Positions 1-64,000 of a DNA stretch of 64,000 bases are shown piece by piece. This stretch comes from Methanothermococcus okinawensis IH1 (GTDB lineage: Archaea > AGJL01 > Methanococci > Methanococcales > Methanococcaceae). The DNA lies in contig NC_015636.1 in the NCBI RefSeq assembly GCF_000179575.2, positions 186,001 through 250,000 of the forward strand. The letters are read 5' to 3'. The notes below the pieces were generated by a model that saw nothing but the letters and a program-made list of their open reading frames with translations, did not search any database and was not told the DNA's origin. A program made the position numbers and the translations under genes. Within the stretch, counting starts at the first letter, position 1. Each line of letters begins with the position of its first letter.

Positions 1-605
1 GGCCAGCAGAAATCATAGAAAATCCAGAAACTAAAAATCTAACTATAAGGGCGGAAGATACATTACTTGGGGAATTGATTGAAAAAGAATACGATATGGT
101 GGTTCTCTCAGTGGGTATGGTGCCTGCAAAATCTATGGATGAAGTTCAGAAGATTTTTGCCATCTCAAAATCAGCAGACGGGTTCTTTATGGAAGCTCAC
201 CCAAAACTTAAACCTGTTGATACAGCCACGGATGGTATTTATCTTGCAGGGGCCTGTCAAGGACCTAAGGATATTCCAACATCGGTTGCACAAGGTTCAG
301 CAGCAGCATCACGGGCTGCAATACCTATGGCTAAGGGAGAGGTTAATGTTGAACCTATAATCGCTGAGGTAAATGAGGATATTTGTGGAGGTTGTGGTGT
401 CTGCGTAAAACAGTGTCCCTACGGAGCTCCTATAATGGTAGAAAAAGAAAATGGAAAACTTGTAGCAAATGTTATTTCGGCATTGTGCAAGGGATGTGGA
501 ACCTGTGCAGCAGGATGTCCAAGTGGTGCTATGGAACAACATCACTTTAAAACTATTCAATTATTTAATCAGATTGAAGGGGCATTTAAAGACCCAGCTA
601 ATTAA
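1..605 (+). CDS. hdrA: Heterodisulfide reductase subunit A, C-terminal part (left end cut by window)
   Basis: The frame is open from base 3 and has no proper start in the window; about 200 residues are visible. HdrA is the flavin subunit that bifurcates electrons in reduction of the CoM-S-S-CoB heterodisulfide. The visible part has the end of the FAD domain ([22 protein letters not shown], written here only as a landmark near base 250-310) followed by two ferredoxin-type clusters, [11 protein letters not shown] and [11 protein letters not shown], each with four cysteines spaced CX2CX2CX3C. This order is that of HdrA. It is followed 88 bases later by fwdB on the same strand, which fits the known association of Hdr with formylmethanofuran and formate dehydrogenases in Methanococcus. 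The N-terminal half lies outside the window, so whether it is a Sec- or Cys-type HdrA cannot be told. Confidence 0.93.
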
Positions 606-693
606 TACATAAATATTAATGTAAATAAATATTTAATTTTAATTTTTAATTTAATTTTTAATTTTAATAATAATTAGTGTATGTGGTGATTAC

Positions 694-1998
694 ATGAAAA
701 TTGTCAAAAATGTTGTATGTCCTTTCTGCGGCACCCTATGTGATGACTTGGAAATTATGGTTGAAGATGGACACATAGTTGGAACAAAAAATGCTTGCAG
801 AATAGGAAATGCAAAATTCATGCATTTTGAAGGTGCTGTAAGATATACAGAACCTTTAATGAGAGAAAATAAAAAAGACGACTTCAAAAAAACAGATTAT
901 GAAACTGCAATAGAAGAAACTGCAAGATTATTGGTAGAATCGAAATTACCTTTGATATACGGGTTTTCAACCACAGAATGTCATGCACAGGCTTATGGCA
1001 TGGAATTAGCTGAAAAAGTTAGAGGTATTATAAGTAATACCGCAGAAGTTTGCCATGGACCGAGTGTTTGGGCTTTACAAGATGTAGGATACCCAGTTTG
1101 CACCCTTGGAGAAGTTAAAAACAGAGCTGATGTTGTTATATTTTGGGGCTCAAACCCAATGCATGCTCACCCAAGACATATGAGTAGATATTCAATATTT
1201 TCCAGAGGATTTTTCAGAGAAAGAGGAAGACACGACAGAACAATGATTGTTGTAGACCCAAGAAAAACCGACACTGCAAAATTGGCAGATATTCATTTAC
1301 AGGTTGAACCTCATAAGGATTATGAATTAATAAGTGCTATGAGGGCTGTATTAAAAGGCTTTGAATTGGAAGTGGATGAAGTTGCAGGTGTTCCATCTGA
1401 AACCATCTACGAAGCTGTGGATATCTGTAAAAATGCCCAGTTCGGACAATTGTTCTTTTCCATGGGAATGACTCAATCAAAAGGAAAACACAGAAACATT
1501 GACAATGCCATTGAGCTTGTTATTGACTTAAATGCCCATACAAAATTTGGTTTAATGCCAATGAGAGGACACTACAATGTAAATGGTTTTAACCAAGTAT
1601 GCACCTGGATAAGTGGTTATCCATTATGTGTCGATTATACAAGGGGATATCCAAGATACAACCCAGGGGATTCAAGTATTACAGATTCATTAATGAGGGA
1701 AGAGGGGGATATAATGCTAAACATAGCCTCTGACCCAGGAGCTCACTTCCCACAAAAAGCTGTTAAACACATGGCAAAAATCCCTCTGGTATGTATTGAC
1801 CCTCACCAAACACCAACATCAGAATTGGCAAACATTATAATTCCTCCTGCAATAGCAGGTGTTGAGGTTGATGGAACAGCATATAGGATGGATGGAGTTC
1901 CAATAGAACTTAGAAAAGTAATTGATGCACCAGAAGGTGTATTACCAGATAGTGAAATCCTAAAAATGTTGATGAAAAAAGTCGATGAAATGATGTAA
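694..1998 (+). CDS. fwdB: Formylmethanofuran dehydrogenase subunit B, Cys type
   Basis: This is the catalytic tungsten/molybdenum pterin subunit for CO2 reduction to formylmethanofuran, the first step of methanogenesis. The protein has 434 residues, the usual length for FwdB/FmdB, which lacks the dinucleotide-binding domain supplied by subunit D. Residues C9, C12, C16 and C35 form the [4Fe-4S] site. The metal ligand is C120 in VCHGPSVWALQD, encoded by TGC, so this copy is the cysteine form and not the selenocysteine form found in some methanococci. A GGTG site precedes the ATG by six bases. The gene sits between hdrA and a formate-dehydrogenase-like pair and may be co-transcribed with hdrA. 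I cannot separate tungsten (fwd) from molybdenum (fmd) isoenzyme from sequence alone. Confidence 0.93.
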   Translation: MKIVKNVVCPFCGTLCDDLEIMVEDGHIVGTKNACRIGNAKFMHFEGAVRYTEPLMRENKKDDFKKTDYETAIEETARLLVESKLPLIYGFSTTECHAQAYGMELAEKVRGIISNTAEVCHGPSVWALQDVGYPVCTLGEVKNRADVVIFWGSNPMHAHPRHMSRYSIFSRGFFRERGRHDRTMIVVDPRKTDTAKLADIHLQVEPHKDYELISAMRAVLKGFELEVDEVAGVPSETIYEAVDICKNAQFGQLFFSMGMTQSKGKHRNIDNAIELVIDLNAHTKFGLMPMRGHYNVNGFNQVCTWISGYPLCVDYTRGYPRYNPGDSSITDSLMREEGDIMLNIASDPGAHFPQKAVKHMAKIPLVCIDPHQTPTSELANIIIPPAIAGVEVDGTAYRMDGVPIELRKVIDAPEGVLPDSEILKMLMKKVDEMM

Positions 1999-2043
1999 TT
2001 GTTTATTTTGGGAGTTATTATTAATATTATTATAACTTCCATT

Positions 2044-2052
2044 ATTTTTTTA
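2044..2052 (+). terminator. T-tract downstream of fwdB
   Basis: A run of seven or more T follows fwdB after about 45 bases. Archaeal termination commonly uses such U-tracts without a hairpin. It is followed by 190 bases of featureless AT-rich DNA before the next gene. Confidence 0.35.
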
Positions 2053-2255
2053 GATATTTAGTAATACTTTTTAAAAATTTATCTTATTGTAATAATAAAA
2101 ATAAAATATAAATAATAAATTTTATATACAATAATGATAAGTGATATTAATTAAATATAGTAATATAATAACTAATATTATTATGAAATTTTATGTATTA
2201 AAATTAGATATTTAGGAAGATTTTAAAAAGATTTAAAAAATATATGGGTGAAACG

Positions 2256-3377
2256 ATGGAAATTAAGCATGCGATATGTCCAGTATGTGGTGTTGGTTGT
2301 GGTATAGACTTAATAGTAAAAGATGGTAAGGTAATAGGAACTTACCCATACAGAAGAAATCCCATAAATGAGGGAAAAAATTGTATCAATGGAAAGGAAT
2401 GTTATAAAATCATAAATGATAAAAATAGATTAAAAACCCCGCTAATAAGAAAAAATGTGGAATTTATTGAATCAAACTGGAATGATACATTGGAGTTGGT
2501 GTCTAAAAAATTAAAAACTTATAATCCAGACGAAATTGCCATTATAGGTTCTGGAAAATGCACAAATGAAGATAACTATGCTTTGAAAAAATTGGCAGAT
2601 AATCTAAATGTCAAGAATATTGGAGTTTGTATATGCAATTCTCCAAAAATTGATTTAAATAAAGAGATAGCCTCTTATGATGATGTCGAAAATAGCAAAT
2701 TTATTTTAATTCTTGGAGATATATTTGGAGAAAGTCCTCTAATTGGAAGAAGAGTTATTAAAGCAAAGGAAAAAGGGTCTGAAATAATTACTGTAATTGA
2801 AGAAAAAGATATAACCAACAATAAGGTTGGTGAGTTAAATTCCAACAAATTTATAAAAATAAATAATTTTTCCGAATTTTTAAAAAATATAGATAAAGAA
2901 CCATTAAAAAGACTTGATGAGAATTCTATAATAATATTTAACAAAATAATAGAAAGAGAGGATGTAAATTTGGTTTATAATATTTCAGAAAAAACGGGAT
3001 GTAAATTATTGCCTTTATTAAAATACTGCAATACTATGGGAGCAATAAAAATCCTTCCACCGCTGAATAGGAAAGAGATGTTTGACTTAATCAAAGATGT
3101 TAAATGTGCATATATCGTTGGAGAAAATCCTGCATTATACGACAAAGATAATAATATTTTAAAATCCCTCGATTTCCTTGTAGTTCAGGATATATTTTTA
3201 ACTGAAACAGCTCAACTGGCTGATGTTGTATTGCCATCTGCATGTTGGGCTGAAAAGGATGGAACATTTACAAATACCATGGGCACCACTCAAAAGATAA
3301 ATAAAATTATAGGAGCTCCGGGGGAGGCTTTACCCGATTATGAAATAATATCAAAATTGGCAGAAAAAATGAGATGA
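2256..3377 (+). CDS. Shortened formate dehydrogenase alpha-like molybdopterin protein
   Basis: This molybdopterin oxidoreductase homologue has about 373 residues, against roughly 670-690 for FdhA. I start it at 2256, where GGGTG lies just upstream; an earlier ATG at 2244 would contain that site. Residues C8, C11, C15 and C43 give a [4Fe-4S] motif. The region matching the catalytic Cys/Sec-His pair reads CICNSP, so the cysteine (C127) is kept but the expected histidine is asparagine. The C-terminal dinucleotide-binding domain is missing: the protein ends at the usual domain boundary after LPSACWAEKDGTF. It is followed by fdhB. M. jannaschii has, from memory, a similar small fdhA-like gene beside fdhB. 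Formate oxidation is doubtful; an electron-transfer or scaffold role beside Hdr/Fwd is an inference. Confidence 0.8.
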   Translation: MEIKHAICPVCGVGCGIDLIVKDGKVIGTYPYRRNPINEGKNCINGKECYKIINDKNRLKTPLIRKNVEFIESNWNDTLELVSKKLKTYNPDEIAIIGSGKCTNEDNYALKKLADNLNVKNIGVCICNSPKIDLNKEIASYDDVENSKFILILGDIFGESPLIGRRVIKAKEKGSEIITVIEEKDITNNKVGELNSNKFIKINNFSEFLKNIDKEPLKRLDENSIIIFNKIIEREDVNLVYNISEKTGCKLLPLLKYCNTMGAIKILPPLNRKEMFDLIKDVKCAYIVGENPALYDKDNNILKSLDFLVVQDIFLTETAQLADVVLPSACWAEKDGTFTNTMGTTQKINKIIGAPGEALPDYEIISKLAEKMR

Positions 3378-3457
3378 CTAAATAACTATTAAATAACTGT
3401 TAACTTAAAAAAATAAAAAAATATAATGAACTAAAATAAGTTAAAATAGGTGATTAT

Positions 3458-4600
3458 ATGGATAAATATCTCTTAGTCCAATCAACAGATGAAAATATAT
3501 TAAAACATGCAGAATGTGGTGGGGCAGTAACTTCGTTATTCAAATATCTACTTGATAAAAAACTTGTTGATGGAGTTTTAACCCTAAAAAAAGGAGAAGA
3601 TGTTTATGACGGAATACCTACTCTTGTAGAAAATTCAGAGGAATTAATACAAACATGCGGTTCATTACACTGTGCTCCAACAAATATTGCTAAAATTATA
3701 AGCAAATATCTATACGATTTAAAGTTAGCAGTAGCTGTAAAACCATGTGATGCTATGGCTATAAAGGAGCTCGAAAAAAGGTATCAAATAAATAAGGATA
3801 ATATCTATACCATAGGTTTAAACTGCGGTGGAACAGTTCCACCCATAACAGCCATAAAAATGATAGAATTATTTTATGATGTAAATCCTGAGGATGTTGT
3901 TAAGGAAGAAATAGATAAAGGAAAATTTATAATTGAATTAAAGGATGGAACAGAAAAAGGAATAAAAATAGATGAATTGGAAGAAAAGGGATATGGTAGA
4001 AGAAAAAACTGTCAAAGATGTGAATTAAAAATACCAAGAAATGCCGATATCGCCTGTGGAAATTGGGGGGCAGAGAAAGGATGGACTTTTGTTGAAGTGT
4101 GTTCAGAAAAAGGAAGAGAGTTAATTGAAAGTGCTGAAAAAGAAGGATATATTAAGATTAAAACCCCATCTGAAAATAACATTAAAATCAGAGAAAAGAT
4201 TGAAAAAATTATGATTAAATTATCCAAATCATCTCAAAAGAAACAGCTTGAAGAGGAATATCCATCCATTGAAAAATGGAATGAGTATTGGAACAGATGT
4301 ATAAAATGCTACGGTTGTAGGGATGTCTGTCCAATATGTTTCTGTAAGGAATGTGTTTTAAATGAGGATTATGTAGATAAAGGAAAAATTCCACCAGACC
4401 CTATAATGTTCCAAGGTATAAGGCTATCCCACATGAGTTTTAGCTGTGTAAATTGCGGTCAGTGTGAGGATGTCTGTCCAATGGAGATTCCATTGAGCTG
4501 TATATATCATAGAATGCAGTTAAGGTATAGAGACACTGTTGGATTTATACCTGGTGTAGATGATGAGCTCCCTCCAATGTATGGTTCGGAAAAGGAGTAA
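3458..4600 (+). CDS. fdhB: F420-dependent formate dehydrogenase beta subunit (FrhB family)
   Basis: The 380-residue protein belongs to the FrhB/FdhB family that passes electrons between FAD, F420 and iron-sulfur clusters. The N-terminal part has the family signature ECGGAVTSL and conserved cysteines around residues 67-72 and 97. The C-terminal part has two ferredoxin clusters: C281, C284, C287, C291 and C330, C333, C336, C340. The ATG is preceded by AGGTGAT. It lies 80 bases after the shortened FdhA-like gene, and both probably work with the Hdr-Fwd genes upstream. It looks intact, in contrast to its FdhA-like partner. Coenzyme F420-reducing hydrogenase beta is the closest alternative, but the FdhA-like neighbour favours FdhB. 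Confidence 0.88.
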
Positions 4601-4648
4601 TTAGTTAATGATTAAATGATTTTTATTTATTATTGATAATTTTTATTT

Positions 4649-4657
4649 AATCTTTTT
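4649..4657 (+). terminator. T-tract downstream of fdhB
   Basis: A run of seven T lies about 50 bases after the fdhB stop codon. It is consistent with an archaeal U-tract terminator and precedes a fresh promoter-like element for the next gene. Confidence 0.35.
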
Positions 4658-4763
4658 TTATGGTATAAATTATAATACTTTTTACTATTTTTAAAATATA
4701 TGCAGTATAAATTTATTTTTTTACTTTAAGAAATTTTATTTATATTTTCATAAAAAAATCATA

Positions 4764-4776
4764 ACTTTTATATACT
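4764..4776 (+). promoter_or_regulatory. Probable TATA box of the substrate-binding lipoprotein gene
   Basis: TAACTTTTATATAC combines a weak BRE with a TATA element about 45-50 bases upstream of the proposed start at 4821, a suitable distance for an archaeal promoter. Confidence 0.4.
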
Positions 4777-4820
4777 ATTATAAATCTTATAACATATCAT
4801 TTATTTATTGAGGTGGTATC

Positions 4821-6014
4821 ATTAAAAAATTAGCTGTTTTATTTATGAGCTTGGCAGTTATTGGAATTGTCATGCTTTGTGGATGTGTTGGAAACAATAC
4901 CAACAATAGCAGTAGTAGCAGTAGTAATGCGGCCGCAAGTATGCCAATGGTAAAACTTGTAAATTGTAAAGGTCAAGGTTCAATGCCTCAGCTTCTAAGC
5001 ACAAAAGAACTTGATGCTGTAATTGCATGGGAACCTATGCCAGAAATTCTAAAAACAAAAAATATAGGAAAACCTATTATATATAGTCAAAATTTACCTC
5101 CAAAAGGCATGTGGAAAGACCATCCATGCTGTGTTATTGTAGCATCAGATAACGCACTAAAAAATAATAAAGTTGCTGTGGATGAATTTTTAAAATTAGT
5201 GGTTTTATCTACAAATGAGATAAACAATAACAAAAGCCTTGCAATAGATGCAAGTGCCTATTGGCTTGGTGTAGATAAATCAGTTGAAAAATTATCTGTG
5301 CCTCATATTGAATATTTCACAAATCCAGAAAAAGATGTTCCTGGAACAATAGAATTTGTAAAGGTTATGAATTCTCAAAAATCCCTTACAGGTAAATTAA
5401 AAGGGGTAAATGATAAAGATACTATCGTAAATACATTATTCGATTTAAAACCATACAATACCGTTATGGACGAAATAAAAAATAATAATTCACCAAATGT
5501 TAATGATAATAATATACCAACATTAAGAGTAGCATATTTACCAACAGACCACCATGCAGCATTGTTTGTTGCAGCTAAATATCCAGAATTGTTTAAAAAT
5601 AAATACAATATATATTTAAAAGAGATAACACCTAAAAAACAGTATGAATTATACGAAAACGGTAAAAAAATAGCAAATATTAAATTAATACAGGTTTCAG
5701 AAGGTGGAGCAAAAATAATGACCTTAATGGCTCAAAATCAGGTTGATATAGGATTTAATGGAGTTCCACCAGCAGTATTTGCTATTGACAAAGGAACTAA
5801 TGCAAAAATCATTAGTGCATTACACGGTGAAGGTTCAGCAGTTGTTGTAAGAAGCGATATTCCAGTAAATAATTGGAAAGAGTTTGTAAATTGGATAAAA
5901 GAACAGCACAAAGAAGGAAAACAGGTAAAAATAGGTCATCCATTGCCTGTATCAATACAGTATGTAATGATAAAAAAGGCCCTTGAAGCAGAAAATATTA
6001 CATATACTGAATAA
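4821..6014 (+). CDS. NitT/TauT-type ABC substrate-binding lipoprotein with swapped halves
   Basis: This is a secreted binding protein of the SsuA/TauA type. The lobes are in reverse order. After the signal peptide and lipobox (LCGC), a Ser/Asn linker leads straight into the half that is normally C-terminal (QLLSTKELDAVIAWEPMPEI onward). An Asn-rich linker then joins the half that is normally N-terminal (TLRVAYLPTDHHAALFVAAK, VDIGFNGVPPAVFAIDKG), which runs to the stop. I start at ATT 4821, because AGGTGG precedes it and it adds the positive n-region KKLAVLF; the first ATG, at 4845, would remove that region. No permease or ATPase gene adjoins it. The ligand is unknown; sulfonate, nitrate or a similar small anion is the family range. 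Confidence 0.82.
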   Translation: MKKLAVLFMSLAVIGIVMLCGCVGNNTNNSSSSSSNAAASMPMVKLVNCKGQGSMPQLLSTKELDAVIAWEPMPEILKTKNIGKPIIYSQNLPPKGMWKDHPCCVIVASDNALKNNKVAVDEFLKLVVLSTNEINNNKSLAIDASAYWLGVDKSVEKLSVPHIEYFTNPEKDVPGTIEFVKVMNSQKSLTGKLKGVNDKDTIVNTLFDLKPYNTVMDEIKNNNSPNVNDNNIPTLRVAYLPTDHHAALFVAAKYPELFKNKYNIYLKEITPKKQYELYENGKKIANIKLIQVSEGGAKIMTLMAQNQVDIGFNGVPPAVFAIDKGTNAKIISALHGEGSAVVVRSDIPVNNWKEFVNWIKEQHKEGKQVKIGHPLPVSIQYVMIKKALEAENITYTE

Positions 6015-6078
6015 ATTATTTAATATTTAATTATTTTATAATTATTTATTACTTTTTATTATTTTATATTATATATTA

Positions 6079-6088
6079 ATTTTTTTTT
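6079..6088 (+). terminator. T-tract after the binding-protein gene
   Basis: A run of nine or ten T lies about 65 bases after the stop codon, between two convergent genes. Confidence 0.4.
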
Positions 6089-6116
6089 ACATTCTAATTT
6101 ATTGATTATATTTTTA

Positions 6117-6554
6117 TTATTTTTTTAGAAATTTTGACAGAGCTCTGATTATATCCCCATCAGATACAACACCAATTAACTTATTATTTTCATCTACAAC
6201 AGGAAGTTGATTTATTATCTCACCTTTATGCCCGTATTCGTCCATTCTTCTTATGGCTTCAATGATTGATTTATTTGAGGTTATTGTAATTACATCCTTT
6301 GTCATAACATCGCTAACTTTCGTATCAAGGGTGTATTCATCCAATATTAAATTATATCCAATATCGGTGGTAGTAATAATGCCAATTACTTTTTTATCCT
6401 TATCTACAACAGGTAGGCAACTTATTTTGTATTTTAAAAGAGTTTCAAATGCTTTAACTACGCCAGTATCGGGGTGAGTATATATAACATCTTTTGCCAT
6501 AATGTCCTTAATTTTGATATTAAATATATTTGATATATCCTCATGCTTTTTCAT
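6117..6554 (-). CDS. Protein of two CBS domains
   Basis: The protein has about 145 residues and consists almost only of two CBS domains, roughly residues 14-70 and 78-140, which usually bind adenine nucleotides or S-adenosylmethionine derivatives. Repeated [16 protein letters not shown] and [16 protein letters not shown] patterns mark the two halves. I start at the ATG at 6554 because AAGGAGGG lies just upstream; the longer frame to 6608 begins with an unrelated hydrophobic stretch. It is a single gene, convergent with the binding protein and divergent from the DUF1611 gene. Its target is unknown. Confidence 0.85.
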
Positions 6555-6663
6555 AAATTCCCTCCTTGAAAATCTTAAATGTAAAATTAAAGTTAAAACT
6601 AAAAACATATTGATGTAAATATATATAAAATTAAATTTATTAAATATCCTATTTGGATTAAAT

Positions 6664-6680
6664 GAAAAAGTTTATATATA
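6664..6680 (+). promoter_or_regulatory. BRE/TATA element upstream of the DUF1611 gene
   Basis: GAAAAAGTTTATATATA has a purine-rich BRE followed by a strong TATA box. It lies about 130 bases upstream of the ATG at 6809, so a leader of about 100 bases is implied. Confidence 0.35.
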
Positions 6681-6808
6681 ATTAATATTTTAGGACTTAA
6701 AATTTTTAATATCGTAAATAATATATGAATAAACTATGAATAAAAATAAACATAAATAAAATTAATATCATGATTTCATAATTTTTTTAAAAATATGCAA
6801 GGGATGCT

Positions 6809-7729
6809 ATGATTATAAAAACGGCAAAATTATCTCACAAAAACAAGATTTCGGATGGATTAAAAAAATTTGCCAATATATCCATAATAGGATATGGATG
6901 CATAAGCTCAGGTATTTATCAAAGTAATAATACTATTAATAATAAAAATAATAGTGCTACCAATAATAATTACGATACATTTATCTGGACAAAGGAAATT
7001 CTTGAATCATCAGAGGTAGAAATTTGGAAAAAAACTATTATAAATGAGATAAAAAATGGTAAAAATATATACAATATGGCAAGACTTTATAGAATAACCG
7101 ATTATAAGGAGCTCGTAGATTTTGCCAAAATACATAATGTTGAATTTTTCGATTGTTCAAATCCCAATTTGTTTGATGAATATAAAGAATATGCCAAAAT
7201 GGGATTAAATGGTATCGATTCAAAGGTAATTACAATAATGGGAACAGGAAGGCAATGTGGGAAATTTACCACATCTATGGTTTTAAAACATGAGCTCGGA
7301 AAATATTTTAAGGTAGGCACAGTCGGAACAGAACCGCAATCTAAATTATGCGGAATAGATGAGATGGTAATACCACAACTTGTTCCCACATGCCATGTTG
7401 CTTCTACAATATTTGGGGCTATTAAAAAAGTTGATTTGAATAATAACGATGTAATTATTGTATCTGGACAAACAGGTATATTTTCGAATCCATTAGAGGT
7501 TGGAACTGGAAGAGGGGGGGGCGTTATTAGTATAGCTATTCTTCTCGGTTCAAATCCTGATTATATTATACTCGCATCAAATACTGATGACATAAACTGC
7601 ATAAAAAAGAATATAAACACCATAGAATTATTAAGTGGTAAAAAGGTTATTGGAATTACCATAAACGGCAAAAATTTTAAAGATAAAAAAATTTTAAAAA
7701 CTTATTGGATGATATATCCTATAAATTAA
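6809..7729 (+). CDS. DUF1611 family P-loop protein, C-terminus frameshifted
   Basis: The 306-residue reading frame matches the DUF1611 family (some bacterial members, DgcN, act in D-glutamate metabolism; the archaeal role is unknown). It has a P-loop GTGRQCGKF at residues 145-153 and conserved stretches GTVGTEPQSKLCGIDEMV and GQTGIFSNPLEVGTGRGGG. The last residues, ILKTYWMIYPIN, are not family-like. One base behind, from about 7702, the sequence reads on as LLDDISYKLNIPVADVITG to a stop at 7846-7848, which resembles the expected end of the family. The slip falls in an A-rich run near 7685-7700. So the gene is frameshifted near its end, or the sequence has an error there. An Asn-rich insert occupies residues 39-55. 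Confidence 0.8.
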   Translation: MIIKTAKLSHKNKISDGLKKFANISIIGYGCISSGIYQSNNTINNKNNSATNNNYDTFIWTKEILESSEVEIWKKTIINEIKNGKNIYNMARLYRITDYKELVDFAKIHNVEFFDCSNPNLFDEYKEYAKMGLNGIDSKVITIMGTGRQCGKFTTSMVLKHELGKYFKVGTVGTEPQSKLCGIDEMVIPQLVPTCHVASTIFGAIKKVDLNNNDVIIVSGQTGIFSNPLEVGTGRGGGVISIAILLGSNPDYIILASNTDDINCIKKNINTIELLSGKKVIGITINGKNFKDKKILKTYWMIYPIN

Positions 7730-7841
7730 ATATTCCAGTTGCCGATGTAATAACGGGTATAAATTTAGATGAATTTATTAGTAATATAGTTAAAAACCTA
7801 AAAAATAAGATATATCTTAAATTATGCATGTATTTATTTAT

Positions 7842-7871
7842 AATTTAGTTATATTTAATTTAGTTATATTT
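7842..7871. repeat. Perfect 15-bp tandem duplication
   Basis: AATTTAGTTATATTT occurs twice in immediate succession. It covers the end of the shifted frame of the DUF1611 gene, between convergent genes. Confidence 0.8.
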
Positions 7872-7892
7872 ATTTATAACTATATATCCATA

Positions 7893-9089
7893 TTAAAGTA
7901 TATGTGACAATTTTTTGCCAATTGCAATTATTCCAAGGATGGGCGGTAATCCAATAGGTTTTGGAAATATAGAAGCATCACAAACAAATAAACCATCTAT
8001 TTCAGTTTCAAAATCTTTATTTACTACCTTCCCTACGGCACATGTTCCTGATGGATGAGAGCCTCTTGGAATGGTTTTATATATCTTGTCTATTCCCATA
8101 TCTGAAAATATATTTAATGCCTCTTTAAATCCCTTTGAAAATAATTCATCATCTTTTTTTGATATATCTTTATATACATAATTTTTTCCAACTATGCCGT
8201 TATTATCATCTTTTATTTTAATCATTAAACCAAATATATCACTGTTTTTTATTATTTTATTTTCTTCTTTTATTTGATTATATAATAATGTAGAATAATG
8301 AGGCGAAAGTATAAAATCATCGTATTTTTTATAAACCGACATAGGGATTGAATTATTTAAATTTGCATCGTTTAAAACACCACCAACTGTGATAAATGTA
8401 TCTACAAAAAGGTTTTTTCCAATATACTCATTATCCAATATAGAACTTAATATTCTTGGAGAATTGATTCCCCCAGCAGAAAGTATGACATTTTTTCCTT
8501 TAAATATTCTTTTTTCATTAATGTTGGTGTTATTTTTATTATTATTTTTATTAGTTCTATAACTCCCTTCAACAAAAAATACCCTTTCTTTTTTCTGGAT
8601 ATTTAAAACTTCAAAATTGGTGATTATTTTACCATTACTGTTTTTAGGTAATAAAAGATTCCGTGGAGTCCATTTTGCATTACATAATTTACTTGCACAC
8701 ATTCCACAGGAGCGGCATTTGTTGAAATTTATAAATTTTGGAGTTCGTTTAAATCCATAATTGTATAAATTTTGAGTAGGTTTATTAATAAAATTTGGGG
8801 GAACTAAATTAACATTTAGCTCATTTTCAATCTCATTATATATATCGTCTTTAATACTTATCCCCATGTATCTTAAATCAATTTTAAAGGCATTTCCAAC
8901 AGAATATAATGCAGAACCTCCAAGGGAATTTACATACAAAACCTGCACCTTGTTATTTCCTTCGGAGATGTATTTTGGACTATTTCCTTTTTCAAGTAGA
9001 AGTATCTTTTTATTGGGGTATTTATTAATTAATTCTTTAAATATAGTGCATCCAGCAACACCAGAACCAATTATAATAAAATCATACAT
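7893..9089 (-). CDS. GMC-type FAD oxidoreductase with a four-cysteine motif
   Basis: The 398-residue protein has an N-terminal dinucleotide-binding motif (IIIGSGVAGCTI, residues 5-16). The GMC C-terminal signature HPSGTCAVG is followed by DGLFVCDASIFPKPIGLPP. A CX2CX2CX4C motif at C125, C128, C131 and C136 could hold an iron-sulfur cluster. Such motifs occur in the GMC subgroup with CGxC..GC sequences and not in classical glucose or choline oxidases. An Asn-rich stretch (about residues 179-190) interrupts the middle. It is convergent with the DUF1611 gene. The substrate is unknown. Confidence 0.8.
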   Translation of the reverse strand: MYDFIIIGSGVAGCTIFKELINKYPNKKILLLEKGNSPKYISEGNNKVQVLYVNSLGGSALYSVGNAFKIDLRYMGISIKDDIYNEIENELNVNLVPPNFINKPTQNLYNYGFKRTPKFINFNKCRSCGMCASKLCNAKWTPRNLLLPKNSNGKIITNFEVLNIQKKERVFFVEGSYRTNKNNNKNNTNINEKRIFKGKNVILSAGGINSPRILSSILDNEYIGKNLFVDTFITVGGVLNDANLNNSIPMSVYKKYDDFILSPHYSTLLYNQIKEENKIIKNSDIFGLMIKIKDDNNGIVGKNYVYKDISKKDDELFSKGFKEALNIFSDMGIDKIYKTIPRGSHPSGTCAVGKVVNKDFETEIDGLFVCDASIFPKPIGLPPILGIIAIGKKLSHIL

Positions 9090-10296
<1,207 letters not shown>

Positions 10297-10393
10297 TCAC
10301 TATATAATTAATATATTTTATTTTAACTTATTATTCATTATTTATTAAATTTATTATTATTAATTTATTGTAATTTAGACATAAGGGGATTTT

Positions 10394-10798
10394 ATGGATT
10401 CGTTTTTAACAGATACTCAAATAAAAGTATTAAAATTAAGAAAAAAGGGATTAACTCAGGAAGAAATAGCAAAAATGATGAATACAAGCAGAGCAAATAT
10501 AAGTATGATAGAAAAAAGGGCAAAGGAAAATGTGGAAAAGGCAAGAAATACTTTAAGGATTTACAACGATATAATTTCTCCTGTAAAATTAACCATCAAA
10601 GAAGGTGTTGATGTTTTTGATATTCCAAAAATGGTATTCAAAACCTCCGATGAAAATGATATTCATGTAAAATATAGCTCATTGGAAATACTTGATTTAA
10701 TACACAAAAATGTGAAGGATAACATCAATAAAAGAATTGTTAAAAAACCATTCATAATAAATATTCTTGAAGATGGCGAGCTCTCATTTATTGAATAA
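10394..10798 (+). CDS. tfx: Tfx-type DNA-binding transcriptional regulator
   Basis: The 134-residue protein starts with a helix-turn-helix (residues 6-45, LTDTQIKVLKLRKKGLTQEE then IAKMMNTSRANISMIEKRA) followed by the Tfx C-terminal domain. In Methanothermobacter, Tfx binds the promoter of the molybdenum formylmethanofuran dehydrogenase operon. fwdB lies 8 kb upstream here, so control of it is possible but not shown. It shares orientation with prs and pelota. Confidence 0.88.
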   Translation: MDSFLTDTQIKVLKLRKKGLTQEEIAKMMNTSRANISMIEKRAKENVEKARNTLRIYNDIISPVKLTIKEGVDVFDIPKMVFKTSDENDIHVKYSSLEILDLIHKNVKDNINKRIVKKPFIINILEDGELSFIE

Positions 10799-10876
10799 AT
10801 ATTAATGAATGAAAATATATAAAAATATAAATTAAAAGTAGATAAATAAAAATATATAATTAATTAAGGTTAGATT

Positions 10877-11923
10877 ATGAAAATTATTAAGGAAATACCT
10901 GAAAAAAATATAATTAAAGTGATGCCTGAGAACTTGGATGACCTTTGGCATCTTTACAATATTATTGAAAAAAACAGTGCAGTATCTGCCATGACAGAAC
11001 GAAGGGTTGAAGATAAAGGAGACAAATTAAGGGCTGATAGAGGAGCAAAAAAAAGGGTATATTTAGGAATTAAGGCAGAAAAAATAAATTTTCATGAGGA
11101 TACAAATAGGTTGAGGGTAAGTGGTAAGATAATATATGGTCCAGATGATATTCCATTAGGTTCCTATCATACAATTGATATAGAGCCATATACAGAGGTA
11201 TCTATCCAAAAAAATTGGAAAAGATGGGATTTAGAACGGTTAAAAGATGCAGAAAATTCTGCGAAAAAGCCAAAGGTTGTAATAGTTATCATGGATGAGC
11301 TCGAAGCAAATATATATTTAGTTAGAGAATATGGTGCTAAGGAAGTAGCACATATAAAATCAAGTCTGTCAAAGAGATTAAATTACAAACAACAGGAACA
11401 AGAAAAATTAAGTTATTATAATGAAATAGCAAATGCAATAAGTCAATATGAGGGTAAAATTCTTGTAGCAGGTCCAGGATTTGGAAAAAATAATTTTCAA
11501 AAATATTTATCTGAAAAATATAACGATATCTATCAAAGAACCATATTTGAATCTACAAACCATACTGGAAGATTGGGACTTAATGAAGTTTTAAAATCCG
11601 GAATAATCGATAGGATATATGGTGAGGCAAGATTAAGTAAAGAAACTCAACTTGTAAATAAACTTTTAGAAGAGATTTCAAAAAGGGGTCTTGCAGTTTA
11701 TGGATTTGATGATGTTAAGAATGCTTTAAACTACTCTGCAATAGAAACACTTCTTATAACGGATGAATTTTTGAGAAAAAATAGGAAAAAGATGGAAAAT
11801 ATTGTAAATTCAGTTGAGAATATTGGTGGAAAAACCGTAATTATATCCACAGAACACGATGCAGGAAAACAGTTAAAGGGTCTTGGTGGAATAGGAGCAA
11901 TATTAAGATTTCCTATTGAATAA
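10877..11923 (+). CDS. pelA: Pelota (Dom34) ribosome rescue factor
   Basis: The protein of 348 residues has the three domains of archaeal Pelota: an N-terminal Sm-like domain (MKIIKEIPEKNIIKVMPENL start, with EDTNRLRVSGK), a central domain (VVIVIMDELEANIYLV, ILVAGPGFGKNNF) and an eRF1-like C-terminal domain (ALNYSAIETLLITDEFLR). It works with aEF1A to release stalled ribosomes. It sits alone after tfx. Confidence 0.95.
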   Translation: MKIIKEIPEKNIIKVMPENLDDLWHLYNIIEKNSAVSAMTERRVEDKGDKLRADRGAKKRVYLGIKAEKINFHEDTNRLRVSGKIIYGPDDIPLGSYHTIDIEPYTEVSIQKNWKRWDLERLKDAENSAKKPKVVIVIMDELEANIYLVREYGAKEVAHIKSSLSKRLNYKQQEQEKLSYYNEIANAISQYEGKILVAGPGFGKNNFQKYLSEKYNDIYQRTIFESTNHTGRLGLNEVLKSGIIDRIYGEARLSKETQLVNKLLEEISKRGLAVYGFDDVKNALNYSAIETLLITDEFLRKNRKKMENIVNSVENIGGKTVIISTEHDAGKQLKGLGGIGAILRFPIE

Positions 11924-12080
11924 TATTTTAAGCAGAGATATAATAGTAAAATTTTACTTTATTTTATCTATATTATTTTTTAGTCGGATATAATATGACT
12001 ATATTTAAATTTAAGAGGATTACATAAGTTTTTTATAGTATGGATGTAACTAATACCATATTCAAAATTGGGTGATATAT

Positions 12081-13340
12081 ATGGATGTTATATTAGCAAT
12101 TGGTTATCTGTCCATTCTGTTTGCAGGAGGTTCCCTGATAGCAAAATTGGCAGAAAAATTTGGTATTCCAGATATTCCATTACTCTTGATATTTGGACTG
12201 CTTATTTCCTTTTTCAACATTATACCAAAAGGTATTGTGGAAACCTCATTTGAATTTATTGGTAATTTTGGTTTAATAATTCTTTTGTTCATAGGCTCTT
12301 ATGAAATGGAATGGGACGTTATGAAAAAGGTCCTTGGAACAATAGTTAAACTCGATGTCATTGCATTGCTTGTAGTATGTGCAATATCTGGAATAGTATT
12401 TAATTGGGTATTTCATTTACCATTGTTGGCTATAATCGGGTTCTTATTTGGTGCAATTGTATGTGCTACTGACCCTGCAACTCTAATTCCAATATTCTCA
12501 AAAATGAATATGAATCCAGAGGTGGCAATAACTCTCGAAGCTGAAAGTGTTTTTAATGACCCCCTTGGTATTGTTGTAGCATTGATATGTTTGTCGGCAA
12601 TGGGATTAGCTGCTAGTGAAAATCCAATACTTGAATTTAGTTCTCTTGCAGTTGGCGGTATTATATTGGGTCTTATTGCAGGCAAATTTTATGAAATTAT
12701 TGTTTCAAAAATTAAGTTTGGTGATTATATAGCACCATTTACACTTGGCTTGTGTATAGCATTTTGGTATTTTGCTGAGGGCATCTTTCCGCAAATTACA
12801 GGCTATGAAATTAGTGGTTTTATGGCAGCTGCAATTATGGGACTTTACATAGGGAATACCATGGCTCCTAAACCAGGATATAAAAAAGAAATGGAAAGAG
12901 TTTCAATGTTTTTTGGAGAATTATCCACATTTATTAGAATATTAATATTTGTATTGTTGGGTGCAGGTGTGAGCATTTCATTGTTAGAAAATTATGCAAT
13001 TCCCGCAACGATATGTGCTTTGGGTTCCATACTTTTAGCAAGACCTATTGGTGTTTTAATTGCAACTTCGATACCTCCTGCAAGACCATTTTTAGAGCGT
13101 ATATATATTGCATTGGAAGGTCCAAGGGGAGTAGTTCCTGCAACAATGTCTGCAATGGTATATTCTGAGATTATGAACAATCCAAGTATTGTTCCAAGTT
13201 CAATATCAAAATATATGCCTCCAACAGAGTTAGCTGGGGCAATACTAGTTGCAACCTTTGCAACAATAATAATAAGTGTAATTTTGGAAGCCTCTTGGGC
13301 AAAACCACTGGCTAAGGTATTGTTAAAAAATAAACAATGA
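12081..13340 (+). CDS. Cation/proton antiporter of the NhaP/CPA1 type
   Basis: The integral membrane protein has about 419 residues and a dozen hydrophobic segments. The antiporter signature CATDPATLIPIFSKM and the ion-binding FNDPLGIVVALI segment are present, so it exchanges Na+ (or another cation) for protons. I start at ATG 12081, preceded by GGTG at 12071-12074; the GTG within that site is not a likely start. It stands alone between pelota and the flavoprotein gene. No GAGCTC palindrome falls in it, unlike most neighbours. Confidence 0.88.
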   Translation: MDVILAIGYLSILFAGGSLIAKLAEKFGIPDIPLLLIFGLLISFFNIIPKGIVETSFEFIGNFGLIILLFIGSYEMEWDVMKKVLGTIVKLDVIALLVVCAISGIVFNWVFHLPLLAIIGFLFGAIVCATDPATLIPIFSKMNMNPEVAITLEAESVFNDPLGIVVALICLSAMGLAASENPILEFSSLAVGGIILGLIAGKFYEIIVSKIKFGDYIAPFTLGLCIAFWYFAEGIFPQITGYEISGFMAAAIMGLYIGNTMAPKPGYKKEMERVSMFFGELSTFIRILIFVLLGAGVSISLLENYAIPATICALGSILLARPIGVLIATSIPPARPFLERIYIALEGPRGVVPATMSAMVYSEIMNNPSIVPSSISKYMPPTELAGAILVATFATIIISVILEASWAKPLAKVLLKNKQ

Positions 13341-13560
13341 ATAGATATATGTTATTTATTTTAATTATTTTTTAATTTTATTTATATTATAATATAATCA
13401 ATTATTTGCGTTATTTTTTAAATCTTAAAAACATAAAAATTTTAAATATAACAATCAAAAATAAGTTATATAAATCAATAATAATTAAATATCAGTGAAA
13501 TTTATTTATATATATGATAAACAAGATACCATATTAAATATAATAAAAATAGGTGAAGAA

Positions 13561-14919
13561 ATGAGAGTTGTTATAATCGGAAGTGGTGCAGCAGGATTAA
13601 CCACAGCTTCAACAATAAGGAAATATAATAAAGAAATGGATATAATAGTTATCACAAAGGAGAAACATATAGCATATTCACCATGTGCTATTCCCTATGT
13701 AATATGTAATGAAATACCTTCATTTGAAGATATAGTAATGCATACTCCCGAAGAATATAAAAAGGATAGAAATATCAATGTGATTACAGAGTCAGAGGTT
13801 TTGGATATAGATTCAAAGAATAACAAAATAATATATAAGGATAAAGGAAATAATAAAATAGGATTAACTTATGATTACCTTGTTTTAGCCACGGGGGGCT
13901 CTCCTTTTGTTCCACCAATTGAAGGTGCGGATTTAGAAGGAGTTTTTAAATTAAGAACAATTGAAGATGGTATGAAAATAAAAGAATATGCAGAAAATTC
14001 AAAAAGTGCAATAGTTGCAGGAGCTGGGGCAATTGGACTTGAAACAGCATACGCATTGAAAAAACTTGGACTTGATGTGATAGTTGTTGAGATGGCGCCT
14101 CAAATATTACCACGAGCTCTGGATATAGACATGGCTAAGATTGTTATGAAATACTTAGAAGATGCAGGTATTAAATTTATACTTGAAAAACCACTTGGAA
14201 AAATCGTCGGAGATGAAGATGGCAAAGTAAGTGGTGCAGTAATTGATGGAGATTTATATAACTGCGATATGGTTATCATGGCTACTGGGGTAAGACCAAA
14301 TACCGAGCTCGCAAAAAAGGCAGGCTGTGAAATAGGAAGATGGGCTATAAAGGTAAATGAAAAAATGCAAACTTCAATACCAAATATATATGCCGTTGGA
14401 GACTGTGTGGAAGTTGTGGATTTAATAACAAAACAGATTACATTATCACCATTTGGAACAACGGCTGTAAGGCAGGGCAAAGTTGCAGGAAAAAATATTG
14501 TAGGTATTGATGCCAAATTTAATCCAGTTTTAAATGCCATGGTGTCAAAAATAGGAGATATTGAAATAGCAGGCACTGGTATGAGTGAGCTCGGAGCTCA
14601 TCAAAATAGACTCGATGTAATAGTTGGAAGAGCAAGAGCTCTTACAAGGGCAAGGTATTATCCTGGCGGAAAATTGATAGATATTAAATTAATATGTGAT
14701 ATGAATAAAAACATTGTAGGATGTCAAATTGTTGGTGGGGAGAGAGTGGCTGAAAGAGTAGATGCCATGTCCATAGCTATTGCCAAAAATATGACTTGTG
14801 ATGAGCTCGCAAATATGGAGTTTTGCTATGCTCCACCAGTTTCAATGGTAATTGACCCGTTAGCTCTTGCAGCTGAAAATGCCTGCGATAAATTTAAAAA
14901 GATGGAAAAAAACGAGTAA
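13561..14919 (+). CDS. NADH oxidase / CoA-disulfide reductase family flavoprotein
   Basis: The enzyme has about 452 residues, with FAD motif VVIIGSGAAGLTTAS at the N-terminus and NAD motif SAIVAGAGAIGLETA in the middle. The redox cysteine lies in AYSPCAIPYV, as in NADH oxidase and CoA-disulfide reductase. The start at 13561 follows AGGTGAAGAA; the frame to 13495 adds an unrelated 22-residue stretch. The C-terminal dimerisation domain includes YPGGKLIDIKLI. It may act in oxygen or disulfide detoxification. Two GAGCTC palindromes occur 1 base apart at 14587-14599. A small gene follows after 44 bases. Confidence 0.88.
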   Translation: MRVVIIGSGAAGLTTASTIRKYNKEMDIIVITKEKHIAYSPCAIPYVICNEIPSFEDIVMHTPEEYKKDRNINVITESEVLDIDSKNNKIIYKDKGNNKIGLTYDYLVLATGGSPFVPPIEGADLEGVFKLRTIEDGMKIKEYAENSKSAIVAGAGAIGLETAYALKKLGLDVIVVEMAPQILPRALDIDMAKIVMKYLEDAGIKFILEKPLGKIVGDEDGKVSGAVIDGDLYNCDMVIMATGVRPNTELAKKAGCEIGRWAIKVNEKMQTSIPNIYAVGDCVEVVDLITKQITLSPFGTTAVRQGKVAGKNIVGIDAKFNPVLNAMVSKIGDIEIAGTGMSELGAHQNRLDVIVGRARALTRARYYPGGKLIDIKLICDMNKNIVGCQIVGGERVAERVDAMSIAIAKNMTCDELANMEFCYAPPVSMVIDPLALAAENACDKFKKMEKNE

Positions 14920-14963
14920 ATATATATTATAATTATAATATAAAATAATAAAAAAGTGATATT

Positions 14964-15143
14964 ATGGATATGGAAATGCTTATTGGGTTAATAGGAGCTC
15001 TTGAAAAAAAAGGAGTGGGGGTTCAATTATCCGTTGAAGGTCAAAAAACAGTGGAAATAACTGTGAAAGATAAAAAGATAGATGTAAATATAGTAAATCC
15101 ATCAAAAATTGGAACATTGATAAAAGAGCTTAATTTAAAATAA
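14964..15143 (+). CDS. Small conserved-looking protein of 59 residues, function unknown
   Basis: A reading frame of 59 codons starts at an ATG preceded by AAGTGATATT and ends at TAA. The protein begins MDMEMLIGLIGALEKKGVGV and ends IGTLIKELNLK, with a central VEITVKDKKIDVNIVN pattern of alternating strand-forming residues. This suggests a small alpha/beta fold. I do not recognise a family. It lies 44 bases after the NADH-oxidase-type gene and is probably in its operon. Regular codon use and a ribosome site support it as real. Confidence 0.7.
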   Translation: MDMEMLIGLIGALEKKGVGVQLSVEGQKTVEITVKDKKIDVNIVNPSKIGTLIKELNLK

Positions 15144-15222
15144 TAAATTTATAATTTTATAATTATTTATAACTTTTTTAATTTTTTAAATTTTAATAAA
15201 AAATAATTAAAAAGAAAAGCAA

Positions 15223-16233
<1,011 letters not shown>

Positions 16234-16272
16234 TTACCATAATATATATTGTTGTTATTAGTATATATTTGG

Positions 16273-16295
16273 TTTCTATTTAAGTTAAATAGAAA
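16273..16295. promoter_or_regulatory. Perfect 23-bp palindrome at the start of the mer transcript
   Basis: TTTCTATTTAA at 16273-16283 and its exact reverse complement at 16285-16295 flank one G. Relative to mer it lies just downstream of the TATA box at 16296-16312, so it overlaps the predicted start of transcription. It may be an operator or a 5' hairpin. Confidence 0.5.
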
Positions 16296-16312
16296 AGTAT
16301 TTATATAATAAA
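16296..16312 (-). promoter_or_regulatory. Probable TATA box of mer
   Basis: Read on the minus strand, TTATTATATAAATACTT contains a TATA element about 105-115 bases upstream of the mer start codon. Confidence 0.4.
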
Positions 16313-16666
16313 GTAACCCTTTAAACTTTAAAATAATAGTTAAATAATCTAATATGGGGTATAAAATAAATTATATGCTTATTTTTATTATGATTATATA
16401 TTTATTTATAATTATGTTTATTATACTATATGTTTATTACCATGTATTTATCATATCATATTTATTTCAACATAACATTATTTAATATTATTATAGGTGG
16501 TAAATATCCATTATTTACAGTATGTGAGTATGTCATACATAATAATTCATAATTTGCATAACAAAATATAACAAGATACTAATTATAAAATTAATATTCT
16601 AATTTAAATTATTTAAATTTAGTTAGGTTTATTTAATTTAGATTTATTTAAATATCTGGTGGTTAT

Positions 16667-17746
16667 ATGGACTTAGAAAAATATTGTGAAAGAGATATTT
16701 CAAAAAAAGAATGTTTAGAACTATTTGAAGATAATGAAAATTTTTTTGATATATTAAAATGTGCAGACAATCTTAGAAAAAAAATAAATGGGGATATTGT
16801 AAGTTATGTTGTTAATAGAAATATCAACTTTACAAATATCTGCGTTGGAGATTGTAAATTCTGTGCATTTAGAAGGGATGAAGATGATGAAGATGCATAT
16901 TTTTTAGATACTGATGAAATTGCCAAAAGAGCTCTTGATGCAAAAAAATATGGATGTTCTGAGGTATGTATTCAAGGGGGACTTCATCCTGTTGTAGATA
17001 CCTATTTTCAAGCTGAGATATTAAAAAAAGTTCATGATATTACAAGACCTTATGGTGATATACATATCCACGCATTTTCACCGATGGAAATTAAATTTGG
17101 GGCTGAAAACGCAGGTATTGACATTAAAGAGGCACTTAAAATACTAAAAGAAAACGGACTAAATACAATGCCTGGAACTGCTGCTGAGATACTGGATGAC
17201 GAAGTTAGGTCGGAGCTCTGTCCATCAAAACTATCTACTAAGGAATGGATTAAAATAATAAAAACTGCACATAAACTTGGTATAAAAACAACATCTACTA
17301 TGATGTATGGTCATATCGAAGAGTATAAACATATAGTAAATCATTTATTTATTTTAAAAGAAATTCAAGAAGAAACTAATGGATTCACTGAATTTGTTCC
17401 ATTAAGTTTTATGCATAAACTGGCCCCTATATACAATGAAGGAAAAGCAAGAGGAGGAGCTACTGGATTGGAAGATTTAAAGGTTTATGCTATTAGTAGA
17501 ATTTTATTTAAAGATGTTATAAAAAACATCCAAGTTTCATGGGTTAAATTAGGGTTTAAAATGGCTCAAATCGGTTTAAAATGCGGTGCTAATGATTTTG
17601 GTGGAACTCTTATTGAGGAAAATATTTCAAAATCAGCTGGGGCAGAGCATGGTGTTTATGTATCTGTTGATGAAATAAAAGATATGATTTTAAGGATAGG
17701 AAGAATTCCAAAAGAGAGAAATACTTTATATAAAATTTTAGAATAA
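16667..17746 (+). CDS. cofH: FO synthase subunit 2 (radical SAM), F420 biosynthesis
   Basis: The 359-residue radical SAM enzyme joins 4-hydroxyphenyl from tyrosine to the diaminouracil for 8-hydroxy-5-deazaflavin (FO). The cluster motif NICVGDCKFCAFRR has C59, C63 and C66 (CX3CX2C). CofH features are NINFTN before the motif, IQGGLHP, and the C-terminal CGANDFGGTLIEENISKSAGA. CofG is not in the window. A GGTGGTTAT site precedes the ATG. The product F420 is used by Mer encoded next door. Confidence 0.92.
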   Translation: MDLEKYCERDISKKECLELFEDNENFFDILKCADNLRKKINGDIVSYVVNRNINFTNICVGDCKFCAFRRDEDDEDAYFLDTDEIAKRALDAKKYGCSEVCIQGGLHPVVDTYFQAEILKKVHDITRPYGDIHIHAFSPMEIKFGAENAGIDIKEALKILKENGLNTMPGTAAEILDDEVRSELCPSKLSTKEWIKIIKTAHKLGIKTTSTMMYGHIEEYKHIVNHLFILKEIQEETNGFTEFVPLSFMHKLAPIYNEGKARGGATGLEDLKVYAISRILFKDVIKNIQVSWVKLGFKMAQIGLKCGANDFGGTLIEENISKSAGAEHGVYVSVDEIKDMILRIGRIPKERNTLYKILE

Positions 17747-17812
17747 ATAAAGAATAAAATAAATAATTATAAAAAATATAAATTTATTTATTTTTTATAT
17801 TTTACTACATTA

Positions 17813-20017
17813 TTACATCTCTCCCATCATTTCAGAGAATGCATTTTTATATCCTTTTTTCATCTTTTCTATATCTATATTTACAATTTCTTTATTGTTG
17901 TTTATAATTTTCAATGAACTTCCACCGATTTTTCCAATGATATATGCGTTTTCCCCAAGAGCTCCGATAACTTTATCCTTATTTTCTTCACTTATAGCAA
18001 GTATTATTCTTCCAGATGTTTCTGAGAATAGCAGTATATCATCTCTTAAATTGTTTTTATTGTATTCTGTTAAATCGAGCTCAGCACCAATATTGTTATT
18101 TATGCACATTTTTGAGATAGCAACAGCAAGACCTCCTCTTGAACAGTCGGAAGCTTCATTTATTAGACCTTCATTTATCAAATCAGCTACTGTGGAATAT
18201 ATTATTTTTTCCTTTTCTAAGTCTGCTCTTGGAATTATTCCCTTATCTATGTTGTGTATGTATTTATAGTATTCACTTCCCCCCATTTCGTCCTTTGTCT
18301 CATTTGTAATTATTAATATATCCCCTTCTTTTACTTTATTAAATACAGAAGGAACCTTTTCAACATCTTCAATCGTTCCAACTATGCATATTGTAGGTGT
18401 TGGGTTTATTGGATAATCCTTTCCGTCAATTATGGTTTCATTGTATAAACTTACATTTCCTCCAACTACGGGTATATTAAAGAATTCAGCACAGTCAGCG
18501 ATTCCTTCAACACATTTTTTTATTTGATACATTCTTTCAGGTCTTTCAGGGTTTCCAAAATTCAAATTATCAAGCATTCCAATAGGTTTTGCTCCAACAG
18601 TAGCTAAATTCCTTACTGATTCACATACTAAATTAACACTTCCAATATATGGATTTAATTTACAGTATGTTGGATTACAATCTGTTGTTAAGGCTAATCC
18701 CTTTGGATAACTTTCAATAAGTCGCAATACTGCACTATCTTTTCCAGGTTTTACAACGGTTCTTATTTGAACCTCATGGTCGTATCTCTCATAAATCCAT
18801 TCCTTTGAATTTATATTTGGGCTTTTTAATAATCTCAATAAAATATCGTTTAAATCATCTGGTTGAGGTATTTCATCCTTATTGTCAGGGGTTTCTAATA
18901 TGGAATCTTTTTCTTCTCTATATATGGGTGTAGCTTCACAAAGTAATTCCAACGGCAAATCTACAATCGTTTTTCCATTCATTTTTGCCACTAAATTTTT
19001 TGTATCTGTGGTTTTTCCTATAACAGATGCAGGGAGTTCATACTTTTCAAATATTTTTATAACTTCCTCTTCGCTTCCCTCCTCAACAGCTAAAAGCATT
19101 CTTTCCTGTGATTCTGAAACCATTATTTCATAAGGAGTCATACCTTCTTCCCTAAGTATAACATTTTCAAGGTAGAGCTCGGCACCAACACCTCCACTAT
19201 AACACATTTCAGAACACGACGAAGTAATACCCGCAGCTCCAAGGTCTTTCATTGCCTTAATCTTACCTGTTTTGCATGCCTCTAAGGTGGCGTCAATCAA
19301 GCATTTTTCTGTGAAGGCATCGCCAATCTGAACGCTTGGTCTATCTTCCTCACTTTCGCTTGTAAGGTCTTTTGAAGCAAACGATGCTCCACCTATTCCA
19401 TCCCTTCCCGTGCTTCCAACAAGTATAAGGGATAAGTTTGGTTCTTTTGCCTTTCCCGTAATTATATCTTTTTCCTTTACAAGTCCAATACATACCACAT
19501 TTACAAGGTTGTTGTAGTCGTAGGATTTGTCGAATTCACATTCTCCACCAACAGTTGGAACCCCTATTCTGTTTCCGTAATCTCCAATGCCCTCAACAAC
19601 TCCTTCAACAAGCCATCTTACTTTGTCCTGCTCTTTTCCGTTTATATCTCCAAATCTAAGAGCATCCATTAAAGCTATTGGTTTGGCATTCATGGAAATT
19701 ATGTCCCTTACAATCCCTCCAACTCCTGTTGCAGCACCGTTGTATGGGTCGATATATGAAGGGTGGTTATGGCTTTCCATTGCCATTGCTACACATAAAT
19801 CATTTTTTTCATCAATTTTTATTAATGCTGCATCATCTCCGGGACCTACAACAATGTTTTGGTTTTCTTTTATAGTTTTTCCAAATGTTCTTAAAATATG
19901 TTTTGTGCTCCTATATGAACAATGTTCGCTCCAAAGGTTTTCAAACATCCCAATTTCTACGTCATTTGGTTTTCTTCCAAGTTTTTCTTCTATATATTTT
20001 AAATCGTTTAAATCCAT
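17813..20017 (-). CDS. purL: Phosphoribosylformylglycinamidine synthase, PurL subunit
   Basis: It catalyses the ATP- and ammonia-dependent fourth step of purine synthesis together with PurQ and PurS. The 734-residue length is that of the small archaeal/Bacillus form. Motifs are [14 protein letters not shown] at the N-terminus, [34 protein letters not shown], and the second half with [10 protein letters not shown] and [13 protein letters not shown]. The start is preceded by GGAGGAGAACC. A CRISPR locus lies immediately upstream of its 5' end. Confidence 0.96.
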
Positions 20018-20100
20018 GGTTCTCCTCCGTAATTAAGAATATAATATTATAATAAAAAAGATAGATTATCAATAAAAATTAAATAAAATCTAATATTTAT

Positions 20101-20145
20101 AATCTACTGTTTATGATTTTCTATGGTGCATCTTAGGAGATTTTT
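20101..20145 (-). pseudogene. Decayed fragment of the methanogenesis marker 14 gene
   Basis: About 43 bases (starting AATCTACTGTTT) align with 38052-38095 inside the marker 14 gene with only about seven mismatches by eye. They correspond to codons for KSPKIHYAKSQTVDL, now with a stop. It lies directly before the CRISPR leader, in the same relative position as the intact gene does at the large locus. It shows that this locus was copied together with the start of that gene. Confidence 0.75.
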
Positions 20146-20147
20146 TT

Positions 20148-20577
20148 ATTTTATAAAAATATTAAGTTATTTTAATATTTTTTTCTTTATTAGTAATATA
20201 TTACTATCCCTGTAAATATTCATCATTTTTTTATTATATTGATTATTTAACTTTTATTTTTTAAAATATCTTTAATCTATCCGTCGTAAATCGATGGATT
20301 TTTTAGTATAATTAATATATTTAAATAAATAGAATTATAGAGATTTTTAGGAGATTTCTTATATATTATATTATTTTTATCTGTTCCTTGTAGATTTTTT
20401 AGATTTTAAAAAAATATCAATTTAATATCATTTATATTCCTAAATACCTTTAAATTATCTGTCGTAAATCACCCTTAAAACTTATATAAATAACAAAAAT
20501 CAATGAGATTCGAGATGCAAGGTTTATATCGGAGTAATGCAAAGTTATTTTATGCAAAATAAGAAAAATTTTGAACT
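20148..20577 (+). promoter_or_regulatory. CRISPR leader of the small array
   Basis: This AT-rich, gene-free stretch matches the leader of the large array (38204-38643) along its whole length with close to 90 % identity by eye. It holds two copies of a CYGTCGTAAATC motif about 180 bases apart, near 20280 and 20460, and TATA-like elements TTATATAAAT near 20480 and TTTATATC near 20523. The leader ends TTTTGAACT directly before the first repeat. It presumably drives pre-crRNA transcription and directs spacer insertion. Confidence 0.85.
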
Positions 20578-21146
20578 GTTAAAATCAGACCATTGATGGA
20601 TGGAAAAAAATGACAAAACATAGCACATTAGATATGCTGCTAAATGTTAAAATCAGACCATTGATGGATGGAAAAACAGATTGGGAATGATAACATTATC
20701 TACAATATAATCAGTTAAAATCAGACCATTGATGGATGGAAAACTCGAAATTAAGCTTTCGGAAGGAGAAACATTTAAATTGTTAAAATCAGACCATTGA
20801 TGGATGGAAAATACATAATACACCCTTCGATAGGATTCTTCATTATCTTGTTAAAATCAGACCATTGATGGATGGAAAATAGTCTCACCTTAACCTAATC
20901 CTATATCTACATATTTAGTTAAAATCAGACCATTGATGGATGGAAAATGCGTAGGATACCCCATTTCCAGCAACTTTTCTTTTGTTAAAATCAGACCATT
21001 GATGGATGGAAAATGTATTTTTAGTTTCGAAAGGAACTGATTATGATTGGGTTAAAATCAGACCATTGATGGATGGAAATTCTCTTTTTGAATTTCTTAT
21101 ATTAATCTATAAAAGAGTTAAAATCAGACCATTGATGGATGGAAAT
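20578..21146 (+). CRISPR. Small CRISPR array, 9 repeats and 8 spacers
   Basis: The 30-base repeat starts GTTAAAATCAGACC and ends GATGGATGGAAA plus one variable base. Repeat starts are 20578, 20646, 20714, 20782, 20850, 20918, 20984, 21051 and 21117, so spacers are 36-38 bases. The first seven repeats end in A and the last two end in T, the form seen in all repeats of the large array. The leader is at the left. No cas gene lies near it. Spacer 2 shares 17 bases with a spacer of the large array. Confidence 0.98.
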
Positions 21147-21195
21147 CTTTATTTTATTTAAAATAAATAGAGTATAAAAATAATTGGGTGAAAAA

Positions 21196-21339
21196 ATGGA
21201 TTTTCTGTTTAGTTTACTTCTAATATTTCTTTGTGGTTGTGGCTTATATGCGTTAGCAAACCACAATGTGAGAAAAGTGCTTGTTGAAGAAATAGATAAA
21301 GATATCGAAGAAATGCAAAAAAAAGATGATAATAAATAA
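21196..21339 (+). CDS. Small membrane-anchored protein of 47 residues, unknown
   Basis: A 47-codon frame begins at an ATG preceded by GGGTGAAAAA. The N-terminal hydrophobic segment (MDFLFSLLLIFLCGCGLYAL) could be a single membrane anchor or lipoprotein-like signal. A short charged tail (VEEIDKDIEEMQKKDD) follows. It sits between the last repeat of the small CRISPR array and a decayed repeat at 21377. I do not recognise the family. The good ribosome site and typical coding pattern support it, but its size limits certainty. Confidence 0.55.
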   Translation: MDFLFSLLLIFLCGCGLYALANHNVRKVLVEEIDKDIEEMQKKDDNK

Positions 21340-21376
21340 GAAAGTCGATTTTATGAAAACATTGAGAAATAATTAA

Positions 21377-21408
21377 GTTAAAATCATCATACTGTTGTTG
21401 ATGGAAAT
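21377..21408 (+). repeat. Decayed CRISPR repeat beyond the small array
   Basis: The first ten bases GTTAAAATCA and the last eight ATGGAAAT match the repeat exactly, while the middle differs and is two bases longer. It lies 230 bases past the last intact repeat, just before the end of smc. Confidence 0.6.
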
Positions 21409-21422
21409 AAAAAATATAAATA

Positions 21423-24400
21423 TCATAATTTAATACCAACGATTTTGCTTAAACCATCCTCCATATAAACCCCATAAAGTGTATCAGCCTTAGCTATCAT
21501 TTGCTCCCTATGGGATATCACTATAAATTGAGATTCTTTTGATGCATTTTTAATCATATCTCCTATTAAAGTTGCATTTTTTGTGTCCAGTGCAGCATCA
21601 ACCTCATCAAGCACATAAAATGGTGCAGGTGTTAGTTTCTGTATGGCAAATAAAAATGCCAAAGCTGTAAGTGATTTTTCTCCACCGCTCATCACATCTA
21701 AGCTTTGAAGACTTTTATTTTTAGGCGAAGCATCTATTAAAAGCCCTCCTTCAAATGGATTTTCAGGATTTTCTAAACTCAGTTTTCCAGTTCCCCCAAT
21801 ATTTTTATATATCTCTTCGTAATTTTTAGCAACTTTTTCATATACTTCCATAAATACCTCTTTTTTCCTTTTCTCTACCTCTTCTATTAATTGAAGGTAT
21901 TTTTTCTCATCTTCTTCATATTCTTTTCTCTTATCGAATAGTTCCTTGTATCTTTCTTCAATGTATTCGTAATCTTCAATAGCCCTCATATTTATTGGTT
22001 CAAGTTTTTTTATACTATTTTCAAGTTTTATAATATATTTTTCGAGCTCTGATATTTCCATGGCACTTATTTTATTAAATATTCCATTAGATACATCCTC
22101 AATTTTTTCACATAAATAAAGTTTTTTCTCTTCTTCCTCCAATCGAGTTTCATATTTTGCCTTATCTATCAATAGCGTATTTATTTCTTTATCAATACCT
22201 TCAATCTTTTCGATAAGCTCTTTTTTGTTATTATTTAATGCTTCCATCTGCTTTTGATACATTGCCTTTTTCTCGGTGAGCTCCTTTAAATCTTTGGTGA
22301 GATCTTTATATCTATCTTTTTTATCCAGTAATATTTGCACATTTTTTTCAATGTTATTTTTGTAAAATTCTATATTTTTTTGGAACATTCCTATTTTTTC
22401 ATTTAATTCTTTTATTTTTTCACTGGTTTCCGCCATTTTAGGAATAAGAACTTCTTTTATAAGAACGGCATTTCGTTTTGTGTCATTTTCCAATTCATCG
22501 CTCTTTCTGATAAGTGATTCTATCTCTGCCTCCACCTCCCTAATCCTTTTTATAAGTGTGGAATCCTCGTATGATTTTAATTCCTTTAATACCCTTTCTC
22601 TTGTGGATATTGTTTCATCGATTTTATCTTCAAGATTTTTTATTTTATATTCTAATTCCTCTTTTGAATCATTCAATTCTTCCAGTTCATCCATAAGTTT
22701 TTTATTTGCAAGCTCAATTTCTTTTATTTTTTTATTATTATTTTTAATAATATCTATTTTTCTGTTTTCATTTTCTTTTATAAGTTGTAATTTATTTTTT
22801 AGTTCCATTTTTTTAGCTGAATATAGATTTATATTTTTAGTAATTTCATCAATTTTGTTATTTATTCCATCAGCACCATTTAATTTATTTTCTATTTCTT
22901 TTAACTCATTTGCAAGTTTTTCAAGTTTCGAAGTGTCTATTTCAACCTTTATATTTGAAGACCGCCTTATACTTCCTCCCACCATAGCACCAGAAGCCTC
23001 CATAACATCCCCTTCAAGAGATACAAACCTAACTTTATACTTTTTTGAAAGATTCTTGGCAGTTTCCAAATCCTTTACAACAATGGTATTTCCAAATACA
23101 TAATTGAATATATTTCTATATTCCTCATTAAATTCCACTAAATCAACAGCCCTTCCAATTACGCCGTTTTCGTTTATATGTTTAGGTTCATATCCCTTTA
23201 TTCTATCCATAGGTAAAAATGTAGCCCTTCCAAGCTTATTTCTTTTTAGATATTCTATCGCCCGAGCTCCGTCATCCATCCTCTTAACTACAATATGGTT
23301 TAATCGCCCCCCTCCTGCAATTTCAATTGCTGTTTTATACTCATTTTTTGTTTTTCCCAAATTTCCAACGATATCCACAACACCGGGAAGCTTAGCATCC
23401 AATATACTTTTTATGGTGCTATTTACATTGAAATTTTCCATCTCTTTTAATGCCTTAATTTTTGCATTTTCTTTGGCATATTCTGAGTATAATTTATCCC
23501 TTTTATTTTGGAGCTCCTTTTTCTCTCCCTCATATTTTTGCAGTTGTTTTTTTGAAAATTCCAATTCCACAACAACATCTTCAAGTTCTTTATAAAGTGT
23601 TTTTGTATCTTCGGCACATTTATTTATTAAATTAAGTTCTTCTTTTAATTTTTCAATAGTTTCATTATTTTGTTTTAAATCAAAGGATTTTTTATTTATC
23701 TCACCGACTATATTGTTTAATTCAGTTCTTAATTTATGCAGTTCCTTTTGATATTCATTTAACCGCTCAGAAAGTTTTCTCTCTTGCTGTTTTAGTATAT
23801 TTATATGGGTCTCACTTCTCTCCACAGATGATTTTAAGGAGTTCCTTTCATCCTCTAAATTTTTTATAGTTTCTTTAATGGATTTTATTTCTTTTTCCTT
23901 TTCCATCGTTTCTTTTCTTATATTTTCTATTTTTAGCCGAGTTTCATTTAATTCCATTTTTTTAGCTTCTAATTGGGATTTTGAATTTTTTAAATCATCC
24001 AAACTATGGTTTAACTGCTTTTTATCATTTTCAATATTTAATTCAAGTTCTTTTATGGATTTGTGGAGCTCCATCACTTCTTCATTTCCTTTCTCATTTA
24101 ATTCATTTATGATATTTTCAAGTTTATTTTTTAAATTAATTATCTCGTCGTTTATATTGTAAATATTACTCTGAAATTTTTCCTTTAATTCTTTCAAGGC
24201 ATTAATATTTTTTTCGGTATCTTCCATCACTACTTTTAGGAGCTCTACCTTTTTTGAAGTGAGTATATATTTTGTGGTTTTTAATTCTTCATTTAGTTTT
24301 AGATACTGTTCTGCATCATTCTTTTCTTTTTTAAGTTTTTCAAGATTTGCTCTTACTTCGTTTATTCTTATATCTATTTTTTCGATATATTCCCTGGCTT

Positions 24401-24986
24401 TTTCCAGCTCTCGTTGTGATTTTTCTTTTTTCTCATCATATTCTGAAATTCCGCATATTTCATCGATTAACTTCCTTCTTTCCTTTGGAGACATCTCAAT
24501 TAATCTTATAAGGTCTCCTTGAAGTATAATATTTAATCCCTCTCCACTTAATGAAATTCTATTGAATATATCTATTATTTGGGATTTTTTCATTTTCTTT
24601 CGTTTTTCTATTCCTTTTTCATTTTCTTTCTCTTTTTTCTCGTACCATATCATATAATAATTATTATCCCCCTTTAATTTTACCTTTCTAGATATACCTA
24701 TCTTGTCAGAATCTATGGGAATTTTTCTGTCTTTATTATCAAAAAATAATATCACTTCGGCATAATCCGCTCTTTTATTCTTGTGGTATGTGATTAATTC
24801 ATTAAATTTTCCAGCCCTTAATGATTTTGCGGAGGTTTTTCCAAGAACAAAACATATACCGTCTATAATATTTGATTTTCCTGAACCATTTGGACCAAGT
24901 ATGGCAGTGAATCCAGATGGTATTTTTAATTTGGCGTTTTTAAATGATTTGAAATTTTTTAAATGAATCTCGGATAAATGCACCAT
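21423..24986 (-). CDS. smc: Chromosome segregation protein SMC
   Basis: The 1187-residue protein has the full SMC plan. An N-terminal Walker A (GPNGSGKSN, residues 31-39) is followed by a long coiled coil. The hinge (around ILDAKLPGVVDIVGNL to SLEGDVMEASGAMVGGS) leads into a second coiled coil, and the C-terminal signature MSGGEKSLTALAF ends in Walker B FYVLDEVDAALD. It condenses and helps separate chromosomes. I start at 24986 because GGTGAAAAAC precedes that ATG; the frame starts four codons earlier. It stands alone; no scpA or scpB is visible beside it. The opposite-strand frames inside it are shadows of the coiled coil. Confidence 0.97.
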   Translation of the reverse strand: MVHLSEIHLKNFKSFKNAKLKIPSGFTAILGPNGSGKSNIIDGICFVLGKTSAKSLRAGKFNELITYHKNKRADYAEVILFFDNKDRKIPIDSDKIGISRKVKLKGDNNYYMIWYEKKEKENEKGIEKRKKMKKSQIIDIFNRISLSGEGLNIILQGDLIRLIEMSPKERRKLIDEICGISEYDEKKEKSQRELEKAREYIEKIDIRINEVRANLEKLKKEKNDAEQYLKLNEELKTTKYILTSKKVELLKVVMEDTEKNINALKELKEKFQSNIYNINDEIINLKNKLENIINELNEKGNEEVMELHKSIKELELNIENDKKQLNHSLDDLKNSKSQLEAKKMELNETRLKIENIRKETMEKEKEIKSIKETIKNLEDERNSLKSSVERSETHINILKQQERKLSERLNEYQKELHKLRTELNNIVGEINKKSFDLKQNNETIEKLKEELNLINKCAEDTKTLYKELEDVVVELEFSKKQLQKYEGEKKELQNKRDKLYSEYAKENAKIKALKEMENFNVNSTIKSILDAKLPGVVDIVGNLGKTKNEYKTAIEIAGGGRLNHIVVKRMDDGARAIEYLKRNKLGRATFLPMDRIKGYEPKHINENGVIGRAVDLVEFNEEYRNIFNYVFGNTIVVKDLETAKNLSKKYKVRFVSLEGDVMEASGAMVGGSIRRSSNIKVEIDTSKLEKLANELKEIENKLNGADGINNKIDEITKNINLYSAKKMELKNKLQLIKENENRKIDIIKNNNKKIKEIELANKKLMDELEELNDSKEELEYKIKNLEDKIDETISTRERVLKELKSYEDSTLIKRIREVEAEIESLIRKSDELENDTKRNAVLIKEVLIPKMAETSEKIKELNEKIGMFQKNIEFYKNNIEKNVQILLDKKDRYKDLTKDLKELTEKKAMYQKQMEALNNNKKELIEKIEGIDKEINTLLIDKAKYETRLEEEEKKLYLCEKIEDVSNGIFNKISAMEISELEKYIIKLENSIKKLEPINMRAIEDYEYIEERYKELFDKRKEYEEDEKKYLQLIEEVEKRKKEVFMEVYEKVAKNYEEIYKNIGGTGKLSLENPENPFEGGLLIDASPKNKSLQSLDVMSGGEKSLTALAFLFAIQKLTPAPFYVLDEVDAALDTKNATLIGDMIKNASKESQFIVISHREQMIAKADTLYGVYMEDGLSKIVGIKL

Positions 24987-25407
24987 GTTTTTCACCAATT
25001 AGTATAAAGTTATATAATTAAATAAATTTATTATTATTTAAATTTTTATATAATAAACCATTAATATCCATTTTTAATTTTTAATATCTATTTTAAAATG
25101 TTTAAAAAAATAATAAAATAAAATATATAAATATAAAAATGTTTAAAATATTTATTATAATACCGCCCTATTATAAATGAATAATCGAAAATATTATATA
25201 GTATAACATAGTTTTTCATTAAATAAATTTAATTTTTTATGGAATACCTTTATAATAGAACTCTATTATAGAATTATAGTTAGAGCCCTATTATGAGCTC
25301 CTATTATTATACCACATTTAAATTATTATTTATTATAATAATTATCACTTTGATTTATTATTATTGCATGTTGTTATTTTTAAATTAAAATAAAAGAATG
25401 TGATAGC
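24987..25407. other. Gene-free AT-rich region between smc and the aminotransferase
   Basis: The 421-base region is divergent. Its right half has several CCTATTATA-like elements (25166, 25263, 25288, 25301), a 20-bp palindrome at 25251-25270 and one intergenic GAGCTC at 25295. I see no gene. Confidence 0.55.
25251..25270. promoter_or_regulatory. Inverted repeat upstream of the aminotransferase gene
   Basis: TATAATAG and its exact reverse complement CTATTATA flank AACT. Related CTATTAT elements lie on both sides. It may be an operator for the gene starting at 25408. Confidence 0.35.
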
Positions 25408-26712
25408 ATGAGAACAAATATCATACACGAAGGAGCAACAGAGCTCACCTATGAGATAAGGGAGATTGTCGAAATTGCAAAAAAAGTAGAAGGTTATGGA
25501 CTAAATATCACATGGGAAAACATAGGAGACCCAATTATAAAGGGAGAAAAAGTCCCTAACTGGATAAAAGAAATAATTGCAGAAACAGTTATGAAGGACG
25601 ATTCATACATATACTGCCCAACAAAGGGACTTTTAGAAACAAGGGAATTTCTTGCAGAAGAGAACAACAAAAAAAACGGAGCTCAGATAACAGCAGATGA
25701 TATAATATTTTTCAATGGGCTTGGGGATGCAATAACAAAAATATACGGGTTATTAAAAAAGGAATCAAGGGTAATTGGACCTTCACCAGCATATCCAACT
25801 CACTCATCAGCAGAGGGATTGCACGCAAGATGTAATCCCCTTATGTATAAGATGGATGAAAATGACAATTGGCATCCTGATATGGATGATTTAAGAAATA
25901 GGGTAAAATATAATCCCGAAGTGTCTGGAATACTTGTGATAAATCCTGGAAATCCAACTGGTGCAGTTTATTCAAAAAAGGTATTGGATGAGATTGTAGA
26001 TATTGCAAATGAATATGATTTATTTATATTATGCGATGAAATATACCACAATTTAGTTTATAACGGCAAAAAACATACCTATTTATCGGAAGTTATAGAT
26101 GATATATGCGGAATATCATTAAAAGGTATATCAAAGGAGCTCCCTTGGCCTGGTGCAAGATGTGGATGGATGGAAACCTATAATGCAGACAAAGACCCAG
26201 TATTTAAAAAATATGTCGAGGGCATCTGTAAATTTAAGATGATTGAGGTATGCTCCACAACACTACCCCAAAAAGTCATACCTGAAATTATGAGCAATCC
26301 AAAATTCTACAAATATTTGGACGAAAGGAGAAATTACTATGAAAGAGCTTCAAATTTTGCATACAACAAATTAAAACCTATTGATGGGCTCATAGTAAAT
26401 AAAACAAACGGTGCTTTCTATATGGGAGTAGTATTTGACGAAGAATATTTAAACAATAATCAAAAATTAAAAATAGAAAACCCTGAGCTCAGAAAATATG
26501 TCGATGAAATATCAAATGGAAAACCTCATGATATGAAATTTGTTTATAATTTACTTGCATCATCTGGTTTATGTATTGTTCCGATGTCATCCTTTAACTC
26601 TGAATTAAACGGATTCAGAACAACACTTCTTGAAAGGGATGAAAATAAATTAAAATGGACTTATGAAATCCTTGCAGAGAAAATAGAAGAATATTTAAAT
26701 AGCAGTAATTAA
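25408..26712 (+). CDS. Class I PLP-dependent aminotransferase (MJ0001-like)
   Basis: The 434-residue protein is a fold-type I aminotransferase. Visible motifs are IVINPGNPTGAVYSK (substrate/PLP carboxylate region), LCDEIYHNLVY, and SLKGISKELPWPGARCGWM, with the PLP-binding lysine in SKELPWPG. It resembles, from memory, MJ0001 of Methanocaldococcus, taken as an aspartate-type aminotransferase. It is longer than usual, with an N-terminal extension starting MRTNIIHEGATELTYEI. It stands alone downstream of smc. The exact amino acid substrate is not clear. Confidence 0.88.
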   Translation: MRTNIIHEGATELTYEIREIVEIAKKVEGYGLNITWENIGDPIIKGEKVPNWIKEIIAETVMKDDSYIYCPTKGLLETREFLAEENNKKNGAQITADDIIFFNGLGDAITKIYGLLKKESRVIGPSPAYPTHSSAEGLHARCNPLMYKMDENDNWHPDMDDLRNRVKYNPEVSGILVINPGNPTGAVYSKKVLDEIVDIANEYDLFILCDEIYHNLVYNGKKHTYLSEVIDDICGISLKGISKELPWPGARCGWMETYNADKDPVFKKYVEGICKFKMIEVCSTTLPQKVIPEIMSNPKFYKYLDERRNYYERASNFAYNKLKPIDGLIVNKTNGAFYMGVVFDEEYLNNNQKLKIENPELRKYVDEISNGKPHDMKFVYNLLASSGLCIVPMSSFNSELNGFRTTLLERDENKLKWTYEILAEKIEEYLNSSN

Positions 26713-26909
26713 ATAATTAAAATAATTTTAAAATAGTTTTAAAGTTTTTTTATTTTCCATATTATTATTTTATAAATATTTATAATTTACATATAAATAA
26801 ATTTTACATTCATTTTTTAATTTCAATTTTACCAATTACCTAATATACATGATACCAATATGAATAATAAATTAATAATAATAAAATAAAAAAAAGTAAG
26901 GGAGAAAAT

Positions 26910-27671
26910 ATGAACTGGGATGAGCTCGGATTGAAAATAGCAAAAGAGATTGAAAAAGAAGTAATGCCATATTTCGGCAAAAAAGAAGGGGCTAAAATTA
27001 TTGGATATTCTCCAAGTGGGGATACCACTGAATTAATAGATAGAATGAGTGAAGATATTGTTTTAAAACATTTAAAACCATTAAACATCAATATAGTAAG
27101 TGAGGAAATAGGAACTATAAATAACAATAGTGAATGGACTGCTATAATTGACCCTATTGATGGCTCATTTAATTTTACAACAGGTTTTCCATGTTTTGGC
27201 TTTTGCTTTGCAATATTTAAAAATAACAAGCCATACTATGGTTTAACCTACGAGTTCCTAACAAAAAATATTTATGAAGCTTATGTGGGGAAGGGAGCAT
27301 TTTTAAATGGGGAAAAAATTAAAGTAAAGAAATATATCGAAAAAGAAGCAGTGATAAGTTATTATTCAAATAAAAATCTAAATTTAATTGGAAAGGTTAG
27401 GCGTGCAAGGATTATGGGAGCGTTTGGCGTTGAGATGGCATATGTTGCAAAGGGAGCTCTGGATGCTGTATTTGATATTAGACCCTATGTCAGAACAACC
27501 GATTTTGCATCTTCCTATATTATATGTAAGGAAGCAGGAGCTATAATTACCGATGAGAAGGGACATGAATTTAAATTTAATTTAAATACAACGGATAGGT
27601 ACAATATGATTGTTGCCAATGATAAAAAATTGTTGAATATAATTTTAGAGGAGATAAAAATAAATAGATAA
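26910..27671 (+). CDS. suhB: Inositol monophosphatase / fructose-1,6-bisphosphatase
   Basis: The 253-residue enzyme belongs to the archaeal dual-specificity IMPase/FBPase group (MJ0109 type). Metal-site motifs are VSEEIG and WTAIIDPIDGSFNFTTGFP, and YVRTTDFASSYIICKEAGA is near the C-terminus. It is preceded by AAGGGAGAAAAT. It is followed after 50 bases by a radical SAM gene on the same strand. A separate class V FBPase lies at 51.1-52.3 kb, so this one may act mainly on inositol phosphate. Confidence 0.92.
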   Translation: MNWDELGLKIAKEIEKEVMPYFGKKEGAKIIGYSPSGDTTELIDRMSEDIVLKHLKPLNINIVSEEIGTINNNSEWTAIIDPIDGSFNFTTGFPCFGFCFAIFKNNKPYYGLTYEFLTKNIYEAYVGKGAFLNGEKIKVKKYIEKEAVISYYSNKNLNLIGKVRRARIMGAFGVEMAYVAKGALDAVFDIRPYVRTTDFASSYIICKEAGAIITDEKGHEFKFNLNTTDRYNMIVANDKKLLNIILEEIKINR

Positions 27672-27696
27672 AAAATAATAAAAAATAATAAAAATT

Positions 27697-27720
27697 AAAA
27701 GGTATAATAAAAGGTATAAT
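27697..27720. repeat. Twelve-base direct repeat duplicating the ribosome site
   Basis: AAAAGGTATAAT occurs twice in succession immediately before the ATG at 27722. Both copies contain the ribosome-binding AGGT. Confidence 0.6.
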
Positions 27721-27721
27721 T

Positions 27722-28978
27722 ATGGATATTGAAGAATTGGAGAGAAATTTATTTAAAAATATTAAAAATCTTCCAGTAGGATGCCAATACTGTATAAGAG
27801 GAGAAAAACTCGTTTTATTCATCACTGGATTATGTGGAGAAAACTGCTTTTACTGTCCAGTTTCAGAAAATAGAAAAGAAAAAGACATTATTTATGCAAA
27901 TGAAAGGAAAATAAACTCAGTTGAAGAAGCCATAAATGAAGCTCACCTTTGCGGAAGTAAAGGCGTTGGTATTACGGGAGGCAATCCACTATTAAAAATA
28001 GAAAGAACCTGCGAGTATATCGGAGCTCTGAAAAATGAATTTAATTCAAACTTCCATACTCACCTATATACGACACCAACCCACTTAGACGAGGATAAAT
28101 TAAAAATGCTTAAAAATGCAGGATTGGATGAAATAAGGCTACATCCTACAAAATTCTTTAATATATATGGCAAAAAGGACTTTGATAGTGAGGATTTTAA
28201 AACCTATATGGATGATTTTTTAAATAAATTAAAATTATGTATGAAGTATATAAAAGATGTAGGCGTGGAAATTCCAGTAATACCTAATATGGAAGAAGAA
28301 ATTATTTATTTAGCGGAAGAATTAAACAGAATAGGTGTAAAATTCTTAAATATTAACGAGTTAGAATATTCTGAAACTAACTATAACAATTTAAAACATA
28401 GGGGATTTAAAGAAAAAAACGACTACGCTTCAGAAATTTTAGGAAGTGAAGAAACCGCTAAAAAGGTAATTGATTATTTTAAAGAAAAAAAGAAAGTAGA
28501 AACAGAAAAAGATGAAAGTAATACTATTAATAAATTTAATCTTATCATCCATTACTGCCCTTCTGCTTTAAAAGACGGCATACAAATGAAAAATCGGCTT
28601 ATAAATAGAGCTAAAAACACAGCAAAGGATTACGACATAATTACCAACGAAGGACTTATATTGAGGGGAATAATATCTTTTAATGATTTAGAGAATATTA
28701 AGGATATAATCGATATATTAGATTATAACGAGCTCCCCTATGAAGTGGTAAATAACAATATATATTTAAATCCTTATGTTTTGGAAGATTTAATTGATGA
28801 ATTAAAAAATATGGATTATAATATAAATTTCAGTGCCTATATTTCCGAGAGATATCCAACAAGCGATGGACTGGAAGTAGAAAGAACGCCGTTAATTGTT
28901 AAAAAAAGAAGTTTAAAAAGCATAAGAAGAAGAAAAAATAAAAAAATAAAAATAGAAGGAAAAATAAATTTAAAATAA
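27722..28978 (+). CDS. Archaeal radical SAM protein, function unknown
   Basis: The 418-residue protein has the radical SAM motif LCGENCFYCPVS with C38, C42 and C45 (CX3CX2C) and a second pair C21 and C24 just before it (VGCQYCIRG). The GITGGNPLL motif supports S-adenosylmethionine binding. The C-terminal third, ending in a Lys/Arg-rich tail, has a TRAM-like or RNA-binding look (PYVLEDLIDELKNMDY, ERTPLIVKKRSLKSIRRRKNK only as landmarks). Homologues are common in methanogens, but I do not know the reaction. It is probably transcribed with suhB. Confidence 0.75.
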   Translation: MDIEELERNLFKNIKNLPVGCQYCIRGEKLVLFITGLCGENCFYCPVSENRKEKDIIYANERKINSVEEAINEAHLCGSKGVGITGGNPLLKIERTCEYIGALKNEFNSNFHTHLYTTPTHLDEDKLKMLKNAGLDEIRLHPTKFFNIYGKKDFDSEDFKTYMDDFLNKLKLCMKYIKDVGVEIPVIPNMEEEIIYLAEELNRIGVKFLNINELEYSETNYNNLKHRGFKEKNDYASEILGSEETAKKVIDYFKEKKKVETEKDESNTINKFNLIIHYCPSALKDGIQMKNRLINRAKNTAKDYDIITNEGLILRGIISFNDLENIKDIIDILDYNELPYEVVNNNIYLNPYVLEDLIDELKNMDYNINFSAYISERYPTSDGLEVERTPLIVKKRSLKSIRRRKNKKIKIEGKINLK

Positions 28979-28998
28979 TTTAAATATATTTAAAATTT

Positions 28999-29994
28999 TT
29001 AATAATCCACCTTTATTCCTAAAATATTTCTCTCACCCTTCAATATATCCTCGGCTATCAGAGCTCCCCCAAGAGCTCCACTTTCACCATCTAAAACATA
29101 TATATTCCCATCTAGATATTCCTTTAATTTTTCTGGAACTCCATATTCTTTCGTAGTAGCAACAGAACCAGCTAAAATTATGTTTTTATCTTTATTTAAG
29201 AACATTAAGGAATTTATTTCCATTGCTACACTTAAAATAAGAGAATCTATTGCAAGACGGCATCTTTCATCAGTTTTATAGTTTTTTAAAATTTCTTTCT
29301 TTGTATCTTCAACACCTTTATATTTATCTTTAACTATTTTTATGGCTCCAGCAGTTGAAAATGCTTCATTTGCCGTAATTTTATGACTATCAATGTCTCT
29401 TATCATTTTTAGGTCTATTGGACCGTGTAATATGCCTATGGCACCAATACAGGCGTCAAATCCTCCAAAAATCTTTTTATCCTTTATTAATAGGCTCACA
29501 GTATTTGAAGAAATATCCGATAATATAAAATCATTAAATCCAAATGTTTTATATGCAGTATAAGATATGGATATTTTTTCGGGTGATGCCACATGAGAGT
29601 ATAGAGCTCTGAATCTTTCATCCATACATTCCGTGTTTTTATGAAGTCCAGGTATAACTATTGCAGGAATTCCCGAGTTTTTTATCTCATCATATACCTT
29701 TGTTCCCCCGCCTATCTTTTCCCCAACTCCTTCTATGTTTATTACTCCTCTATTTTTTACCTTATCTATTGGAAGTATCTTATTTATGCCATCTCCCATT
29801 GAATAACATACTGAAATAAGGTCTATATCACTTAACATTACATAATTTTTTAATTCCTCTAAAAAAGATTTATTTTTTAATTCTGTTCGTGTCATGGTGA
29901 AAAATGTATTTTTATTATTACTATTATTACTATTGCTATTTCTTATACATACTTTTATACCCGATGTTCCATGGTCTATTCCAACTGTAATCAT
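28999..29994 (-). CDS. Methanogenesis marker protein 12
   Basis: The 331-residue protein has an actin/hexokinase-like ATPase fold: ITVGIDHGTSGIKVCI at the N-terminus, and later ILAGSVATTKEYG and GESGALGGALIAEDIL. These fit the methanogenesis marker 12 family, found only in methanogens and of unknown function. Residues 19-29 (NSNSNNSNNKN) are an Asn/Ser-rich insert. GGTGG precedes the start. It is convergent with the radical SAM gene, with 20 bases between them. Confidence 0.85.
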   Translation of the reverse strand: MITVGIDHGTSGIKVCIRNSNSNNSNNKNTFFTMTRTELKNKSFLEELKNYVMLSDIDLISVCYSMGDGINKILPIDKVKNRGVINIEGVGEKIGGGTKVYDEIKNSGIPAIVIPGLHKNTECMDERFRALYSHVASPEKISISYTAYKTFGFNDFILSDISSNTVSLLIKDKKIFGGFDACIGAIGILHGPIDLKMIRDIDSHKITANEAFSTAGAIKIVKDKYKGVEDTKKEILKNYKTDERCRLAIDSLILSVAMEINSLMFLNKDKNIILAGSVATTKEYGVPEKLKEYLDGNIYVLDGESGALGGALIAEDILKGERNILGIKVDY

Positions 29995-30019
29995 CTTTTA
30001 CCACCGATAATAGTTAAAA

Positions 30020-32092
30020 TCATTTAGATTTAAATTCATTCAAAAACTTAGGTATATATTCAACAGCTTTGTTTATGTCCATAGATATATAACTATCCTT
30101 TAAATATCCTCTCTTTTTCATCTCCTCAGCAACCCAGTCATTAAATCTTTTATCCTGCACAACTACAACACCGTAATCATTCTCTGTTCTTATTAACCTA
30201 CCAATCATTTGAACAATTGTCCTAGACATGATATGAAATGAAGTCATTAAAAATGCCGTCCAATGAGCATTTTTACTATTTATATTTTTCTTTTTAAATC
30301 CTTCTTCAAGTAATTTCTGCTCACGATTTAATAATGGTGTTGGAACTGGAAAAGGAAGGCTGTCTATTATTACCATTGTTAAGGCATCACCAGGTATATC
30401 TACACCTTCGGCAAATCTCCCCGTTGCTAATAGTATTCCTCCGTCTCTTTCAAAGCGTTCCTTTAATTCCTTAGCCTCCTTTCCATCCATGCCAAATTCA
30501 TAACAGTATATTTTATGACCCAATTTATTGCTGTTATTTATTAAATATTTATATGCACTATTTAAATCCTCAAAACTTTTAAACAATACCAAACTATTGC
30601 ATTTTGCAGATTTCAATAGTTTAAATATATTTTCATTTGCCTTTTTTCTTTTTAATTCTTTTTTACTATCGTATTTCATATCCTCTCCATCACTTAGAGC
30701 TATTATCTTTTTTCTATGCTCTGAAAAAGGACTATCTAAAACAAGTGTATTGGATACCCCCATTCCAGTTTTAAGAGCATGAATCTTTAAATTTCCAATA
30801 GTGGCAGAACAATGTATTACTACGGCATCCCCGTAAAGTTTTTTTAAGTAGGACGAAACAAGGACAGGCTCACATAATAAGGAGCTCCCATTTCTGTATA
30901 TTACAAAGTTGCTATTTGTAGTTTTTAAGTCTTTTATATTGTTTATAAATTCCATAAGTGGCATATCGGATATTTTTTTATTGAATATAAATTGAAATTC
31001 CAAAGGAACTAATGCCTTATTATCTATTTTAAATTTAAGGTCTTTTTTACTGAGCTCCCTATTTTCTTCAAAAGATTCTATTTTTTTCTTTATATTTGTT
31101 ATCTGATAATATCCATCTAAAAGAGTTCCCAATATTGCCACATCCTCCTTTAATTTCCAAGAAGTAATATGTTCCCCGTCAAATATCAATGTGTTTTTGC
31201 AATCCTCAACATTCGCATAATTAGATACATAATTATGAATAATTTTCCAAAAATCTTCATTATATCCATCATTATAATTATTATACTTATTACCATTATT
31301 GTCATTATCATAATTATAATTATAATTTAAAATATCATCATGCTTATATTTATCATCGAGTCTTTTAAAATGCCTTCTCAAGGTATTTGGTGCAAAATAG
31401 TATGCCATAAATCTCAATCTATTAAGTGCTATCTCTGGATTTATGGATATGGTGGCAGAATTTCTTATGCTTCCTTCAAGTTTATGTGCCTCATCGCAAA
31501 TTATTATGTCGGTGTTTCTTTTTGCATCGATTTCCTCTTTTATATAATAATATATGCTGTTGTTCATTACAACAATATCGGCATCTAAACATTCTATTTT
31601 TGATTTTTGATAATCGCATACACAGAAAGGGCAGTAATATTTTGTAACTCCATCTATTGTGATAGGTTCCTTTTTTGTTCCACATATACAGTATGGTTTT
31701 TTATTTGGTCTGTAAGGACATTTTTTATTTAATTGACAGTATAATCTATTAGCTTTGCCTCCTTTTGATTTACAGAAAAAATTACTCTTCCCCATCATAA
31801 AAGATACTTTTAAATTGTGTTTTAGTGAATTCAAATCTTCAAAAATCCTCTCCTGTTGGTCAATTGTTTCTGTAAGTATCATTATTCGTTTTCCTTTCTC
31901 TGCAAAATAAAGCGATGGAATAAGATAGGATAATGTTTTTCCAACGCCTGTTGGTGCTTCAATTACTAAATTCTTTTTATTATTTACACTGTTAAATATG
32001 GTTTCCATCATCTTTTTTTGCTGAGCTCTTATAGAGTAGTATGGAAATTTGTTTTTATAGTATTCCCTAAATTCATAAATGCCTCTATTCAT
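30020..32092 (-). CDS. XPD/DinG-type superfamily 2 DNA helicase with Fe-S cluster
   Basis: The protein has 690 residues from the ATG at 32092, which follows GGTGATTTG; the longer frame to 32140 adds unlikely residues. Walker A EAPTGVGKT is at residues 45-53 and DEAHKLEG is the Walker B. A cysteine-rich region (about residues 100-160: C..C..CPY..C.C, and YCPFCVCDY) includes the Fe-S ligands typical of XPD. Motif VI is IVQMIGRLIRTENDYG. It unwinds DNA 5' to 3' in repair. An Asn/Tyr-rich stretch, encoded near 31252-31330, interrupts the helicase core. It sits before marker 12 on the same strand. Confidence 0.9.
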   Translation of the reverse strand: MNRGIYEFREYYKNKFPYYSIRAQQKKMMETIFNSVNNKKNLVIEAPTGVGKTLSYLIPSLYFAEKGKRIMILTETIDQQERIFEDLNSLKHNLKVSFMMGKSNFFCKSKGGKANRLYCQLNKKCPYRPNKKPYCICGTKKEPITIDGVTKYYCPFCVCDYQKSKIECLDADIVVMNNSIYYYIKEEIDAKRNTDIIICDEAHKLEGSIRNSATISINPEIALNRLRFMAYYFAPNTLRRHFKRLDDKYKHDDILNYNYNYDNDNNGNKYNNYNDGYNEDFWKIIHNYVSNYANVEDCKNTLIFDGEHITSWKLKEDVAILGTLLDGYYQITNIKKKIESFEENRELSKKDLKFKIDNKALVPLEFQFIFNKKISDMPLMEFINNIKDLKTTNSNFVIYRNGSSLLCEPVLVSSYLKKLYGDAVVIHCSATIGNLKIHALKTGMGVSNTLVLDSPFSEHRKKIIALSDGEDMKYDSKKELKRKKANENIFKLLKSAKCNSLVLFKSFEDLNSAYKYLINNSNKLGHKIYCYEFGMDGKEAKELKERFERDGGILLATGRFAEGVDIPGDALTMVIIDSLPFPVPTPLLNREQKLLEEGFKKKNINSKNAHWTAFLMTSFHIMSRTIVQMIGRLIRTENDYGVVVVQDKRFNDWVAEEMKKRGYLKDSYISMDINKAVEYIPKFLNEFKSK

Positions 32093-32311
32093 CAAATCAC
32101 CAAAATAATAAATAAAATAATATAAAAATAAAAATAACATTTTATAAAAAAATTTAAAAATATTAAAAATGTGAAATGTAAATTATAAGCATAAACGCAT
32201 TTAAAAATATTAAAAATAATTAAATTATTCTATTTTTTTAATCTATTTTTGATTTAATATTTCATTTAATTTTAGTATAGTTTCATTTATTTAATTAATT
32301 TCATTTAATTT

Positions 32312-33871
32312 TTATTTATACATTTTTTCAGCATATTCCTTAATCATTCTCTCGGCATCGAAATACTCAACTATATGATTAACACAGTTGCATGCCTTTT
32401 TCCACCATTCCTCTGTGTCATACATGTTTGAGGCTTTTTCAAGCTGTTCATACATGCATTTTGCCTCGTAGTCGTCATCAGTATGTATTCCATCTCCTAT
32501 GGTAAAGCTATCCTCGGGATACATCTCAGTCCATTCAACATGCCAACCATCAAGGGAGCTCATGTGAATAGATGCATTCATTGAGGCAGTCATTCCAGAT
32601 GTTCCAGAGGCTTCATTAGGTCGTTTTGGAGTATTTAACCATATATCAGAACCCATTTTTAATAATTTACTTAATTTTAATTCATATCCAGTTAATATCG
32701 CTGCACCTTTTAAATCTCTTGTTTTTGACACTATCCAATTAAATGTAATCTGGGCATTTGTGTCATTAGGATGCGGTTTTCCAGCCCATATTATTTGAAT
32801 TTTTTTATCATCGAGAAGTTTTTTTAATTTAGTTTCATCATGTAATGGTAAATATGGTCGTTTATATCCTGCAAATCTCCTTGCCCATACCACAGTCATT
32901 ATATTTGGGTCGAATAATTTTCCAGTTTGATCGGCAACCTCTTCGAAAAGTAGTTTTTTTAACTGCATCTTTCTTTTTCTCAGTTTATCATAATCGTAAT
33001 CTTTTGCAGCATCCCTTATAACAGCATCCTGCCAATAACACTTATCCTGAGCATTTGTTATATATGTGATGGGGCATTTATCCTTTACCCAACTCCACAT
33101 CTTCTCAGTGGTTTCTTTGTGTAGTTTTGAAACTGCATTTGCCTTTTTAGACATTCTTAACGCTGCAACAGTTAAATTAAATGGATTCCCCCCGAGTTTT
33201 TCAGCAGTTTTTATATCAACATTTCCAAAGAATCCCATGTTTTTTAGTAAATTAATATCTTGTGTTTCATTCCCTGCGGGAACTGGCGTGTGGGTTGTAA
33301 AAACTAAATGCTCTTTTACATAATTTAATCCATAATCTTCAAGCATTTTGAAACCCAATGGCAATGGATGAGCCTCATTAATATGATATAGTTTAACATT
33401 TTCACATTCCCTTATAACCTTATAACCACCCACACCTAAAACAATTTCTTGGGCAATATGTGTTAAATTGTTCCCATCGTATAAATTGTAGGATATTGTC
33501 CTTGATAAATAGTCGTTTTCTGGAATATCTGTTGTTAAAAAATATATTGGGCATGTTCCAAATACATCCTCTTCAAGTTTATATGCCTTTACCCAAACTG
33601 TGGCATTATTTATAGTTACAGGAATTTTTAATTTAATATCTTCCAAAAATTCATAATATTTTCTAACATAATCAACCTTCATCCTGCCTTCTTTATCTCG
33701 CACCTGGTCATAATATCCATAACTCCATAGCATTGAAACTCCAACAAGTGGATACTTCAATCTATTGGCAACCCTAAAATGAGAACCCGCTAAAAAACCC
33801 AATCCTCCCGCATAAGTTTTTAAAGGCTGGTCTATTGCAAATTCCATACAAAAATAAGCCGTAGGTTTCAT
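32312..33871 (-). CDS. glgP: Alpha-glucan (glycogen) phosphorylase
   Basis: The 519-residue enzyme belongs to the short archaeal glucan phosphorylase type. It starts MKPTAYFCMEFAIDQPLKTY, with GGLGFLAGSH, and holds VVWARRFAGYKRPYL and the PLP-pocket sequence PNEASGTSGMTASMNAS near the C-terminus. It releases glucose 1-phosphate from stored glucan. It is an isolated gene, flanked by AT-rich DNA on both sides. Confidence 0.9.
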   Translation of the reverse strand: MKPTAYFCMEFAIDQPLKTYAGGLGFLAGSHFRVANRLKYPLVGVSMLWSYGYYDQVRDKEGRMKVDYVRKYYEFLEDIKLKIPVTINNATVWVKAYKLEEDVFGTCPIYFLTTDIPENDYLSRTISYNLYDGNNLTHIAQEIVLGVGGYKVIRECENVKLYHINEAHPLPLGFKMLEDYGLNYVKEHLVFTTHTPVPAGNETQDINLLKNMGFFGNVDIKTAEKLGGNPFNLTVAALRMSKKANAVSKLHKETTEKMWSWVKDKCPITYITNAQDKCYWQDAVIRDAAKDYDYDKLRKRKMQLKKLLFEEVADQTGKLFDPNIMTVVWARRFAGYKRPYLPLHDETKLKKLLDDKKIQIIWAGKPHPNDTNAQITFNWIVSKTRDLKGAAILTGYELKLSKLLKMGSDIWLNTPKRPNEASGTSGMTASMNASIHMSSLDGWHVEWTEMYPEDSFTIGDGIHTDDDYEAKCMYEQLEKASNMYDTEEWWKKACNCVNHIVEYFDAERMIKEYAEKMYK

Positions 33872-34009
33872 AAATTTCCCCCTTATTAATATTAAAAGTT
33901 TTATGTTATTATATTTTATTTAGTATTAGTTTTTATTTGGTTTTCATTTATTATTTTATATTTTACATTTATTTCATTATTTTAGTTATTTTTATTTTTT
34001 TCTTATTTT

Positions 34010-34570
34010 TTATTTTTTCCTATAAGTTATTATGGTTATTGGATTTCTTGCCATCATCATATGCCCTGTATTTATTTTTTTTCCATAACTAACAGATATA
34101 TTTACAATATCAATATCATATATCTCATTATCATTTTTAAAATTATTCATTATTTTTATTATTTTCACGGCATTTTCAAGAACTATCGTATTTACTACAA
34201 TATGTTTTATATTTTTTTCTTTTAATATATTCAAAATAATATCTATATTTTTTGTTCCACCGATAAATGCCTTGTTAAATTCCAAATTATATATAACATC
34301 CTCTGCATTTCCTTTTATTAATTCACAATTTTTAATGTTAAATTTATCAAGATTCTTTTTTGTAGTTGTTATAGCATCTTCTGAGTTATCCACTGCATAA
34401 ACAAATTTGCATCTTCTTGCCATTTCAACAGTCATTCCACCACTGCCACATCCTATATCAACAACCACATCATTATGATTTAATTGCAATTTTCCTATAC
34501 TTACTGCCCTTATTTCTTCTTTTGTAATTGGAACGCCATCTATTCTAAAAAAATCGTCATCTTTAATCAT
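34010..34570 (-). CDS. cbiT: Cobalt-precorrin-6B C15-methyltransferase (decarboxylating)
   Basis: The 186-residue protein has the CbiT sequence: FRIDGVPITKEEIRAVSIGKL at the N-terminus and the SAM motif VVVDIGCGSGGMTVEMA at residues 35-51. It methylates and decarboxylates the corrin precursor in the anaerobic cobalamin pathway used for methanogenic corrinoids and factor F430-related chemistry. No other cbi gene is in the window. It is divergent from radA. Confidence 0.9.
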   Translation of the reverse strand: MIKDDDFFRIDGVPITKEEIRAVSIGKLQLNHNDVVVDIGCGSGGMTVEMARRCKFVYAVDNSEDAITTTKKNLDKFNIKNCELIKGNAEDVIYNLEFNKAFIGGTKNIDIILNILKEKNIKHIVVNTIVLENAVKIIKIMNNFKNDNEIYDIDIVNISVSYGKKINTGHMMMARNPITIITYRKK

Positions 34571-34615
34571 TTTAACACCATTTATATATATTAATAAACT
34601 TATAAAAAATTATAA

Positions 34616-34632
34616 ATAGGTTGCATACCTAT
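34616..34632. promoter_or_regulatory. Inverted ATAGGT repeat in the cbiT-radA intergenic region
   Basis: ATAGGT at 34616-34621 and ACCTAT at 34627-34632 form an inverted pair, and a further ATAGGTAT lies near 34656. It may be a regulator site between the divergent promoters. Confidence 0.3.
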
Positions 34633-34811
34633 ATTAAAACTGCATTATTATACTATAATAGGTATATGTATTTAAATATAATTTAATATAGATACTATAT
34701 ATTTTACTAAGTATATAACTAATATATATTTTTTATAATAAATTATACCAATTATTAATTAATATATAATGATATGATGTTACATCAATTCATATTAATA
34801 TAGGTGAATAT

Positions 34812-35780
34812 ATGGCTGATAATTTAACGGATTTACCAGGAGTAGGACCTTCAACCGCTGAAAAACTTATTGAAGCAGGATATATCGATTTTATGAAAAT
34901 TGCCACTGCCACCATAGGTGAACTCACAGATATTGAAGGAATTAGCGAGAAAGCTGCGGCTAAAATGATAATGGGTGCCAGAGAACTATGTGATTTAGGA
35001 TTTAAAAGTGGTGCAGACCTTTTGAATCAAAGAAAAACAGTATGGAGATTATCCACTGGTAGCGATGAATTAAATAGGATATTAAATGGAGGATTGGAAA
35101 GTCAATCCATAACAGAATTTGCAGGAGTATTTGGAAGTGGAAAAACGCAAATTGCCCATCAGGCATGTGTTAATCTCCAATGTGAAGATACAATTTTTGT
35201 AGATAATGAATGGGTAAGTGATGAGGAATTGGCAAATCCAAAGGCTGTTTATATAGATACTGAGGGAACATTTAGACCTGAAAGAATTACTCAAATGGCA
35301 GAAGCTCTTGGTATAGATGGTCAGAAGGTGCTTGATAACACATTTGTAGCCAGAGCCTACAATTCAGATATGCAGATGCTTTTTGCAGAAAAAATAGAGG
35401 AACTCATAAAATCAGGGAATAACATAAAGTTAGTAATTGTGGATTCTCTAACAAGCACATTTAGAAATGAATATACAGGGAGAGGAAAACTCGCAGAAAG
35501 ACAGCAAAAACTTGGAAGGCACATGGCAGTTTTAAATAAACTTGCAGACCTCCACAACTGTATTGTTGTTATTACAAACCAAGTTTCGGCAAGACCTGAT
35601 GCATTCTTTGGTGTTGCTGAACAGGCAATTGGGGGGCATATCGTTGGACATGCTGCAACATTTAGATTCTTTTTAAGAAAAGGAAAAGGAGATAAAAGAG
35701 TTGCAAAATTATACGACTCTCCACATCTTCCAGATGCCGAGGCAATATTTAGAATAACAGAAAAAGGAATTCATGATTAA
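34812..35780 (+). CDS. radA: DNA repair and recombination protein RadA
   Basis: The archaeal RecA/Rad51 recombinase has 322 residues. It has an N-terminal helix-hairpin-helix domain ([16 protein letters not shown]), Walker [10 protein letters not shown] at residues 105-113, and the L2 region [12 protein letters not shown]. There is no intein. GTGAATAT precedes the ATG. No GAGCTC palindrome lies within it. A second RecA-like gene, radB, is at 45.9-46.5 kb. Confidence 0.97.
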
Positions 35781-35994
35781 TTCCTTTATTATTATTATTT
35801 TTTATAATATTATTATAGGCTATAATATTAATTTTTTTATATATTGTTTAACATGAAATTAGCTAATAATTTATTAATTCTAAATATATCTTCATTTATG
35901 CATTAAATCAATAATTACTTATTATTTATCGATTTTCTATATAACTTAATTAACGTATAATATTCCATCTTTAACTATGCTTTGCTTTCTCTCA

Positions 35995-36543
35995 TTATAT
36001 CCAATATTTTTCGTTTGATAAATATTTTCTTTTATTATTATCCTTGTATCTTAATCTTGCAACTGTGCCACTATATAAGCCCTTAGAACCAGTACGTTTT
36101 AAATAATAATACTCTGGAATACGTTCTATTATTTTAATCTTTCTTCTATGTCTTGGAATTTCATCAACCCATTCATAATCTCCAACTATTTCTGCAACAA
36201 CTAATTTATTATTTTCTATGGGAATTAAAACAATATCACCTTTTTTCATTTCTTTTAAAAAACTCCAAATCTGACCTACTGAATTCCCAACACAGCCTTT
36301 ATAATTCTTTCCGGGATTTTCTTGTTCATATATATGTTTAGGGTATGATTTCATAAAGATTTTTCTCAATTTTTCTTTATTATCAATATTTGTTAAATTT
36401 TCTTTAATATCTGCCCAATCAATTGCAATGATATTCTCTTTCAAAAATAAGTCTCTAAATTCTAAACTATTGCTCTGTCCAGCTCTATTTATCCATACAC
36501 TCGTATTTTCACCCCATTTATAATCATTTAGTCTTGCAGACAT
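35995..36543 (-). CDS. Stand-alone Mrr-N/PUA-like domain protein
   Basis: The 182-residue protein resembles the N-terminal domain of Mrr-type restriction endonucleases (pattern VWINRAGQSNSLEFRDLFL, then IAIDWADI, YPKHI, GQIWSFLKEMKKGDIVLIPI, VAEIVGDYEW). That EVE/PUA-like domain is thought to sense modified DNA or RNA. The nuclease domain is absent. The frame ends NEKYWI; another frame continues as NIGYNERKQSIVKDGILYVN, so a frameshift at the end is possible. It lies 1.6 kb from the large CRISPR leader. Whether it is a defence component or a remnant is unclear. Confidence 0.6.
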   Translation of the reverse strand: MSARLNDYKWGENTSVWINRAGQSNSLEFRDLFLKENIIAIDWADIKENLTNIDNKEKLRKIFMKSYPKHIYEQENPGKNYKGCVGNSVGQIWSFLKEMKKGDIVLIPIENNKLVVAEIVGDYEWVDEIPRHRRKIKIIERIPEYYYLKRTGSKGLYSGTVARLRYKDNNKRKYLSNEKYWI

Positions 36544-36678
36544 TTAAAAAATGATATATCCGAATATTAGATTTTAACTTAATTAAGTAATCTTTTTTAT
36601 ATAATTAAACCATAGTCTTTATTATTTTATTTATAACATATAATATAAGTCTTTATTTATTTATTCTTTTTTTATTTT

Positions 36679-38130
36679 TTACTTTATCATGCCTCTTTGT
36701 TTCTGCCATTTTCTTCTTTCCCCTAATATACATTTATCTCCTCGATTACCACCAATAGGATTTTTTGGAGTTCCAAGACAATTCATGCATCTTGCCATTA
36801 CGCTGGAACCCAATGCAAGACCATCTTCAACAAATACGATATTTTCCTCAGGTTTTTCCCAAATATTTAATTCTCCAAGTTTTTCAATTATTAATTTAGG
36901 TTTGTTGCCTGTTATCCCTGCTCGTCCAGTTATTCCAATAGCACTCTTTTCATTTACAATACCTTTGTTATTTGCAAGTTGCACAAGTTTTTTAGTTATT
37001 TCAGCCGATACTATATCGAGGGTATATAGCAATGTTGGGGTATTGCTCTCATCCATAATTTTTTTTCCAATTTCTTCCAATTTTGGAATATCGCTTCCAT
37101 TTTCTCCAACATCACATCCAATTAATACAGTTCCTGCTTTTTCTGCACTTTTAGGATTTACTGGAACAGTACCAAATCGTTCCATATCTTTTGGAACTTC
37201 GCATATTTTTATATATTTATGAGCCTTTTCTGCATAGGTTTCTGCAAGTTCTTTATTTACTTTACCTTTTTCCTTTTTAATATCTAAAACAGCACCTTTG
37301 TTTTTATTTACCAACCCACTACCTTTAGCTATGGCATCGGCAATGGCACCTGCTAAACCACATAAATTTCCAACAACATTAGCATAAGGTTTTGAATCAT
37401 TTGTAATCCTTCCTGCAAGAGTGGTTCCAAAATCAATACTCATACAGGGGTTTCTAAAATCCACCTCTGTCCATTTTGCACCTACTTTTATTCCTGCTGT
37501 AACGAGCTCACCCTCCATCTCATTTGCCACAACTTCTTTGCCTGTGGGCGGAACAACTCCTGTAACTGCACCATCAAATATTACTTTATCCATAAGTGTG
37601 TATTTATCAAAAGGTTTTGGAAGTTGATTTTTAGTCATTGCAGGAGCCATTTTTGATGGTGGAATGCCTGCTTTTAAACATCCATCTGCAAGTGCTATAA
37701 TCATATTACTTATTTCTTCGGGGGAGGCAAATCCTGCTGTAACTCCTGTACTTCTAACAACAAAATGCAAATCCTCAATTGATAAATTTCCCTTATTCAG
37801 AGCTCCGATTAATACTTCTTTAACCATATCAGAAACAGCTTCTTTTGTTAATTCTACTCCCCAAAGTGTTCTTCCAAATATTGCTTCTCCCTTCTTAGGA
37901 GCTCGCACATCTCTGGTCATCCTTACATCTTTGCTTATTATATAGGTAGTTCCTGTATCCATATTGGTTCCTGTGATGATGGATTTTGTCGTGGTATTTC
38001 CTAATTCAACAGATGCTACTATGTAATAAGGATTTTTCTTTAATTCTATTAAATCTACTGTTTGAGACTTTGCATAGTGTATCTTAGGAGATTTCTTAAA
38101 AATAGATGTAATTGAATCAAAAAACCCCAT
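36679..38130 (-). CDS. Methanogenesis marker protein 14
   Basis: The protein has about 483 residues from ATG 38130, which is preceded by GAGGATGATATT; the longer frame starts ten codons earlier. The ASVELGNTTTKSIITG motif is a phosphate-binding loop of the actin/hexokinase ATPase type. Further markers are MSIDFGTTLAGRI and ITGRAGITGNKPKLI. These match the methanogenesis marker 14 family, restricted to methanogens and of unknown role. Its first codons are copied, decayed, beside the small CRISPR array at 20.1 kb. The CRISPR leader of the large array begins about 75 bases upstream. Confidence 0.85.
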   Translation of the reverse strand: MGFFDSITSIFKKSPKIHYAKSQTVDLIELKKNPYYIVASVELGNTTTKSIITGTNMDTGTTYIISKDVRMTRDVRAPKKGEAIFGRTLWGVELTKEAVSDMVKEVLIGALNKGNLSIEDLHFVVRSTGVTAGFASPEEISNMIIALADGCLKAGIPPSKMAPAMTKNQLPKPFDKYTLMDKVIFDGAVTGVVPPTGKEVVANEMEGELVTAGIKVGAKWTEVDFRNPCMSIDFGTTLAGRITNDSKPYANVVGNLCGLAGAIADAIAKGSGLVNKNKGAVLDIKKEKGKVNKELAETYAEKAHKYIKICEVPKDMERFGTVPVNPKSAEKAGTVLIGCDVGENGSDIPKLEEIGKKIMDESNTPTLLYTLDIVSAEITKKLVQLANNKGIVNEKSAIGITGRAGITGNKPKLIIEKLGELNIWEKPEENIVFVEDGLALGSSVMARCMNCLGTPKNPIGGNRGDKCILGERRKWQKQRGMIK

Positions 38131-38203
38131 AATATCATCCTCTTCCTGTTTTTTAGTCATTGCATATTTGATATTAATATATATTTATCTATAATTTGTT
38201 TTT

Positions 38204-38643
38204 TATTGTATAAAAATATTAAGTTATTTTAATAATCATTTTTATTTCTTTTATCAATAACCTATTATTATCCCTACAAATATTCCTTATTTTTTTATTA
38301 TATTGCTTATATAATTTTTATTTTTTAAAATCTCTTTAAATAATCTGTCGTAAATCGATGGATTTTTTAGTATAATTAATATATTTATATAAATAAAATT
38401 ATAGAGATTTTTTAAGAGATTTCTTATATATTATATTATTTTTATCTGTTCCTTGTAAATTTTTTATATTTTAAAAAAATATCAATTTAATATCTTTTAT
38501 ATTCCTAAATACCTTTAAATTATCCGTCGTAAATCACCCTTAAAACTATATAAATAACAAAAATCAATGTGATTCGAGATTCGAAAAGTTTATATAGGGG
38601 TAATGCAAAGGTATTTTACATAAAATAAGAAAATTTTTGAACT
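38204..38643 (+). promoter_or_regulatory. CRISPR leader of the large array
   Basis: This gene-free AT-rich stretch matches the leader at 20148-20577 along its length. It has the two CYGTCGTAAATC motifs near 38345 and 38523, an ACTATATAAAT element near 38545, and a good BRE/TATA sequence GAAAAGTTTATATA at 38583-38596. The latter predicts a transcript start close to 38620, just before the first repeat. The last 33 bases also occur at 39477-39509 within the array. Confidence 0.9.
38583..38596 (+). promoter_or_regulatory. Probable pre-crRNA promoter of the large array
   Basis: GAAAAGTTTATATA is a purine-rich BRE followed by a strong TATA box, about 50 bases before the first repeat. The matching site in the small-array leader is weaker (GCAAGGTTTATATC). 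Confidence 0.5.
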
Positions 38644-39476
38644 GTTAAAATCAGACCATTGATGGATGGAAATGATGAAGACGATAATGGCGTAACATAC
38701 GGGGACAGCGTTAAAATCAGACCATTGATGGATGGAAATCCATATTTTCACCTTATCTTTTTTTACAGCTCAGAGGTTAAAATCAGACCATTGATGGATG
38801 GAAATTTTTTTGGTATATAGGTAGTATAATGGTATAAAAAATGGTTAAAATCAGACCATTGATGGATGGAAATCCGTATAAAATTTGAAAAAAGTAAATA
38901 ATTATTTTTGTTAAAATCAGACCATTGATGGATGGAAATGACCTTGACAGCATTACAGACTCAATAATTGAAGAGTTAAAATCAGACCATTGATGGATGG
39001 AAATTACATTGATGACGGGATGATTTTTTAAGCTCTTATTTTCGTTAAAATCAGACCATTGATGGATGGAAATTGATTTATATTTTGGCATCTCAAAATG
39101 TAAATCAGAACAAGCTATCGCCTCCATGTTAAAATCAGACCATTGATGGATGGAAATCATTATTAGAATCAAAAATGAGGTTTAAACTCCATCAAGTTAA
39201 AATCAGACCATTGATGGATGGAAATTCTGGAACTATATTTCTATTAACCCATAGGTGGAAGGTTAAAATCAGACCATTGATGGATGGAAATTTTTTGCTT
39301 GGAATTTCATAAACTAATGGTTTTGCTCGTTAAAATCAGACCATTGATGGATGGAAATGTGGTAAGTTTATCAATGTATTTTTTAGAAGAAATGTTATGC
39401 TCGTTAAAATCAGACCATTGATGGATGGAAATTTTACCCTGATGCTTCCAGTGCGGGGAGCTCATTATTTCCTTTT

Positions 39477-39509
39477 GTATTTTACATAAAATAAGAAAAT
39501 TTTTGAACT
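39477..39509 (+). repeat. Leader fragment embedded in the large array
   Basis: Thirty-three bases, from GTATTTTACATAAAAT to TTTTTGAACT, are identical to 38611-38643, the end of the leader. They stand directly before repeat 13, as the true leader stands before repeat 1. A 44-base segment of ordinary spacer size precedes them. Confidence 0.95.
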
Positions 39510-42500
39510 GTTAAAATCAGACCATTGATGGATGGAAATTTTACTGCTTTTACGCTCGTTATATATCCCTGTTTAGTTGTTAAAATCAGACCATTGATGG
39601 ATGGAAATCAATATCGTGAGCACTCAGGATGTGTCACGATTGACACGTTAAAATCAGACCATTGATGGATGGAAATCCTCTTTCCTCAACTTGTAATTTA
39701 CTATCTATACTTACGTTAAAATCAGACCATTGATGGATGGAAATTGTTTAAGACATCATCTATTGTAAAAGCCTTTCCTTTTCCTGTTAAAATCAGACCA
39801 TTGATGGATGGAAATCCTGAAACTGCAAAAATGGTGGGCGTTTCCCCTCCGTTAAAATCAGACCATTGATGGATGGAAATTCTCTAAATCTTTTATGCCT
39901 TCTTTTTGCTTATATCGGGTTAAAATCAGACCATTGATGGATGGAAATTTATTTCCAATTTTAATAGTGATATCCTCAATAGATTGTTAAAATCAGACCA
40001 TTGATGGATGGAAATTCCAATCAAAGAGGTGAGGTTTATGAATATATTACGTTAAAATCAGACCATTGATGGATGGAAATATACAATGTTAATATATAAG
40101 ATGTAAATATGGAAATGTTAAAATCAGACCATTGATGGATGGAAATCCAATTATCATCTAAATTATTGTTATACTCATATTCGTTAAAATCAGACCATTG
40201 ATGGATGGAAATAAATTCATAAAATTAGGAGATGGAGATAACATATACTGTTAAAATCAGACCATTGATGGATGGAAATTAATTATAATGACATGTATCT
40301 GGTTATGGGGGCTAATCCTGTTAAAATCAGACCATTGATGGATGGAAATACCCCCAATACTTTTTTAACTTGTTTAATTACAAAGTTAAAATCAGACCAT
40401 TGATGGATGGAAATAAATATAAAGGAGAGGGACATTTCCAAGAGGAAGATAGTTAAAATCAGACCATTGATGGATGGAAATAATTAAACTGAGAATAAAT
40501 TATATGGATATACACTGTTAAAATCAGACCATTGATGGATGGAAATATTAAAGATATTGAAGAGCCAGAGCCTGCGGAAACTCGTTAAAATCAGACCATT
40601 GATGGATGGAAATATAAATAAAGGTAATGAGAATATCTATTCGTTTGAAGGTTAAAATCAGACCATTGATGGATGGAAATTCTTTTATAATTCTATATGT
40701 ACCATACCCGGTTGGGTTAAAATCAGACCATTGATGGATGGAAATATAAATGCTGAAAATAGTAAAAAAGATAGGGTATTTTTGTTAAAATCAGACCATT
40801 GATGGATGGAAATTATGATGATGAAGATGGAGGATACGACAGCATTTCAAGTTAAAATCAGACCATTGATGGATGGAAATAGGTTGTGTATTTAAATTTC
40901 TCATGTCGATATACTTCGTTAAAATCAGACCATTGATGGATGGAAATTTGTAATGGCCAGTCGATGTCACCCTTGTTGAGGGCGTTAAAATCAGACCATT
41001 GATGGATGGAAATGATAGTTAAAGAATTTAATGAAGTCTAATTTAGTTGTTAAAATCAGACCATTGATGGATGGAAATATCTTTTGTAAATATTCATTAT
41101 CTTTTTCGTAAATTTTAGTTAAAATCAGACCATTGATGGATGGAAATAAATGAAAATGAAGAAAATAATCCACAAGAAAATAATGTTAAAATCAGACCAT
41201 TGATGGATGGAAATCTATGTGGTTCATTGAAATAGGTAGCTATACCAAGGTTAAAATCAGACCATTGATGGATGGAAATGTTAAAACAATAGAATTATTT
41301 AAAGTCTCATCTAAATGTTAAAATCAGACCATTGATGGATGGAAATATTCTGCCTATAAGTCATAACAGTAGCTAAAGGACTAGTTAAAATCAGACCATT
41401 GATGGATGGAAATAAGTGAGTATTTCATACAAAAATACGGAGGAAGCAGTTAAAATCAGACCATTGATGGATGGAAATATAAAGTCTTCGTTCCAGATAA
41501 TGGAATTGATATAGCGAGTTAAAATCAGACCATTGATGGATGGAAATAAATTACTATAAAAATGGTGTTATAAACAATATTATGAGTTAAAATCAGACCA
41601 TTGATGGATGGAAATTGCTTATACTACAAAAGATTCTTACCAACTTTCCTTCGGTTAAAATCAGACCATTGATGGATGGAAATATCCATTAATGGGGTGA
41701 CTTCTTTCTCCCAGTCCCCTACGTTAAAATCAGACCATTGATGGATGGAAATATTATCTGATGAGGATAAAGAAGAAACACCAAAAGCGTTAAAATCAGA
41801 CCATTGATGGATGGAAATCTATCTCACTTTTAGTATCTGAGATATACTGATCAATAGTTAAAATCAGACCATTGATGGATGGAAATTTTTATATCTTGTT
41901 CTTCTTCTGTCATTCTTTCACCAAAGAGTTAAAATCAGACCATTGATGGATGGAAATCCACTTGCATCTGAATCTGATACAATTGTTCCATTAACGTTAA
42001 AATCAGACCATTGATGGATGGAAATTGCAAAATGTATGTATGAATGCGAACCGCCAGAGCTCGTTAAAATCAGACCATTGATGGATGGAAATTTATTAAT
42101 ATCCAACCTCCCAATATAACCTATTGTCTGTTAAAATCAGACCATTGATGGATGGAAATCTTTTAAATTCTCAATTTCTGTTTTATGCTTAGCTGTTAAA
42201 ATCAGACCATTGATGGATGGAAATTTTGGGGCGCGCCCCTACCGAGCTAAGTATCCATTCCGTTAAAATCAGACCATTGATGGATGGAAATAAAGAGGTA
42301 TCTTTCAACTCAGGAAGTTCATTTGCAGGTTAAAATCAGACCATTGATGGATGGAAATTGTCATATATATCTATACTTATTTCATCCCCTATTATATGTT
42401 AAAATCAGACCATTGATGGATGGAAATTAATTTTTAATTTTTAATGTCATTTCTATTTTATTATTAATAGTTAAAATCAGACCATTGATGGATGGAAATT

Positions 42501-42538
42501 CAATTTTTACTTGGAAATCATTTAGGTCGTAACTGTTT

Positions 42539-42674
42539 GTTAAAATCAGACCATTGATGGATGGAAATTCTTGGAATTTCATTTATATGTTCATCTTTAA
42601 CATATTGTTAAAATCAGACCATTGATGGATGGAAATTCTTGGAATTTCATTTATATGTTCATCTTTAACATATT
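42539..42674 (+). repeat. Tandem duplicated repeat-spacer unit
   Basis: The spacers at 42569-42606 and 42637-42674 (38 bases each, starting TCTTGGAATTTCATTTAT) are identical. A whole 68-base repeat-spacer unit was duplicated. Confidence 0.95.
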
Positions 42675-45061
42675 GTTAAAATCAGACCATTGATGGATGG
42701 AAATTTGGGATTTTATAATAAATGAAATTCGGAGCAATGGCGTTAAAATCAGACCATTGATGGATGGAAATTCTAATGGTCTGATTATAAATAAAATATA
42801 AAAATTAAGTTAAAATCAGACCATTGATGGATGGAAATCTAAATTTAACATTTACTCCTTCTAAAACAATATATGTTAAAATCAGACCATTGATGGATGG
42901 AAATTCATTGATGCAGAAATCTAAAAATTCCTCTAAATCAGTTAAAATCAGACCACTGATGGATGGAAATTTCTTGAATTTAAAATATTTTATCATTATT
43001 TCACCGTTAAAATCAGACCATTGATGGATGAAAATTTGTCAAATCTTATCCCTACTTTATTACTGGATATTGGGTTAAAATCAGACCATTGATGGATGGA
43101 AATCAAGAACCTATGATGACAATGGAAATGTCGTAATTAAGTTAAAATCAGACCATTGATGGATGGAAATCACTTTTTTAATTCCGATTGTCAGGCTTCG
43201 CCTGGTTAAAATCAGACCATTGATGGATGGAAATGATTTCTATATTAGAATTCATCAGTTATATCCCCACGTTAAAATCAGACCATTGATGGATGGAAAT
43301 ATTATTTGTATATCTCCTGAGGAAATGTTTGAGTTAGATGTTAAAATCAGACCATTGATGGATGGAAATCAGTTAAGAAAGTAACTAAACAAGGAAAATA
43401 CGGGGTTAAAATCAGACCATTGATGGATGGAAATTTCAATGATGCTACAAATAGTTTGTTTGTAGTTAAGGTTAAAATCAGACCATTGATGGATGGAAAT
43501 CAAAAAAACATACAACAAGCGTATCGACAATAACTGTTAAAATCAGACCATTGATGGATGGAAATTCCTTTATTTAATCAATAAGGTATTTTACATTGAG
43601 TTGTTAAAATCAGACCATTGATGGATGGAAATTTTTTTATATCATAACCCTCAAAATTCCAGTAATCCTGTTAAAATCAGACCATTGATGGATGGAAATT
43701 TTTGTAAGGGTTATTGATTTTGAATTTGTTACATAAGTTAAAATCAGACCATTGATGGATGGAAATGCATTTTTATCACCCTTTTATTTTATTTTTTTTA
43801 TTGTTAAAATCAGACCATTGATGGATGGAAATTATCTATTTATTAACTCCGTTGGGTTTTGAATAACTGTTAAAATCAGACCATTGATGGATGGAAATTC
43901 AATAATATTTCTTGTTGGAATATTGACTTCCTTGTTAAAATCAGACCATTGATGGATGGAAATCAATGATTTAATCCTTTCCGTATGGTTCTTCCCCTCC
44001 ACGTTAAAATCAGACCATTGATGGATGGAAATTACTTGGAGGAACTATTCCCGCAAGTGCTAATGATGGTTAAAATCAGACCATTGATGGATGGAAATTC
44101 GATACGAGATTAAATTTAGCAACACCACCATCATAGTTAAAATCAGACCATTGATGGATGGAAATTGATAATTATTATATCTATATATTTGTATGGGATT
44201 GCGTTAAAATCAGACCATTGATGGATGGAAATTAGTATAAATACCTGCGGCTACACCAGCCCCTACTTGTTAAAATCAGACCATTGATGGATGGAAATCA
44301 TTTGTTTTAATAAAATAAAAATAAAATATTATGTGTTAAAATCAGACCATTGATGGATGGAAATGTGAGATTAAAAACTTCAAGAGCCCTGAGGTATCTA
44401 ACGTTAAAATCAGACCATTGATGGATGGAAATAATTCTGAAAGGTTAGGAATGATAACATTATCAATAGTTAAAATCAGACCATTGATGGATGGAAATTT
44501 TTGTGCTGGCGTGATACCATAATGTGATTTAAGAAGTTAAAATCAGACCATTGATGGATGGAAATTAGTTCAAGTTCAAAAACATACAATCCAAATACAA
44601 CGTTAAAATCAGACCATTGATGGATGGAAATATAAATTTATTGGAATAAAAATTTTCTGAGTCATTTTGTTAAAATCAGACCATTGATGGATGGAAATTA
44701 ATTTACAATACCAGAGTTTATCATATTTACATTATCGTTAAAATCAGACCATTGATGGATGGAAATCCAATAACACATATAAAAAAAGCAATATATAAAA
44801 TAAGTTAAAATCAGACCATTGATGGATGGAAATTTATATACTATGAGCGATAAGTATAATTTAGAAGTGTTAAAATCAGACCATTGATGGATGGAAATGC
44901 TGTATTTAATATATATTGGGTTGTTAAAAACGATAAAAAACAGGTAATTTTTTATTTCATTTATTATTTCTTAAAATTCATTGATAATAGTCTCTTTTAT
45001 AGCTATATTTATTTTGATTAACCATAAAATAATAAATATGTTAATCATAAAAAATATATAT

Positions 45062-45619
45062 TTAAAAGAGCTCACCCTTTTTATCCAATTCCTTTAATGT
45101 ATGCCATTGTTTATCTTTATCAGACAGTATTGGTTCATCAATAAGCCAGTCAATACCAATATCACCATCATTCCAAATCACACCACATTCATATTCAGGA
45201 GCATATTTATTATCTACCTTATAAACAACCTCAGCCTCACCACTTAAAACACAAAAACCATGGGCAAATCCTCTTGGAATATATAATTGATGTTTATTAT
45301 ACTCTGAGAGCACAGCACCTACCCACTGCCCAAATGTTGGGGAGCTCCTCCTTAAATCCACGGCAACATCATAGATAACTCCCCTTATGCACCTTACTAT
45401 TTTAGCCTGTGCATAAGGTTCTTTTTGGAAATGTAATCCCCTTAACACGCCATAACAAGATTTAGAATGGTTATCTTGAATAAATTCTCCGTTTATACCT
45501 ACCTTTTCAAAATCTTCTTTTTTATAGGTTTCTAAGAAAAATCCTCTTTCATCCCCAAAAACTTTTGGTTTTATTAAAATTACCTCTGGAATTTTGGTTT
45601 TTATAAATTCAAATGGCAT
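45062..45619 (-). CDS. rfbC: dTDP-4-dehydrorhamnose 3,5-epimerase
   Basis: The 185-residue cupin enzyme has the RmlC sequence: FGDERGFFLETYKKEDF, FIQDNHSKSCYGVLRGLHFQ with the catalytic histidine, and IPRGFAHGFCVLS. It acts in dTDP-rhamnose synthesis for surface polysaccharide or glycoprotein. No other rhamnose gene (rfbA, B or D) is next to it in this window, which is unusual because these commonly cluster. It follows the CRISPR array with a 160-base gap that holds no other feature. Confidence 0.93.
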   Translation of the reverse strand: MPFEFIKTKIPEVILIKPKVFGDERGFFLETYKKEDFEKVGINGEFIQDNHSKSCYGVLRGLHFQKEPYAQAKIVRCIRGVIYDVAVDLRRSSPTFGQWVGAVLSEYNKHQLYIPRGFAHGFCVLSGEAEVVYKVDNKYAPEYECGVIWNDGDIGIDWLIDEPILSDKDKQWHTLKELDKKGELF

Positions 45620-45860
45620 TATATCACGCTCTTCTTTTATTTATTGTTAATCTTAGAAATATTTTCTAAACGACTTTATGAAAACTATTTATTTACATTT
45701 ATCATCTTTCATTATTATTTAATAAAAAATAACTTCATAATTCTCCTTTGCAATAAAATATATTTTCATTTAATAAAAATTTTTCTTAACTCTAAAAGCT
45801 AAGGAAGTAATATATAATATGTTATTTATGCTATTATAGCTATTCTATTTCTAATAAGTA

Positions 45861-46499
45861 TTATGGTATTATATCAATACCTTTTTTTACTATTTTATAT
45901 TTAATTCGTTCTCCTTCTTCCGAATATCTGTGTTTTTCTAATATTAACTCCCTTAATTTATTTAGCTTTTCCATTCTAATTATGGTTTTGCTCCAATATT
46001 CAAGTATCTTTCCACCAGTTGCTTTAAATCCATTTGAGGTATCGCTAACTTGATTTGTAATTAAAACTGCTAAGTTCTTTTTTTTGGCAGTATTTAATAG
46101 GGTAAGTATTTGCCTGCCAAGTATTCTGTTTAATCGGGTATTTTCATCCACCTTGTCTGAGAGCTCTAACCTATATAATGACGATATGCCATCAACGATA
46201 ACTAAACCCAAATTATCAATGTATAATAATTTTTCAAGGAGTATTGATTGCTCTTCAAAGCTTTCGGGTTCGTAAATAATCAAATTATTGAGTATATTTT
46301 CAATTTCATCCCCTGCTATTTGCTTTATTCTTTCAATAGATAATCCGCCCTCGGTATCTACATATACTACTTTAAAACCTTTTCTTATAAAATTTATTGC
46401 AGAAATTATACCAATATTGGTTTTCCCAACTCCTGGTGGTCCATAAATCTGAGTAATTGTTTTTCTTTCGATATTTCCCTTTAAAATTTCCTTTAACAT
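45861..46499 (-). CDS. radB: DNA repair and recombination protein RadB
   Basis: The RadA paralogue has 212 residues from ATG 46499, preceded by AAGGGATATATT. Walker A YGPPGVGKTN is at residues 19-28, Walker B is LGLVIVDGISSL, and VLITNQVSD follows. It lacks the helix-hairpin-helix domain, which is typical for RadB, an accessory factor in recombination. It is next to tiaS on the same strand. Confidence 0.92.
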   Translation of the reverse strand: MLKEILKGNIERKTITQIYGPPGVGKTNIGIISAINFIRKGFKVVYVDTEGGLSIERIKQIAGDEIENILNNLIIYEPESFEEQSILLEKLLYIDNLGLVIVDGISSLYRLELSDKVDENTRLNRILGRQILTLLNTAKKKNLAVLITNQVSDTSNGFKATGGKILEYWSKTIIRMEKLNKLRELILEKHRYSEEGERIKYKIVKKGIDIIP

Positions 46500-46608
46500 A
46501 ATATATCCCTTAATAAATAACATAATTAATATAATAATAAAATTAATATAAATAATATATAATATTATAATATACTATAAGCTACATCTTAAAATAAAAT
46601 AATATAAC

Positions 46609-47859
46609 TTAAAATAAAATTAATGGTTTGCTTAAATGCCTTCTTGCAGATGGTGGAACTTCATAAAATCCTTCTTTTATATCCCTTTTAACTTCTATTA
46701 ATTTTATTTCATTATATTTTATTTTTTTGCCGCATTTATTACAAACATAACCACTTTTAACCCCCCTTGATTTTAATGTTCCACCACAAGAGCATTTTTT
46801 ATCCTTTATATATTCTTTGGATAGTTTTAATATCTTTAATTTTTCAATATTTATTTCAAAAGGTTCTTCTCTAACCGTTCCATATACTCCAACAATATCG
46901 CCTTTTCTTAATTTTCTCACTATATTCCTAAAATCCTTTGTAGGTTCATAAGCTACACAAGTTATTTTTCCCGTATTATCCTCTACTTCAAATACTACAA
47001 TTCCACCTGCAATATCTTTTGGATTATTTACAACTGTCCCATAAATAATTACACCAGTATTTGGATAAATATCTTTTATTTTCATATATCTTAAATTAAC
47101 ATCTGTGCCCTGATTGGTTTTATATATCATATATTTATCTATCTCCTCACATTTGACCATTTTCATGGCATCCAATAAAATATCCTTTTTTATACCTCTA
47201 ATACCGTAGAGAACTGGACATTTTGTATTTGGTGCAATTATCTGTTTTTCTCCATCTACATTATTAAATGTAAATGGAATGGTTTTTTTATCCATTTCAA
47301 CTACTGATTTATCATCTATTATTCTTTTAGTTCCCCAATTTTCCTTTTTTCTATATGCCAATAATTCATAGGTATATGGTGCTACTGATGATATACTGCC
47401 CAGAGCTCCTATTATACCATGTCCCTTTTTATAAATTATATATTCTCCTCCGATTTTGTTTATTATTTTCTTTGCATAATCTACGGTGATTATATCATAA
47501 AGCACTTTTTTGTAGTAATTTTTTAGTATCTCCTTATTTTTTCTATAATTTTTTTCACTTAAAAATACTATTCCTGGGTTTGTGTTTTCGCATTCAAAAT
47601 CAGAATATTTTTCAACGAGATTTATAACGGTTTTTTTTATATAATCTATATCATTTTCAGTTAATTTTTTTTCATCCTCCATAACTCTTAAACTAACTCC
47701 GCCGTTTCCACGGGTTTTATATTTAACCATGGGGTTCATTCTTATTAACTTTGGAGTATCCATTTTATATCTTTTCCCGAGCTCCTCCATAAGAAGCATA
47801 CCAATATATGTTGTGCAATATCGCTCCCTGCTGTCTGTATCATCTATTCCTATAAGCAT
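46609..47859 (-). CDS. tiaS: tRNA(Ile2) 2-agmatinylcytidine synthetase TiaS
   Basis: The enzyme attaches agmatine to C34 of tRNA-Ile2 so that it reads AUA codons. The 416-residue length and order fit: N-terminal IGIDDTDSRERYCTTYIG, a KTRGNGGVSLRV stretch, an OB-fold part (IYGTVVNNPKDIAGGIVVFEV) and a C-terminal zinc ribbon (CSCGGTLK ... CNKCGKK). I start at ATG 47859, preceded by GGTGAAAAGT. AUA decoding matters in this AT-rich genome. Confidence 0.92.
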   Translation of the reverse strand: MLIGIDDTDSRERYCTTYIGMLLMEELGKRYKMDTPKLIRMNPMVKYKTRGNGGVSLRVMEDEKKLTENDIDYIKKTVINLVEKYSDFECENTNPGIVFLSEKNYRKNKEILKNYYKKVLYDIITVDYAKKIINKIGGEYIIYKKGHGIIGALGSISSVAPYTYELLAYRKKENWGTKRIIDDKSVVEMDKKTIPFTFNNVDGEKQIIAPNTKCPVLYGIRGIKKDILLDAMKMVKCEEIDKYMIYKTNQGTDVNLRYMKIKDIYPNTGVIIYGTVVNNPKDIAGGIVVFEVEDNTGKITCVAYEPTKDFRNIVRKLRKGDIVGVYGTVREEPFEINIEKLKILKLSKEYIKDKKCSCGGTLKSRGVKSGYVCNKCGKKIKYNEIKLIEVKRDIKEGFYEVPPSARRHLSKPLILF

Positions 47860-48196
47860 ACTTTTCACCAAATAAAGATTAAGATAAGATTAAAAGAATA
47901 TTAAAAATTGGATTGTTTTATTATATATCCTTAAATGCATAACACATAATACCAAATACTATAATAATAATACAATATACACCTATTTAATCTATAATAC
48001 CCTAAAAATAACAAATACATTATAAAATATACTAAATATACTAAATCTATTTTCTATTAAAATACATTATGTTAAAAATTAAATTAATATTAACATATAA
48101 AATAATATAAAATTAAAATTTAAAATATTTTCTAAATAATAAAAATAATAAAATAAATAATAAAAATTTAAAAATTTAAAAAATTAAGGGATATTT
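47860..48196. other. AT-rich gene-free stretch between tiaS and truD
   Basis: The 337 bases are almost only A and T, with short microsatellite-like AAT runs. I see only likely promoters for the two divergent genes. Confidence 0.6.
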
Positions 48197-49552
48197 ATGA
48201 GAAATTATTTATTGATAAACAAAAGAAAAGCAGAATCACAAGAAAATTTAAACAATTATCGTAAAAATATTGTGTTAAAATTTAGAAAAAACAAAATATA
48301 TAATACAATTGATAAAATGAGACCAAATTTAAATAAATATCTTTTAAATCTAAAAATAGAGGGATGTATAAAAAAATATCCAGAAGACTTTATTGTAGAA
48401 GAAATTACAGAGAATGGAATTGTTTTAGAACATGGAAAAGATTTAAAGGATGTTTTTAAAAATACAAAAAATTGGAATGGTTCATTTATACACTTCACCT
48501 TGGAAAAAATAAACTGGAATACTATGGATGCCATAAGGAAACTTGCAAAAAGAACAGGCACAAAGAGAAAAAATTTTGGTTTTGCAGGGACAAAAGATAA
48601 ATTCGCCTTAACAACACAAAGGGTGGGGTGTTTTGGGGTAAAACCTGAAAAATTGGAAGAGATAAAAAACAGCATAAAAGATATAAAAATAAGAGATATT
48701 CAAAAAACAAATGTTAAACTTAGAATGGGTAGTTTATGGGGTAATAAATTTACTATAAGAATTAGATTAAACGATAAAGATAATAATAAAAATAAATGTG
48801 ATAATAACAGTAATAATAAAAACGGTAATAATGCCGATATTGAAAAATTAAATGATATATTAAAAAATATTAAATTGGATTATGTTTTAAATTACTATGG
48901 TATGCAAAGATTTGGAACTTATCGTCCTATTACTCACATAGTGGGGAAATTTATATACAATAGGGATTTTGAAAGTGCATTTTATACCTACTGCGGAACT
49001 CCTATAAATGAAATAGGAAAAACACTTGAAGCAAGAAAACTTGTAGATGAGGGGGATTTTAGAGGAGCTCTAAAAATATATCCAAACAGTCAGTATTACG
49101 AAAAAAAGATGATAAGACACTACTTAAAAACAGGAAGTTATAAAGAAAGCTTTAAAGTTCTTCCACCACAGTTAAAAAGTATGTTTGTAAATGCCTATCA
49201 ATCTTATCTATTCAACGAAATGATAAATAAAAGATACGAATATGGCTTTGAAGCTATGGAGGGGGATGTTTTAATAAACGGTATTCCAACAGGAGTATTG
49301 ATTGGTAGCCATTCAGAACTATCTGGTGGAATTCAGGGCGAAATCGAAAAAGAGATAATAGATGAAGAAAATCTCGATTTAAAAGCATTTAAAATTGAAG
49401 ACTTTGGGAACTTTCCAGGAGCTCGGAGAAAGTTAATAGCAAAGGTGTATGATTTTACCTATAATGTGGAGGATGAGGGAATTGTTTTAAGATTCAAAAT
49501 GGAGAAAGGAAACTATGCTACGGTGGTTTTAAGGGAATTTATAGATATATAA
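48197..49552 (+). CDS. truD: tRNA pseudouridine(13) synthase TruD
   Basis: The 451-residue enzyme has the TruD motif FGFAGTKDKFALTTQRVG with catalytic D134, plus YYGMQRFGTYRPITH and QSYLFNEM. It makes pseudouridine at position 13 of tRNA. An Asn-rich insert (residues about 193-213, DKDNNKNKCDNNSNN and on) sits in the domain just before the NYYGMQRFG motif. The start at 48197 is preceded by AAGGGATATTT; the first 45 residues are basic and not conserved-looking, and ATG 48317 is a possible alternative. Confidence 0.93.
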   Translation: MRNYLLINKRKAESQENLNNYRKNIVLKFRKNKIYNTIDKMRPNLNKYLLNLKIEGCIKKYPEDFIVEEITENGIVLEHGKDLKDVFKNTKNWNGSFIHFTLEKINWNTMDAIRKLAKRTGTKRKNFGFAGTKDKFALTTQRVGCFGVKPEKLEEIKNSIKDIKIRDIQKTNVKLRMGSLWGNKFTIRIRLNDKDNNKNKCDNNSNNKNGNNADIEKLNDILKNIKLDYVLNYYGMQRFGTYRPITHIVGKFIYNRDFESAFYTYCGTPINEIGKTLEARKLVDEGDFRGALKIYPNSQYYEKKMIRHYLKTGSYKESFKVLPPQLKSMFVNAYQSYLFNEMINKRYEYGFEAMEGDVLINGIPTGVLIGSHSELSGGIQGEIEKEIIDEENLDLKAFKIEDFGNFPGARRKLIAKVYDFTYNVEDEGIVLRFKMEKGNYATVVLREFIDI

Positions 49553-49576
49553 ATTATAGTGATATAGGGGTGCAGA

Positions 49577-50962
49577 ATGTCGAAGAATACAACTAACATT
49601 ATAATTTTATTTTTCAGTTTTTTGCTGATGGTATTAATATTAGTGTTTTTTCCAGCAGAAGCTGAGGTAAAAAAGGGATTGGCAATATTATTGTTCATAT
49701 CTATTCTGTGGGTATCTGAGGCTTTTCCTATATCCATATCTGCATTGTTTATTCCAGTATTTGCCGTTATTTTTGGAATTTTTGATGTAAAAGATGCTTT
49801 TAAATCATTTGCTCACCCCATCATATTTTTATTTTTGGGAGGATTTGCACTGGCATCGGCATTAAAGAAGCATGATATAGATAAAATAATTGCATACAAG
49901 ATTGTTAAACTAGGAAACGGAGATTTTAAAACAGCAAGCTTTTTAATTATGCTAACAACCTATATTCTTTCAATGTGGATAAGCAATACTTCGGCGACAT
50001 TGATAATGCTGCCTCTTGCCCTTGGTTTGCTGTCCACCTACGAAAATATAGATTTAAATAATAATGGTAATGATAAAGACAGTAATGAACGAAACAATCT
50101 TAAAAATATTTATTCATTTCTTCTTTTAGGTATTGCATACTCTGCAAGTATTGGAGGAATTGCAACCATAATTGGAAGCCCACCAAATGCTATTACAAGC
50201 AGTTCTTTGAATATGGGTTTTTTAGAGTGGTTTGAGGTGGGATTTCCAATAAGTTTAATTTTAATGCCTGTAATCTATGTTATATTATATCTTTACTTTA
50301 AGCCAAATGTAAAAAATCATAATATTAATTTAAATAATAATTTTAAATATACAAATAAAACAATTTTAACATTTATTATATTTTTATCAATTGCTATTTT
50401 ATGGATGGTTAGCGGAAAAATTGCAAAATTGATTGGAGTAAGTAGTTATATGGATTCCATAATTGCAGTAATTGGCATAATTCTATTGTTTTCTTTAAAA
50501 CTAATAGATTGGAAGGATTTAAATGAATCTACCGATTGGGGAGTGCTGATGCTTTTTGGAGGAGCTCTGTCTTTAAGCAGTATATTATCCACAACAGGAA
50601 CAGGGGAATTTATTGCAAATATTCTAATAAGTTTTATGAATAGCATCCCAATTTCCATGTTTATATTTGGAATAATTTTATTTTCCATGATATTAACCAA
50701 CATTATGAGTAATACAGGCGTTGCAGGCGTTTTAATGCCAGTATTGATAGCAGCCGCAATGGAACTAAACATAAGTCCAGAATTAATTGCTTTACCTGTT
50801 GGGATTGCAGTATCCTGTGCATATATGCTCCCAGTGGGAACTCCTCCAAATGCCATAGTTTTTGCAGAGGGCTATTTAAATGAAAAGGATATGATAAAAG
50901 TAGGTTTTATATTATCGTTGATATCATCGGTTATTATTGCAGGTTATTTCCTACTATTATGA
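49577..50962 (+). CDS. DASS-family sodium/anion symporter
   Basis: The 461-residue membrane protein has about 11-12 hydrophobic segments and the SLC13/DASS signatures SMWISNTSATLIMLPLALGL and ILTNIMSNTGVAGVLMPV, the two SNT motifs that bind Na+ and substrate. GGTGC precedes the ATG. The substrate may be sulfate or a dicarboxylate. A hydrophilic Asn-rich loop (NNNGNDKDSNERNN) lies between membrane segments after residue 155. It is 24 bases after truD and may be co-transcribed. Confidence 0.9.
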   Translation: MSKNTTNIIILFFSFLLMVLILVFFPAEAEVKKGLAILLFISILWVSEAFPISISALFIPVFAVIFGIFDVKDAFKSFAHPIIFLFLGGFALASALKKHDIDKIIAYKIVKLGNGDFKTASFLIMLTTYILSMWISNTSATLIMLPLALGLLSTYENIDLNNNGNDKDSNERNNLKNIYSFLLLGIAYSASIGGIATIIGSPPNAITSSSLNMGFLEWFEVGFPISLILMPVIYVILYLYFKPNVKNHNINLNNNFKYTNKTILTFIIFLSIAILWMVSGKIAKLIGVSSYMDSIIAVIGIILLFSLKLIDWKDLNESTDWGVLMLFGGALSLSSILSTTGTGEFIANILISFMNSIPISMFIFGIILFSMILTNIMSNTGVAGVLMPVLIAAAMELNISPELIALPVGIAVSCAYMLPVGTPPNAIVFAEGYLNEKDMIKVGFILSLISSVIIAGYFLLL

Positions 50963-51124
50963 ATAACCAGTAATTAAAAATAATTAAAAATAATTAAAAA
51001 ATAATAATAAATAATAAAAATTTTTTAATTTCTTCGGAGCTCTATAAATTATTATTATATGGCCTGTAAAAAAGATGTTAATATAATTAATTGAAAAATA
51101 AAAAAATAAATGAAATACTATTGT

Positions 51125-52270
51125 TTATTCCATGTCCCCTCTTTCTCTTGTTTTTTCCAATTTTTTAACTTTTTCAGTATCTACGAATCTATCTTTTAAT
51201 GCCTCCATTATCTGAGGAATGGAGGAATATTCCATCATAGATTCTGGCAATCTGTGTGGCTGGAATGGTCCCATGCTTCTTATCATATCTGCCATATCCA
51301 AAGCCTTCTGTCTTGCATTGTTGAATGAAATATCTGCGAATAAATCATTAGGTCCTACCAATCTTCCTTCTGATAGTTGGAATCCTAATGCCATTATTCT
51401 TGGTGGTCCATCAAATCTTGAAGGTCTTGCGTCATCTTCACCAACAGGCATTAATGGTCCCCAATGACATCCTCTCATCCATCCTGGAACAAGATGAGGT
51501 GTTGCAAATGCTTCCAATACTTCACCAACTGCTGGCATACCACTCTGAGCTCTTACAATTGCAACAGGGTCATCCTTACCTACATATTTTCCAGCCATTA
51601 AGTTCAATTTTTCGGAGCTTGCAATTGCTGCAATTTCGTTATCTTTTGCTCTGAATACTCTTTTTACAGCATATTTTTCTAAGTTTCCGATTAATGCCAA
51701 TAAAGAGTAAGATTCTTCTGGTGTTTTTAAGGTAATTTGTTTATTTCCATACATGTCCAATACATCGAATTTAAATCCACCAGTCATGGAGTTATCATAA
51801 ACTAATCCTGCTGTATGGAATGGGTCTGCAAATATCTTGTAGAATGGCATGTTAAATGCTGTTGGGTCTGTTTTATCACAGCAAAATACTATTACAGGCT
51901 CACTTGGTCTTTCAACAAATTCCATTTCAGCACATCCTGGACCCATACCTTTTACATTTCCTGTGAATCCTTCTGCAAGTAAATCCTGACCTGCACCGTA
52001 TAATTTTAATTCCTTAGCAACTTCTGTTGCTTCTTCAAATGCTTTCCATGCTAAGCCGTGTATATTTTCATTATCTGTTCCGAGTTTGTGGGTCATGATT
52101 AAATCTATATCATCACCACATCTTGTGACATAATAGTCAATTAATAACTCATCAATAGCCTCTTCAAGAACATATTCACAGGTGTCTAACAATTCATCTG
52201 GTGCCAAGGTGTGTCCGCACAATCCTCCAACATCAGCTTTGATAACGCTTAGGGTTATTTTTTCTTCCAT
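51125..52270 (-). CDS. fbp: Fructose 1,6-bisphosphate aldolase/phosphatase (class V)
   Basis: The bifunctional archaeal gluconeogenic enzyme condenses triose phosphates and removes the C1 phosphate. The protein has 381 residues from ATG 52270, preceded by GAGGGCGTGAT. Markers are ITLSVIKADVGGLCGHTL at the N-terminus, KGMGPGCAEMEFVERPSEP and GWMRGCHWGPLMPVG, with Asp-rich metal sites. Codon use and the strong ribosome site suggest high expression. It stands alone. Confidence 0.96.
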   Translation of the reverse strand: MEEKITLSVIKADVGGLCGHTLAPDELLDTCEYVLEEAIDELLIDYYVTRCGDDIDLIMTHKLGTDNENIHGLAWKAFEEATEVAKELKLYGAGQDLLAEGFTGNVKGMGPGCAEMEFVERPSEPVIVFCCDKTDPTAFNMPFYKIFADPFHTAGLVYDNSMTGGFKFDVLDMYGNKQITLKTPEESYSLLALIGNLEKYAVKRVFRAKDNEIAAIASSEKLNLMAGKYVGKDDPVAIVRAQSGMPAVGEVLEAFATPHLVPGWMRGCHWGPLMPVGEDDARPSRFDGPPRIMALGFQLSEGRLVGPNDLFADISFNNARQKALDMADMIRSMGPFQPHRLPESMMEYSSIPQIMEALKDRFVDTEKVKKLEKTRERGDME

Positions 52271-52617
52271 AATCACGCCCTCTTATTTTATTTTTAATTA
52301 TTTTTATAGATATTCTAATATTTACAATATATAGTATTTTTAGCTATTTATTTATAAAATTAGGTTTTATATTTTAAATATATATCTATAAATTTCTTGT
52401 CATACAAACATAATATAAATTGTTATATTATATAATATTTGTTATCTACATAAATTAAAGTAATAATAAAATTAAAGTAATAATATATGGAAGTATATAA
52501 ATTAATAAATTATTAAATAATTTTATTATATGTATCATTTTATATATTTATAACAACTATTATAGTTATACAACAACAATATTATTAATATTATTTATAA
52601 TTAAAAAAGGGATATGT
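52271..52617. other. AT-rich gene-free stretch between fbp and the M50 protease
   Basis: The 347-base divergent region carries a perfect 17-bp tandem repeat at 52452-52485 and TATA-like sequences. No reading frame is convincing. Confidence 0.6.
52452..52485. repeat. Perfect 17-bp tandem duplication
   Basis: AAATTAAAGTAATAATA occurs twice in direct succession. Confidence 0.85.
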
Positions 52618-53658
52618 ATGCAATCGTTTAAAATCGCAAGGGTTATGGGGATTCCAATTGAACTTCATATCACATTTATTTTGCTTTTAATATTGGTATA
52701 TTATTTTTGGGATATTGGAGGTTTTATATTATATGTATTTCTATTTACATCCGTAGTTTTGCATGAATTGGGTCATTCATATGTGGCTAAGAAATATGGG
52801 GTGCATATAGAGAAAATTCTTCTTCTTCCAATAGGTGGAATGGCTATGATGGATAGAATTCCAAAAGAAGGAGAATTTAAGATAGCTATTGCTGGACCTA
52901 TTGTAAGCATTATTTTAGGGATTTTATTTTTAGGGCTATCGACTTTTATGGATTTTAATATTCTAAAAATTGATAATATGGTATATCCGTTATTTATGAC
53001 TGTTGGCGTGTTAAATCTCATGTTGGGAGTATTTAATTTGCTTCCTGCATTTCCCATGGATGGTGGAAGGGTATTGAGAGCTCTGATTTCACATAAGGTG
53101 GGGTATTTAAAAGCTACAAAAATAGCCTCCACCATTGGGCAATATCTTTCATTGATTATGCTTGGTTTTGGTATTATATCATTAAATATTATATTGATTT
53201 TAATAGCCATCTTTATATATTATGGAGCTTCTCAGGAGTATCACGCCTTATTATCTCATGATGTATTCAATAAAATAAAGGTTAAAGACATCATGTCAGA
53301 AGATATAGTATCGGTTTCACCAGATGATTCTATCAAAGATTTGGTAGATTTAATGTTTAAATATAAGTATATGGGTTATCCAGTAGTTAAAGATGGAAAA
53401 CTTGTAGGTAGCGTTTCTTTTAATGATATAAGAAATGTTGATGAAAATATATCGGTAAAAGACATTATGAAACCTCCTATTGTGGTATCTAAAAATATGG
53501 ATTTAAACGACCTTTTGCTTAAAATGGGTAATTCTGAGCGGGCTTATGTTGTAGAAAACAATAAGTTGAAAGGTATTATCTCAAAAACAGACATAATTAG
53601 AATATTAAAATTATTGGGATTAAAAAGATATGAGGATAATGAAAATAATAAAAAATAA
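52618..53658 (+). CDS. Site-2 protease-type M50 metalloprotease with CBS domains
   Basis: The 346-residue membrane protease has zinc motif HELGH at residues 49-53 within a hydrophobic segment and the second site LLPAFPMDGGRVL. About six membrane segments occupy residues 15-205, and two CBS domains (DIMSEDIVSVSP, DIMKPPIVVSK) occupy about 220-340. Such proteins cut within the membrane, with the CBS part sensing nucleotides. It resembles, from memory, MJ0392. Its substrate is unknown. It stands alone, convergent with the ribosomal protein genes. Confidence 0.9.
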   Translation: MQSFKIARVMGIPIELHITFILLLILVYYFWDIGGFILYVFLFTSVVLHELGHSYVAKKYGVHIEKILLLPIGGMAMMDRIPKEGEFKIAIAGPIVSIILGILFLGLSTFMDFNILKIDNMVYPLFMTVGVLNLMLGVFNLLPAFPMDGGRVLRALISHKVGYLKATKIASTIGQYLSLIMLGFGIISLNIILILIAIFIYYGASQEYHALLSHDVFNKIKVKDIMSEDIVSVSPDDSIKDLVDLMFKYKYMGYPVVKDGKLVGSVSFNDIRNVDENISVKDIMKPPIVVSKNMDLNDLLLKMGNSERAYVVENNKLKGIISKTDIIRILKLLGLKRYEDNENNKK

Positions 53659-53841
53659 GCAAAAAAAGCCATAATAAAATTATAAACACGATAATAATGA
53701 TGATAAATAGATATAATAAATAATAATTAAAAATAATAATACAAAAATAAAAAATATAAATTAATACAAAAATAAATTATTTTTAGTTAGTTATAATTAT
53801 TAGGTTTATTTAAGCTTTATCTTTTATTTTTAATCTATTTT

Positions 53842-54018
53842 TTATTTATTTTTCTTCCATTCTGTATATCCACATTTTCCACATGAATACCTGTTTAAGT
53901 GCTCAGCCATGAATACACCGGCACCACATTTTGGACATACTTTTTTTAATCTTTCTACTTTATCTCCTTCGACTTTGTAGTATTTGTATTTTTGAACGCC
54001 TGTATTTTTTGTAGCCAT
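53842..54018 (-). CDS. rps27ae: Small ribosomal subunit protein eS31 (S27ae)
   Basis: The 58-residue zinc-ribbon protein starts [14 protein letters not shown] and has C28 and C31 in VCPKCG and C46 and C49 in SCGKCG. Its ATG overlaps the TAA of rps24e by one base (TAATG). It is the last gene of the cluster rpoE, spt4, DPCK, rps24e, rps27ae. Confidence 0.95.
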
Positions 54019-54329
54019 TATTCTCCCTCCGCTTCAATTTCTTCTTTTTCTTCTTCAATTTTATTTTTTTCTAAAACTGATTTTTTTTCAATCAAATTCA
54101 TCATTTTTTCATCGTTGTATATTTTTGCATATCCGCTGGATTCCATTTTACCGAATTCCTGATTAAGCGTATCTACTACAACCATGTTTTTATCTGCATT
54201 TAGCATTGCAACGAGCTTCATCTTAACATCTTTTATTGAAGGTGTAGCTCCTTCATATTCCAATATGAATTTAACTTCTCTTCTATTCAATAGTGGGTTT
54301 TCCCTATCTGAAATTATTTTTATCTCCAT
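54018..54329 (-). CDS. rps24e: Small ribosomal subunit protein eS24 (S24e)
   Basis: The 103-residue protein begins [19 protein letters not shown], the S24e signature. I start at 54329, where GGTGATATTA precedes the ATG; three codons of the longer frame are dropped. The tail is Glu-rich. It overlaps rps27ae by one base, as in many archaea. Confidence 0.95.
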
Positions 54330-54538
54330 TAATATCACCGTAACTTATAACTATTTTACATAATAATATAAAAGGATAATCTATTTTTTATGTTCTATAT
54401 CTTTTATGTTTTATATAACATATATTCTATATTTTATAATTTATTAAATAGTGTATAATAATAGGTTAGAGTATATATTATATCTCCTTTATTAATCTTA
54501 TAATATTTTAATGTTATTTAATGTTTTATATAAATTAT

Positions 54539-55015
54539 TTATCTTTTATCCATCATATTCAATATTTCATCTATTCTATTTTTTAAATCCTTGTTTATTT
54601 TTAGCAACACTACACCTTCATTAGGTTGTCCATATAATACAATAGTATCCTCGGGAAAATATTTTATAACTGGTATGGTGAGCAAATCTTCTTCACCATT
54701 TACTTTTAAAGCAACATCTTCATTATTTCTTGTGGAAAGGTATTTAATTTTTTCCATTGCTTCATCAGATATACATCCCGGAGGATTGTTTATTTCAAAA
54801 ACTTTTTTAAATTTGTGATTTATTTCCACAGATATATCTCTTTTAGTTTTTAAATCAAAGATTGATAAATTTGGTATTATATTTTTTGATAAAAGATTTT
54901 TGGTAGTGATATCACCAATAGAAATGACCTTTCCATTTATAAGCGGTAGTTCTTTATATACTTTTCCAAAGGGTTTTTTAAGTATTTCCCGTAATCTCTC
55001 ATTCAATATATACAT
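54539..55015 (-). CDS. GTP-dependent dephospho-CoA kinase (DUF359)
   Basis: The 158-residue protein matches the DUF359 family: [35 protein letters not shown] and [13 protein letters not shown]. The archaeal family phosphorylates dephospho-CoA with GTP, the last step of CoA synthesis. Position between spt4 and rps24e is the usual archaeal order. The gap of 210 bases to rps24e is AT-rich. Confidence 0.9.
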
Positions 55016-55055
55016 GATGTCCCTTCATTGAATACATATAATACTTTAATTATAT

Positions 55056-55232
55056 CTATTTTACGCTTAATGCATATTTACCTTTGCAATCCACTTTAAT
55101 TTTTCTGGCAATTTCTGAATTTATAGGGTCCAGTATAATTAAAAAACCTCTCCAATTTTCAGAAGTTTCAGAGCCACAAAGCGGGCATTTATCTTCTTTT
55201 GTTAAATATTTACATCTTATACACGCTTTCAT
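55056..55232 (-). CDS. spt4: Transcription elongation factor Spt4 (RpoE'')
   Basis: The 58-residue zinc protein begins MKACIRCKYLTKEDKCPLCG with the pairs C4, C7 and C16, C19. It pairs with Spt5 to make RNA polymerase processive. I start at 55232, preceded by GGTGAATTATTC. It sits between rpoE and the DPCK gene. Confidence 0.93.
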   Translation of the reverse strand: MKACIRCKYLTKEDKCPLCGSETSENWRGFLIILDPINSEIARKIKVDCKGKYALSVK

Positions 55233-55313
55233 GAATAATTCACCCAATTACTATAATATTACTATAATTTATTGTTATTTATTGCTATTATATTATATTT
55301 TACGATATTACAT

Positions 55314-55883
55314 CTATTTATTCTGTTTTTCTTTTTTCTTCTTTTTATCCTCTTCTATCCATTCCAGTTTTCCCAATCCCGGCTGTCTCATAGTCAGTGC
55401 TATTTTACTACCTCTTTTTTTAGCTTCCCTTAAACTAACTGCTACGATTCTCGCTCTTACTCTATCTCCTTTTTCGATTACTCTTCCCGTTTCTTTTCCA
55501 ATTATGGCTTCTCTTTTTGGGTCATAAGATACATAATCATCCATAATCTGAGATATATGTATAAGTCCATCGAGAGGACCTAACCTTATAAAAACACCAA
55601 ATTCCACAACATCAACAACTTCTCCCTCTACAACCTCATAGAGCTCAGGCATATAACATAAAACATCAAAAATTGCTGGGTGATATGCAGCACCATCTCC
55701 ATATATTACTTTGCCCTCTCCAATTTCTTTTATTTCACCTATTGATAGTATAAAGCCCATATCTTTATCAAGTATGCCTTCATATTTTTTCATAAGTATA
55801 TTATGGAGACTTTCATTTAGCGGAGCTCCGAACATATATGGAGGTACTCTTACAGTGTCTGAAATAGTTATTAATTTATACAA
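55314..55883 (-). CDS. rpoE: RNA polymerase subunit Rpo7 (E')
   Basis: The 189-residue stalk subunit has the N-terminal RNP-like domain (MYKLITISDTVRVPPYMFG) and a C-terminal S1 domain (GEVVDVVEFGVFIRLGPLDGLIHISQIMDD). The tail is Lys/Glu-rich. It forms the polymerase stalk with Rpo4 and binds the emerging RNA. GGTGATTATTTGT precedes the ATG. It is the first gene of the five-gene cluster. Confidence 0.95.
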   Translation of the reverse strand: MYKLITISDTVRVPPYMFGAPLNESLHNILMKKYEGILDKDMGFILSIGEIKEIGEGKVIYGDGAAYHPAIFDVLCYMPELYEVVEGEVVDVVEFGVFIRLGPLDGLIHISQIMDDYVSYDPKREAIIGKETGRVIEKGDRVRARIVAVSLREAKKRGSKIALTMRQPGLGKLEWIEEDKKKKKEKQNK

Positions 55884-56462
55884 ATAATCACCTCATATTT
55901 TAAATAGCACATTATTTGCCCTGTTAATATATATTTTATTAGTTATATTATTTATCTCATTTATATTAAATAGAAAAACCAAAATAAATAACATAATTCA
56001 TATATAAAAAAATATTTAAAATTAGAAATTTTCTAAAAAATATTATTATATTATTATACTTCAATAGAAATCGGATAGAAAAATCAGAAATGTTAATTAA
56101 TTTAAATCTCAATATATTTATTATATTATTTTTATTATAGTTAATTGTATATAAAATATTATATATATTTATAATAATCATGCATAACATTTATTATATT
56201 TTTATCCTAATAATATTTTACATTATTTTTATGTTTTTCATTTATAGTTATTTATTTATAGTTATCTATATTATATTTTATTTATTATAATTTAATAATT
56301 TATACCCGTTTTATTAATTATTTACAAGTTATAATTTTTAGTAATAACTATTTTTATTATTTTATCTATTATTATTTTATTATTAGAATTAATTCATATT
56401 ATTAATTTACAACTAAAATATAGCAATTTTATAATATATAAACTCAACGATTTGGTGATACT
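55884..56462. other. AT-rich gene-free stretch between rpoE and elp3
   Basis: The 579-base divergent region is over 80 % A+T by eye and has no convincing gene, RNA or repeat array. Promoters for both flanking genes should lie at its ends. Confidence 0.6.
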
Positions 56463-58121
56463 ATGAATGGATTCAATAAAAATGCCCTCGATGATTCCAC
56501 ATATAAAAAATTTATAAGATGCATAATTGATAAATTACTTGCAAATAAAAATAATTTGAACGCATTACCCCCAAAAAGAAAAAAACAAAAGGTTGAGGAT
56601 ATTAAAGCACAATGTTTAAGGAAATTTAACTTAAATATAGGTTTTCCCCCTAATTCTGAAATAATAAAATATGCAACAGATGAGGAGAAAAAGGATATTA
56701 TTCCGATTATTAGAAAAAAACCTATTAGAACATTATCTGGGGTAGCTGTTGTGGCTGTAATGACCTCTCCTGAGAAATGCCCCCATGGAAAATGTTTATT
56801 CTGTCCAGGAGGAACTGAAAGCACTTTTGGAGATGTTCCTCAGAGTTATACAGGTAGAGAACCTGCCACAATGAGAGGTCTTATGTATAAATTTGACCCT
56901 TACACTCAGACAAAAGAACGAATAGAGCAACTTGAAAAGGTGGGACATCCAACAGATAAGATAGAACTGATTATAATGGGGGGAACATTTCCTGCAAGAC
57001 CTACTGAATACCAGGATAATTTTATAAAAGGATGCTTCGATGCTATGAATGGTACAATATCTGAAACACTTGAAGAGGCACAAAAAATAAATGAAACTGC
57101 AAAACATAGATGCGTAGCTCTTACAGTTGAAACTAGACCAGACTACTGCAAGGAAAATGAGATAAATCAAATGCTTAAATTGGGAACCACAAGGGTAGAG
57201 CTCGGTGTTCAAACGATATATAACGATATATTATACTATGTAAAAAGAGGGCATACTGTTGAGGATAGCATAAAAGCAACGCAATTATTAAAGGATAGCG
57301 GTTTAAAGGTATCATATCATATTATGCCTGGACTTCCAAAATCATCAAAGGAACTTGATAAAAAGGTATTTTATGAAATATTTAATAATCCAGATTTCAA
57401 ACCAGATTTAATAAAAATATATCCATGTTTGGTAATAAAAGGAACCGAGCTATATGATTTATGGAAAAAAGGGGAATTTAAACCAATAACCGATGAGGAA
57501 GCCGTAGAGCTCATAACCTATGCAAAATCCATAATGCCAAAATGGGTGAGAACTTCAAGAATACAGAGGGATATACCTGCAACAGTAATTGAAGAAGGTG
57601 TTAAAAAAAGTAATTTAGGTGAATTGGTATATAAAAACCTCGATAAAAAGGGCATAAAATGCAAGTGTATAAGATGTAGGGAAGTAGGTCATGTAATGTA
57701 TAAAAAGGGAATAGTTCCCGATATTAACTATATAAAATTATGTAGGGAGGATTATATTGCAAGTGGCGGAAAAGAGATATTCCTATCTTATGAAGATGTT
57801 AAAAATGATATACTTATTGGGTATTTAAGATTAAGGATACCGTATAAACCATTTAGACCAGAGATAGACGATAAAACTGCACTTGTTAGACAGTTGCATG
57901 TATGCGGTCAAGAGCAAAAATTAACCGAAAAAGAAGATAAAGAAAATTCATGGCAACATAGAGGATATGGAAGATTATTACTAAAAGAGGCTGAAAGGAT
58001 AGCAAAAGAGGAATTTGATAAGAATAAACTGCTAATTACAAGTGGTATTGGCGTAAGGGAATATTATAGAAAGTTGGGTTATAAGCGAGTTGGGGCTTAT
58101 ATGGGTAAAGATTTAATATAA
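56463..58121 (+). CDS. elp3: Elp3 tRNA uridine(34) acetyltransferase
   Basis: The 552-residue protein has a radical SAM domain with C106, C111 and C114 in CPHGKCLFCPGG and a C-terminal GNAT acetyltransferase domain (HRGYGRLLLKEAERIA; LGYKRVGAYMGKDL). It modifies U34 of tRNA with carboxymethyl groups. A four-cysteine zinc site (CKCIRCREVG) lies between the domains. GGTGATACT precedes the ATG. Confidence 0.95.
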   Translation: MNGFNKNALDDSTYKKFIRCIIDKLLANKNNLNALPPKRKKQKVEDIKAQCLRKFNLNIGFPPNSEIIKYATDEEKKDIIPIIRKKPIRTLSGVAVVAVMTSPEKCPHGKCLFCPGGTESTFGDVPQSYTGREPATMRGLMYKFDPYTQTKERIEQLEKVGHPTDKIELIIMGGTFPARPTEYQDNFIKGCFDAMNGTISETLEEAQKINETAKHRCVALTVETRPDYCKENEINQMLKLGTTRVELGVQTIYNDILYYVKRGHTVEDSIKATQLLKDSGLKVSYHIMPGLPKSSKELDKKVFYEIFNNPDFKPDLIKIYPCLVIKGTELYDLWKKGEFKPITDEEAVELITYAKSIMPKWVRTSRIQRDIPATVIEEGVKKSNLGELVYKNLDKKGIKCKCIRCREVGHVMYKKGIVPDINYIKLCREDYIASGGKEIFLSYEDVKNDILIGYLRLRIPYKPFRPEIDDKTALVRQLHVCGQEQKLTEKEDKENSWQHRGYGRLLLKEAERIAKEEFDKNKLLITSGIGVREYYRKLGYKRVGAYMGKDLI

Positions 58122-58318
58122 TATAGTTTAAAAATAAATGAAAATTATTTAGTGATAGCATTTAAATAAAATCACACTAAATATAAATTATAATATTTAA
58201 AATATTTTAAAAGAAAGAGATATAAAATAATCTAAAAAATAAAACTTAAAAATAATAAAACATAAAAAAATGTAGGATATAATATAGCATAAAATAATAA
58301 AATAAATATGGTGAAAAA

Positions 58319-58972
58319 ATGAAGTTTTTCTTAGATACTGCAAATGTTGATAAAATTAGAGAATTTGCTGAGATAGGATTGGTTGATGGTGTTACAACAA
58401 ACCCAACACTCATTGCAAAGGAAGGAAGAGACTTCCACGAAGTAATTAAAGAAATATGTTCTATTGTAAAAGGTCCAGTAAGTGCTGAGGTAACGGCACT
58501 TGATGCAGAAGGCATGATAAAAGAAGCAAGAGAGCTCTCAAAACTTGCAGATAATGTTGTGGTTAAAATACCTATGACAAAGGAAGGGTTAAAGGCAGTA
58601 AATGTTTTATCAAAAGAAGGAATAAAAACAAATGTTACTCTTGTTTTCTCGGCAAATCAGGCATTAATGGCTGCAAAAGCAGGAGCTACCTATATATCCC
58701 CATTTGTTGGAAGATTGGATGATATCGGTCAAAACGGTATGCAATTAATAGCAGAAATTGTTCAGATATTCAGAAACTACGACATAAAAACAGAAATAAT
58801 TGTAGCATCGGTAAGACATCCAATGCATGTAATTGAAGCAGCGGAGCTCGGTGCAGATATTGCAACAATTCCATTTGCAGTATTGGACAAAATGTTTAAC
58901 CATCCATTGACAGACAAAGGTATTGATAGATTTATGAAAGATTGGGAAGAATATTTAAAAAATAAGAAATAA
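58319..58972 (+). CDS. tal: Transaldolase / fructose-6-phosphate aldolase family
   Basis: The 217-residue enzyme is of the short transaldolase type. The Schiff-base lysine is K83 in [11 protein letters not shown], and the N-terminal [15 protein letters not shown] and [13 protein letters not shown] are typical. It may act in non-oxidative pentose phosphate chemistry. It is preceded by GGTGAAAAA. It is convergent with the DUF4013 gene after 18 bases. Confidence 0.93.
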
Positions 58973-58990
58973 TAAAAATAAAATAAATTA

Positions 58991-59872
58991 TTAAATTATT
59001 TCTTCTTTTTTACTTATAATCTCATTTATTCTATCCACATAGTAATTGGAGATGGATTTATAAAATACTACCCCTAAGAAGAATGACAAAAAGCCTTTTA
59101 TAATTGCAGATAAAACTGCTGAGCTATACAACACTATAAAGTTAGGAGATAATATATACCATATTGACAATATAGTGGCTGGTAAATTCAGTATTATTTG
59201 AATTATTAAAAATATTATCCACAGTAATATAAGTAAAATAATATATTTTACCGACATCAATTTAAATATTTGTTTGAATTCAAAGACACCTTCAAATCCT
59301 TTTTTAGCAAAATTTACCGTTGCAAGTGGCGTATATATTGCCAAAATAATAAATAATATAAATAATATTGCAATAAACAAAAATATGCCTGCAATAACTG
59401 AACTATTTGGCATGCCTGCTAAATATTGGGGATTTGCTATGCTAACCCATCCTGTAGCTACAAACAATATTGCCATTAACACCACAGGTATTCCAACAAC
59501 TATAAGAGCTAAAATAAGCATGGCTATATAATATATAAATCCGTCTTTAATGAGAGCTCCGAAGTTCTCCCATTCTGGAAGAATATTTATAGAGTTCAAT
59601 GTATGTTTTGATACCTTTATGTAGTAGCCCGTTAATATTATTGAAATTATTATTGTAAATAAAGAAGCCACTATAAATAGGGCAATTATTGGAGTCAAAC
59701 TGCTTATTGAAGGAGCAGATGTGCCAAATCTATGATTAAAACCATCCATCACAGCAGAAAATAAATTAAATGGTAAAATACCTATAATACCCAATACCCC
59801 CCCAACAAATATCTTTTTCCAGTCAGACATGGCATATTCAAATGGTTCTTTAATATATTTATCTACAAACAT
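58991..59872 (-). CDS. DUF4013-type membrane protein
   Basis: The protein has 293 residues from ATG 59872, preceded by GGTGAGCTCTTAT, where the ribosome site overlaps a GAGCTC palindrome. Six or seven hydrophobic segments span it, with the start MFVDKYIKEPFEYAMSDWKK typical of DUF4013 proteins in methanogens. The function is unknown. Confidence 0.75.
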   Translation of the reverse strand: MFVDKYIKEPFEYAMSDWKKIFVGGVLGIIGILPFNLFSAVMDGFNHRFGTSAPSISSLTPIIALFIVASLFTIIISIILTGYYIKVSKHTLNSINILPEWENFGALIKDGFIYYIAMLILALIVVGIPVVLMAILFVATGWVSIANPQYLAGMPNSSVIAGIFLFIAILFILFIILAIYTPLATVNFAKKGFEGVFEFKQIFKLMSVKYIILLILLWIIFLIIQIILNLPATILSIWYILSPNFIVLYSSAVLSAIIKGFLSFFLGVVFYKSISNYYVDRINEIISKKEEII

Positions 59873-60071
59873 ATAAGAGCTCACCCCCAAATTAAAATTT
59901 TAATTATTTTTTTACCCATTACTAACTTATTACTTATTATTAATTAGTTAGTTATTATTCATTTAATTAATTATATATTCATCATATTCTATATTATTTT
60001 ATATGTTATATACTTTATTTTATTCTTATTTATATATATTTTTTAATTACATTATGATTTATTTACAATAT

Positions 60072-61283
60072 CTATAAAAAATAAACCTTTACAATATCTC
60101 CTCCTTCGTATCCTTCAATATTTTCATCAATAAGCACATAACCGTCAGCCTTTGTTATTGAAGATAAAACCCCACTGCCCGTTATCCTCAATGGTTCAAT
60201 ATATGTTTTATTATCTTTATTTATTAATTTTACCCTAACAATATCGGTTCTACCAAGTGTAGATGCAATATTTCTATTTAATGGAAGATAGACATATTTA
60301 CGAGCTCTGAAATAATTTCTAAAAAACAGTTCAAACTGAACCGCAGAAGCCACAGGATAGCCAGAAAGTATAAATACAAATTTTTCTTCATCATTTAGAA
60401 TACTTTTTGCAAATCCAAAAGGTTTTCCAGGTCTTATTTGGACGCCGTGCAATAATAACTTTCCAATTTCTTTGATAGCCTCAATGGTATAGTCCCTATC
60501 CCCGACGGATGTTCCACCTGTGGTAATTACTATATCATTTTCACCAAGTGCCTTTAATATTGAATTTTTTATTTCCTCTTTATTATCCCTTGCTCTTTTA
60601 TATATTGTTGGTGTAAGTCCTATTTCATTTATAAGGGAATAAAGCATAAGGGAATTTGAATTTACTATTTTATATCCATTTTTTAATTCATTTACTGTAT
60701 TAAAGTCATCCAAATCAACCAATTCATCCCCTGTGGATAATAGTCCTATTTTTAAATCATAAACCTTAATATTTTTTATGCCTAAGGACGATAATAACGC
60801 TATATGATACGGCGTGATTACCTCCCCTTTTTTTACAACAATATCTCCTTTTTTTACATCCTCCCCAACTCTTGCCACATTTTCATAAGGGTGAGCTCCC
60901 CTTCTAACCTCTATAAATCCATCTTCTTCGATGCAATATTCCTTCATCACTACGGCATTAGCTTCTTTTGGAAGGGGCATTCCTGTGGATAATTTCACAC
61001 ATTCATCAGTTTTAATTATATTATTTGTATTATCTATTAAATTTAGGATTATAGGATTAGTTTCAGATGCTCCAAAGGTATCTTCTGCTATTACAGCATA
61101 TCCATCCATTGCAGATTTATCAAACATGGGCAAATCTGTTGGAGCTCTTATATCCTCAAAAGAAATTTTGTTATAGGAGCTCCGAATATCAACAACTTTA
61201 TATTTATATCTCATTAGTTCATTAAAACTATTAAATATAATATTTTTAGCATCATTATAGCTAATTAGGTCTTTTAGAAGCAT
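60072..61283 (-). CDS. moeA: Molybdopterin molybdenumtransferase MoeA
   Basis: The 403-residue enzyme inserts molybdate or tungstate into molybdopterin, the cofactor needed by FwdB. Visible parts are DLPMFDKSAMDGYAVIAEDT, the loop ITTGGTSVGDRDYT and GYPVASAVQFELFFRNY. GGGTGTTAAAT precedes ATG 61283; the longer frame is three codons. It is an isolated gene here. Confidence 0.93.
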   Translation of the reverse strand: MLLKDLISYNDAKNIIFNSFNELMRYKYKVVDIRSSYNKISFEDIRAPTDLPMFDKSAMDGYAVIAEDTFGASETNPIILNLIDNTNNIIKTDECVKLSTGMPLPKEANAVVMKEYCIEEDGFIEVRRGAHPYENVARVGEDVKKGDIVVKKGEVITPYHIALLSSLGIKNIKVYDLKIGLLSTGDELVDLDDFNTVNELKNGYKIVNSNSLMLYSLINEIGLTPTIYKRARDNKEEIKNSILKALGENDIVITTGGTSVGDRDYTIEAIKEIGKLLLHGVQIRPGKPFGFAKSILNDEEKFVFILSGYPVASAVQFELFFRNYFRARKYVYLPLNRNIASTLGRTDIVRVKLINKDNKTYIEPLRITGSGVLSSITKADGYVLIDENIEGYEGGDIVKVYFL

Positions 61284-61525
61284 ATTTAACACCCATTGAT
61301 AGATAAATAAAAATAAATTAAAATAAATAAAAAAATACCAACAACAATAGAATGAATATTAATATATAAATAAATAATAAATAATTAATGAACATTAAGT
61401 TTAATATTTATATCCCTAATTATAATTATATATCTTTAATCAACTCAATACTTTTTTATTTTAAATATTACTAAATATTAGTTTATATTTTAAATTACAT
61501 TAATATTAAAATATATTTATTATTA

Positions 61526-61642
61526 GGGTGGGTCATTTTATATATTCTTTAAATATCAACACCAAATATTAAAACAAATTTAATCATCCTTATATATATG
61601 AAAATTAAAAAGTTAATGGAAACGAGTTATTATGACCCGCGC
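61526..61642 (+). ncRNA. Candidate structured RNA or mtnA leader
   Basis: GGGTCAT at 61530-61536 pairs exactly with ATGACCC at 61632-61638, and the helix can extend with a G-U and a further G-C pair (up to 9 bp). Its 95-base loop contains smaller possible hairpins. The ends are much richer in GC than the surrounding DNA. A TATA-like run lies about 20 bases upstream and a T-rich tract (61651-61672) directly follows. It could be a small RNA with its own ends or a regulatory leader of mtnA, whose start codon is at 61707. The case is structural only. Confidence 0.35.
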
Positions 61643-61706
61643 TAATATATTTATTATTTTTATTTTTATTTCTTATAAATTATATTAAATTATTTAAGGC
61701 GATGAT

Positions 61707-62684
61707 ATGAATAACGATTTAAGACCTATTATATGGGATGATGACAATAAACAATTGATATTAATTGACCAGAGAAAACTTCCAAATAGTTTAGAGTATT
61801 ATACCTGTAAAAACTATCATGATGTTGCATTTGCCATTAAAAACATGGTTGTAAGGGGAGCTCCTGCAATAGGAGTATCCGCAGCATACGGTATGGCGCT
61901 TGCTGAATTACACAACAGCAGCAGGGATTATATAGAAAAAGCATATAATGAGTTAAAAAACACGAGACCAACCGCTGTAAATTTGTTTTGGGCTTTGGAT
62001 AGGTGTATAGAAGCATACAATAATAAATCTTCCATAATGGAGGAAGCTAAGAGGATTCACAAAGAAGATATCGAAGTATGTAAAAAAATAGGGCAAATAG
62101 GAGAAAAGATTATCGATGATGGAGATACTATTTTAACACACTGTAATGCAGGAGCTCTTGCAACTTCGGCATATGGGACGGCATTAAGTGTTATTAGGTT
62201 CGCATACTATAACAACAAAAAAATTAATGTTATAGCAGATGAAACAAGACCAAGACTACAAGGTGCAAAATTAACGGCATTTGAACTTAATTATGAAGGC
62301 ATTCCTGTTAAAGTTATTCCTGATAATACCGCTGGTTTTTTAATGAAAAAGGGCATGGTTGATAAGATTGTAGTTGGGGCAGATAGGGTTTTAAGGGATT
62401 ATACTGTGTTTAATAAAATAGGCACTTATTCCCTTGCAGTTCTTGCAAAATACCACAATGTACCATTTTATGTGACAGCACCCTATTCAACATTTGATTT
62501 TAAGAACAACATTGAGGATATTACAATTGAAGAAAGGGATGAAAAGGAGGTTATATATATAGACGGCGTTAGAATAATTCCAGAAGGTGTTTCGGCATAT
62601 AATTATGCGTTTGATGCCACACCAGCAGAGTTAATCACTGGAATAATCACTGAGAAGGGCATAATTCATCCAAATAATAGATAG
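61707..62684 (+). CDS. mtnA: Methylthioribose-1-phosphate isomerase / eIF2B-like
   Basis: The 325-residue protein belongs to the MtnA/eIF2B-alpha superfamily. It has MVVRGAPAIGVSAAYG, the catalytic cysteine in THCNAGALAT, and the acidic residue in VVGADRVLRDYTVFNKIGTY. It isomerises methylthioribose 1-phosphate in methionine salvage. A purine-rich AAGGCGATGAT precedes the ATG. The leader may be structured. Confidence 0.9.
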   Translation: MNNDLRPIIWDDDNKQLILIDQRKLPNSLEYYTCKNYHDVAFAIKNMVVRGAPAIGVSAAYGMALAELHNSSRDYIEKAYNELKNTRPTAVNLFWALDRCIEAYNNKSSIMEEAKRIHKEDIEVCKKIGQIGEKIIDDGDTILTHCNAGALATSAYGTALSVIRFAYYNNKKINVIADETRPRLQGAKLTAFELNYEGIPVKVIPDNTAGFLMKKGMVDKIVVGADRVLRDYTVFNKIGTYSLAVLAKYHNVPFYVTAPYSTFDFKNNIEDITIEERDEKEVIYIDGVRIIPEGVSAYNYAFDATPAELITGIITEKGIIHPNNR

Positions 62685-62931
62685 TCAATAATAAAATAAT
62701 AAAATCGAAATAAATAATAAATAATAATTAAGTATTGTTGGATTAAATAGAAGTAAAAAATAAAAGATAAAAAAATAAATGGAAAATACGAAAAAATATT
62801 TATAATGTAAATTACCTTTAAGTTATGGTTCATTCTATATTGGATGTTTATAATTATAATTTATTTATACTCCATAAATCATTAAATGAAACTTAATATT
62901 TAAAATATTAAAAAATAAAAAGGATGATAAT

Positions 62932-64000
62932 ATGTATATATTAGGAGATTGGAGAAGAACGCACTTTTCAAATGAAATAACACCAGAAATGGATGGAGAA
63001 GAAATCATTGTTATGGGATGGACTCATTCCATAAGAAAATTGGGAAAATTGGTATTTATTATATTGAGAGATAGAGAGGGAACAGTTCAAATAGTAGTTC
63101 CTAAACAAAAGGTATCCGAAGAGGTATTCACCACGGCAAAATCCGTAGGAAGGGAAGATGTAATTGCTATAAAAGGTAAAGTTGTGGCAAATGAAAAGGC
63201 ACCAGCAGGATTTGAAATAATACCAGTTGAAATTAGAATATTGAATAAGGCAGAAACACCACTTCCATTAGACCCATCCGAGAAGGTTCCCGCTGATATT
63301 GATACAAGATTGGATAGAAGATTTTTAGATTTAAGAAGACCAAAAATACAGGCATTATTTAGATTAAGGTCTGAAATGTTAAAATCAGTAAGAGATACAT
63401 TTTACAATAATGGATTTATTGAGGTAAATACTCCAAAACTTGTAGCAAGTGCAACAGAGGGAGGAACAGAATTATTCCCAATATCCTATTTTGATAGGGA
63501 GGCATTTTTAGGTCAAAGTCCGCAGTTATACAAACAGATGATGATGGCAGCAGGATTTGATAGGGTATTTGAAATTGGACCTATATTCAGAGCAGAGGAA
63601 CACAACACAAGAAGACATTTAAACGAGGCCATATCTATTGACTGTGAAATGTCATTTTCAGATGAAAAGGATGCCATGAATGTTCTTGAAAATGTGGTTC
63701 ATAATGTATTTGTTGATTTGTATGAAAATAACCAGAAGGAGCTCCGAACATTAGATATAAATTTAAATGTTCAAGAAACACCATTTCCAAGAGTAACCTA
63801 TACAGAAGCAGTTGATATTGTAAATTCAAAAGGAATCGATATGGAATGGGGTGAAGACTTTTCAAGGGCTGCTGAAAAAATACTTGGGGATTCTATGGAA
63901 GGATTCTATTTTATCACAGAGTGGCCAACTGAAACAAGACCATTCTATACACTTCCAAATCAGGAAAACCCTAAAATCTGTAAGGCTTTTGATTTAATGT
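62932..64000 (+). CDS. aspS: Aspartyl-tRNA synthetase, N-terminal part (right end cut by window)
   Basis: The frame begins at ATG 62932 with AGGATGATA upstream and remains open to the window end (about 356 codons). It has the OB-fold anticodon domain ([40 protein letters not shown]) and class II motifs: motif 1 region [26 protein letters not shown], and motif 2 [17 protein letters not shown]. It is the archaeal type and may charge both tRNA-Asp and tRNA-Asn; the deciding residues are not assessed. Confidence 0.95.

Follow-up and report, generated by a model that had tools for sequence, protein, structure and literature searches.

GAGCTC, a palindrome highly iterated in a Methanothermococcus-type lineage

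Why does a single six-base palindrome recur so densely in the DNA of Methanothermococcus okinawensis IH1, and what might keep it there? The stretch raising this question (the window, 64,000 nucleotides) had been described in a first-pass annotation as holding some 79 copies of GAGCTC, far above the four or so predicted by composition, with no other palindrome standing out. A recount gives 80. Base composition predicts 3.7, an order-2 Markov model 5.5, and dinucleotide-preserving shuffles 3.25 on average (sd 1.95), with none of 100 shuffles reaching 80. The excess, and the solitude of the word, were borne out: set against dinucleotide, Markov and codon predictions (the latter given below), the count stays far above all of them.

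Count and placement of the word

In the genome as a whole (1.68 Mb), GAGCTC occurs 2,070 times, about 1,240 per Mb, which is 26-32 times the expectation with sites masked; a force of some 3-4 natural-log units per site would match this frequency. It is the sole enriched 6-mer palindrome, standing many-fold over expectation as a HIP1-type word does, while the mirror word CTCGAG is found 6 times. We place GAGCTC among the highly iterated palindromes, in a lineage of Methanothermococcus type. The window's remaining over-represented 6-mers come from a CRISPR array. The exact occurrences in the window are as follows; a palindrome has no strand (.), and gene status is taken from the ORF list.

424..429,., GAGCTC site
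1739..1744,., GAGCTC site
3313..3318,., GAGCTC site
3767..3772,., GAGCTC site
4565..4570,., GAGCTC site
6140..6145,., GAGCTC site
7109..7114,., GAGCTC site
7292..7297,., GAGCTC site
9502..9507,., GAGCTC site
9752..9757,., GAGCTC site
10778..10783,., GAGCTC site
11297..11302,., GAGCTC site
14114..14119,., GAGCTC site
14305..14310,., GAGCTC site
14587..14592,., GAGCTC site, close pair with 14594
14594..14599,., GAGCTC site, close pair with 14587
14636..14641,., GAGCTC site
14803..14808,., GAGCTC site
14995..15000,., GAGCTC site, intergenic (ORF list)
15444..15449,., GAGCTC site
15744..15749,., GAGCTC site
15792..15797,., GAGCTC site
16929..16934,., GAGCTC site
17213..17218,., GAGCTC site
17959..17964,., GAGCTC site
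18077..18082,., GAGCTC site
19175..19180,., GAGCTC site
22044..22049,., GAGCTC site
22278..22283,., GAGCTC site
23264..23269,., GAGCTC site
23511..23516,., GAGCTC site
24066..24071,., GAGCTC site
24240..24245,., GAGCTC site
25295..25300,., GAGCTC site, intergenic (ORF list)
25441..25446,., GAGCTC site
25679..25684,., GAGCTC site
26137..26142,., GAGCTC site
26485..26490,., GAGCTC site
26922..26927,., GAGCTC site
27454..27459,., GAGCTC site
28023..28028,., GAGCTC site
28730..28735,., GAGCTC site
29061..29066,., GAGCTC site, close pair with 29073
29073..29078,., GAGCTC site, close pair with 29061
29604..29609,., GAGCTC site
30882..30887,., GAGCTC site
31052..31057,., GAGCTC site
32023..32028,., GAGCTC site
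32556..32561,., GAGCTC site
37504..37509,., GAGCTC site
37800..37805,., GAGCTC site
37899..37904,., GAGCTC site
39458..39463,., GAGCTC site within an over-long, fused-looking CRISPR spacer
42057..42062,., GAGCTC site at a CRISPR spacer end
45068..45073,., GAGCTC site
45342..45347,., GAGCTC site
46161..46166,., GAGCTC site
47403..47408,., GAGCTC site
47779..47784,., GAGCTC site
49065..49070,., GAGCTC site
49419..49424,., GAGCTC site
50562..50567,., GAGCTC site
51037..51042,., GAGCTC site, intergenic (ORF list)
51547..51552,., GAGCTC site
53078..53083,., GAGCTC site
55641..55646,., GAGCTC site
55823..55828,., GAGCTC site
57198..57203,., GAGCTC site
57507..57512,., GAGCTC site
58532..58537,., GAGCTC site
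58844..58849,., GAGCTC site
59554..59559,., GAGCTC site
59877..59882,., GAGCTC site at the very beginning of a possible ORF, perhaps non-coding (ORF list)
60302..60307,., GAGCTC site
60893..60898,., GAGCTC site
61142..61147,., GAGCTC site
61177..61182,., GAGCTC site
61858..61863,., GAGCTC site
62152..62157,., GAGCTC site
63739..63744,., GAGCTC site

The close pairs 14587/14594 and 29061/29073 were recovered as first described. Among the three sites then taken as non-coding, 25295 and 51037 do lie between genes, but 59877 falls just within the start of a possible ORF; the total was also too low, since 14995 is intergenic too and CRISPR spacer DNA contains 39458 and 42057. Over the genome, coding DNA has 1,939 sites against about 135 expected and intergenic DNA 120 against 2.3-6.4, an enrichment at least as strong. 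HIP1-type words, too, occur roughly once per kb, inside genes and outside them. The density in convergent intergenic regions (0.45 per kb) shows no rise over that of other intergenic classes (0.38-0.50 per kb). The plasmid, which has no match in the plasmid collection, carries 13 copies against 1.2 expected (P 6e-10). CRISPR spacers contain 4 in 9.2 kb against 0.4-0.66 expected (P 0.005), a weak enrichment with a small count; such spacers are a record of DNA having entered the cell. Successive sites lie 808 bp apart on average (CV 1.03, largest gaps 10.5 kb), close to a Poisson process, and regular spacing, sought across the genome, was not found.

Could codon usage or base composition have generated the word as a by-product? 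Nothing speaks for it. Synonymous re-drawing over the whole chromosome, from codon pools already inflated by the sites themselves, predicts 150 coding copies against 1,939 observed; intergenic enrichment is at least as strong, CTCGAG is found only 6 times, and the genomes carrying the word are AT-rich whereas the word is GC-rich. This explanation is refuted. The sites have left their own imprint on the codons and dipeptides used. They occupy all three reading frames (1040/676/223), as had been claimed, and the observation that GAG-CTC is chosen despite disfavoured codons holds as well: CTC is rare, with 1,047 of the 2,211 genomic CTC codons falling within GAGCTC. The Glu-Leu dipeptide reaches 1.14-1.33 times expectation in carriers, versus 0.82 in the non-carrier G028. 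Residue conservation at the sites is average.

Form of the word and its carriers

The full word is a symmetric unit of 8-10 bp, (C)GGAGCTCC(G), in which the inner six bases weigh most and the weight of the outer bases depends on the species. In the four carriers GGAGCTCC accounts for 335/2070, 1259/1645, 184/1315 and 191/1515 of the GAGCTC sites, that is, 77% in G023 (probably M. aeolicus) versus 13-16% in the three others. The flank bias is symmetric and extensions preserve the palindrome, as in HIP1-type words. Left and right flanks act independently, which fits the expectation for two half-sites. Taken overall, one-mismatch words show no depletion (observed/expected 1.0); one-mismatch cores are enriched 2-3x solely with G...C flanks, which holds for each of the three carriers examined but not for G028. 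Recognition therefore looks graded and not all-or-none; it also looks symmetric. The near-misses with such flanks may be either decayed sites or weakly recognised ones.

Among 36 genomes of the order Methanococcales, four, from related heat-loving methanogens, have 1,315-2,070 copies and the remaining 32 have 4-229. GAGCTC looks ancestral to the carrier group and lost in one sub-clade. Present-day AGCT restriction alone is insufficient to account for the loss, because in G022, G024, G025 and G032, which do not have the word either, AGCT is not clearly avoided. The openly accessible literature searched contains no report of the GAGCTC word.

Methylation and mismatch repair

What HIP1 does in cyanobacteria is not settled; the leading model invokes a methyltransferase together with mismatch repair. 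Transposed here, this model (Elhai's) would have an enzyme modify GAGCTC, with methyl-directed mismatch repair, or selection for the methyl mark, creating or keeping sites. It draws on a common anatomy, palindromic extensions included, and on the putative methyltransferase found in every cyanobacterial genome with such words (PMC4390886). The first-pass annotation had suggested a role of this kind, and proposed looking for a cognate orphan methyltransferase. Family and motif searches of the complete genome found none, orphan or cognate. All the DNA methyltransferases found are members of restriction systems or Type IIG-like: a Dam-type gene adjoining a DpnII endonuclease, two Type I systems complete with S and R subunits, and a plasmid-borne Type IIG-like protein. 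The motif scan for hidden enzymes covered ORFs of at least 70 aa, the final 42.5 kb of the chromosome being covered by family searches only; its other candidates, once checked, were a peptidase, PheRS, a nitrogenase-like protein, a PKD protein, CheX and a topoisomerase. Two duplicated proteins carrying an SPPY motif matched no Pfam family and have no assignment. No C5 methyltransferase was found in G000, G023 or G029, and carriers have no orphan D12, N6/N4 or C5 enzyme in common. Furthermore, MutS and NucS are absent from all carriers, so that methyl-directed mismatch repair cannot apply as stated. Finally, the methylome published for M. aeolicus PL15 from SMRT data, a strain that may differ from G023, displays CTAG, GTNAC, GCACY and CGAG only, with no GAGCTC motif, m5C being poorly visible to this technique (PMC10113651). 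The methylation model is nearly refuted, and the earlier suggestion of methylation or methyl-directed repair is not supported; of the roles it named, recombination, along with gene transfer, is the one we favour. With no candidate enzyme for GAGCTC methylation found, some other force would have to keep the word in place. A HIP-like pattern in a genome with neither a matching methyltransferase nor MutS or NucS also indicates that such words need not, as a rule, depend on methylation.

That force might be neutral, with a repair or conversion enzyme turning near-matches into GAGCTC without benefit or transfer. The excess on the plasmid is in line with this, as is the average residue conservation, which suggests no special functional placement. 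However, a converting enzyme should deplete its substrates, and one-mismatch words are as frequent as expected; differing base substitutions would all need correction toward one word; and no known MutS- or NucS-type mismatch repair is present. We consider this account improbable.

Transfer, binding and kinship with known words

The leading, unproven idea, which we rate as somewhat less likely than not, is that GAGCTC marks self DNA and owes its spread to a bias in DNA uptake and recombination. Cells of the carrier lineage would preferentially take up, protect or recombine word-bearing DNA. Each new copy would replace a copy-less allele and spread through populations, as for the DNA uptake sequences of Neisseria and Haemophilus, and the word would additionally mark self DNA. 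Sub-lineages losing the reader would lose the word, and altered outer contacts of the reader would produce the GGAGCTCC dialect. We infer a DNA-recognising factor with two equal half-sites, involving no base methylation. Counted in favour are enrichment in both coding and intergenic DNA, near-random spacing, plasmid and spacer copies, the G023 dialect, independent flanks, graded near-misses, the Glu-Leu shift and the failure of methyltransferase or mismatch repair explanations. Natural transformation via type IV-like pili, known in Methanococcales (PMC10133366), supports transfer, as do lineage-specific dialects, a hallmark of uptake sequences (PMC3630211). Against it, searches for a reader or receptor gene, or any trans-acting factor, found none; the word is not in excess in relatives beyond the carrier group, although M. 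maripaludis is competent (PMC10133366); the word is palindromic and not enriched in convergent regions; near-misses may be decayed sites; and spacer copies are few.

Nearly as likely is a chromosome-binding protein, with a structural, replication, repair or segregation role genome-wide, its two half-sites making up GAGCTC and selection for coverage keeping about one site per kb. The symmetric, graded motif with independent half-sites would suit it, as would the extension of the word across the entire chromosome and the plasmid, and its loss in sister lineages, as would follow loss of the protein. Yet the near-Poisson spacing, uneven and with gaps to 10.5 kb, gives no sign of coverage selection, no such protein was found, and CRISPR spacers carry the word in excess too. 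Known Chi sites are asymmetric and oriented. A Chi-like role, in which an internal defence nuclease would spare word-bearing DNA, could explain the copies in plasmid and spacer DNA, and loss of the nuclease would account for loss of the word in sister lineages; but GAGCTC, unlike Chi, is palindromic, and no nuclease was found. We hold this role to be quite unlikely.

The likeness to HIP1 drawn in the first-pass annotation stands for the anatomy (a palindrome in extreme excess, about one site per kb, flank extensions, clade-wide presence with loss); the link to methylation is not supported. HIP1 (GCGATCGC) and the alternate HIPs of cyanobacteria are also short palindromes far over expectation, with species-specific palindromic flank extensions, clade-wide presence and sporadic loss, and the density of GAGCTC lies within the HIP1 range of 300-2,700 per Mb (PMC4390886). 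By contrast, GAGCTC is not GCGATCGC, the host proteins are archaeal and methanogen-like, and the cyanobacterial HIP genomes studied all have a cognate methyltransferase (PMC4390886) where this genome has none. DUS of Neisseriaceae and USS of Pasteurellaceae also reach thousands of copies within and between genes, with dialects around a fixed core, consistent with transfer drive (PMC3630211, PMC1939737, PMC7811141). Near-miss copies are typical of them too; for GAGCTC only the near-misses with G...C flanks are enriched, and these may be decayed sites. DUS and USS differ in not being palindromic and in forming inverted pairs at terminators, an association that the palindromic GAGCTC does not display. 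It is conceivable, if doubtful, that this methylation-free, dialect-forming self-DNA word would be the first sequence for DNA uptake or recombination in archaea, that a symmetric DNA receptor reads it, and that much of the Glu-Leu and Gly/Arg-Ala coding in the genome was recast by it. With carriers and non-carriers closely related, a dialect to compare and natural transformation known in the order, the HIP question becomes open to direct tests. A last likeness is to the SacI-type restriction site GAGCTC, also a six-base palindrome; no matching enzyme was found, and whereas GAGCTC is enriched, restriction targets are depleted in this genome, GATC occurring 108 times versus 4,299 expected.

An iterated palindrome beyond codon usage

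The over-representation of GAGCTC in Methanothermococcus okinawensis is real and strong. The window, which encodes archaeal, methanogen-like proteins (aRF1, ELP3, TruD, a molybdopterin oxidoreductase), contains 80 sites, where shuffles yield 3.25 +/- 1.95, base composition 3.7 and an order-2 Markov model 5.5; the hand count of the first-pass annotation, about 79 and far above expectation, was essentially right. The genome has 1,677,455 bases in two contigs (1,662,525 and 14,930, the window being positions 186001-250000 of the larger), with 2,057 sites on the chromosome (C2) and 13 on the plasmid (C1), the latter against 1.2 expected. The excess survives the Markov comparison that the annotation proposed: models of order 1-3 with the sites masked predict 64-80 chromosomal copies, which the observed number exceeds 26-32 fold. 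That other palindromes do not stand out also holds genome-wide, GAGCTC being the only strongly enriched 6-mer palindrome and every noteworthy strongly enriched 8-mer palindrome including it; the mirror word CTCGAG has 6 copies. In the literature searched we found no prior report of iterated GAGCTC.

Codon usage is rejected as the cause: coding DNA contains 1,939 sites against 150 predicted by re-drawing synonymous codons, and intergenic DNA 120 against 2.3-6.4 expected. Every reading phase is used, as had been claimed (1040/676/223 by frame). Within GAGCTC fall 47% of all CTC codons. The word is used to encode 28% of Glu-Leu pairs, 19% of the Ser-Ser contexts that could accommodate it and as many as 76% of [Gly/Arg]-Ala-[Leu/Pro/His/Gln/Arg] triplets. 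Residues at these positions show the same identity as their gene does on average. Observed/expected Glu-Leu is 1.24, 1.33 and 1.14 in genomes carrying the word at high copy, but 0.82 in the non-carrier G028; the word therefore appears to pull the amino-acid sequence as well.

Distribution, turnover and dialects

High-copy carriers are limited to four of 36 Methanococcales genomes: M. okinawensis (2,070 sites), G023, probably M. aeolicus Nankai-3 (1,645), G033 (1,515) and G029 (1,315); the remaining 32 have 4-229 copies. In a PurL tree, M. okinawensis groups with G029, the other carriers being G023 and, from another genus, G033; a non-carrier sub-clade (G030, G031, G026, G028, G022, G024, G025, G032) is nested among them. 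Rooted on the other family, this single gene tree would most simply imply that the word was gained once and lost once. Of the M. okinawensis sites that can be aligned, 26-27 of 100-122 recur in G023 or G033, compared with 1 of 81 in G028. At conserved Glu-Leu pairs, sites are shared more often than independence predicts (odds ratios about 4 and 2), and close relatives retain 6 of some 15 aligned sites, a small sample, at 74-89% nucleotide identity. These alignments indicate that sites turn over, and their frequency would fit an equilibrium in which each site is subject to a force of ln 2.7-4.2.

Carriers write the word in different dialects. The extended palindrome GGAGCTCC makes up 77% of sites in G023 and 13-16% in the other three, yet in M. 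okinawensis it is far above chance (332 vs 10.6). There the two flanks are independent of each other (product 312, observed 332), and the next bases outward favour CG and CT (CG 12% vs 1.1% background). One-mismatch cores show no general enrichment (1.0x); those with G and C flanks are enriched 2.1-3.0x in M. okinawensis, 2.3-3.5x in G033 and 1.6-3.2x in G023, against 1.0x in the non-carrier G028. In M. okinawensis, changes at the A position are not enriched, and some outer and central G changes are. This suggests a symmetric word of 8-10 bp read in graded fashion; decayed sites could explain part of the signal.

Candidate causes

The pattern calls for a factor with symmetric recognition of the word at DNA level, on chromosome and plasmid alike. 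GAGCTC behaves like the highly iterated palindromes (HIPs) of cyanobacteria, a likeness the first-pass annotation had noted. Elhai (PMC4390886) reported a methyltransferase for the word in all cyanobacterial genomes that contain one and proposed methyl-directed mismatch repair as the model. That companion is missing here: the complete M. okinawensis genome encodes a D12 enzyme with DpnII, two HsdM with HsdS and HsdR, and a plasmid Eco57I/MmeI-like protein, none of them matching. It has no DNA-type PF01555 enzyme, the sole match being a THUMP-domain RNA-methyltransferase-like protein. G023 and G033 have no strong D12 match; C5 methyltransferases are absent across the genus of M. okinawensis, and the single one in G033 is of a type found widely in the order. 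For M. aeolicus PL15, probably a strain different from G023, SMRT sequencing gives the motifs CTAG, GTNAC, GCACY and CGAG, and ACGT m5C was attributed from homology (PMC10113651); ACGT is nearly absent from G023 (0.02), which supports its assignment to M. aeolicus. MutS and NucS are absent from all four carriers. GAGCTC is therefore best classed as a new, apparently methylation-free HIP variant. Methylation as its explanation, despite the cyanobacterial precedent, is very improbable, and conversion by repair is unlikely, both falling behind uptake or a binding protein. Recombination is what we tentatively favour among the roles first suggested.

Spacing is near Poisson (mean 808 bp, CV 1.03), pairs less than 20 bp apart are rarer than expected (22 vs 50), and none of the intergenic classes (convergent, divergent, tandem) is preferred. 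A protein binding the word genome-wide ranks second, a tenable if doubtful reading. CRISPR spacers (246 scored, from six arrays) amount to 9.2 kb and contain 4 sites where 0.4-0.66 would be expected (P 0.005), excluding an over-long spacer of the window with one further site. GAGCTC thus seems to be present in incoming DNA too, although the number is small. A self-mark against a nuclease is rather improbable, less likely than uptake or binding. Biased DNA uptake or recombination, through a putative reader of the word, is the favoured cause, tentatively (probability roughly 0.38); the dialects, the uneven spacing, the spacer signal and the existence of relatives competent for transfer (PMC10133366; PMC3630211) agree with it. 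GAGCTC-free gaps longer than 5 kb, the largest of 10.5 kb at C2:1338009-1348548, may be recent arrivals.

Features of the CRISPR array within the window:
window 38600-45000 (C2:224644-230898), about 93 copies of repeat GTTAAAATCAGACCATTGATGGATGGAAAT, which also forms five other arrays elsewhere in the genome
window 39477, exact duplicate of the stretch at 38611, adjoining the over-long spacer

Restriction-related words and loci

Several non-carriers avoid AGCT, including G034 outside the nested sub-clade (in G028, 339 vs 2,766 expected); other non-carriers do not. AGCT or AAGCTT is strongly avoided in the word-less relatives G026, G027, G028, G030, G031 and G034, a pattern indicative of AGCT-specific restriction there, now or in the past. 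TGCA is about two-fold over-represented in the first 920 kb of G028 (2,730 vs 1,275), more mildly in G033 and M. okinawensis.

In M. okinawensis GATC is nearly absent (108 vs 4,299 expected), which fits its Dam-type/DpnII pair. Also almost absent, in the window too, are words of CTNNAG type (CTTAAG 14 vs 398, CTAAAG 21 vs 372) and GTNNAC type (GTTAAC 12 vs 306, GTAAAC 10 vs 331), and also ACGT, CTAG, GTAC, GGCC and GCGC; no methyltransferase matching these depleted words or types was found in the genome. Loci of interest are:
C2:275948-277706, outside the window, Dam-type methyltransferase adjoining a DpnII endonuclease
C2:1354835-1357401, neighbouring proteins of 511 and 344 aa with a common SPPYYGYIMN stretch and no Pfam match
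C1:5124-8597, on the resident 14.9 kb plasmid, large Eco57I/MmeI-like methylase, probably a Type IIG restriction enzyme

Follow-up and report, generated by a model that had tools for sequence, protein, structure and literature searches.

A circularly permuted SsuA/NMT1-type binding lipoprotein in Methanothermococcus okinawensis, probably rotated in place, and its permuted relatives

Introduction

Natural circular permutations are mostly old and known as distant pairs only. Among the binding proteins of ABC transporters, published cases make the kind of event a known one. Circular permutation has been described among betaine-binding proteins and relative to molybdate-binding proteins (PMC2395249). 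TpMglB-2 (Tp0684), for which a "Type Ic / Cluster Bc" was proposed, is a permuted, tethered binding protein, and its authors give tethering as a possible reason for the arrangement (PMC4990184). For the SAO system, with its binding proteins SaoX and SaoB, a role with a metal or organometal has been proposed (PMC13188914).

The gene considered here encodes a binding lipoprotein whose two halves stand in the reverse of the usual order. It lies in a window of 64,000 nucleotides from Methanothermococcus okinawensis IH1 (NC_015636.1, positions 186,001 to 250,000, forward strand); the genome is referred to below as G000 and the protein as P0001.

The gene and its parts

The frame at 4821-6014 on the plus strand runs through 397 codons without interruption. 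For comparison with ordinary relatives the chain is divided into three segments: A1 from the start of the ordinary chain to AIDKGT, A2 from there as far as ENITYTE, and B, which begins at VKLVNCKGQ and completes the chain. Ordinary proteins read A1-A2-B and P0001 reads B-A1-A2. The features are as follows.

4810-4815, plus strand: ribosome-binding site gaggtg, five bases 5' of the start codon, read from the sequence; GGTG and ATT, ATC or ATG occupy the same place in relatives
4821-6014, plus strand: permuted binding-lipoprotein gene, ATT start, 397 amino acids, stop TAA at 6012-6014
4821-4886, plus strand: residues 1-22, lipoprotein signal peptide plus anchor Cys, with L-C-G-C as the last residues, read from the sequence (residues 1-37 are disordered in the model)
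4947-5477, plus strand: segment B, residues 43-219, the second half of the ordinary chain, from profile matches and segment classification
5121-5132, plus strand: HPCC motif at residues 101-104, conserved and invariant in two alignments
5478-5522, plus strand: linker KNNNSPNVNDNNIPT, residues 220-234, from old C-terminus to old N-terminus
5523-5798, plus strand: segment A1, residues 235-326, the start of the ordinary chain (LRVAYLPTDHHAALF...), from profile matches and segment classification
5799-6011, plus strand: segment A2 (residues 327-397), which closes with ENITYTE, the point of entry into segment B in the ordinary chain, from profile matches and segment classification
6117-6608, minus strand: convergent CBS-domain gene; the same neighbour adjoins the ordinary-order orthologue in genome G010

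Cys22, following L-C-G, is presumably the lipid-anchored residue. The first codon is ATT, not ATG. Permuted and ordinary genes share a start region of GGTG, then ATT, ATC or ATG, then Lys, Arg or Asn codons. Start sites were compared at loci L001-L013 and L025-L030, of which L011 was unreadable by pattern. Among genes of the window's own family of the order with a readable site, a non-AUG start (ATT, ATC or ATA) occurs in 8/9 permuted and 8/8 ordinary genes; the other family of the order has ATG or GTG in 11/11 readable genes, and every start in both families is preceded by GGTG. The non-AUG start appears to be conserved, perhaps for low expression.

The reversed order is seen with two family profiles. 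Positions 140-286 of 290 in TIGR01728 (SsuA_fam) match residues 53-205 of P0001, with a second stretch elsewhere; the scores of P0001 (53.9 bits) and the ordinary orthologue in G010 (66.7) both fall below the curated cut-off of 163.5. PF13379 (NMT1_2) likewise matches in two stretches, with positions 4-149 of 252 on residues 231-394, and its 81.5 bits lie above the gathering cut-off of 24.7. The family segments are out of ordinary order, second half first. A PF13379 search of the whole genome placed profile positions 155-241 at C2:190953-191231 and 4-150 at C2:191511-192005; since the second part of the profile precedes the first in the frame, the chain order is reversed. P0001 was the only protein matched in that search. 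The normal-order paralogue that might have been expected in G000 is therefore absent, and the ordinary version is instead an orthologue in a sister species. Chance is excluded by the conservation of the arrangement, at 60-83% identity, in eight further genomes.

The initial annotation had described swapped halves of an SsuA-like protein ending where the second half would normally begin, and both points hold: the profile matches are reversed, the order is kept in 9/12 genomes of the genus, and by segment classification ENITYTE is the point at which the ordinary chain enters segment B. The linker described between the halves is present as well, but its extent is corrected to 15 residues. Less exact is the description of the halves as the two lobes of the protein. 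We take the chain of such proteins to leave lobe 1 for lobe 2 near strand KIISALHGEGSAVVV and to return near AVIAWEP. As the cut falls between these two crossings, it probably lies inside lobe 2 and not between the lobes, in keeping with the order of secondary structure in the models. Both new ends and the lipid anchor would then sit on lobe 2, with the old ends on lobe 1 joined by the linker.

Selection and predicted fold

Nei-Gojobori dN/dS over seven pairs ranged from 0.035 to 0.231 for the A half and from 0.094 to 0.300 for the B half, indicating purifying selection on both halves. The AlphaFold2 model of P0001 (pLDDT 88.3, pTM 0.83), built from a shallow alignment of 12 rows, predicts the linker well and falls under 50 only at residues 1-37. 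The ordinary Methanocaldococcus orthologue (L032), modelled on an alignment of 11 rows, scored similarly (pLDDT 88.9, pTM 0.85). The strands and helices of the P0001 model are the series of the ordinary orthologue in rotated order, so that the full set for a two-lobed ABC binding protein of the type II fold is present in the prediction. With an open frame of 397 codons, low dN/dS and a confident model, the product is probably made and folded, as was initially proposed.

Structure searches treated the two models very differently. With Foldseek, the ordinary model matched 1158 PDB chains at E <= 0.001, led by a binding component from S. aureus (3un6) with CmpC, TauA and SsuA close behind, so that SsuA/TauA/NrtA-like proteins stand near the top. 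The permuted model gave only three PDB matches at that threshold, the best being OpuAC of B. subtilis and one an NMDA receptor. A VIA-align comparison of the P0001 model with OpuAC gave Z 8.7 and rmsd 5.4 over 205 aligned residues, where Z near 8 alone may reflect a common arrangement only. Searching the sequences of solved structures with P0001 returned nothing useful (best E 0.59). Collinear structure searches thus overlook the nearest relatives of these permuted proteins, and annotators are warned that family profiles break such proteins into two weak matches.

Distribution in the genus and order

Relatives were sought in 61 genomes, 12 of them from the genus Methanothermococcus. Nine of the 12 carry a full-length collinear match and hence the permuted form, G010 matches in two pieces and is ordinary, and G002 and G011 gave no match. 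Among the other Methanococcales, the A half lies upstream of the B half in all 23 genomes with a match (G012-G034), and G035 had none. Classification of the frames by segment profiles agrees for each locus fetched. The rotated order is therefore not that of all related species, being shared by most of the genus but not by G010 or the remaining Methanococcales that have the gene. In one genome from the other family of the order, the gene, of ordinary order, is fragmented (G028:C1:1119611-1120674).

The locus itself is shared. Downstream of the gene, the window and the ordinary locus of G010 (L048) agree in the order and orientation of families 1 (reverse), 5, 6 (reverse) and 7. Plasmid records held no relative of P0001 at 1e-5.

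Permutation across the family

Matches to the permuted profile extend well beyond the order. They were found in 120/394 genomes in a first wider search, in 319/392 genomes of the phylum of G124 (about 75 full-length and collinear by hand count) and in 52/292 genomes of the phylum of G224 (about 15 by hand count). Frames were classified with three segment profiles, a gene fetched twice being counted twice, and gave 108 B-A1-A2, 92 A1-A2-B, 14 A2-B-A1, two A2-B-A1-A2 and two A2-B-A1-A2-B-A1; as permuted matches were fetched by preference, the counts do not measure frequency. The trees omit five partial frames (L037, L038, L039 twice and L219). The 218 classified frames comprise 196 different sequences, or 168 after thinning at 88% identity (80, 72, 12, 2 and 2 in the same sequence of orders).

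All three cyclic orders of the segments thus occur, and three cut sites can be recognized: the junction of A2 and B, the junction of A1 and A2, and a site within A2 (L154 and L156). The family also contains in-frame tandem doubles of the whole permuted unit, about 790 residues long, at L120:1072-3441 and L121:1015-3393. Their repeats are 83% (L120) and 72% (L121) identical in DNA, and in L120 no signal peptide lies between them.

On a quick tree of the 168 rows, the five orders require 11 changes where the least possible is four; such counts are unrooted, so gain and loss are not distinguishable. Smaller careful trees were made from rows chosen by hand. The 28-row tree pairs L154 with the ordinary L165 (100/99) and L156 with the ordinary L169 and L183 (89/82), and a clade of L154 with L156 is rejected (p 1.2e-10). 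On the 48-row tree, from which Methanothermococcus and L061 were omitted, the B-A1-A2 rows still require three changes forced by starred branches, a single clade of them is rejected (p 5e-36), and the A2-B-A1 rows form one clade (94/93). These trees point to six or more changes: in Methanothermococcus, in Methanomicrobiales, in a set we take to be Archaeoglobi-like, in the A2-B-A1 group, in L154 and in L156. The rows we likewise presume to be Thermoplasmatota-like perhaps share the origin of the Archaeoglobi-like set, or perhaps arose apart. Among these changes there may be reversions to the ordinary order. L154 and L156 each come from a single genome with a fragmented assembly; L061 (from G205), with a long branch and odd composition, was not counted as an origin and may be one more.

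L154 begins with what we take to be a twin-arginine-like lipoprotein signal, the same as in its ordinary sister, and L156 has a tail, presumably of the PGF type, the same as in its ordinary sisters. In both cases, then, the domain has rotated between targeting signals that remained in place. On balance we lean towards viewing the family as a natural rotation series of at least six independent permutations at three cut sites, in which the tandem doubles would be the surviving expected intermediate and the signal peptide, C-terminal anchor and transporter operon would be unmoved.

Origin of the rotation in Methanothermococcus

A careful tree of 57 rows places the nine permuted rows of the genus in one clade (96/87) whose sister is the ordinary protein of G010 (99/96). 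Forcing all 32 permuted rows of that tree into one clade costs 77 log units and is rejected (AU p 6.4e-5). The same test on each half alone (40 rows) also rejects one clade, with p 0.0032 for the A half and 6.3e-5 for the B half. The nine rows are weakly supported as a clade by each half alone (97/54 and 90/65), and the best A-half tree does not unite the Methanococcales, although forcing them into one clade is not rejected (p 0.454). Since neither the whole-protein tree nor that of either half allows a common origin with the permuted Methanomicrobiales proteins, the permutation appears to have happened in situ in this lineage.

The gene is very probably a functional permuted orthologue of the ordinary Methanococcales SsuA/NMT1-type lipoprotein, rotated in place after the split from G010 and, most likely, one that serves a distant permease and ATPase pair. 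Once the lineage of G010 had diverged, the portion of the gene for the mature protein would have been rotated at its locus, leaving signal peptide, start-codon context and position unmoved. The chain would have been opened between A2 and B and its old ends joined through the short linker. As the likely route, the mature domain would first have been duplicated in tandem, in frame, and the outer halves of the double then deleted. The product should fold as an ordinary two-lobed binding protein with its lipid anchor, judging from topology, now on the other lobe, and would deliver its ligand to a single SsuC/SaoP-like permease and ATPase about 450 kb away.

Duplication was the route suggested initially, and in-frame doubles within the family make it plausible; the locus itself shows no trace of discarded outer halves. 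The same lack of a trace, with the final arrangement alone in view, would suit a course in which the halves became separated and were then fused in the other order without tandem duplication. We regard that course as unlikely, because no split-gene form of the halves is present among the classified frames, whereas whole-unit tandem doubles exist in L120 and L121. Somewhat less probable again is a permuted ancestor of the subfamily, from which Methanococcales and bacteria would have returned several times to the ordinary order. Unrooted counts are blind to this distinction, and permuted proteins are common in neighbouring clades. Ordinary order, however, is that of the superfamily at large, and the permuted Methanothermococcus rows nest beside ordinary G010 with ordinary rows in all the other branches of the order, so an ancestral permuted order needs several reversions against one gain.

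Acquisition of the permuted gene as a whole from another archaeon, with replacement of the native gene, is very improbable. Methanomicrobiales, an example of such a donor, have permuted proteins with the same order and cut site, but P0001 is only 31-35% identical to them, whereas its identity to its permuted counterparts within the genus is 60-83% and to the ordinary protein of G010 80/62% (the two halves). The rejection of a common clade for the whole protein and each half, and the occupation of the ordinary gene's locus, also argue against it. An assembly artefact or decaying pseudogene, which the odd arrangement and lack of an adjoining transporter gene might call to mind, is hardly credible given low dN/dS and an uninterrupted frame in nine genomes, one in a single contig and G000 in two. 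Rotation in place of a functional gene therefore remains the preferred account.

Probable transporter partner and candidate ligands

The absence of adjoining transporter genes had been pointed out from the start, and correctly, yet it sets the permuted gene apart from nothing: none of the 20 Methanococcales rows, permuted or ordinary, has a permease or ATPase within 1.6 kb downstream. Outside the order, a permease lies within that distance on the same strand in 67/74 B-A1-A2 rows, 52/58 ordinary rows and all rows of the other orders (12/12, 2/2 and 2/2). The permease adjoining the permuted gene at L033 has one match in G000, a strong one (54%) at C2:644307-645047, and matches in 33/35 Methanococcales genomes, 32 of them at E below 1e-80. 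It belongs to an orphan permease and ATPase pair at C2:643.3-645.1 kb, about 450 kb from the permuted gene, with no binding-protein gene beside it in G000. The surroundings (L236:2913-7910, G000:C2:640.9-645.9 kb) hold PhoU-type and NikR-like regulators, a gene for hydroxylamine reductase and a small lipoprotein unassigned to any family. G000 has six PF00528 permeases in all, and the nearest NCBIfam names for the orphan pair are SaoP and SaoA, all below cut-off. By exclusion and by adjacency in other archaea, the permuted protein most likely serves this distant SsuC/SaoP-like permease and ATPase.

Leads to the ligand conflict with one another, predicting either an organosulfur or sulfonate compound or a thiophilic metal species. 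The HPCC motif is present in 59/80 B-A1-A2 rows and 36/72 ordinary rows, and its conservation suggests a thiophilic or thiol ligand. Several gene neighbourhoods were noted in passing. At L244:2673-8081, beside a binding protein with the third cut site, cysteate synthase and sulfopyruvate decarboxylase lie between permease and ATPase; these enzymes lead to coenzyme M precursors, and the gene run may represent a coenzyme M link. At L054:2-6762 the permuted protein gene stands in a run with an MtaA-like methyltransferase, a corrinoid protein, a RACo-type activator, MtrH, permease and ATPase. Metal regulators of the DtxR/MntR type lie close to the gene for the binding protein at L041:11806-12189 and L035:5731-6222, from genomes unrelated to each other, and L035 has a nickelochelatase-like gene too.

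Comparison with known systems

Two congeneric species have the permuted and the ordinary orthologue, respectively, at the same locus, with identities of about 80% and 62% for the two halves. This rotation, with its apparent recurrences in the family, serves as an experiment of nature in how proteins withstand circular permutation. Further permuted and ordinary pairs in the family are L154 with L165 and L156 with L169. With such pairs the steps, cost and benefit of the rearrangement can be put directly to the test on natural proteins.

Within the SsuA/TauA/NMT1_2 type (PF13379, TIGR01728), P0001 shares the lipoprotein nature and all parts of the fold, passes the Pfam cut-off, and is encoded in a genome with a permease and ATPase of the same transporter type; it differs in that the chain order is ordinary there and rotated here. 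OpuAC and other glycine-betaine-binding proteins offer the best structural match, collinear over model residues 42-357, but at 12-14% identity, and P0001 gave no match to the OpuAC family PF04069 at E <= 0.1; the permutation there belongs to another branch of binding proteins. To SaoX of the SAO system (NF040735) P0001 is a weak match, with 20.4 bits against a cut-off of 300, and SaoB (NF040727) gave no listing for P0001 at E <= 0.1; SAO proteins have selenocysteine where P0001 has an ordinary Cys-Cys pair. TpMglB-2 is likewise a naturally permuted, tethered binding protein, but it is a Type I sugar-binding protein of another fold class and cut site, representing one permuted family with poor similarity in the permuted part.

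The open-access literature searched yielded no report of this protein's family or of such recurrent permutation, and none joining circular permutation with methanogens and ABC transporters. Relative to the systems above, what is apparently new is this family, with its three cut sites and tandem doubles, and a rotation bracketed at one locus within one genus.

Follow-up and report, generated by a model that had tools for sequence, protein, structure and literature searches.

An internal copy of the leader end in a CRISPR array of Methanothermococcus okinawensis: a probable scar of one aberrant spacer integration

How does the end of a CRISPR leader come to lie inside the array that it heads? 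The question is raised by the array that begins at position 38644 of the window, the 64,000-nucleotide stretch of the Methanothermococcus okinawensis IH1 genome analyzed here (NC_015636.1, positions 186,001 to 250,000, forward strand). A first-pass annotation had counted 93 repeats in this array and had described the end of the leader as recurring exactly before repeat 13, behind a 44-base segment of normal spacer size. The count is correct, the two copies of the leader end (38611-38643 and 39477-39509) agree at 33/33 nt, and the segment, here called S44, occupies 39433-39476. Recombination between two loci sharing the leader and an erroneous integration event had been offered as origins, and the second is the better supported of the two. 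The internal leader end is probably what remains of a single event in which Cas1-Cas2 integrated S44 aberrantly, and not the product of a fusion of two arrays.

Anatomy of the array and its duplicated segment

The features on which the argument depends are as follows.

38260..38643, + strand: CRISPR leader, conserved in 6/6 arrays of the genome in an alignment of the six leaders
38611..38643, + strand: original copy of L33, the final 33 nt of the leader (exact sequence match)
38644..38673, + strand: repeat 1, at the current leader-repeat junction
38644..39432, + strand: newer block, repeats 1-12 and spacers 1-11, whose addition after the aberrant event is suggested by leader polarity
39403..39432, + strand: repeat 12 (R12), the repeat part of the left 63-bp duplicate, whose L33 part is today's leader end
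39433..39476, + strand: S44, the inserted spacer, 44 nt of unique sequence
39477..39509, + strand: internal L33, a copy of the leader end (exact sequence match)
39510..39539, + strand: repeat 13 (R13), the repeat part of the right 63-bp duplicate and presumably once the first repeat
39510..44898, + strand: older part of the array, repeats 13-93

The anatomy can be read directly from the sequence. L33 (GTATTTTACATAAAATAAGAAAATTTTTGAACT) is identical over 33 nt at both positions, and both copies continue directly into a perfect 30-nt repeat, giving an exact duplicate of 63 nt. Identity ends sharply at the 33-nt boundary, beyond which the end of S44 (...ATTTCCTTTT) and the leader (...TAATGCAAAG) cannot be aligned. 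The order at the scar is R12, S44, internal L33 and R13, and removal of 107 bp (the 44 nt of S44 plus 63) yields a canonical leader-repeat-spacer-13 array. The left duplicate leaves a perfect leader-repeat junction. Because the longest leader match in the other spacers of the six arrays is 14 nt, and at most 4 nt of the leader end occur at a spacer terminus, chance cannot account for an exact 33-nt match that lies in register with the border of the repeat. One spacer of the 93-repeat array matches leader positions -36 to -23 over 14 nt (AAGGTATTTTACAT, at 43583-43596), possibly by chance. The array is flanked by two archaeal recombinase genes, radA (34812-35780) about 3 kb upstream and radB (45861-46523) about 1 kb downstream.

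The length of S44 is that of a whole spacer. Other spacers measure 32-45 nt, except two (52 and 54 nt), and five spacers of 44 or 45 nt occur elsewhere in the six arrays. Such a length is rarely expected from a random break inside a spacer: based on the spacer lengths of the six arrays, the probability that such a break leaves at least 44 nt is 0.003, and the likelihood of a length of 44 nt is ~0.016 for a complete spacer versus ~0.0008 for a random break, a ratio of ~20. Spacers of at least 43 nt cluster near leaders, with 7/9 at positions 1-12 (permutation p 0.001), although this threshold was picked after inspection of the data, p is 0.04 at 42 nt, and overall length shows no trend; the pattern may hint at sloppier recent acquisition. 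The first-pass annotation had suggested looking for S44 elsewhere in the genome, and neither that search nor its extension to 35 other genomes of the order found a copy at up to three mismatches. No protospacer of S44 with a PAM was matched in phages, viral contigs or the 36 genomes of the order; one degenerate viral match was rejected as chance, as it covers 18/44 nt only.

The genome, made up of a 1.66-Mb chromosome and a 14.9-kb second contig, has six arrays with a common repeat and a common leader of about 370 nt. Two of the arrays lie in the window (20578 and 38644) and four outside it. The smaller window array (20578-21146) is headed by the same leader and has 9 repeats, of which the first seven have a terminal A and the last two a terminal T. 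In the array at C2:1629k, the first repeat is 31 nt long (an extra A), and 752 nt of coding-like sequence lie between the last repeats. The sole cas1 found adjoins the array at C2:105k, together with cas2, cas4 and cas6 and alongside cas3d, csc1, csc2 and cas10d, which form a type I-D effector operon according to PADLOC models; the best models of Cas1, Cas2, Cas4 and Cas6 are mostly of the I-B type. Since this cas1 encodes the only integrase found, one adaptation module probably serves all six arrays.

Origin of the internal leader end

In spacer integration, the prespacer ends are joined to both borders of the first repeat, on opposite strands, and repair duplicates the interval between them. 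The scar fits this scheme with one change. S44 would have been integrated by Cas1-Cas2 while repeat 13 was the first repeat, with the spacer-side attack at the normal repeat end and the leader-side attack displaced upstream, 33 bp into the leader. Repair of the gaps would then have copied the interval between the attack sites, L33 plus the repeat, or 63 bp instead of 30, and the predicted product, leader-L33-R12-S44-L33-R13, matches the observed order. The left copy would have restored a complete leader-repeat junction, and since this junction is perfect, eleven later spacers (1-11) could have been added normally. Like the product of an ordinary integration, the locus has a spacer-sized insert (S44) flanked by direct copies of the target, 63 nt long and exact; the left L33 part and its repeat part (R12) are now separated by the later normal acquisitions. 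The event is called aberrant because the duplicated segment is 63 nt rather than the 30 nt of one repeat. We infer that both cuts were the work of Cas1-Cas2 and that the repeat start or the leader end, not the first cut, determined where the spacer-side cut fell.

Several observations count against this model. At 63 bp, the stagger would be roughly double the normal one, and 33 bp of DNA would have to be bent or looped. Additionally, the -33 site ranks about 100 of roughly 390 leader positions for junction likeness and shares only GT at +1/+2, leaving a junction-like sequence at -33 unsupported as the cause of the displacement. Neither a strain in the ancestral state nor, as noted above, a protospacer of S44 was found. 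The case is also a single one: about 980 repeat instances, and the matches to a long-spacer pattern in 36 genomes, yielded no further internal leader end.

Several simpler routes fail on the order of elements at the scar. A tandem duplication of L33 and repeat followed by normal insertion predicts R-S44-R-L33-R, and no repeat lies between S44 and L33. Nor can L33 be a 33-nt spacer of self origin, since no repeat lies to its left. Had the integration started at -33 and a 30-nt ruler run from the first cut, S44 would follow leader sequence and not repeat 12.

Recombination between arrays is addressed by the S44-L33 junction and by the census of repeats. Homologous recombination of leader-sharing arrays is rejected because its junction would be expected inside shared leader or repeat sequence. 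The S44-L33 junction lies outside such sequence, and in alignment none of the six leaders matches the sequence that precedes the internal L33, so this origin from the first-pass annotation does not hold. Nor is there a remnant array: a genome search located 255 copies of the repeat (9 + 93 + 25 + 31 + 29 + 68), and because all of these fall in the six leader-bearing arrays, no leaderless remnant or orphan of a second array exists. The companion proposal, that repeats 13-93 are an older array, is retained in part. They are probably older than repeats 1-12, given normal leader polarity, but a separate array is not required.

A non-homologous fusion would join an array broken off in spacer 12 to a second array broken 33 bp before its first repeat. 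The partner could be a different locus, or a copy of the chromosome that still had the ancestral state. A donor exists, as the six arrays share the leader and one other array, at C2:1529k, contains an identical L33. The arrays of this genome do rearrange, with tandemly repeated blocks of two or three spacers at C2:1529k (spacers 6-11) and C2:1629k (spacers 29-34). Nevertheless, a fusion is unlikely. It requires two breaks and end joining, one of the breaks must fall at the end of an unusually long spacer (the probability of 0.003 given above), the remnant array it should leave is missing, and spacers 1-12 and 13-93 have no block in common with another array. Single spacers are shared between arrays; spacer 54 of the 93-repeat array, for example, equals spacer 17 of C2:1629k.

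The same product could also arise, with no wide stagger, from a slip during repair. S44 would integrate normally, and the strand filling the right-hand gap would switch to the leader-adjacent repeat, run 33 nt into the leader and then join S44. Partial duplications of the repeat give this route some precedent: the C2:1304k array has a second copy of the first 14 repeat nt at the spacer-repeat border of spacer 5, and a similar duplication of ~12 nt occurs in another genome of the order (G032:C136:1085-1158). Both begin exactly at the first base of the repeat. These duplications are accounted for by simple tandem duplication and leave the leader uninvolved, and a template switch with capture of a 33-nt loop takes more steps than one misplaced cut, making a repair slip distinctly improbable.

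An assembly or sequencing artefact is very improbable. Long repeat arrays are error-prone, and a single assembly is available, but misassembled reads should be joined inside the 30-nt repeat or inside the 63-nt duplicate. At the S44-L33 junction the left side is unique sequence and the junction lies off the repeat, so that chimeric reads would presumably be needed to create it. An aberrant integration of S44 remains the preferred origin.

A natural ruler experiment in related genomes

Two relatives, G007 and G008, offer a natural experiment on the ruler that places the spacer-side cut, and with it the birth of a new repeat type. In both, a 49-bp insertion, comprising a 46-bp palindromic element and a 3-bp ATT duplication, splits a repeat after nt 17. 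One locus (G008:C109) consists of the leader and the interrupted repeat only and is unexpanded. Its homologue (G007:C38, 1-9000, reverse strand), 96.5% identical over 1069 bp, has grown by seven units. Their repeats are 29-nt chimeras in which 17 nt from the start of the old repeat are followed by the first 12 nt of the element. One more chimeric unit is present in G007:C2 (5000-17000, reverse strand). Because units acquired after the insertion carry 29-nt repeats, these loci support a spacer-side cut held at about 29-30 nt from the leader border, independent of the sequence beyond nt 17.

The chimeras fit a ruler in the repeat start or the leader end, and taken alone they are also compatible with measurement from the first cut. 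In the proposed origin of the scar, the first cut moved and the second did not; in the chimeras, the second cut was unmoved after the repeat was split. The simplest reading of the two together, neither being proof alone, places the anchor of the ruler either within repeat nt 1-17 or at the leader end. Repeat-internal rulers have been reported for types I-B, I-E and II-A (PMC6895254), and such an anchor combined with a misplaced leader-side attack would duplicate 33 + 30 bp.

In ruler-governed systems of these types (PMC6895254, PMC6614799), the spacer-side cut is likewise made at a fixed distance from a repeat element, and changes in repeat length alter the duplicated segment. Those changes were engineered indels of a few bases in the repeat, whereas here a natural 33-bp displacement on the leader side would have added leader sequence. 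The adaptation module itself resembles that of Synechocystis type I-D (PMC10212523), in which cas1, cas2 and cas4 likewise accompany a cas10d/csc1/csc2/cas3d effector and the long leader has several conserved motifs. In contrast, the present locus is archaeal, and its Cas1, Cas2, Cas4 and Cas6 match I-B-type models well.

The embedded leader end and its possible consequences

The internal L33 includes a leader-proximal block that is conserved in the genus (AAAATAAGAAAA...). Missing from it are the distal leader motifs and the TATA-like box (TTTATATA), which lies about 50 nt before the repeat. A CTTTAAAT-ATC-GTCGTAAATC motif occurs twice in the leader, at 38332-38355 and 38513-38536 (about 180 bp apart); both copies are present in 6/6 leaders and are possible regulator sites. 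In type II-A systems, a leader-end motif inside a spacer can direct ectopic acquisition (PMC7999890), and Cas1 of S. islandicus binds from -25 to +7 (PMC9456107). Because of these precedents, the embedded leader end could in principle accept spacers. The crRNA of the scar unit would carry S44 on the 5' (seed) side and 33 nt of leader as its tail, and it may still guide; targeting of the host leader is not expected, as the seed would be mismatched there.

Ectopic or off-target spacer integration is already known, and the variant with a displaced leader-side cut is apparently new; no precedent for a natural array with a duplicated leader end was found in the open-access literature, which is weak evidence of novelty. 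In ectopic type II-A acquisition (S. thermophilus, S. pyogenes; PMC7999890), the integrase also acts off its normal site as positional signals fail or are mimicked, and a leader-like end within an array can also guide integration downstream. There, spacers enter internal repeats, whereas here the leader would have been attacked and partly duplicated.

The errors of an integrase reveal how it measures, and a rare natural slip thus bears on how the cuts are placed. Together with the chimeric repeats of the relatives, the scar points to an anchored ruler in an archaeal adaptation module associated with type I-D, which can be tested in vitro. More tentatively, the two integration cuts in these methanogens may be positioned independently, with the spacer-side cut anchored within repeat nt 1-17 or at the leader end, and a displaced leader-side cut may copy leader into arrays, where the copied end could be a second, internal point of spacer entry that disrupts the chronology of the array. 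Studies that rely on spacer age order could find it blurred where an array holds an internal leader copy.
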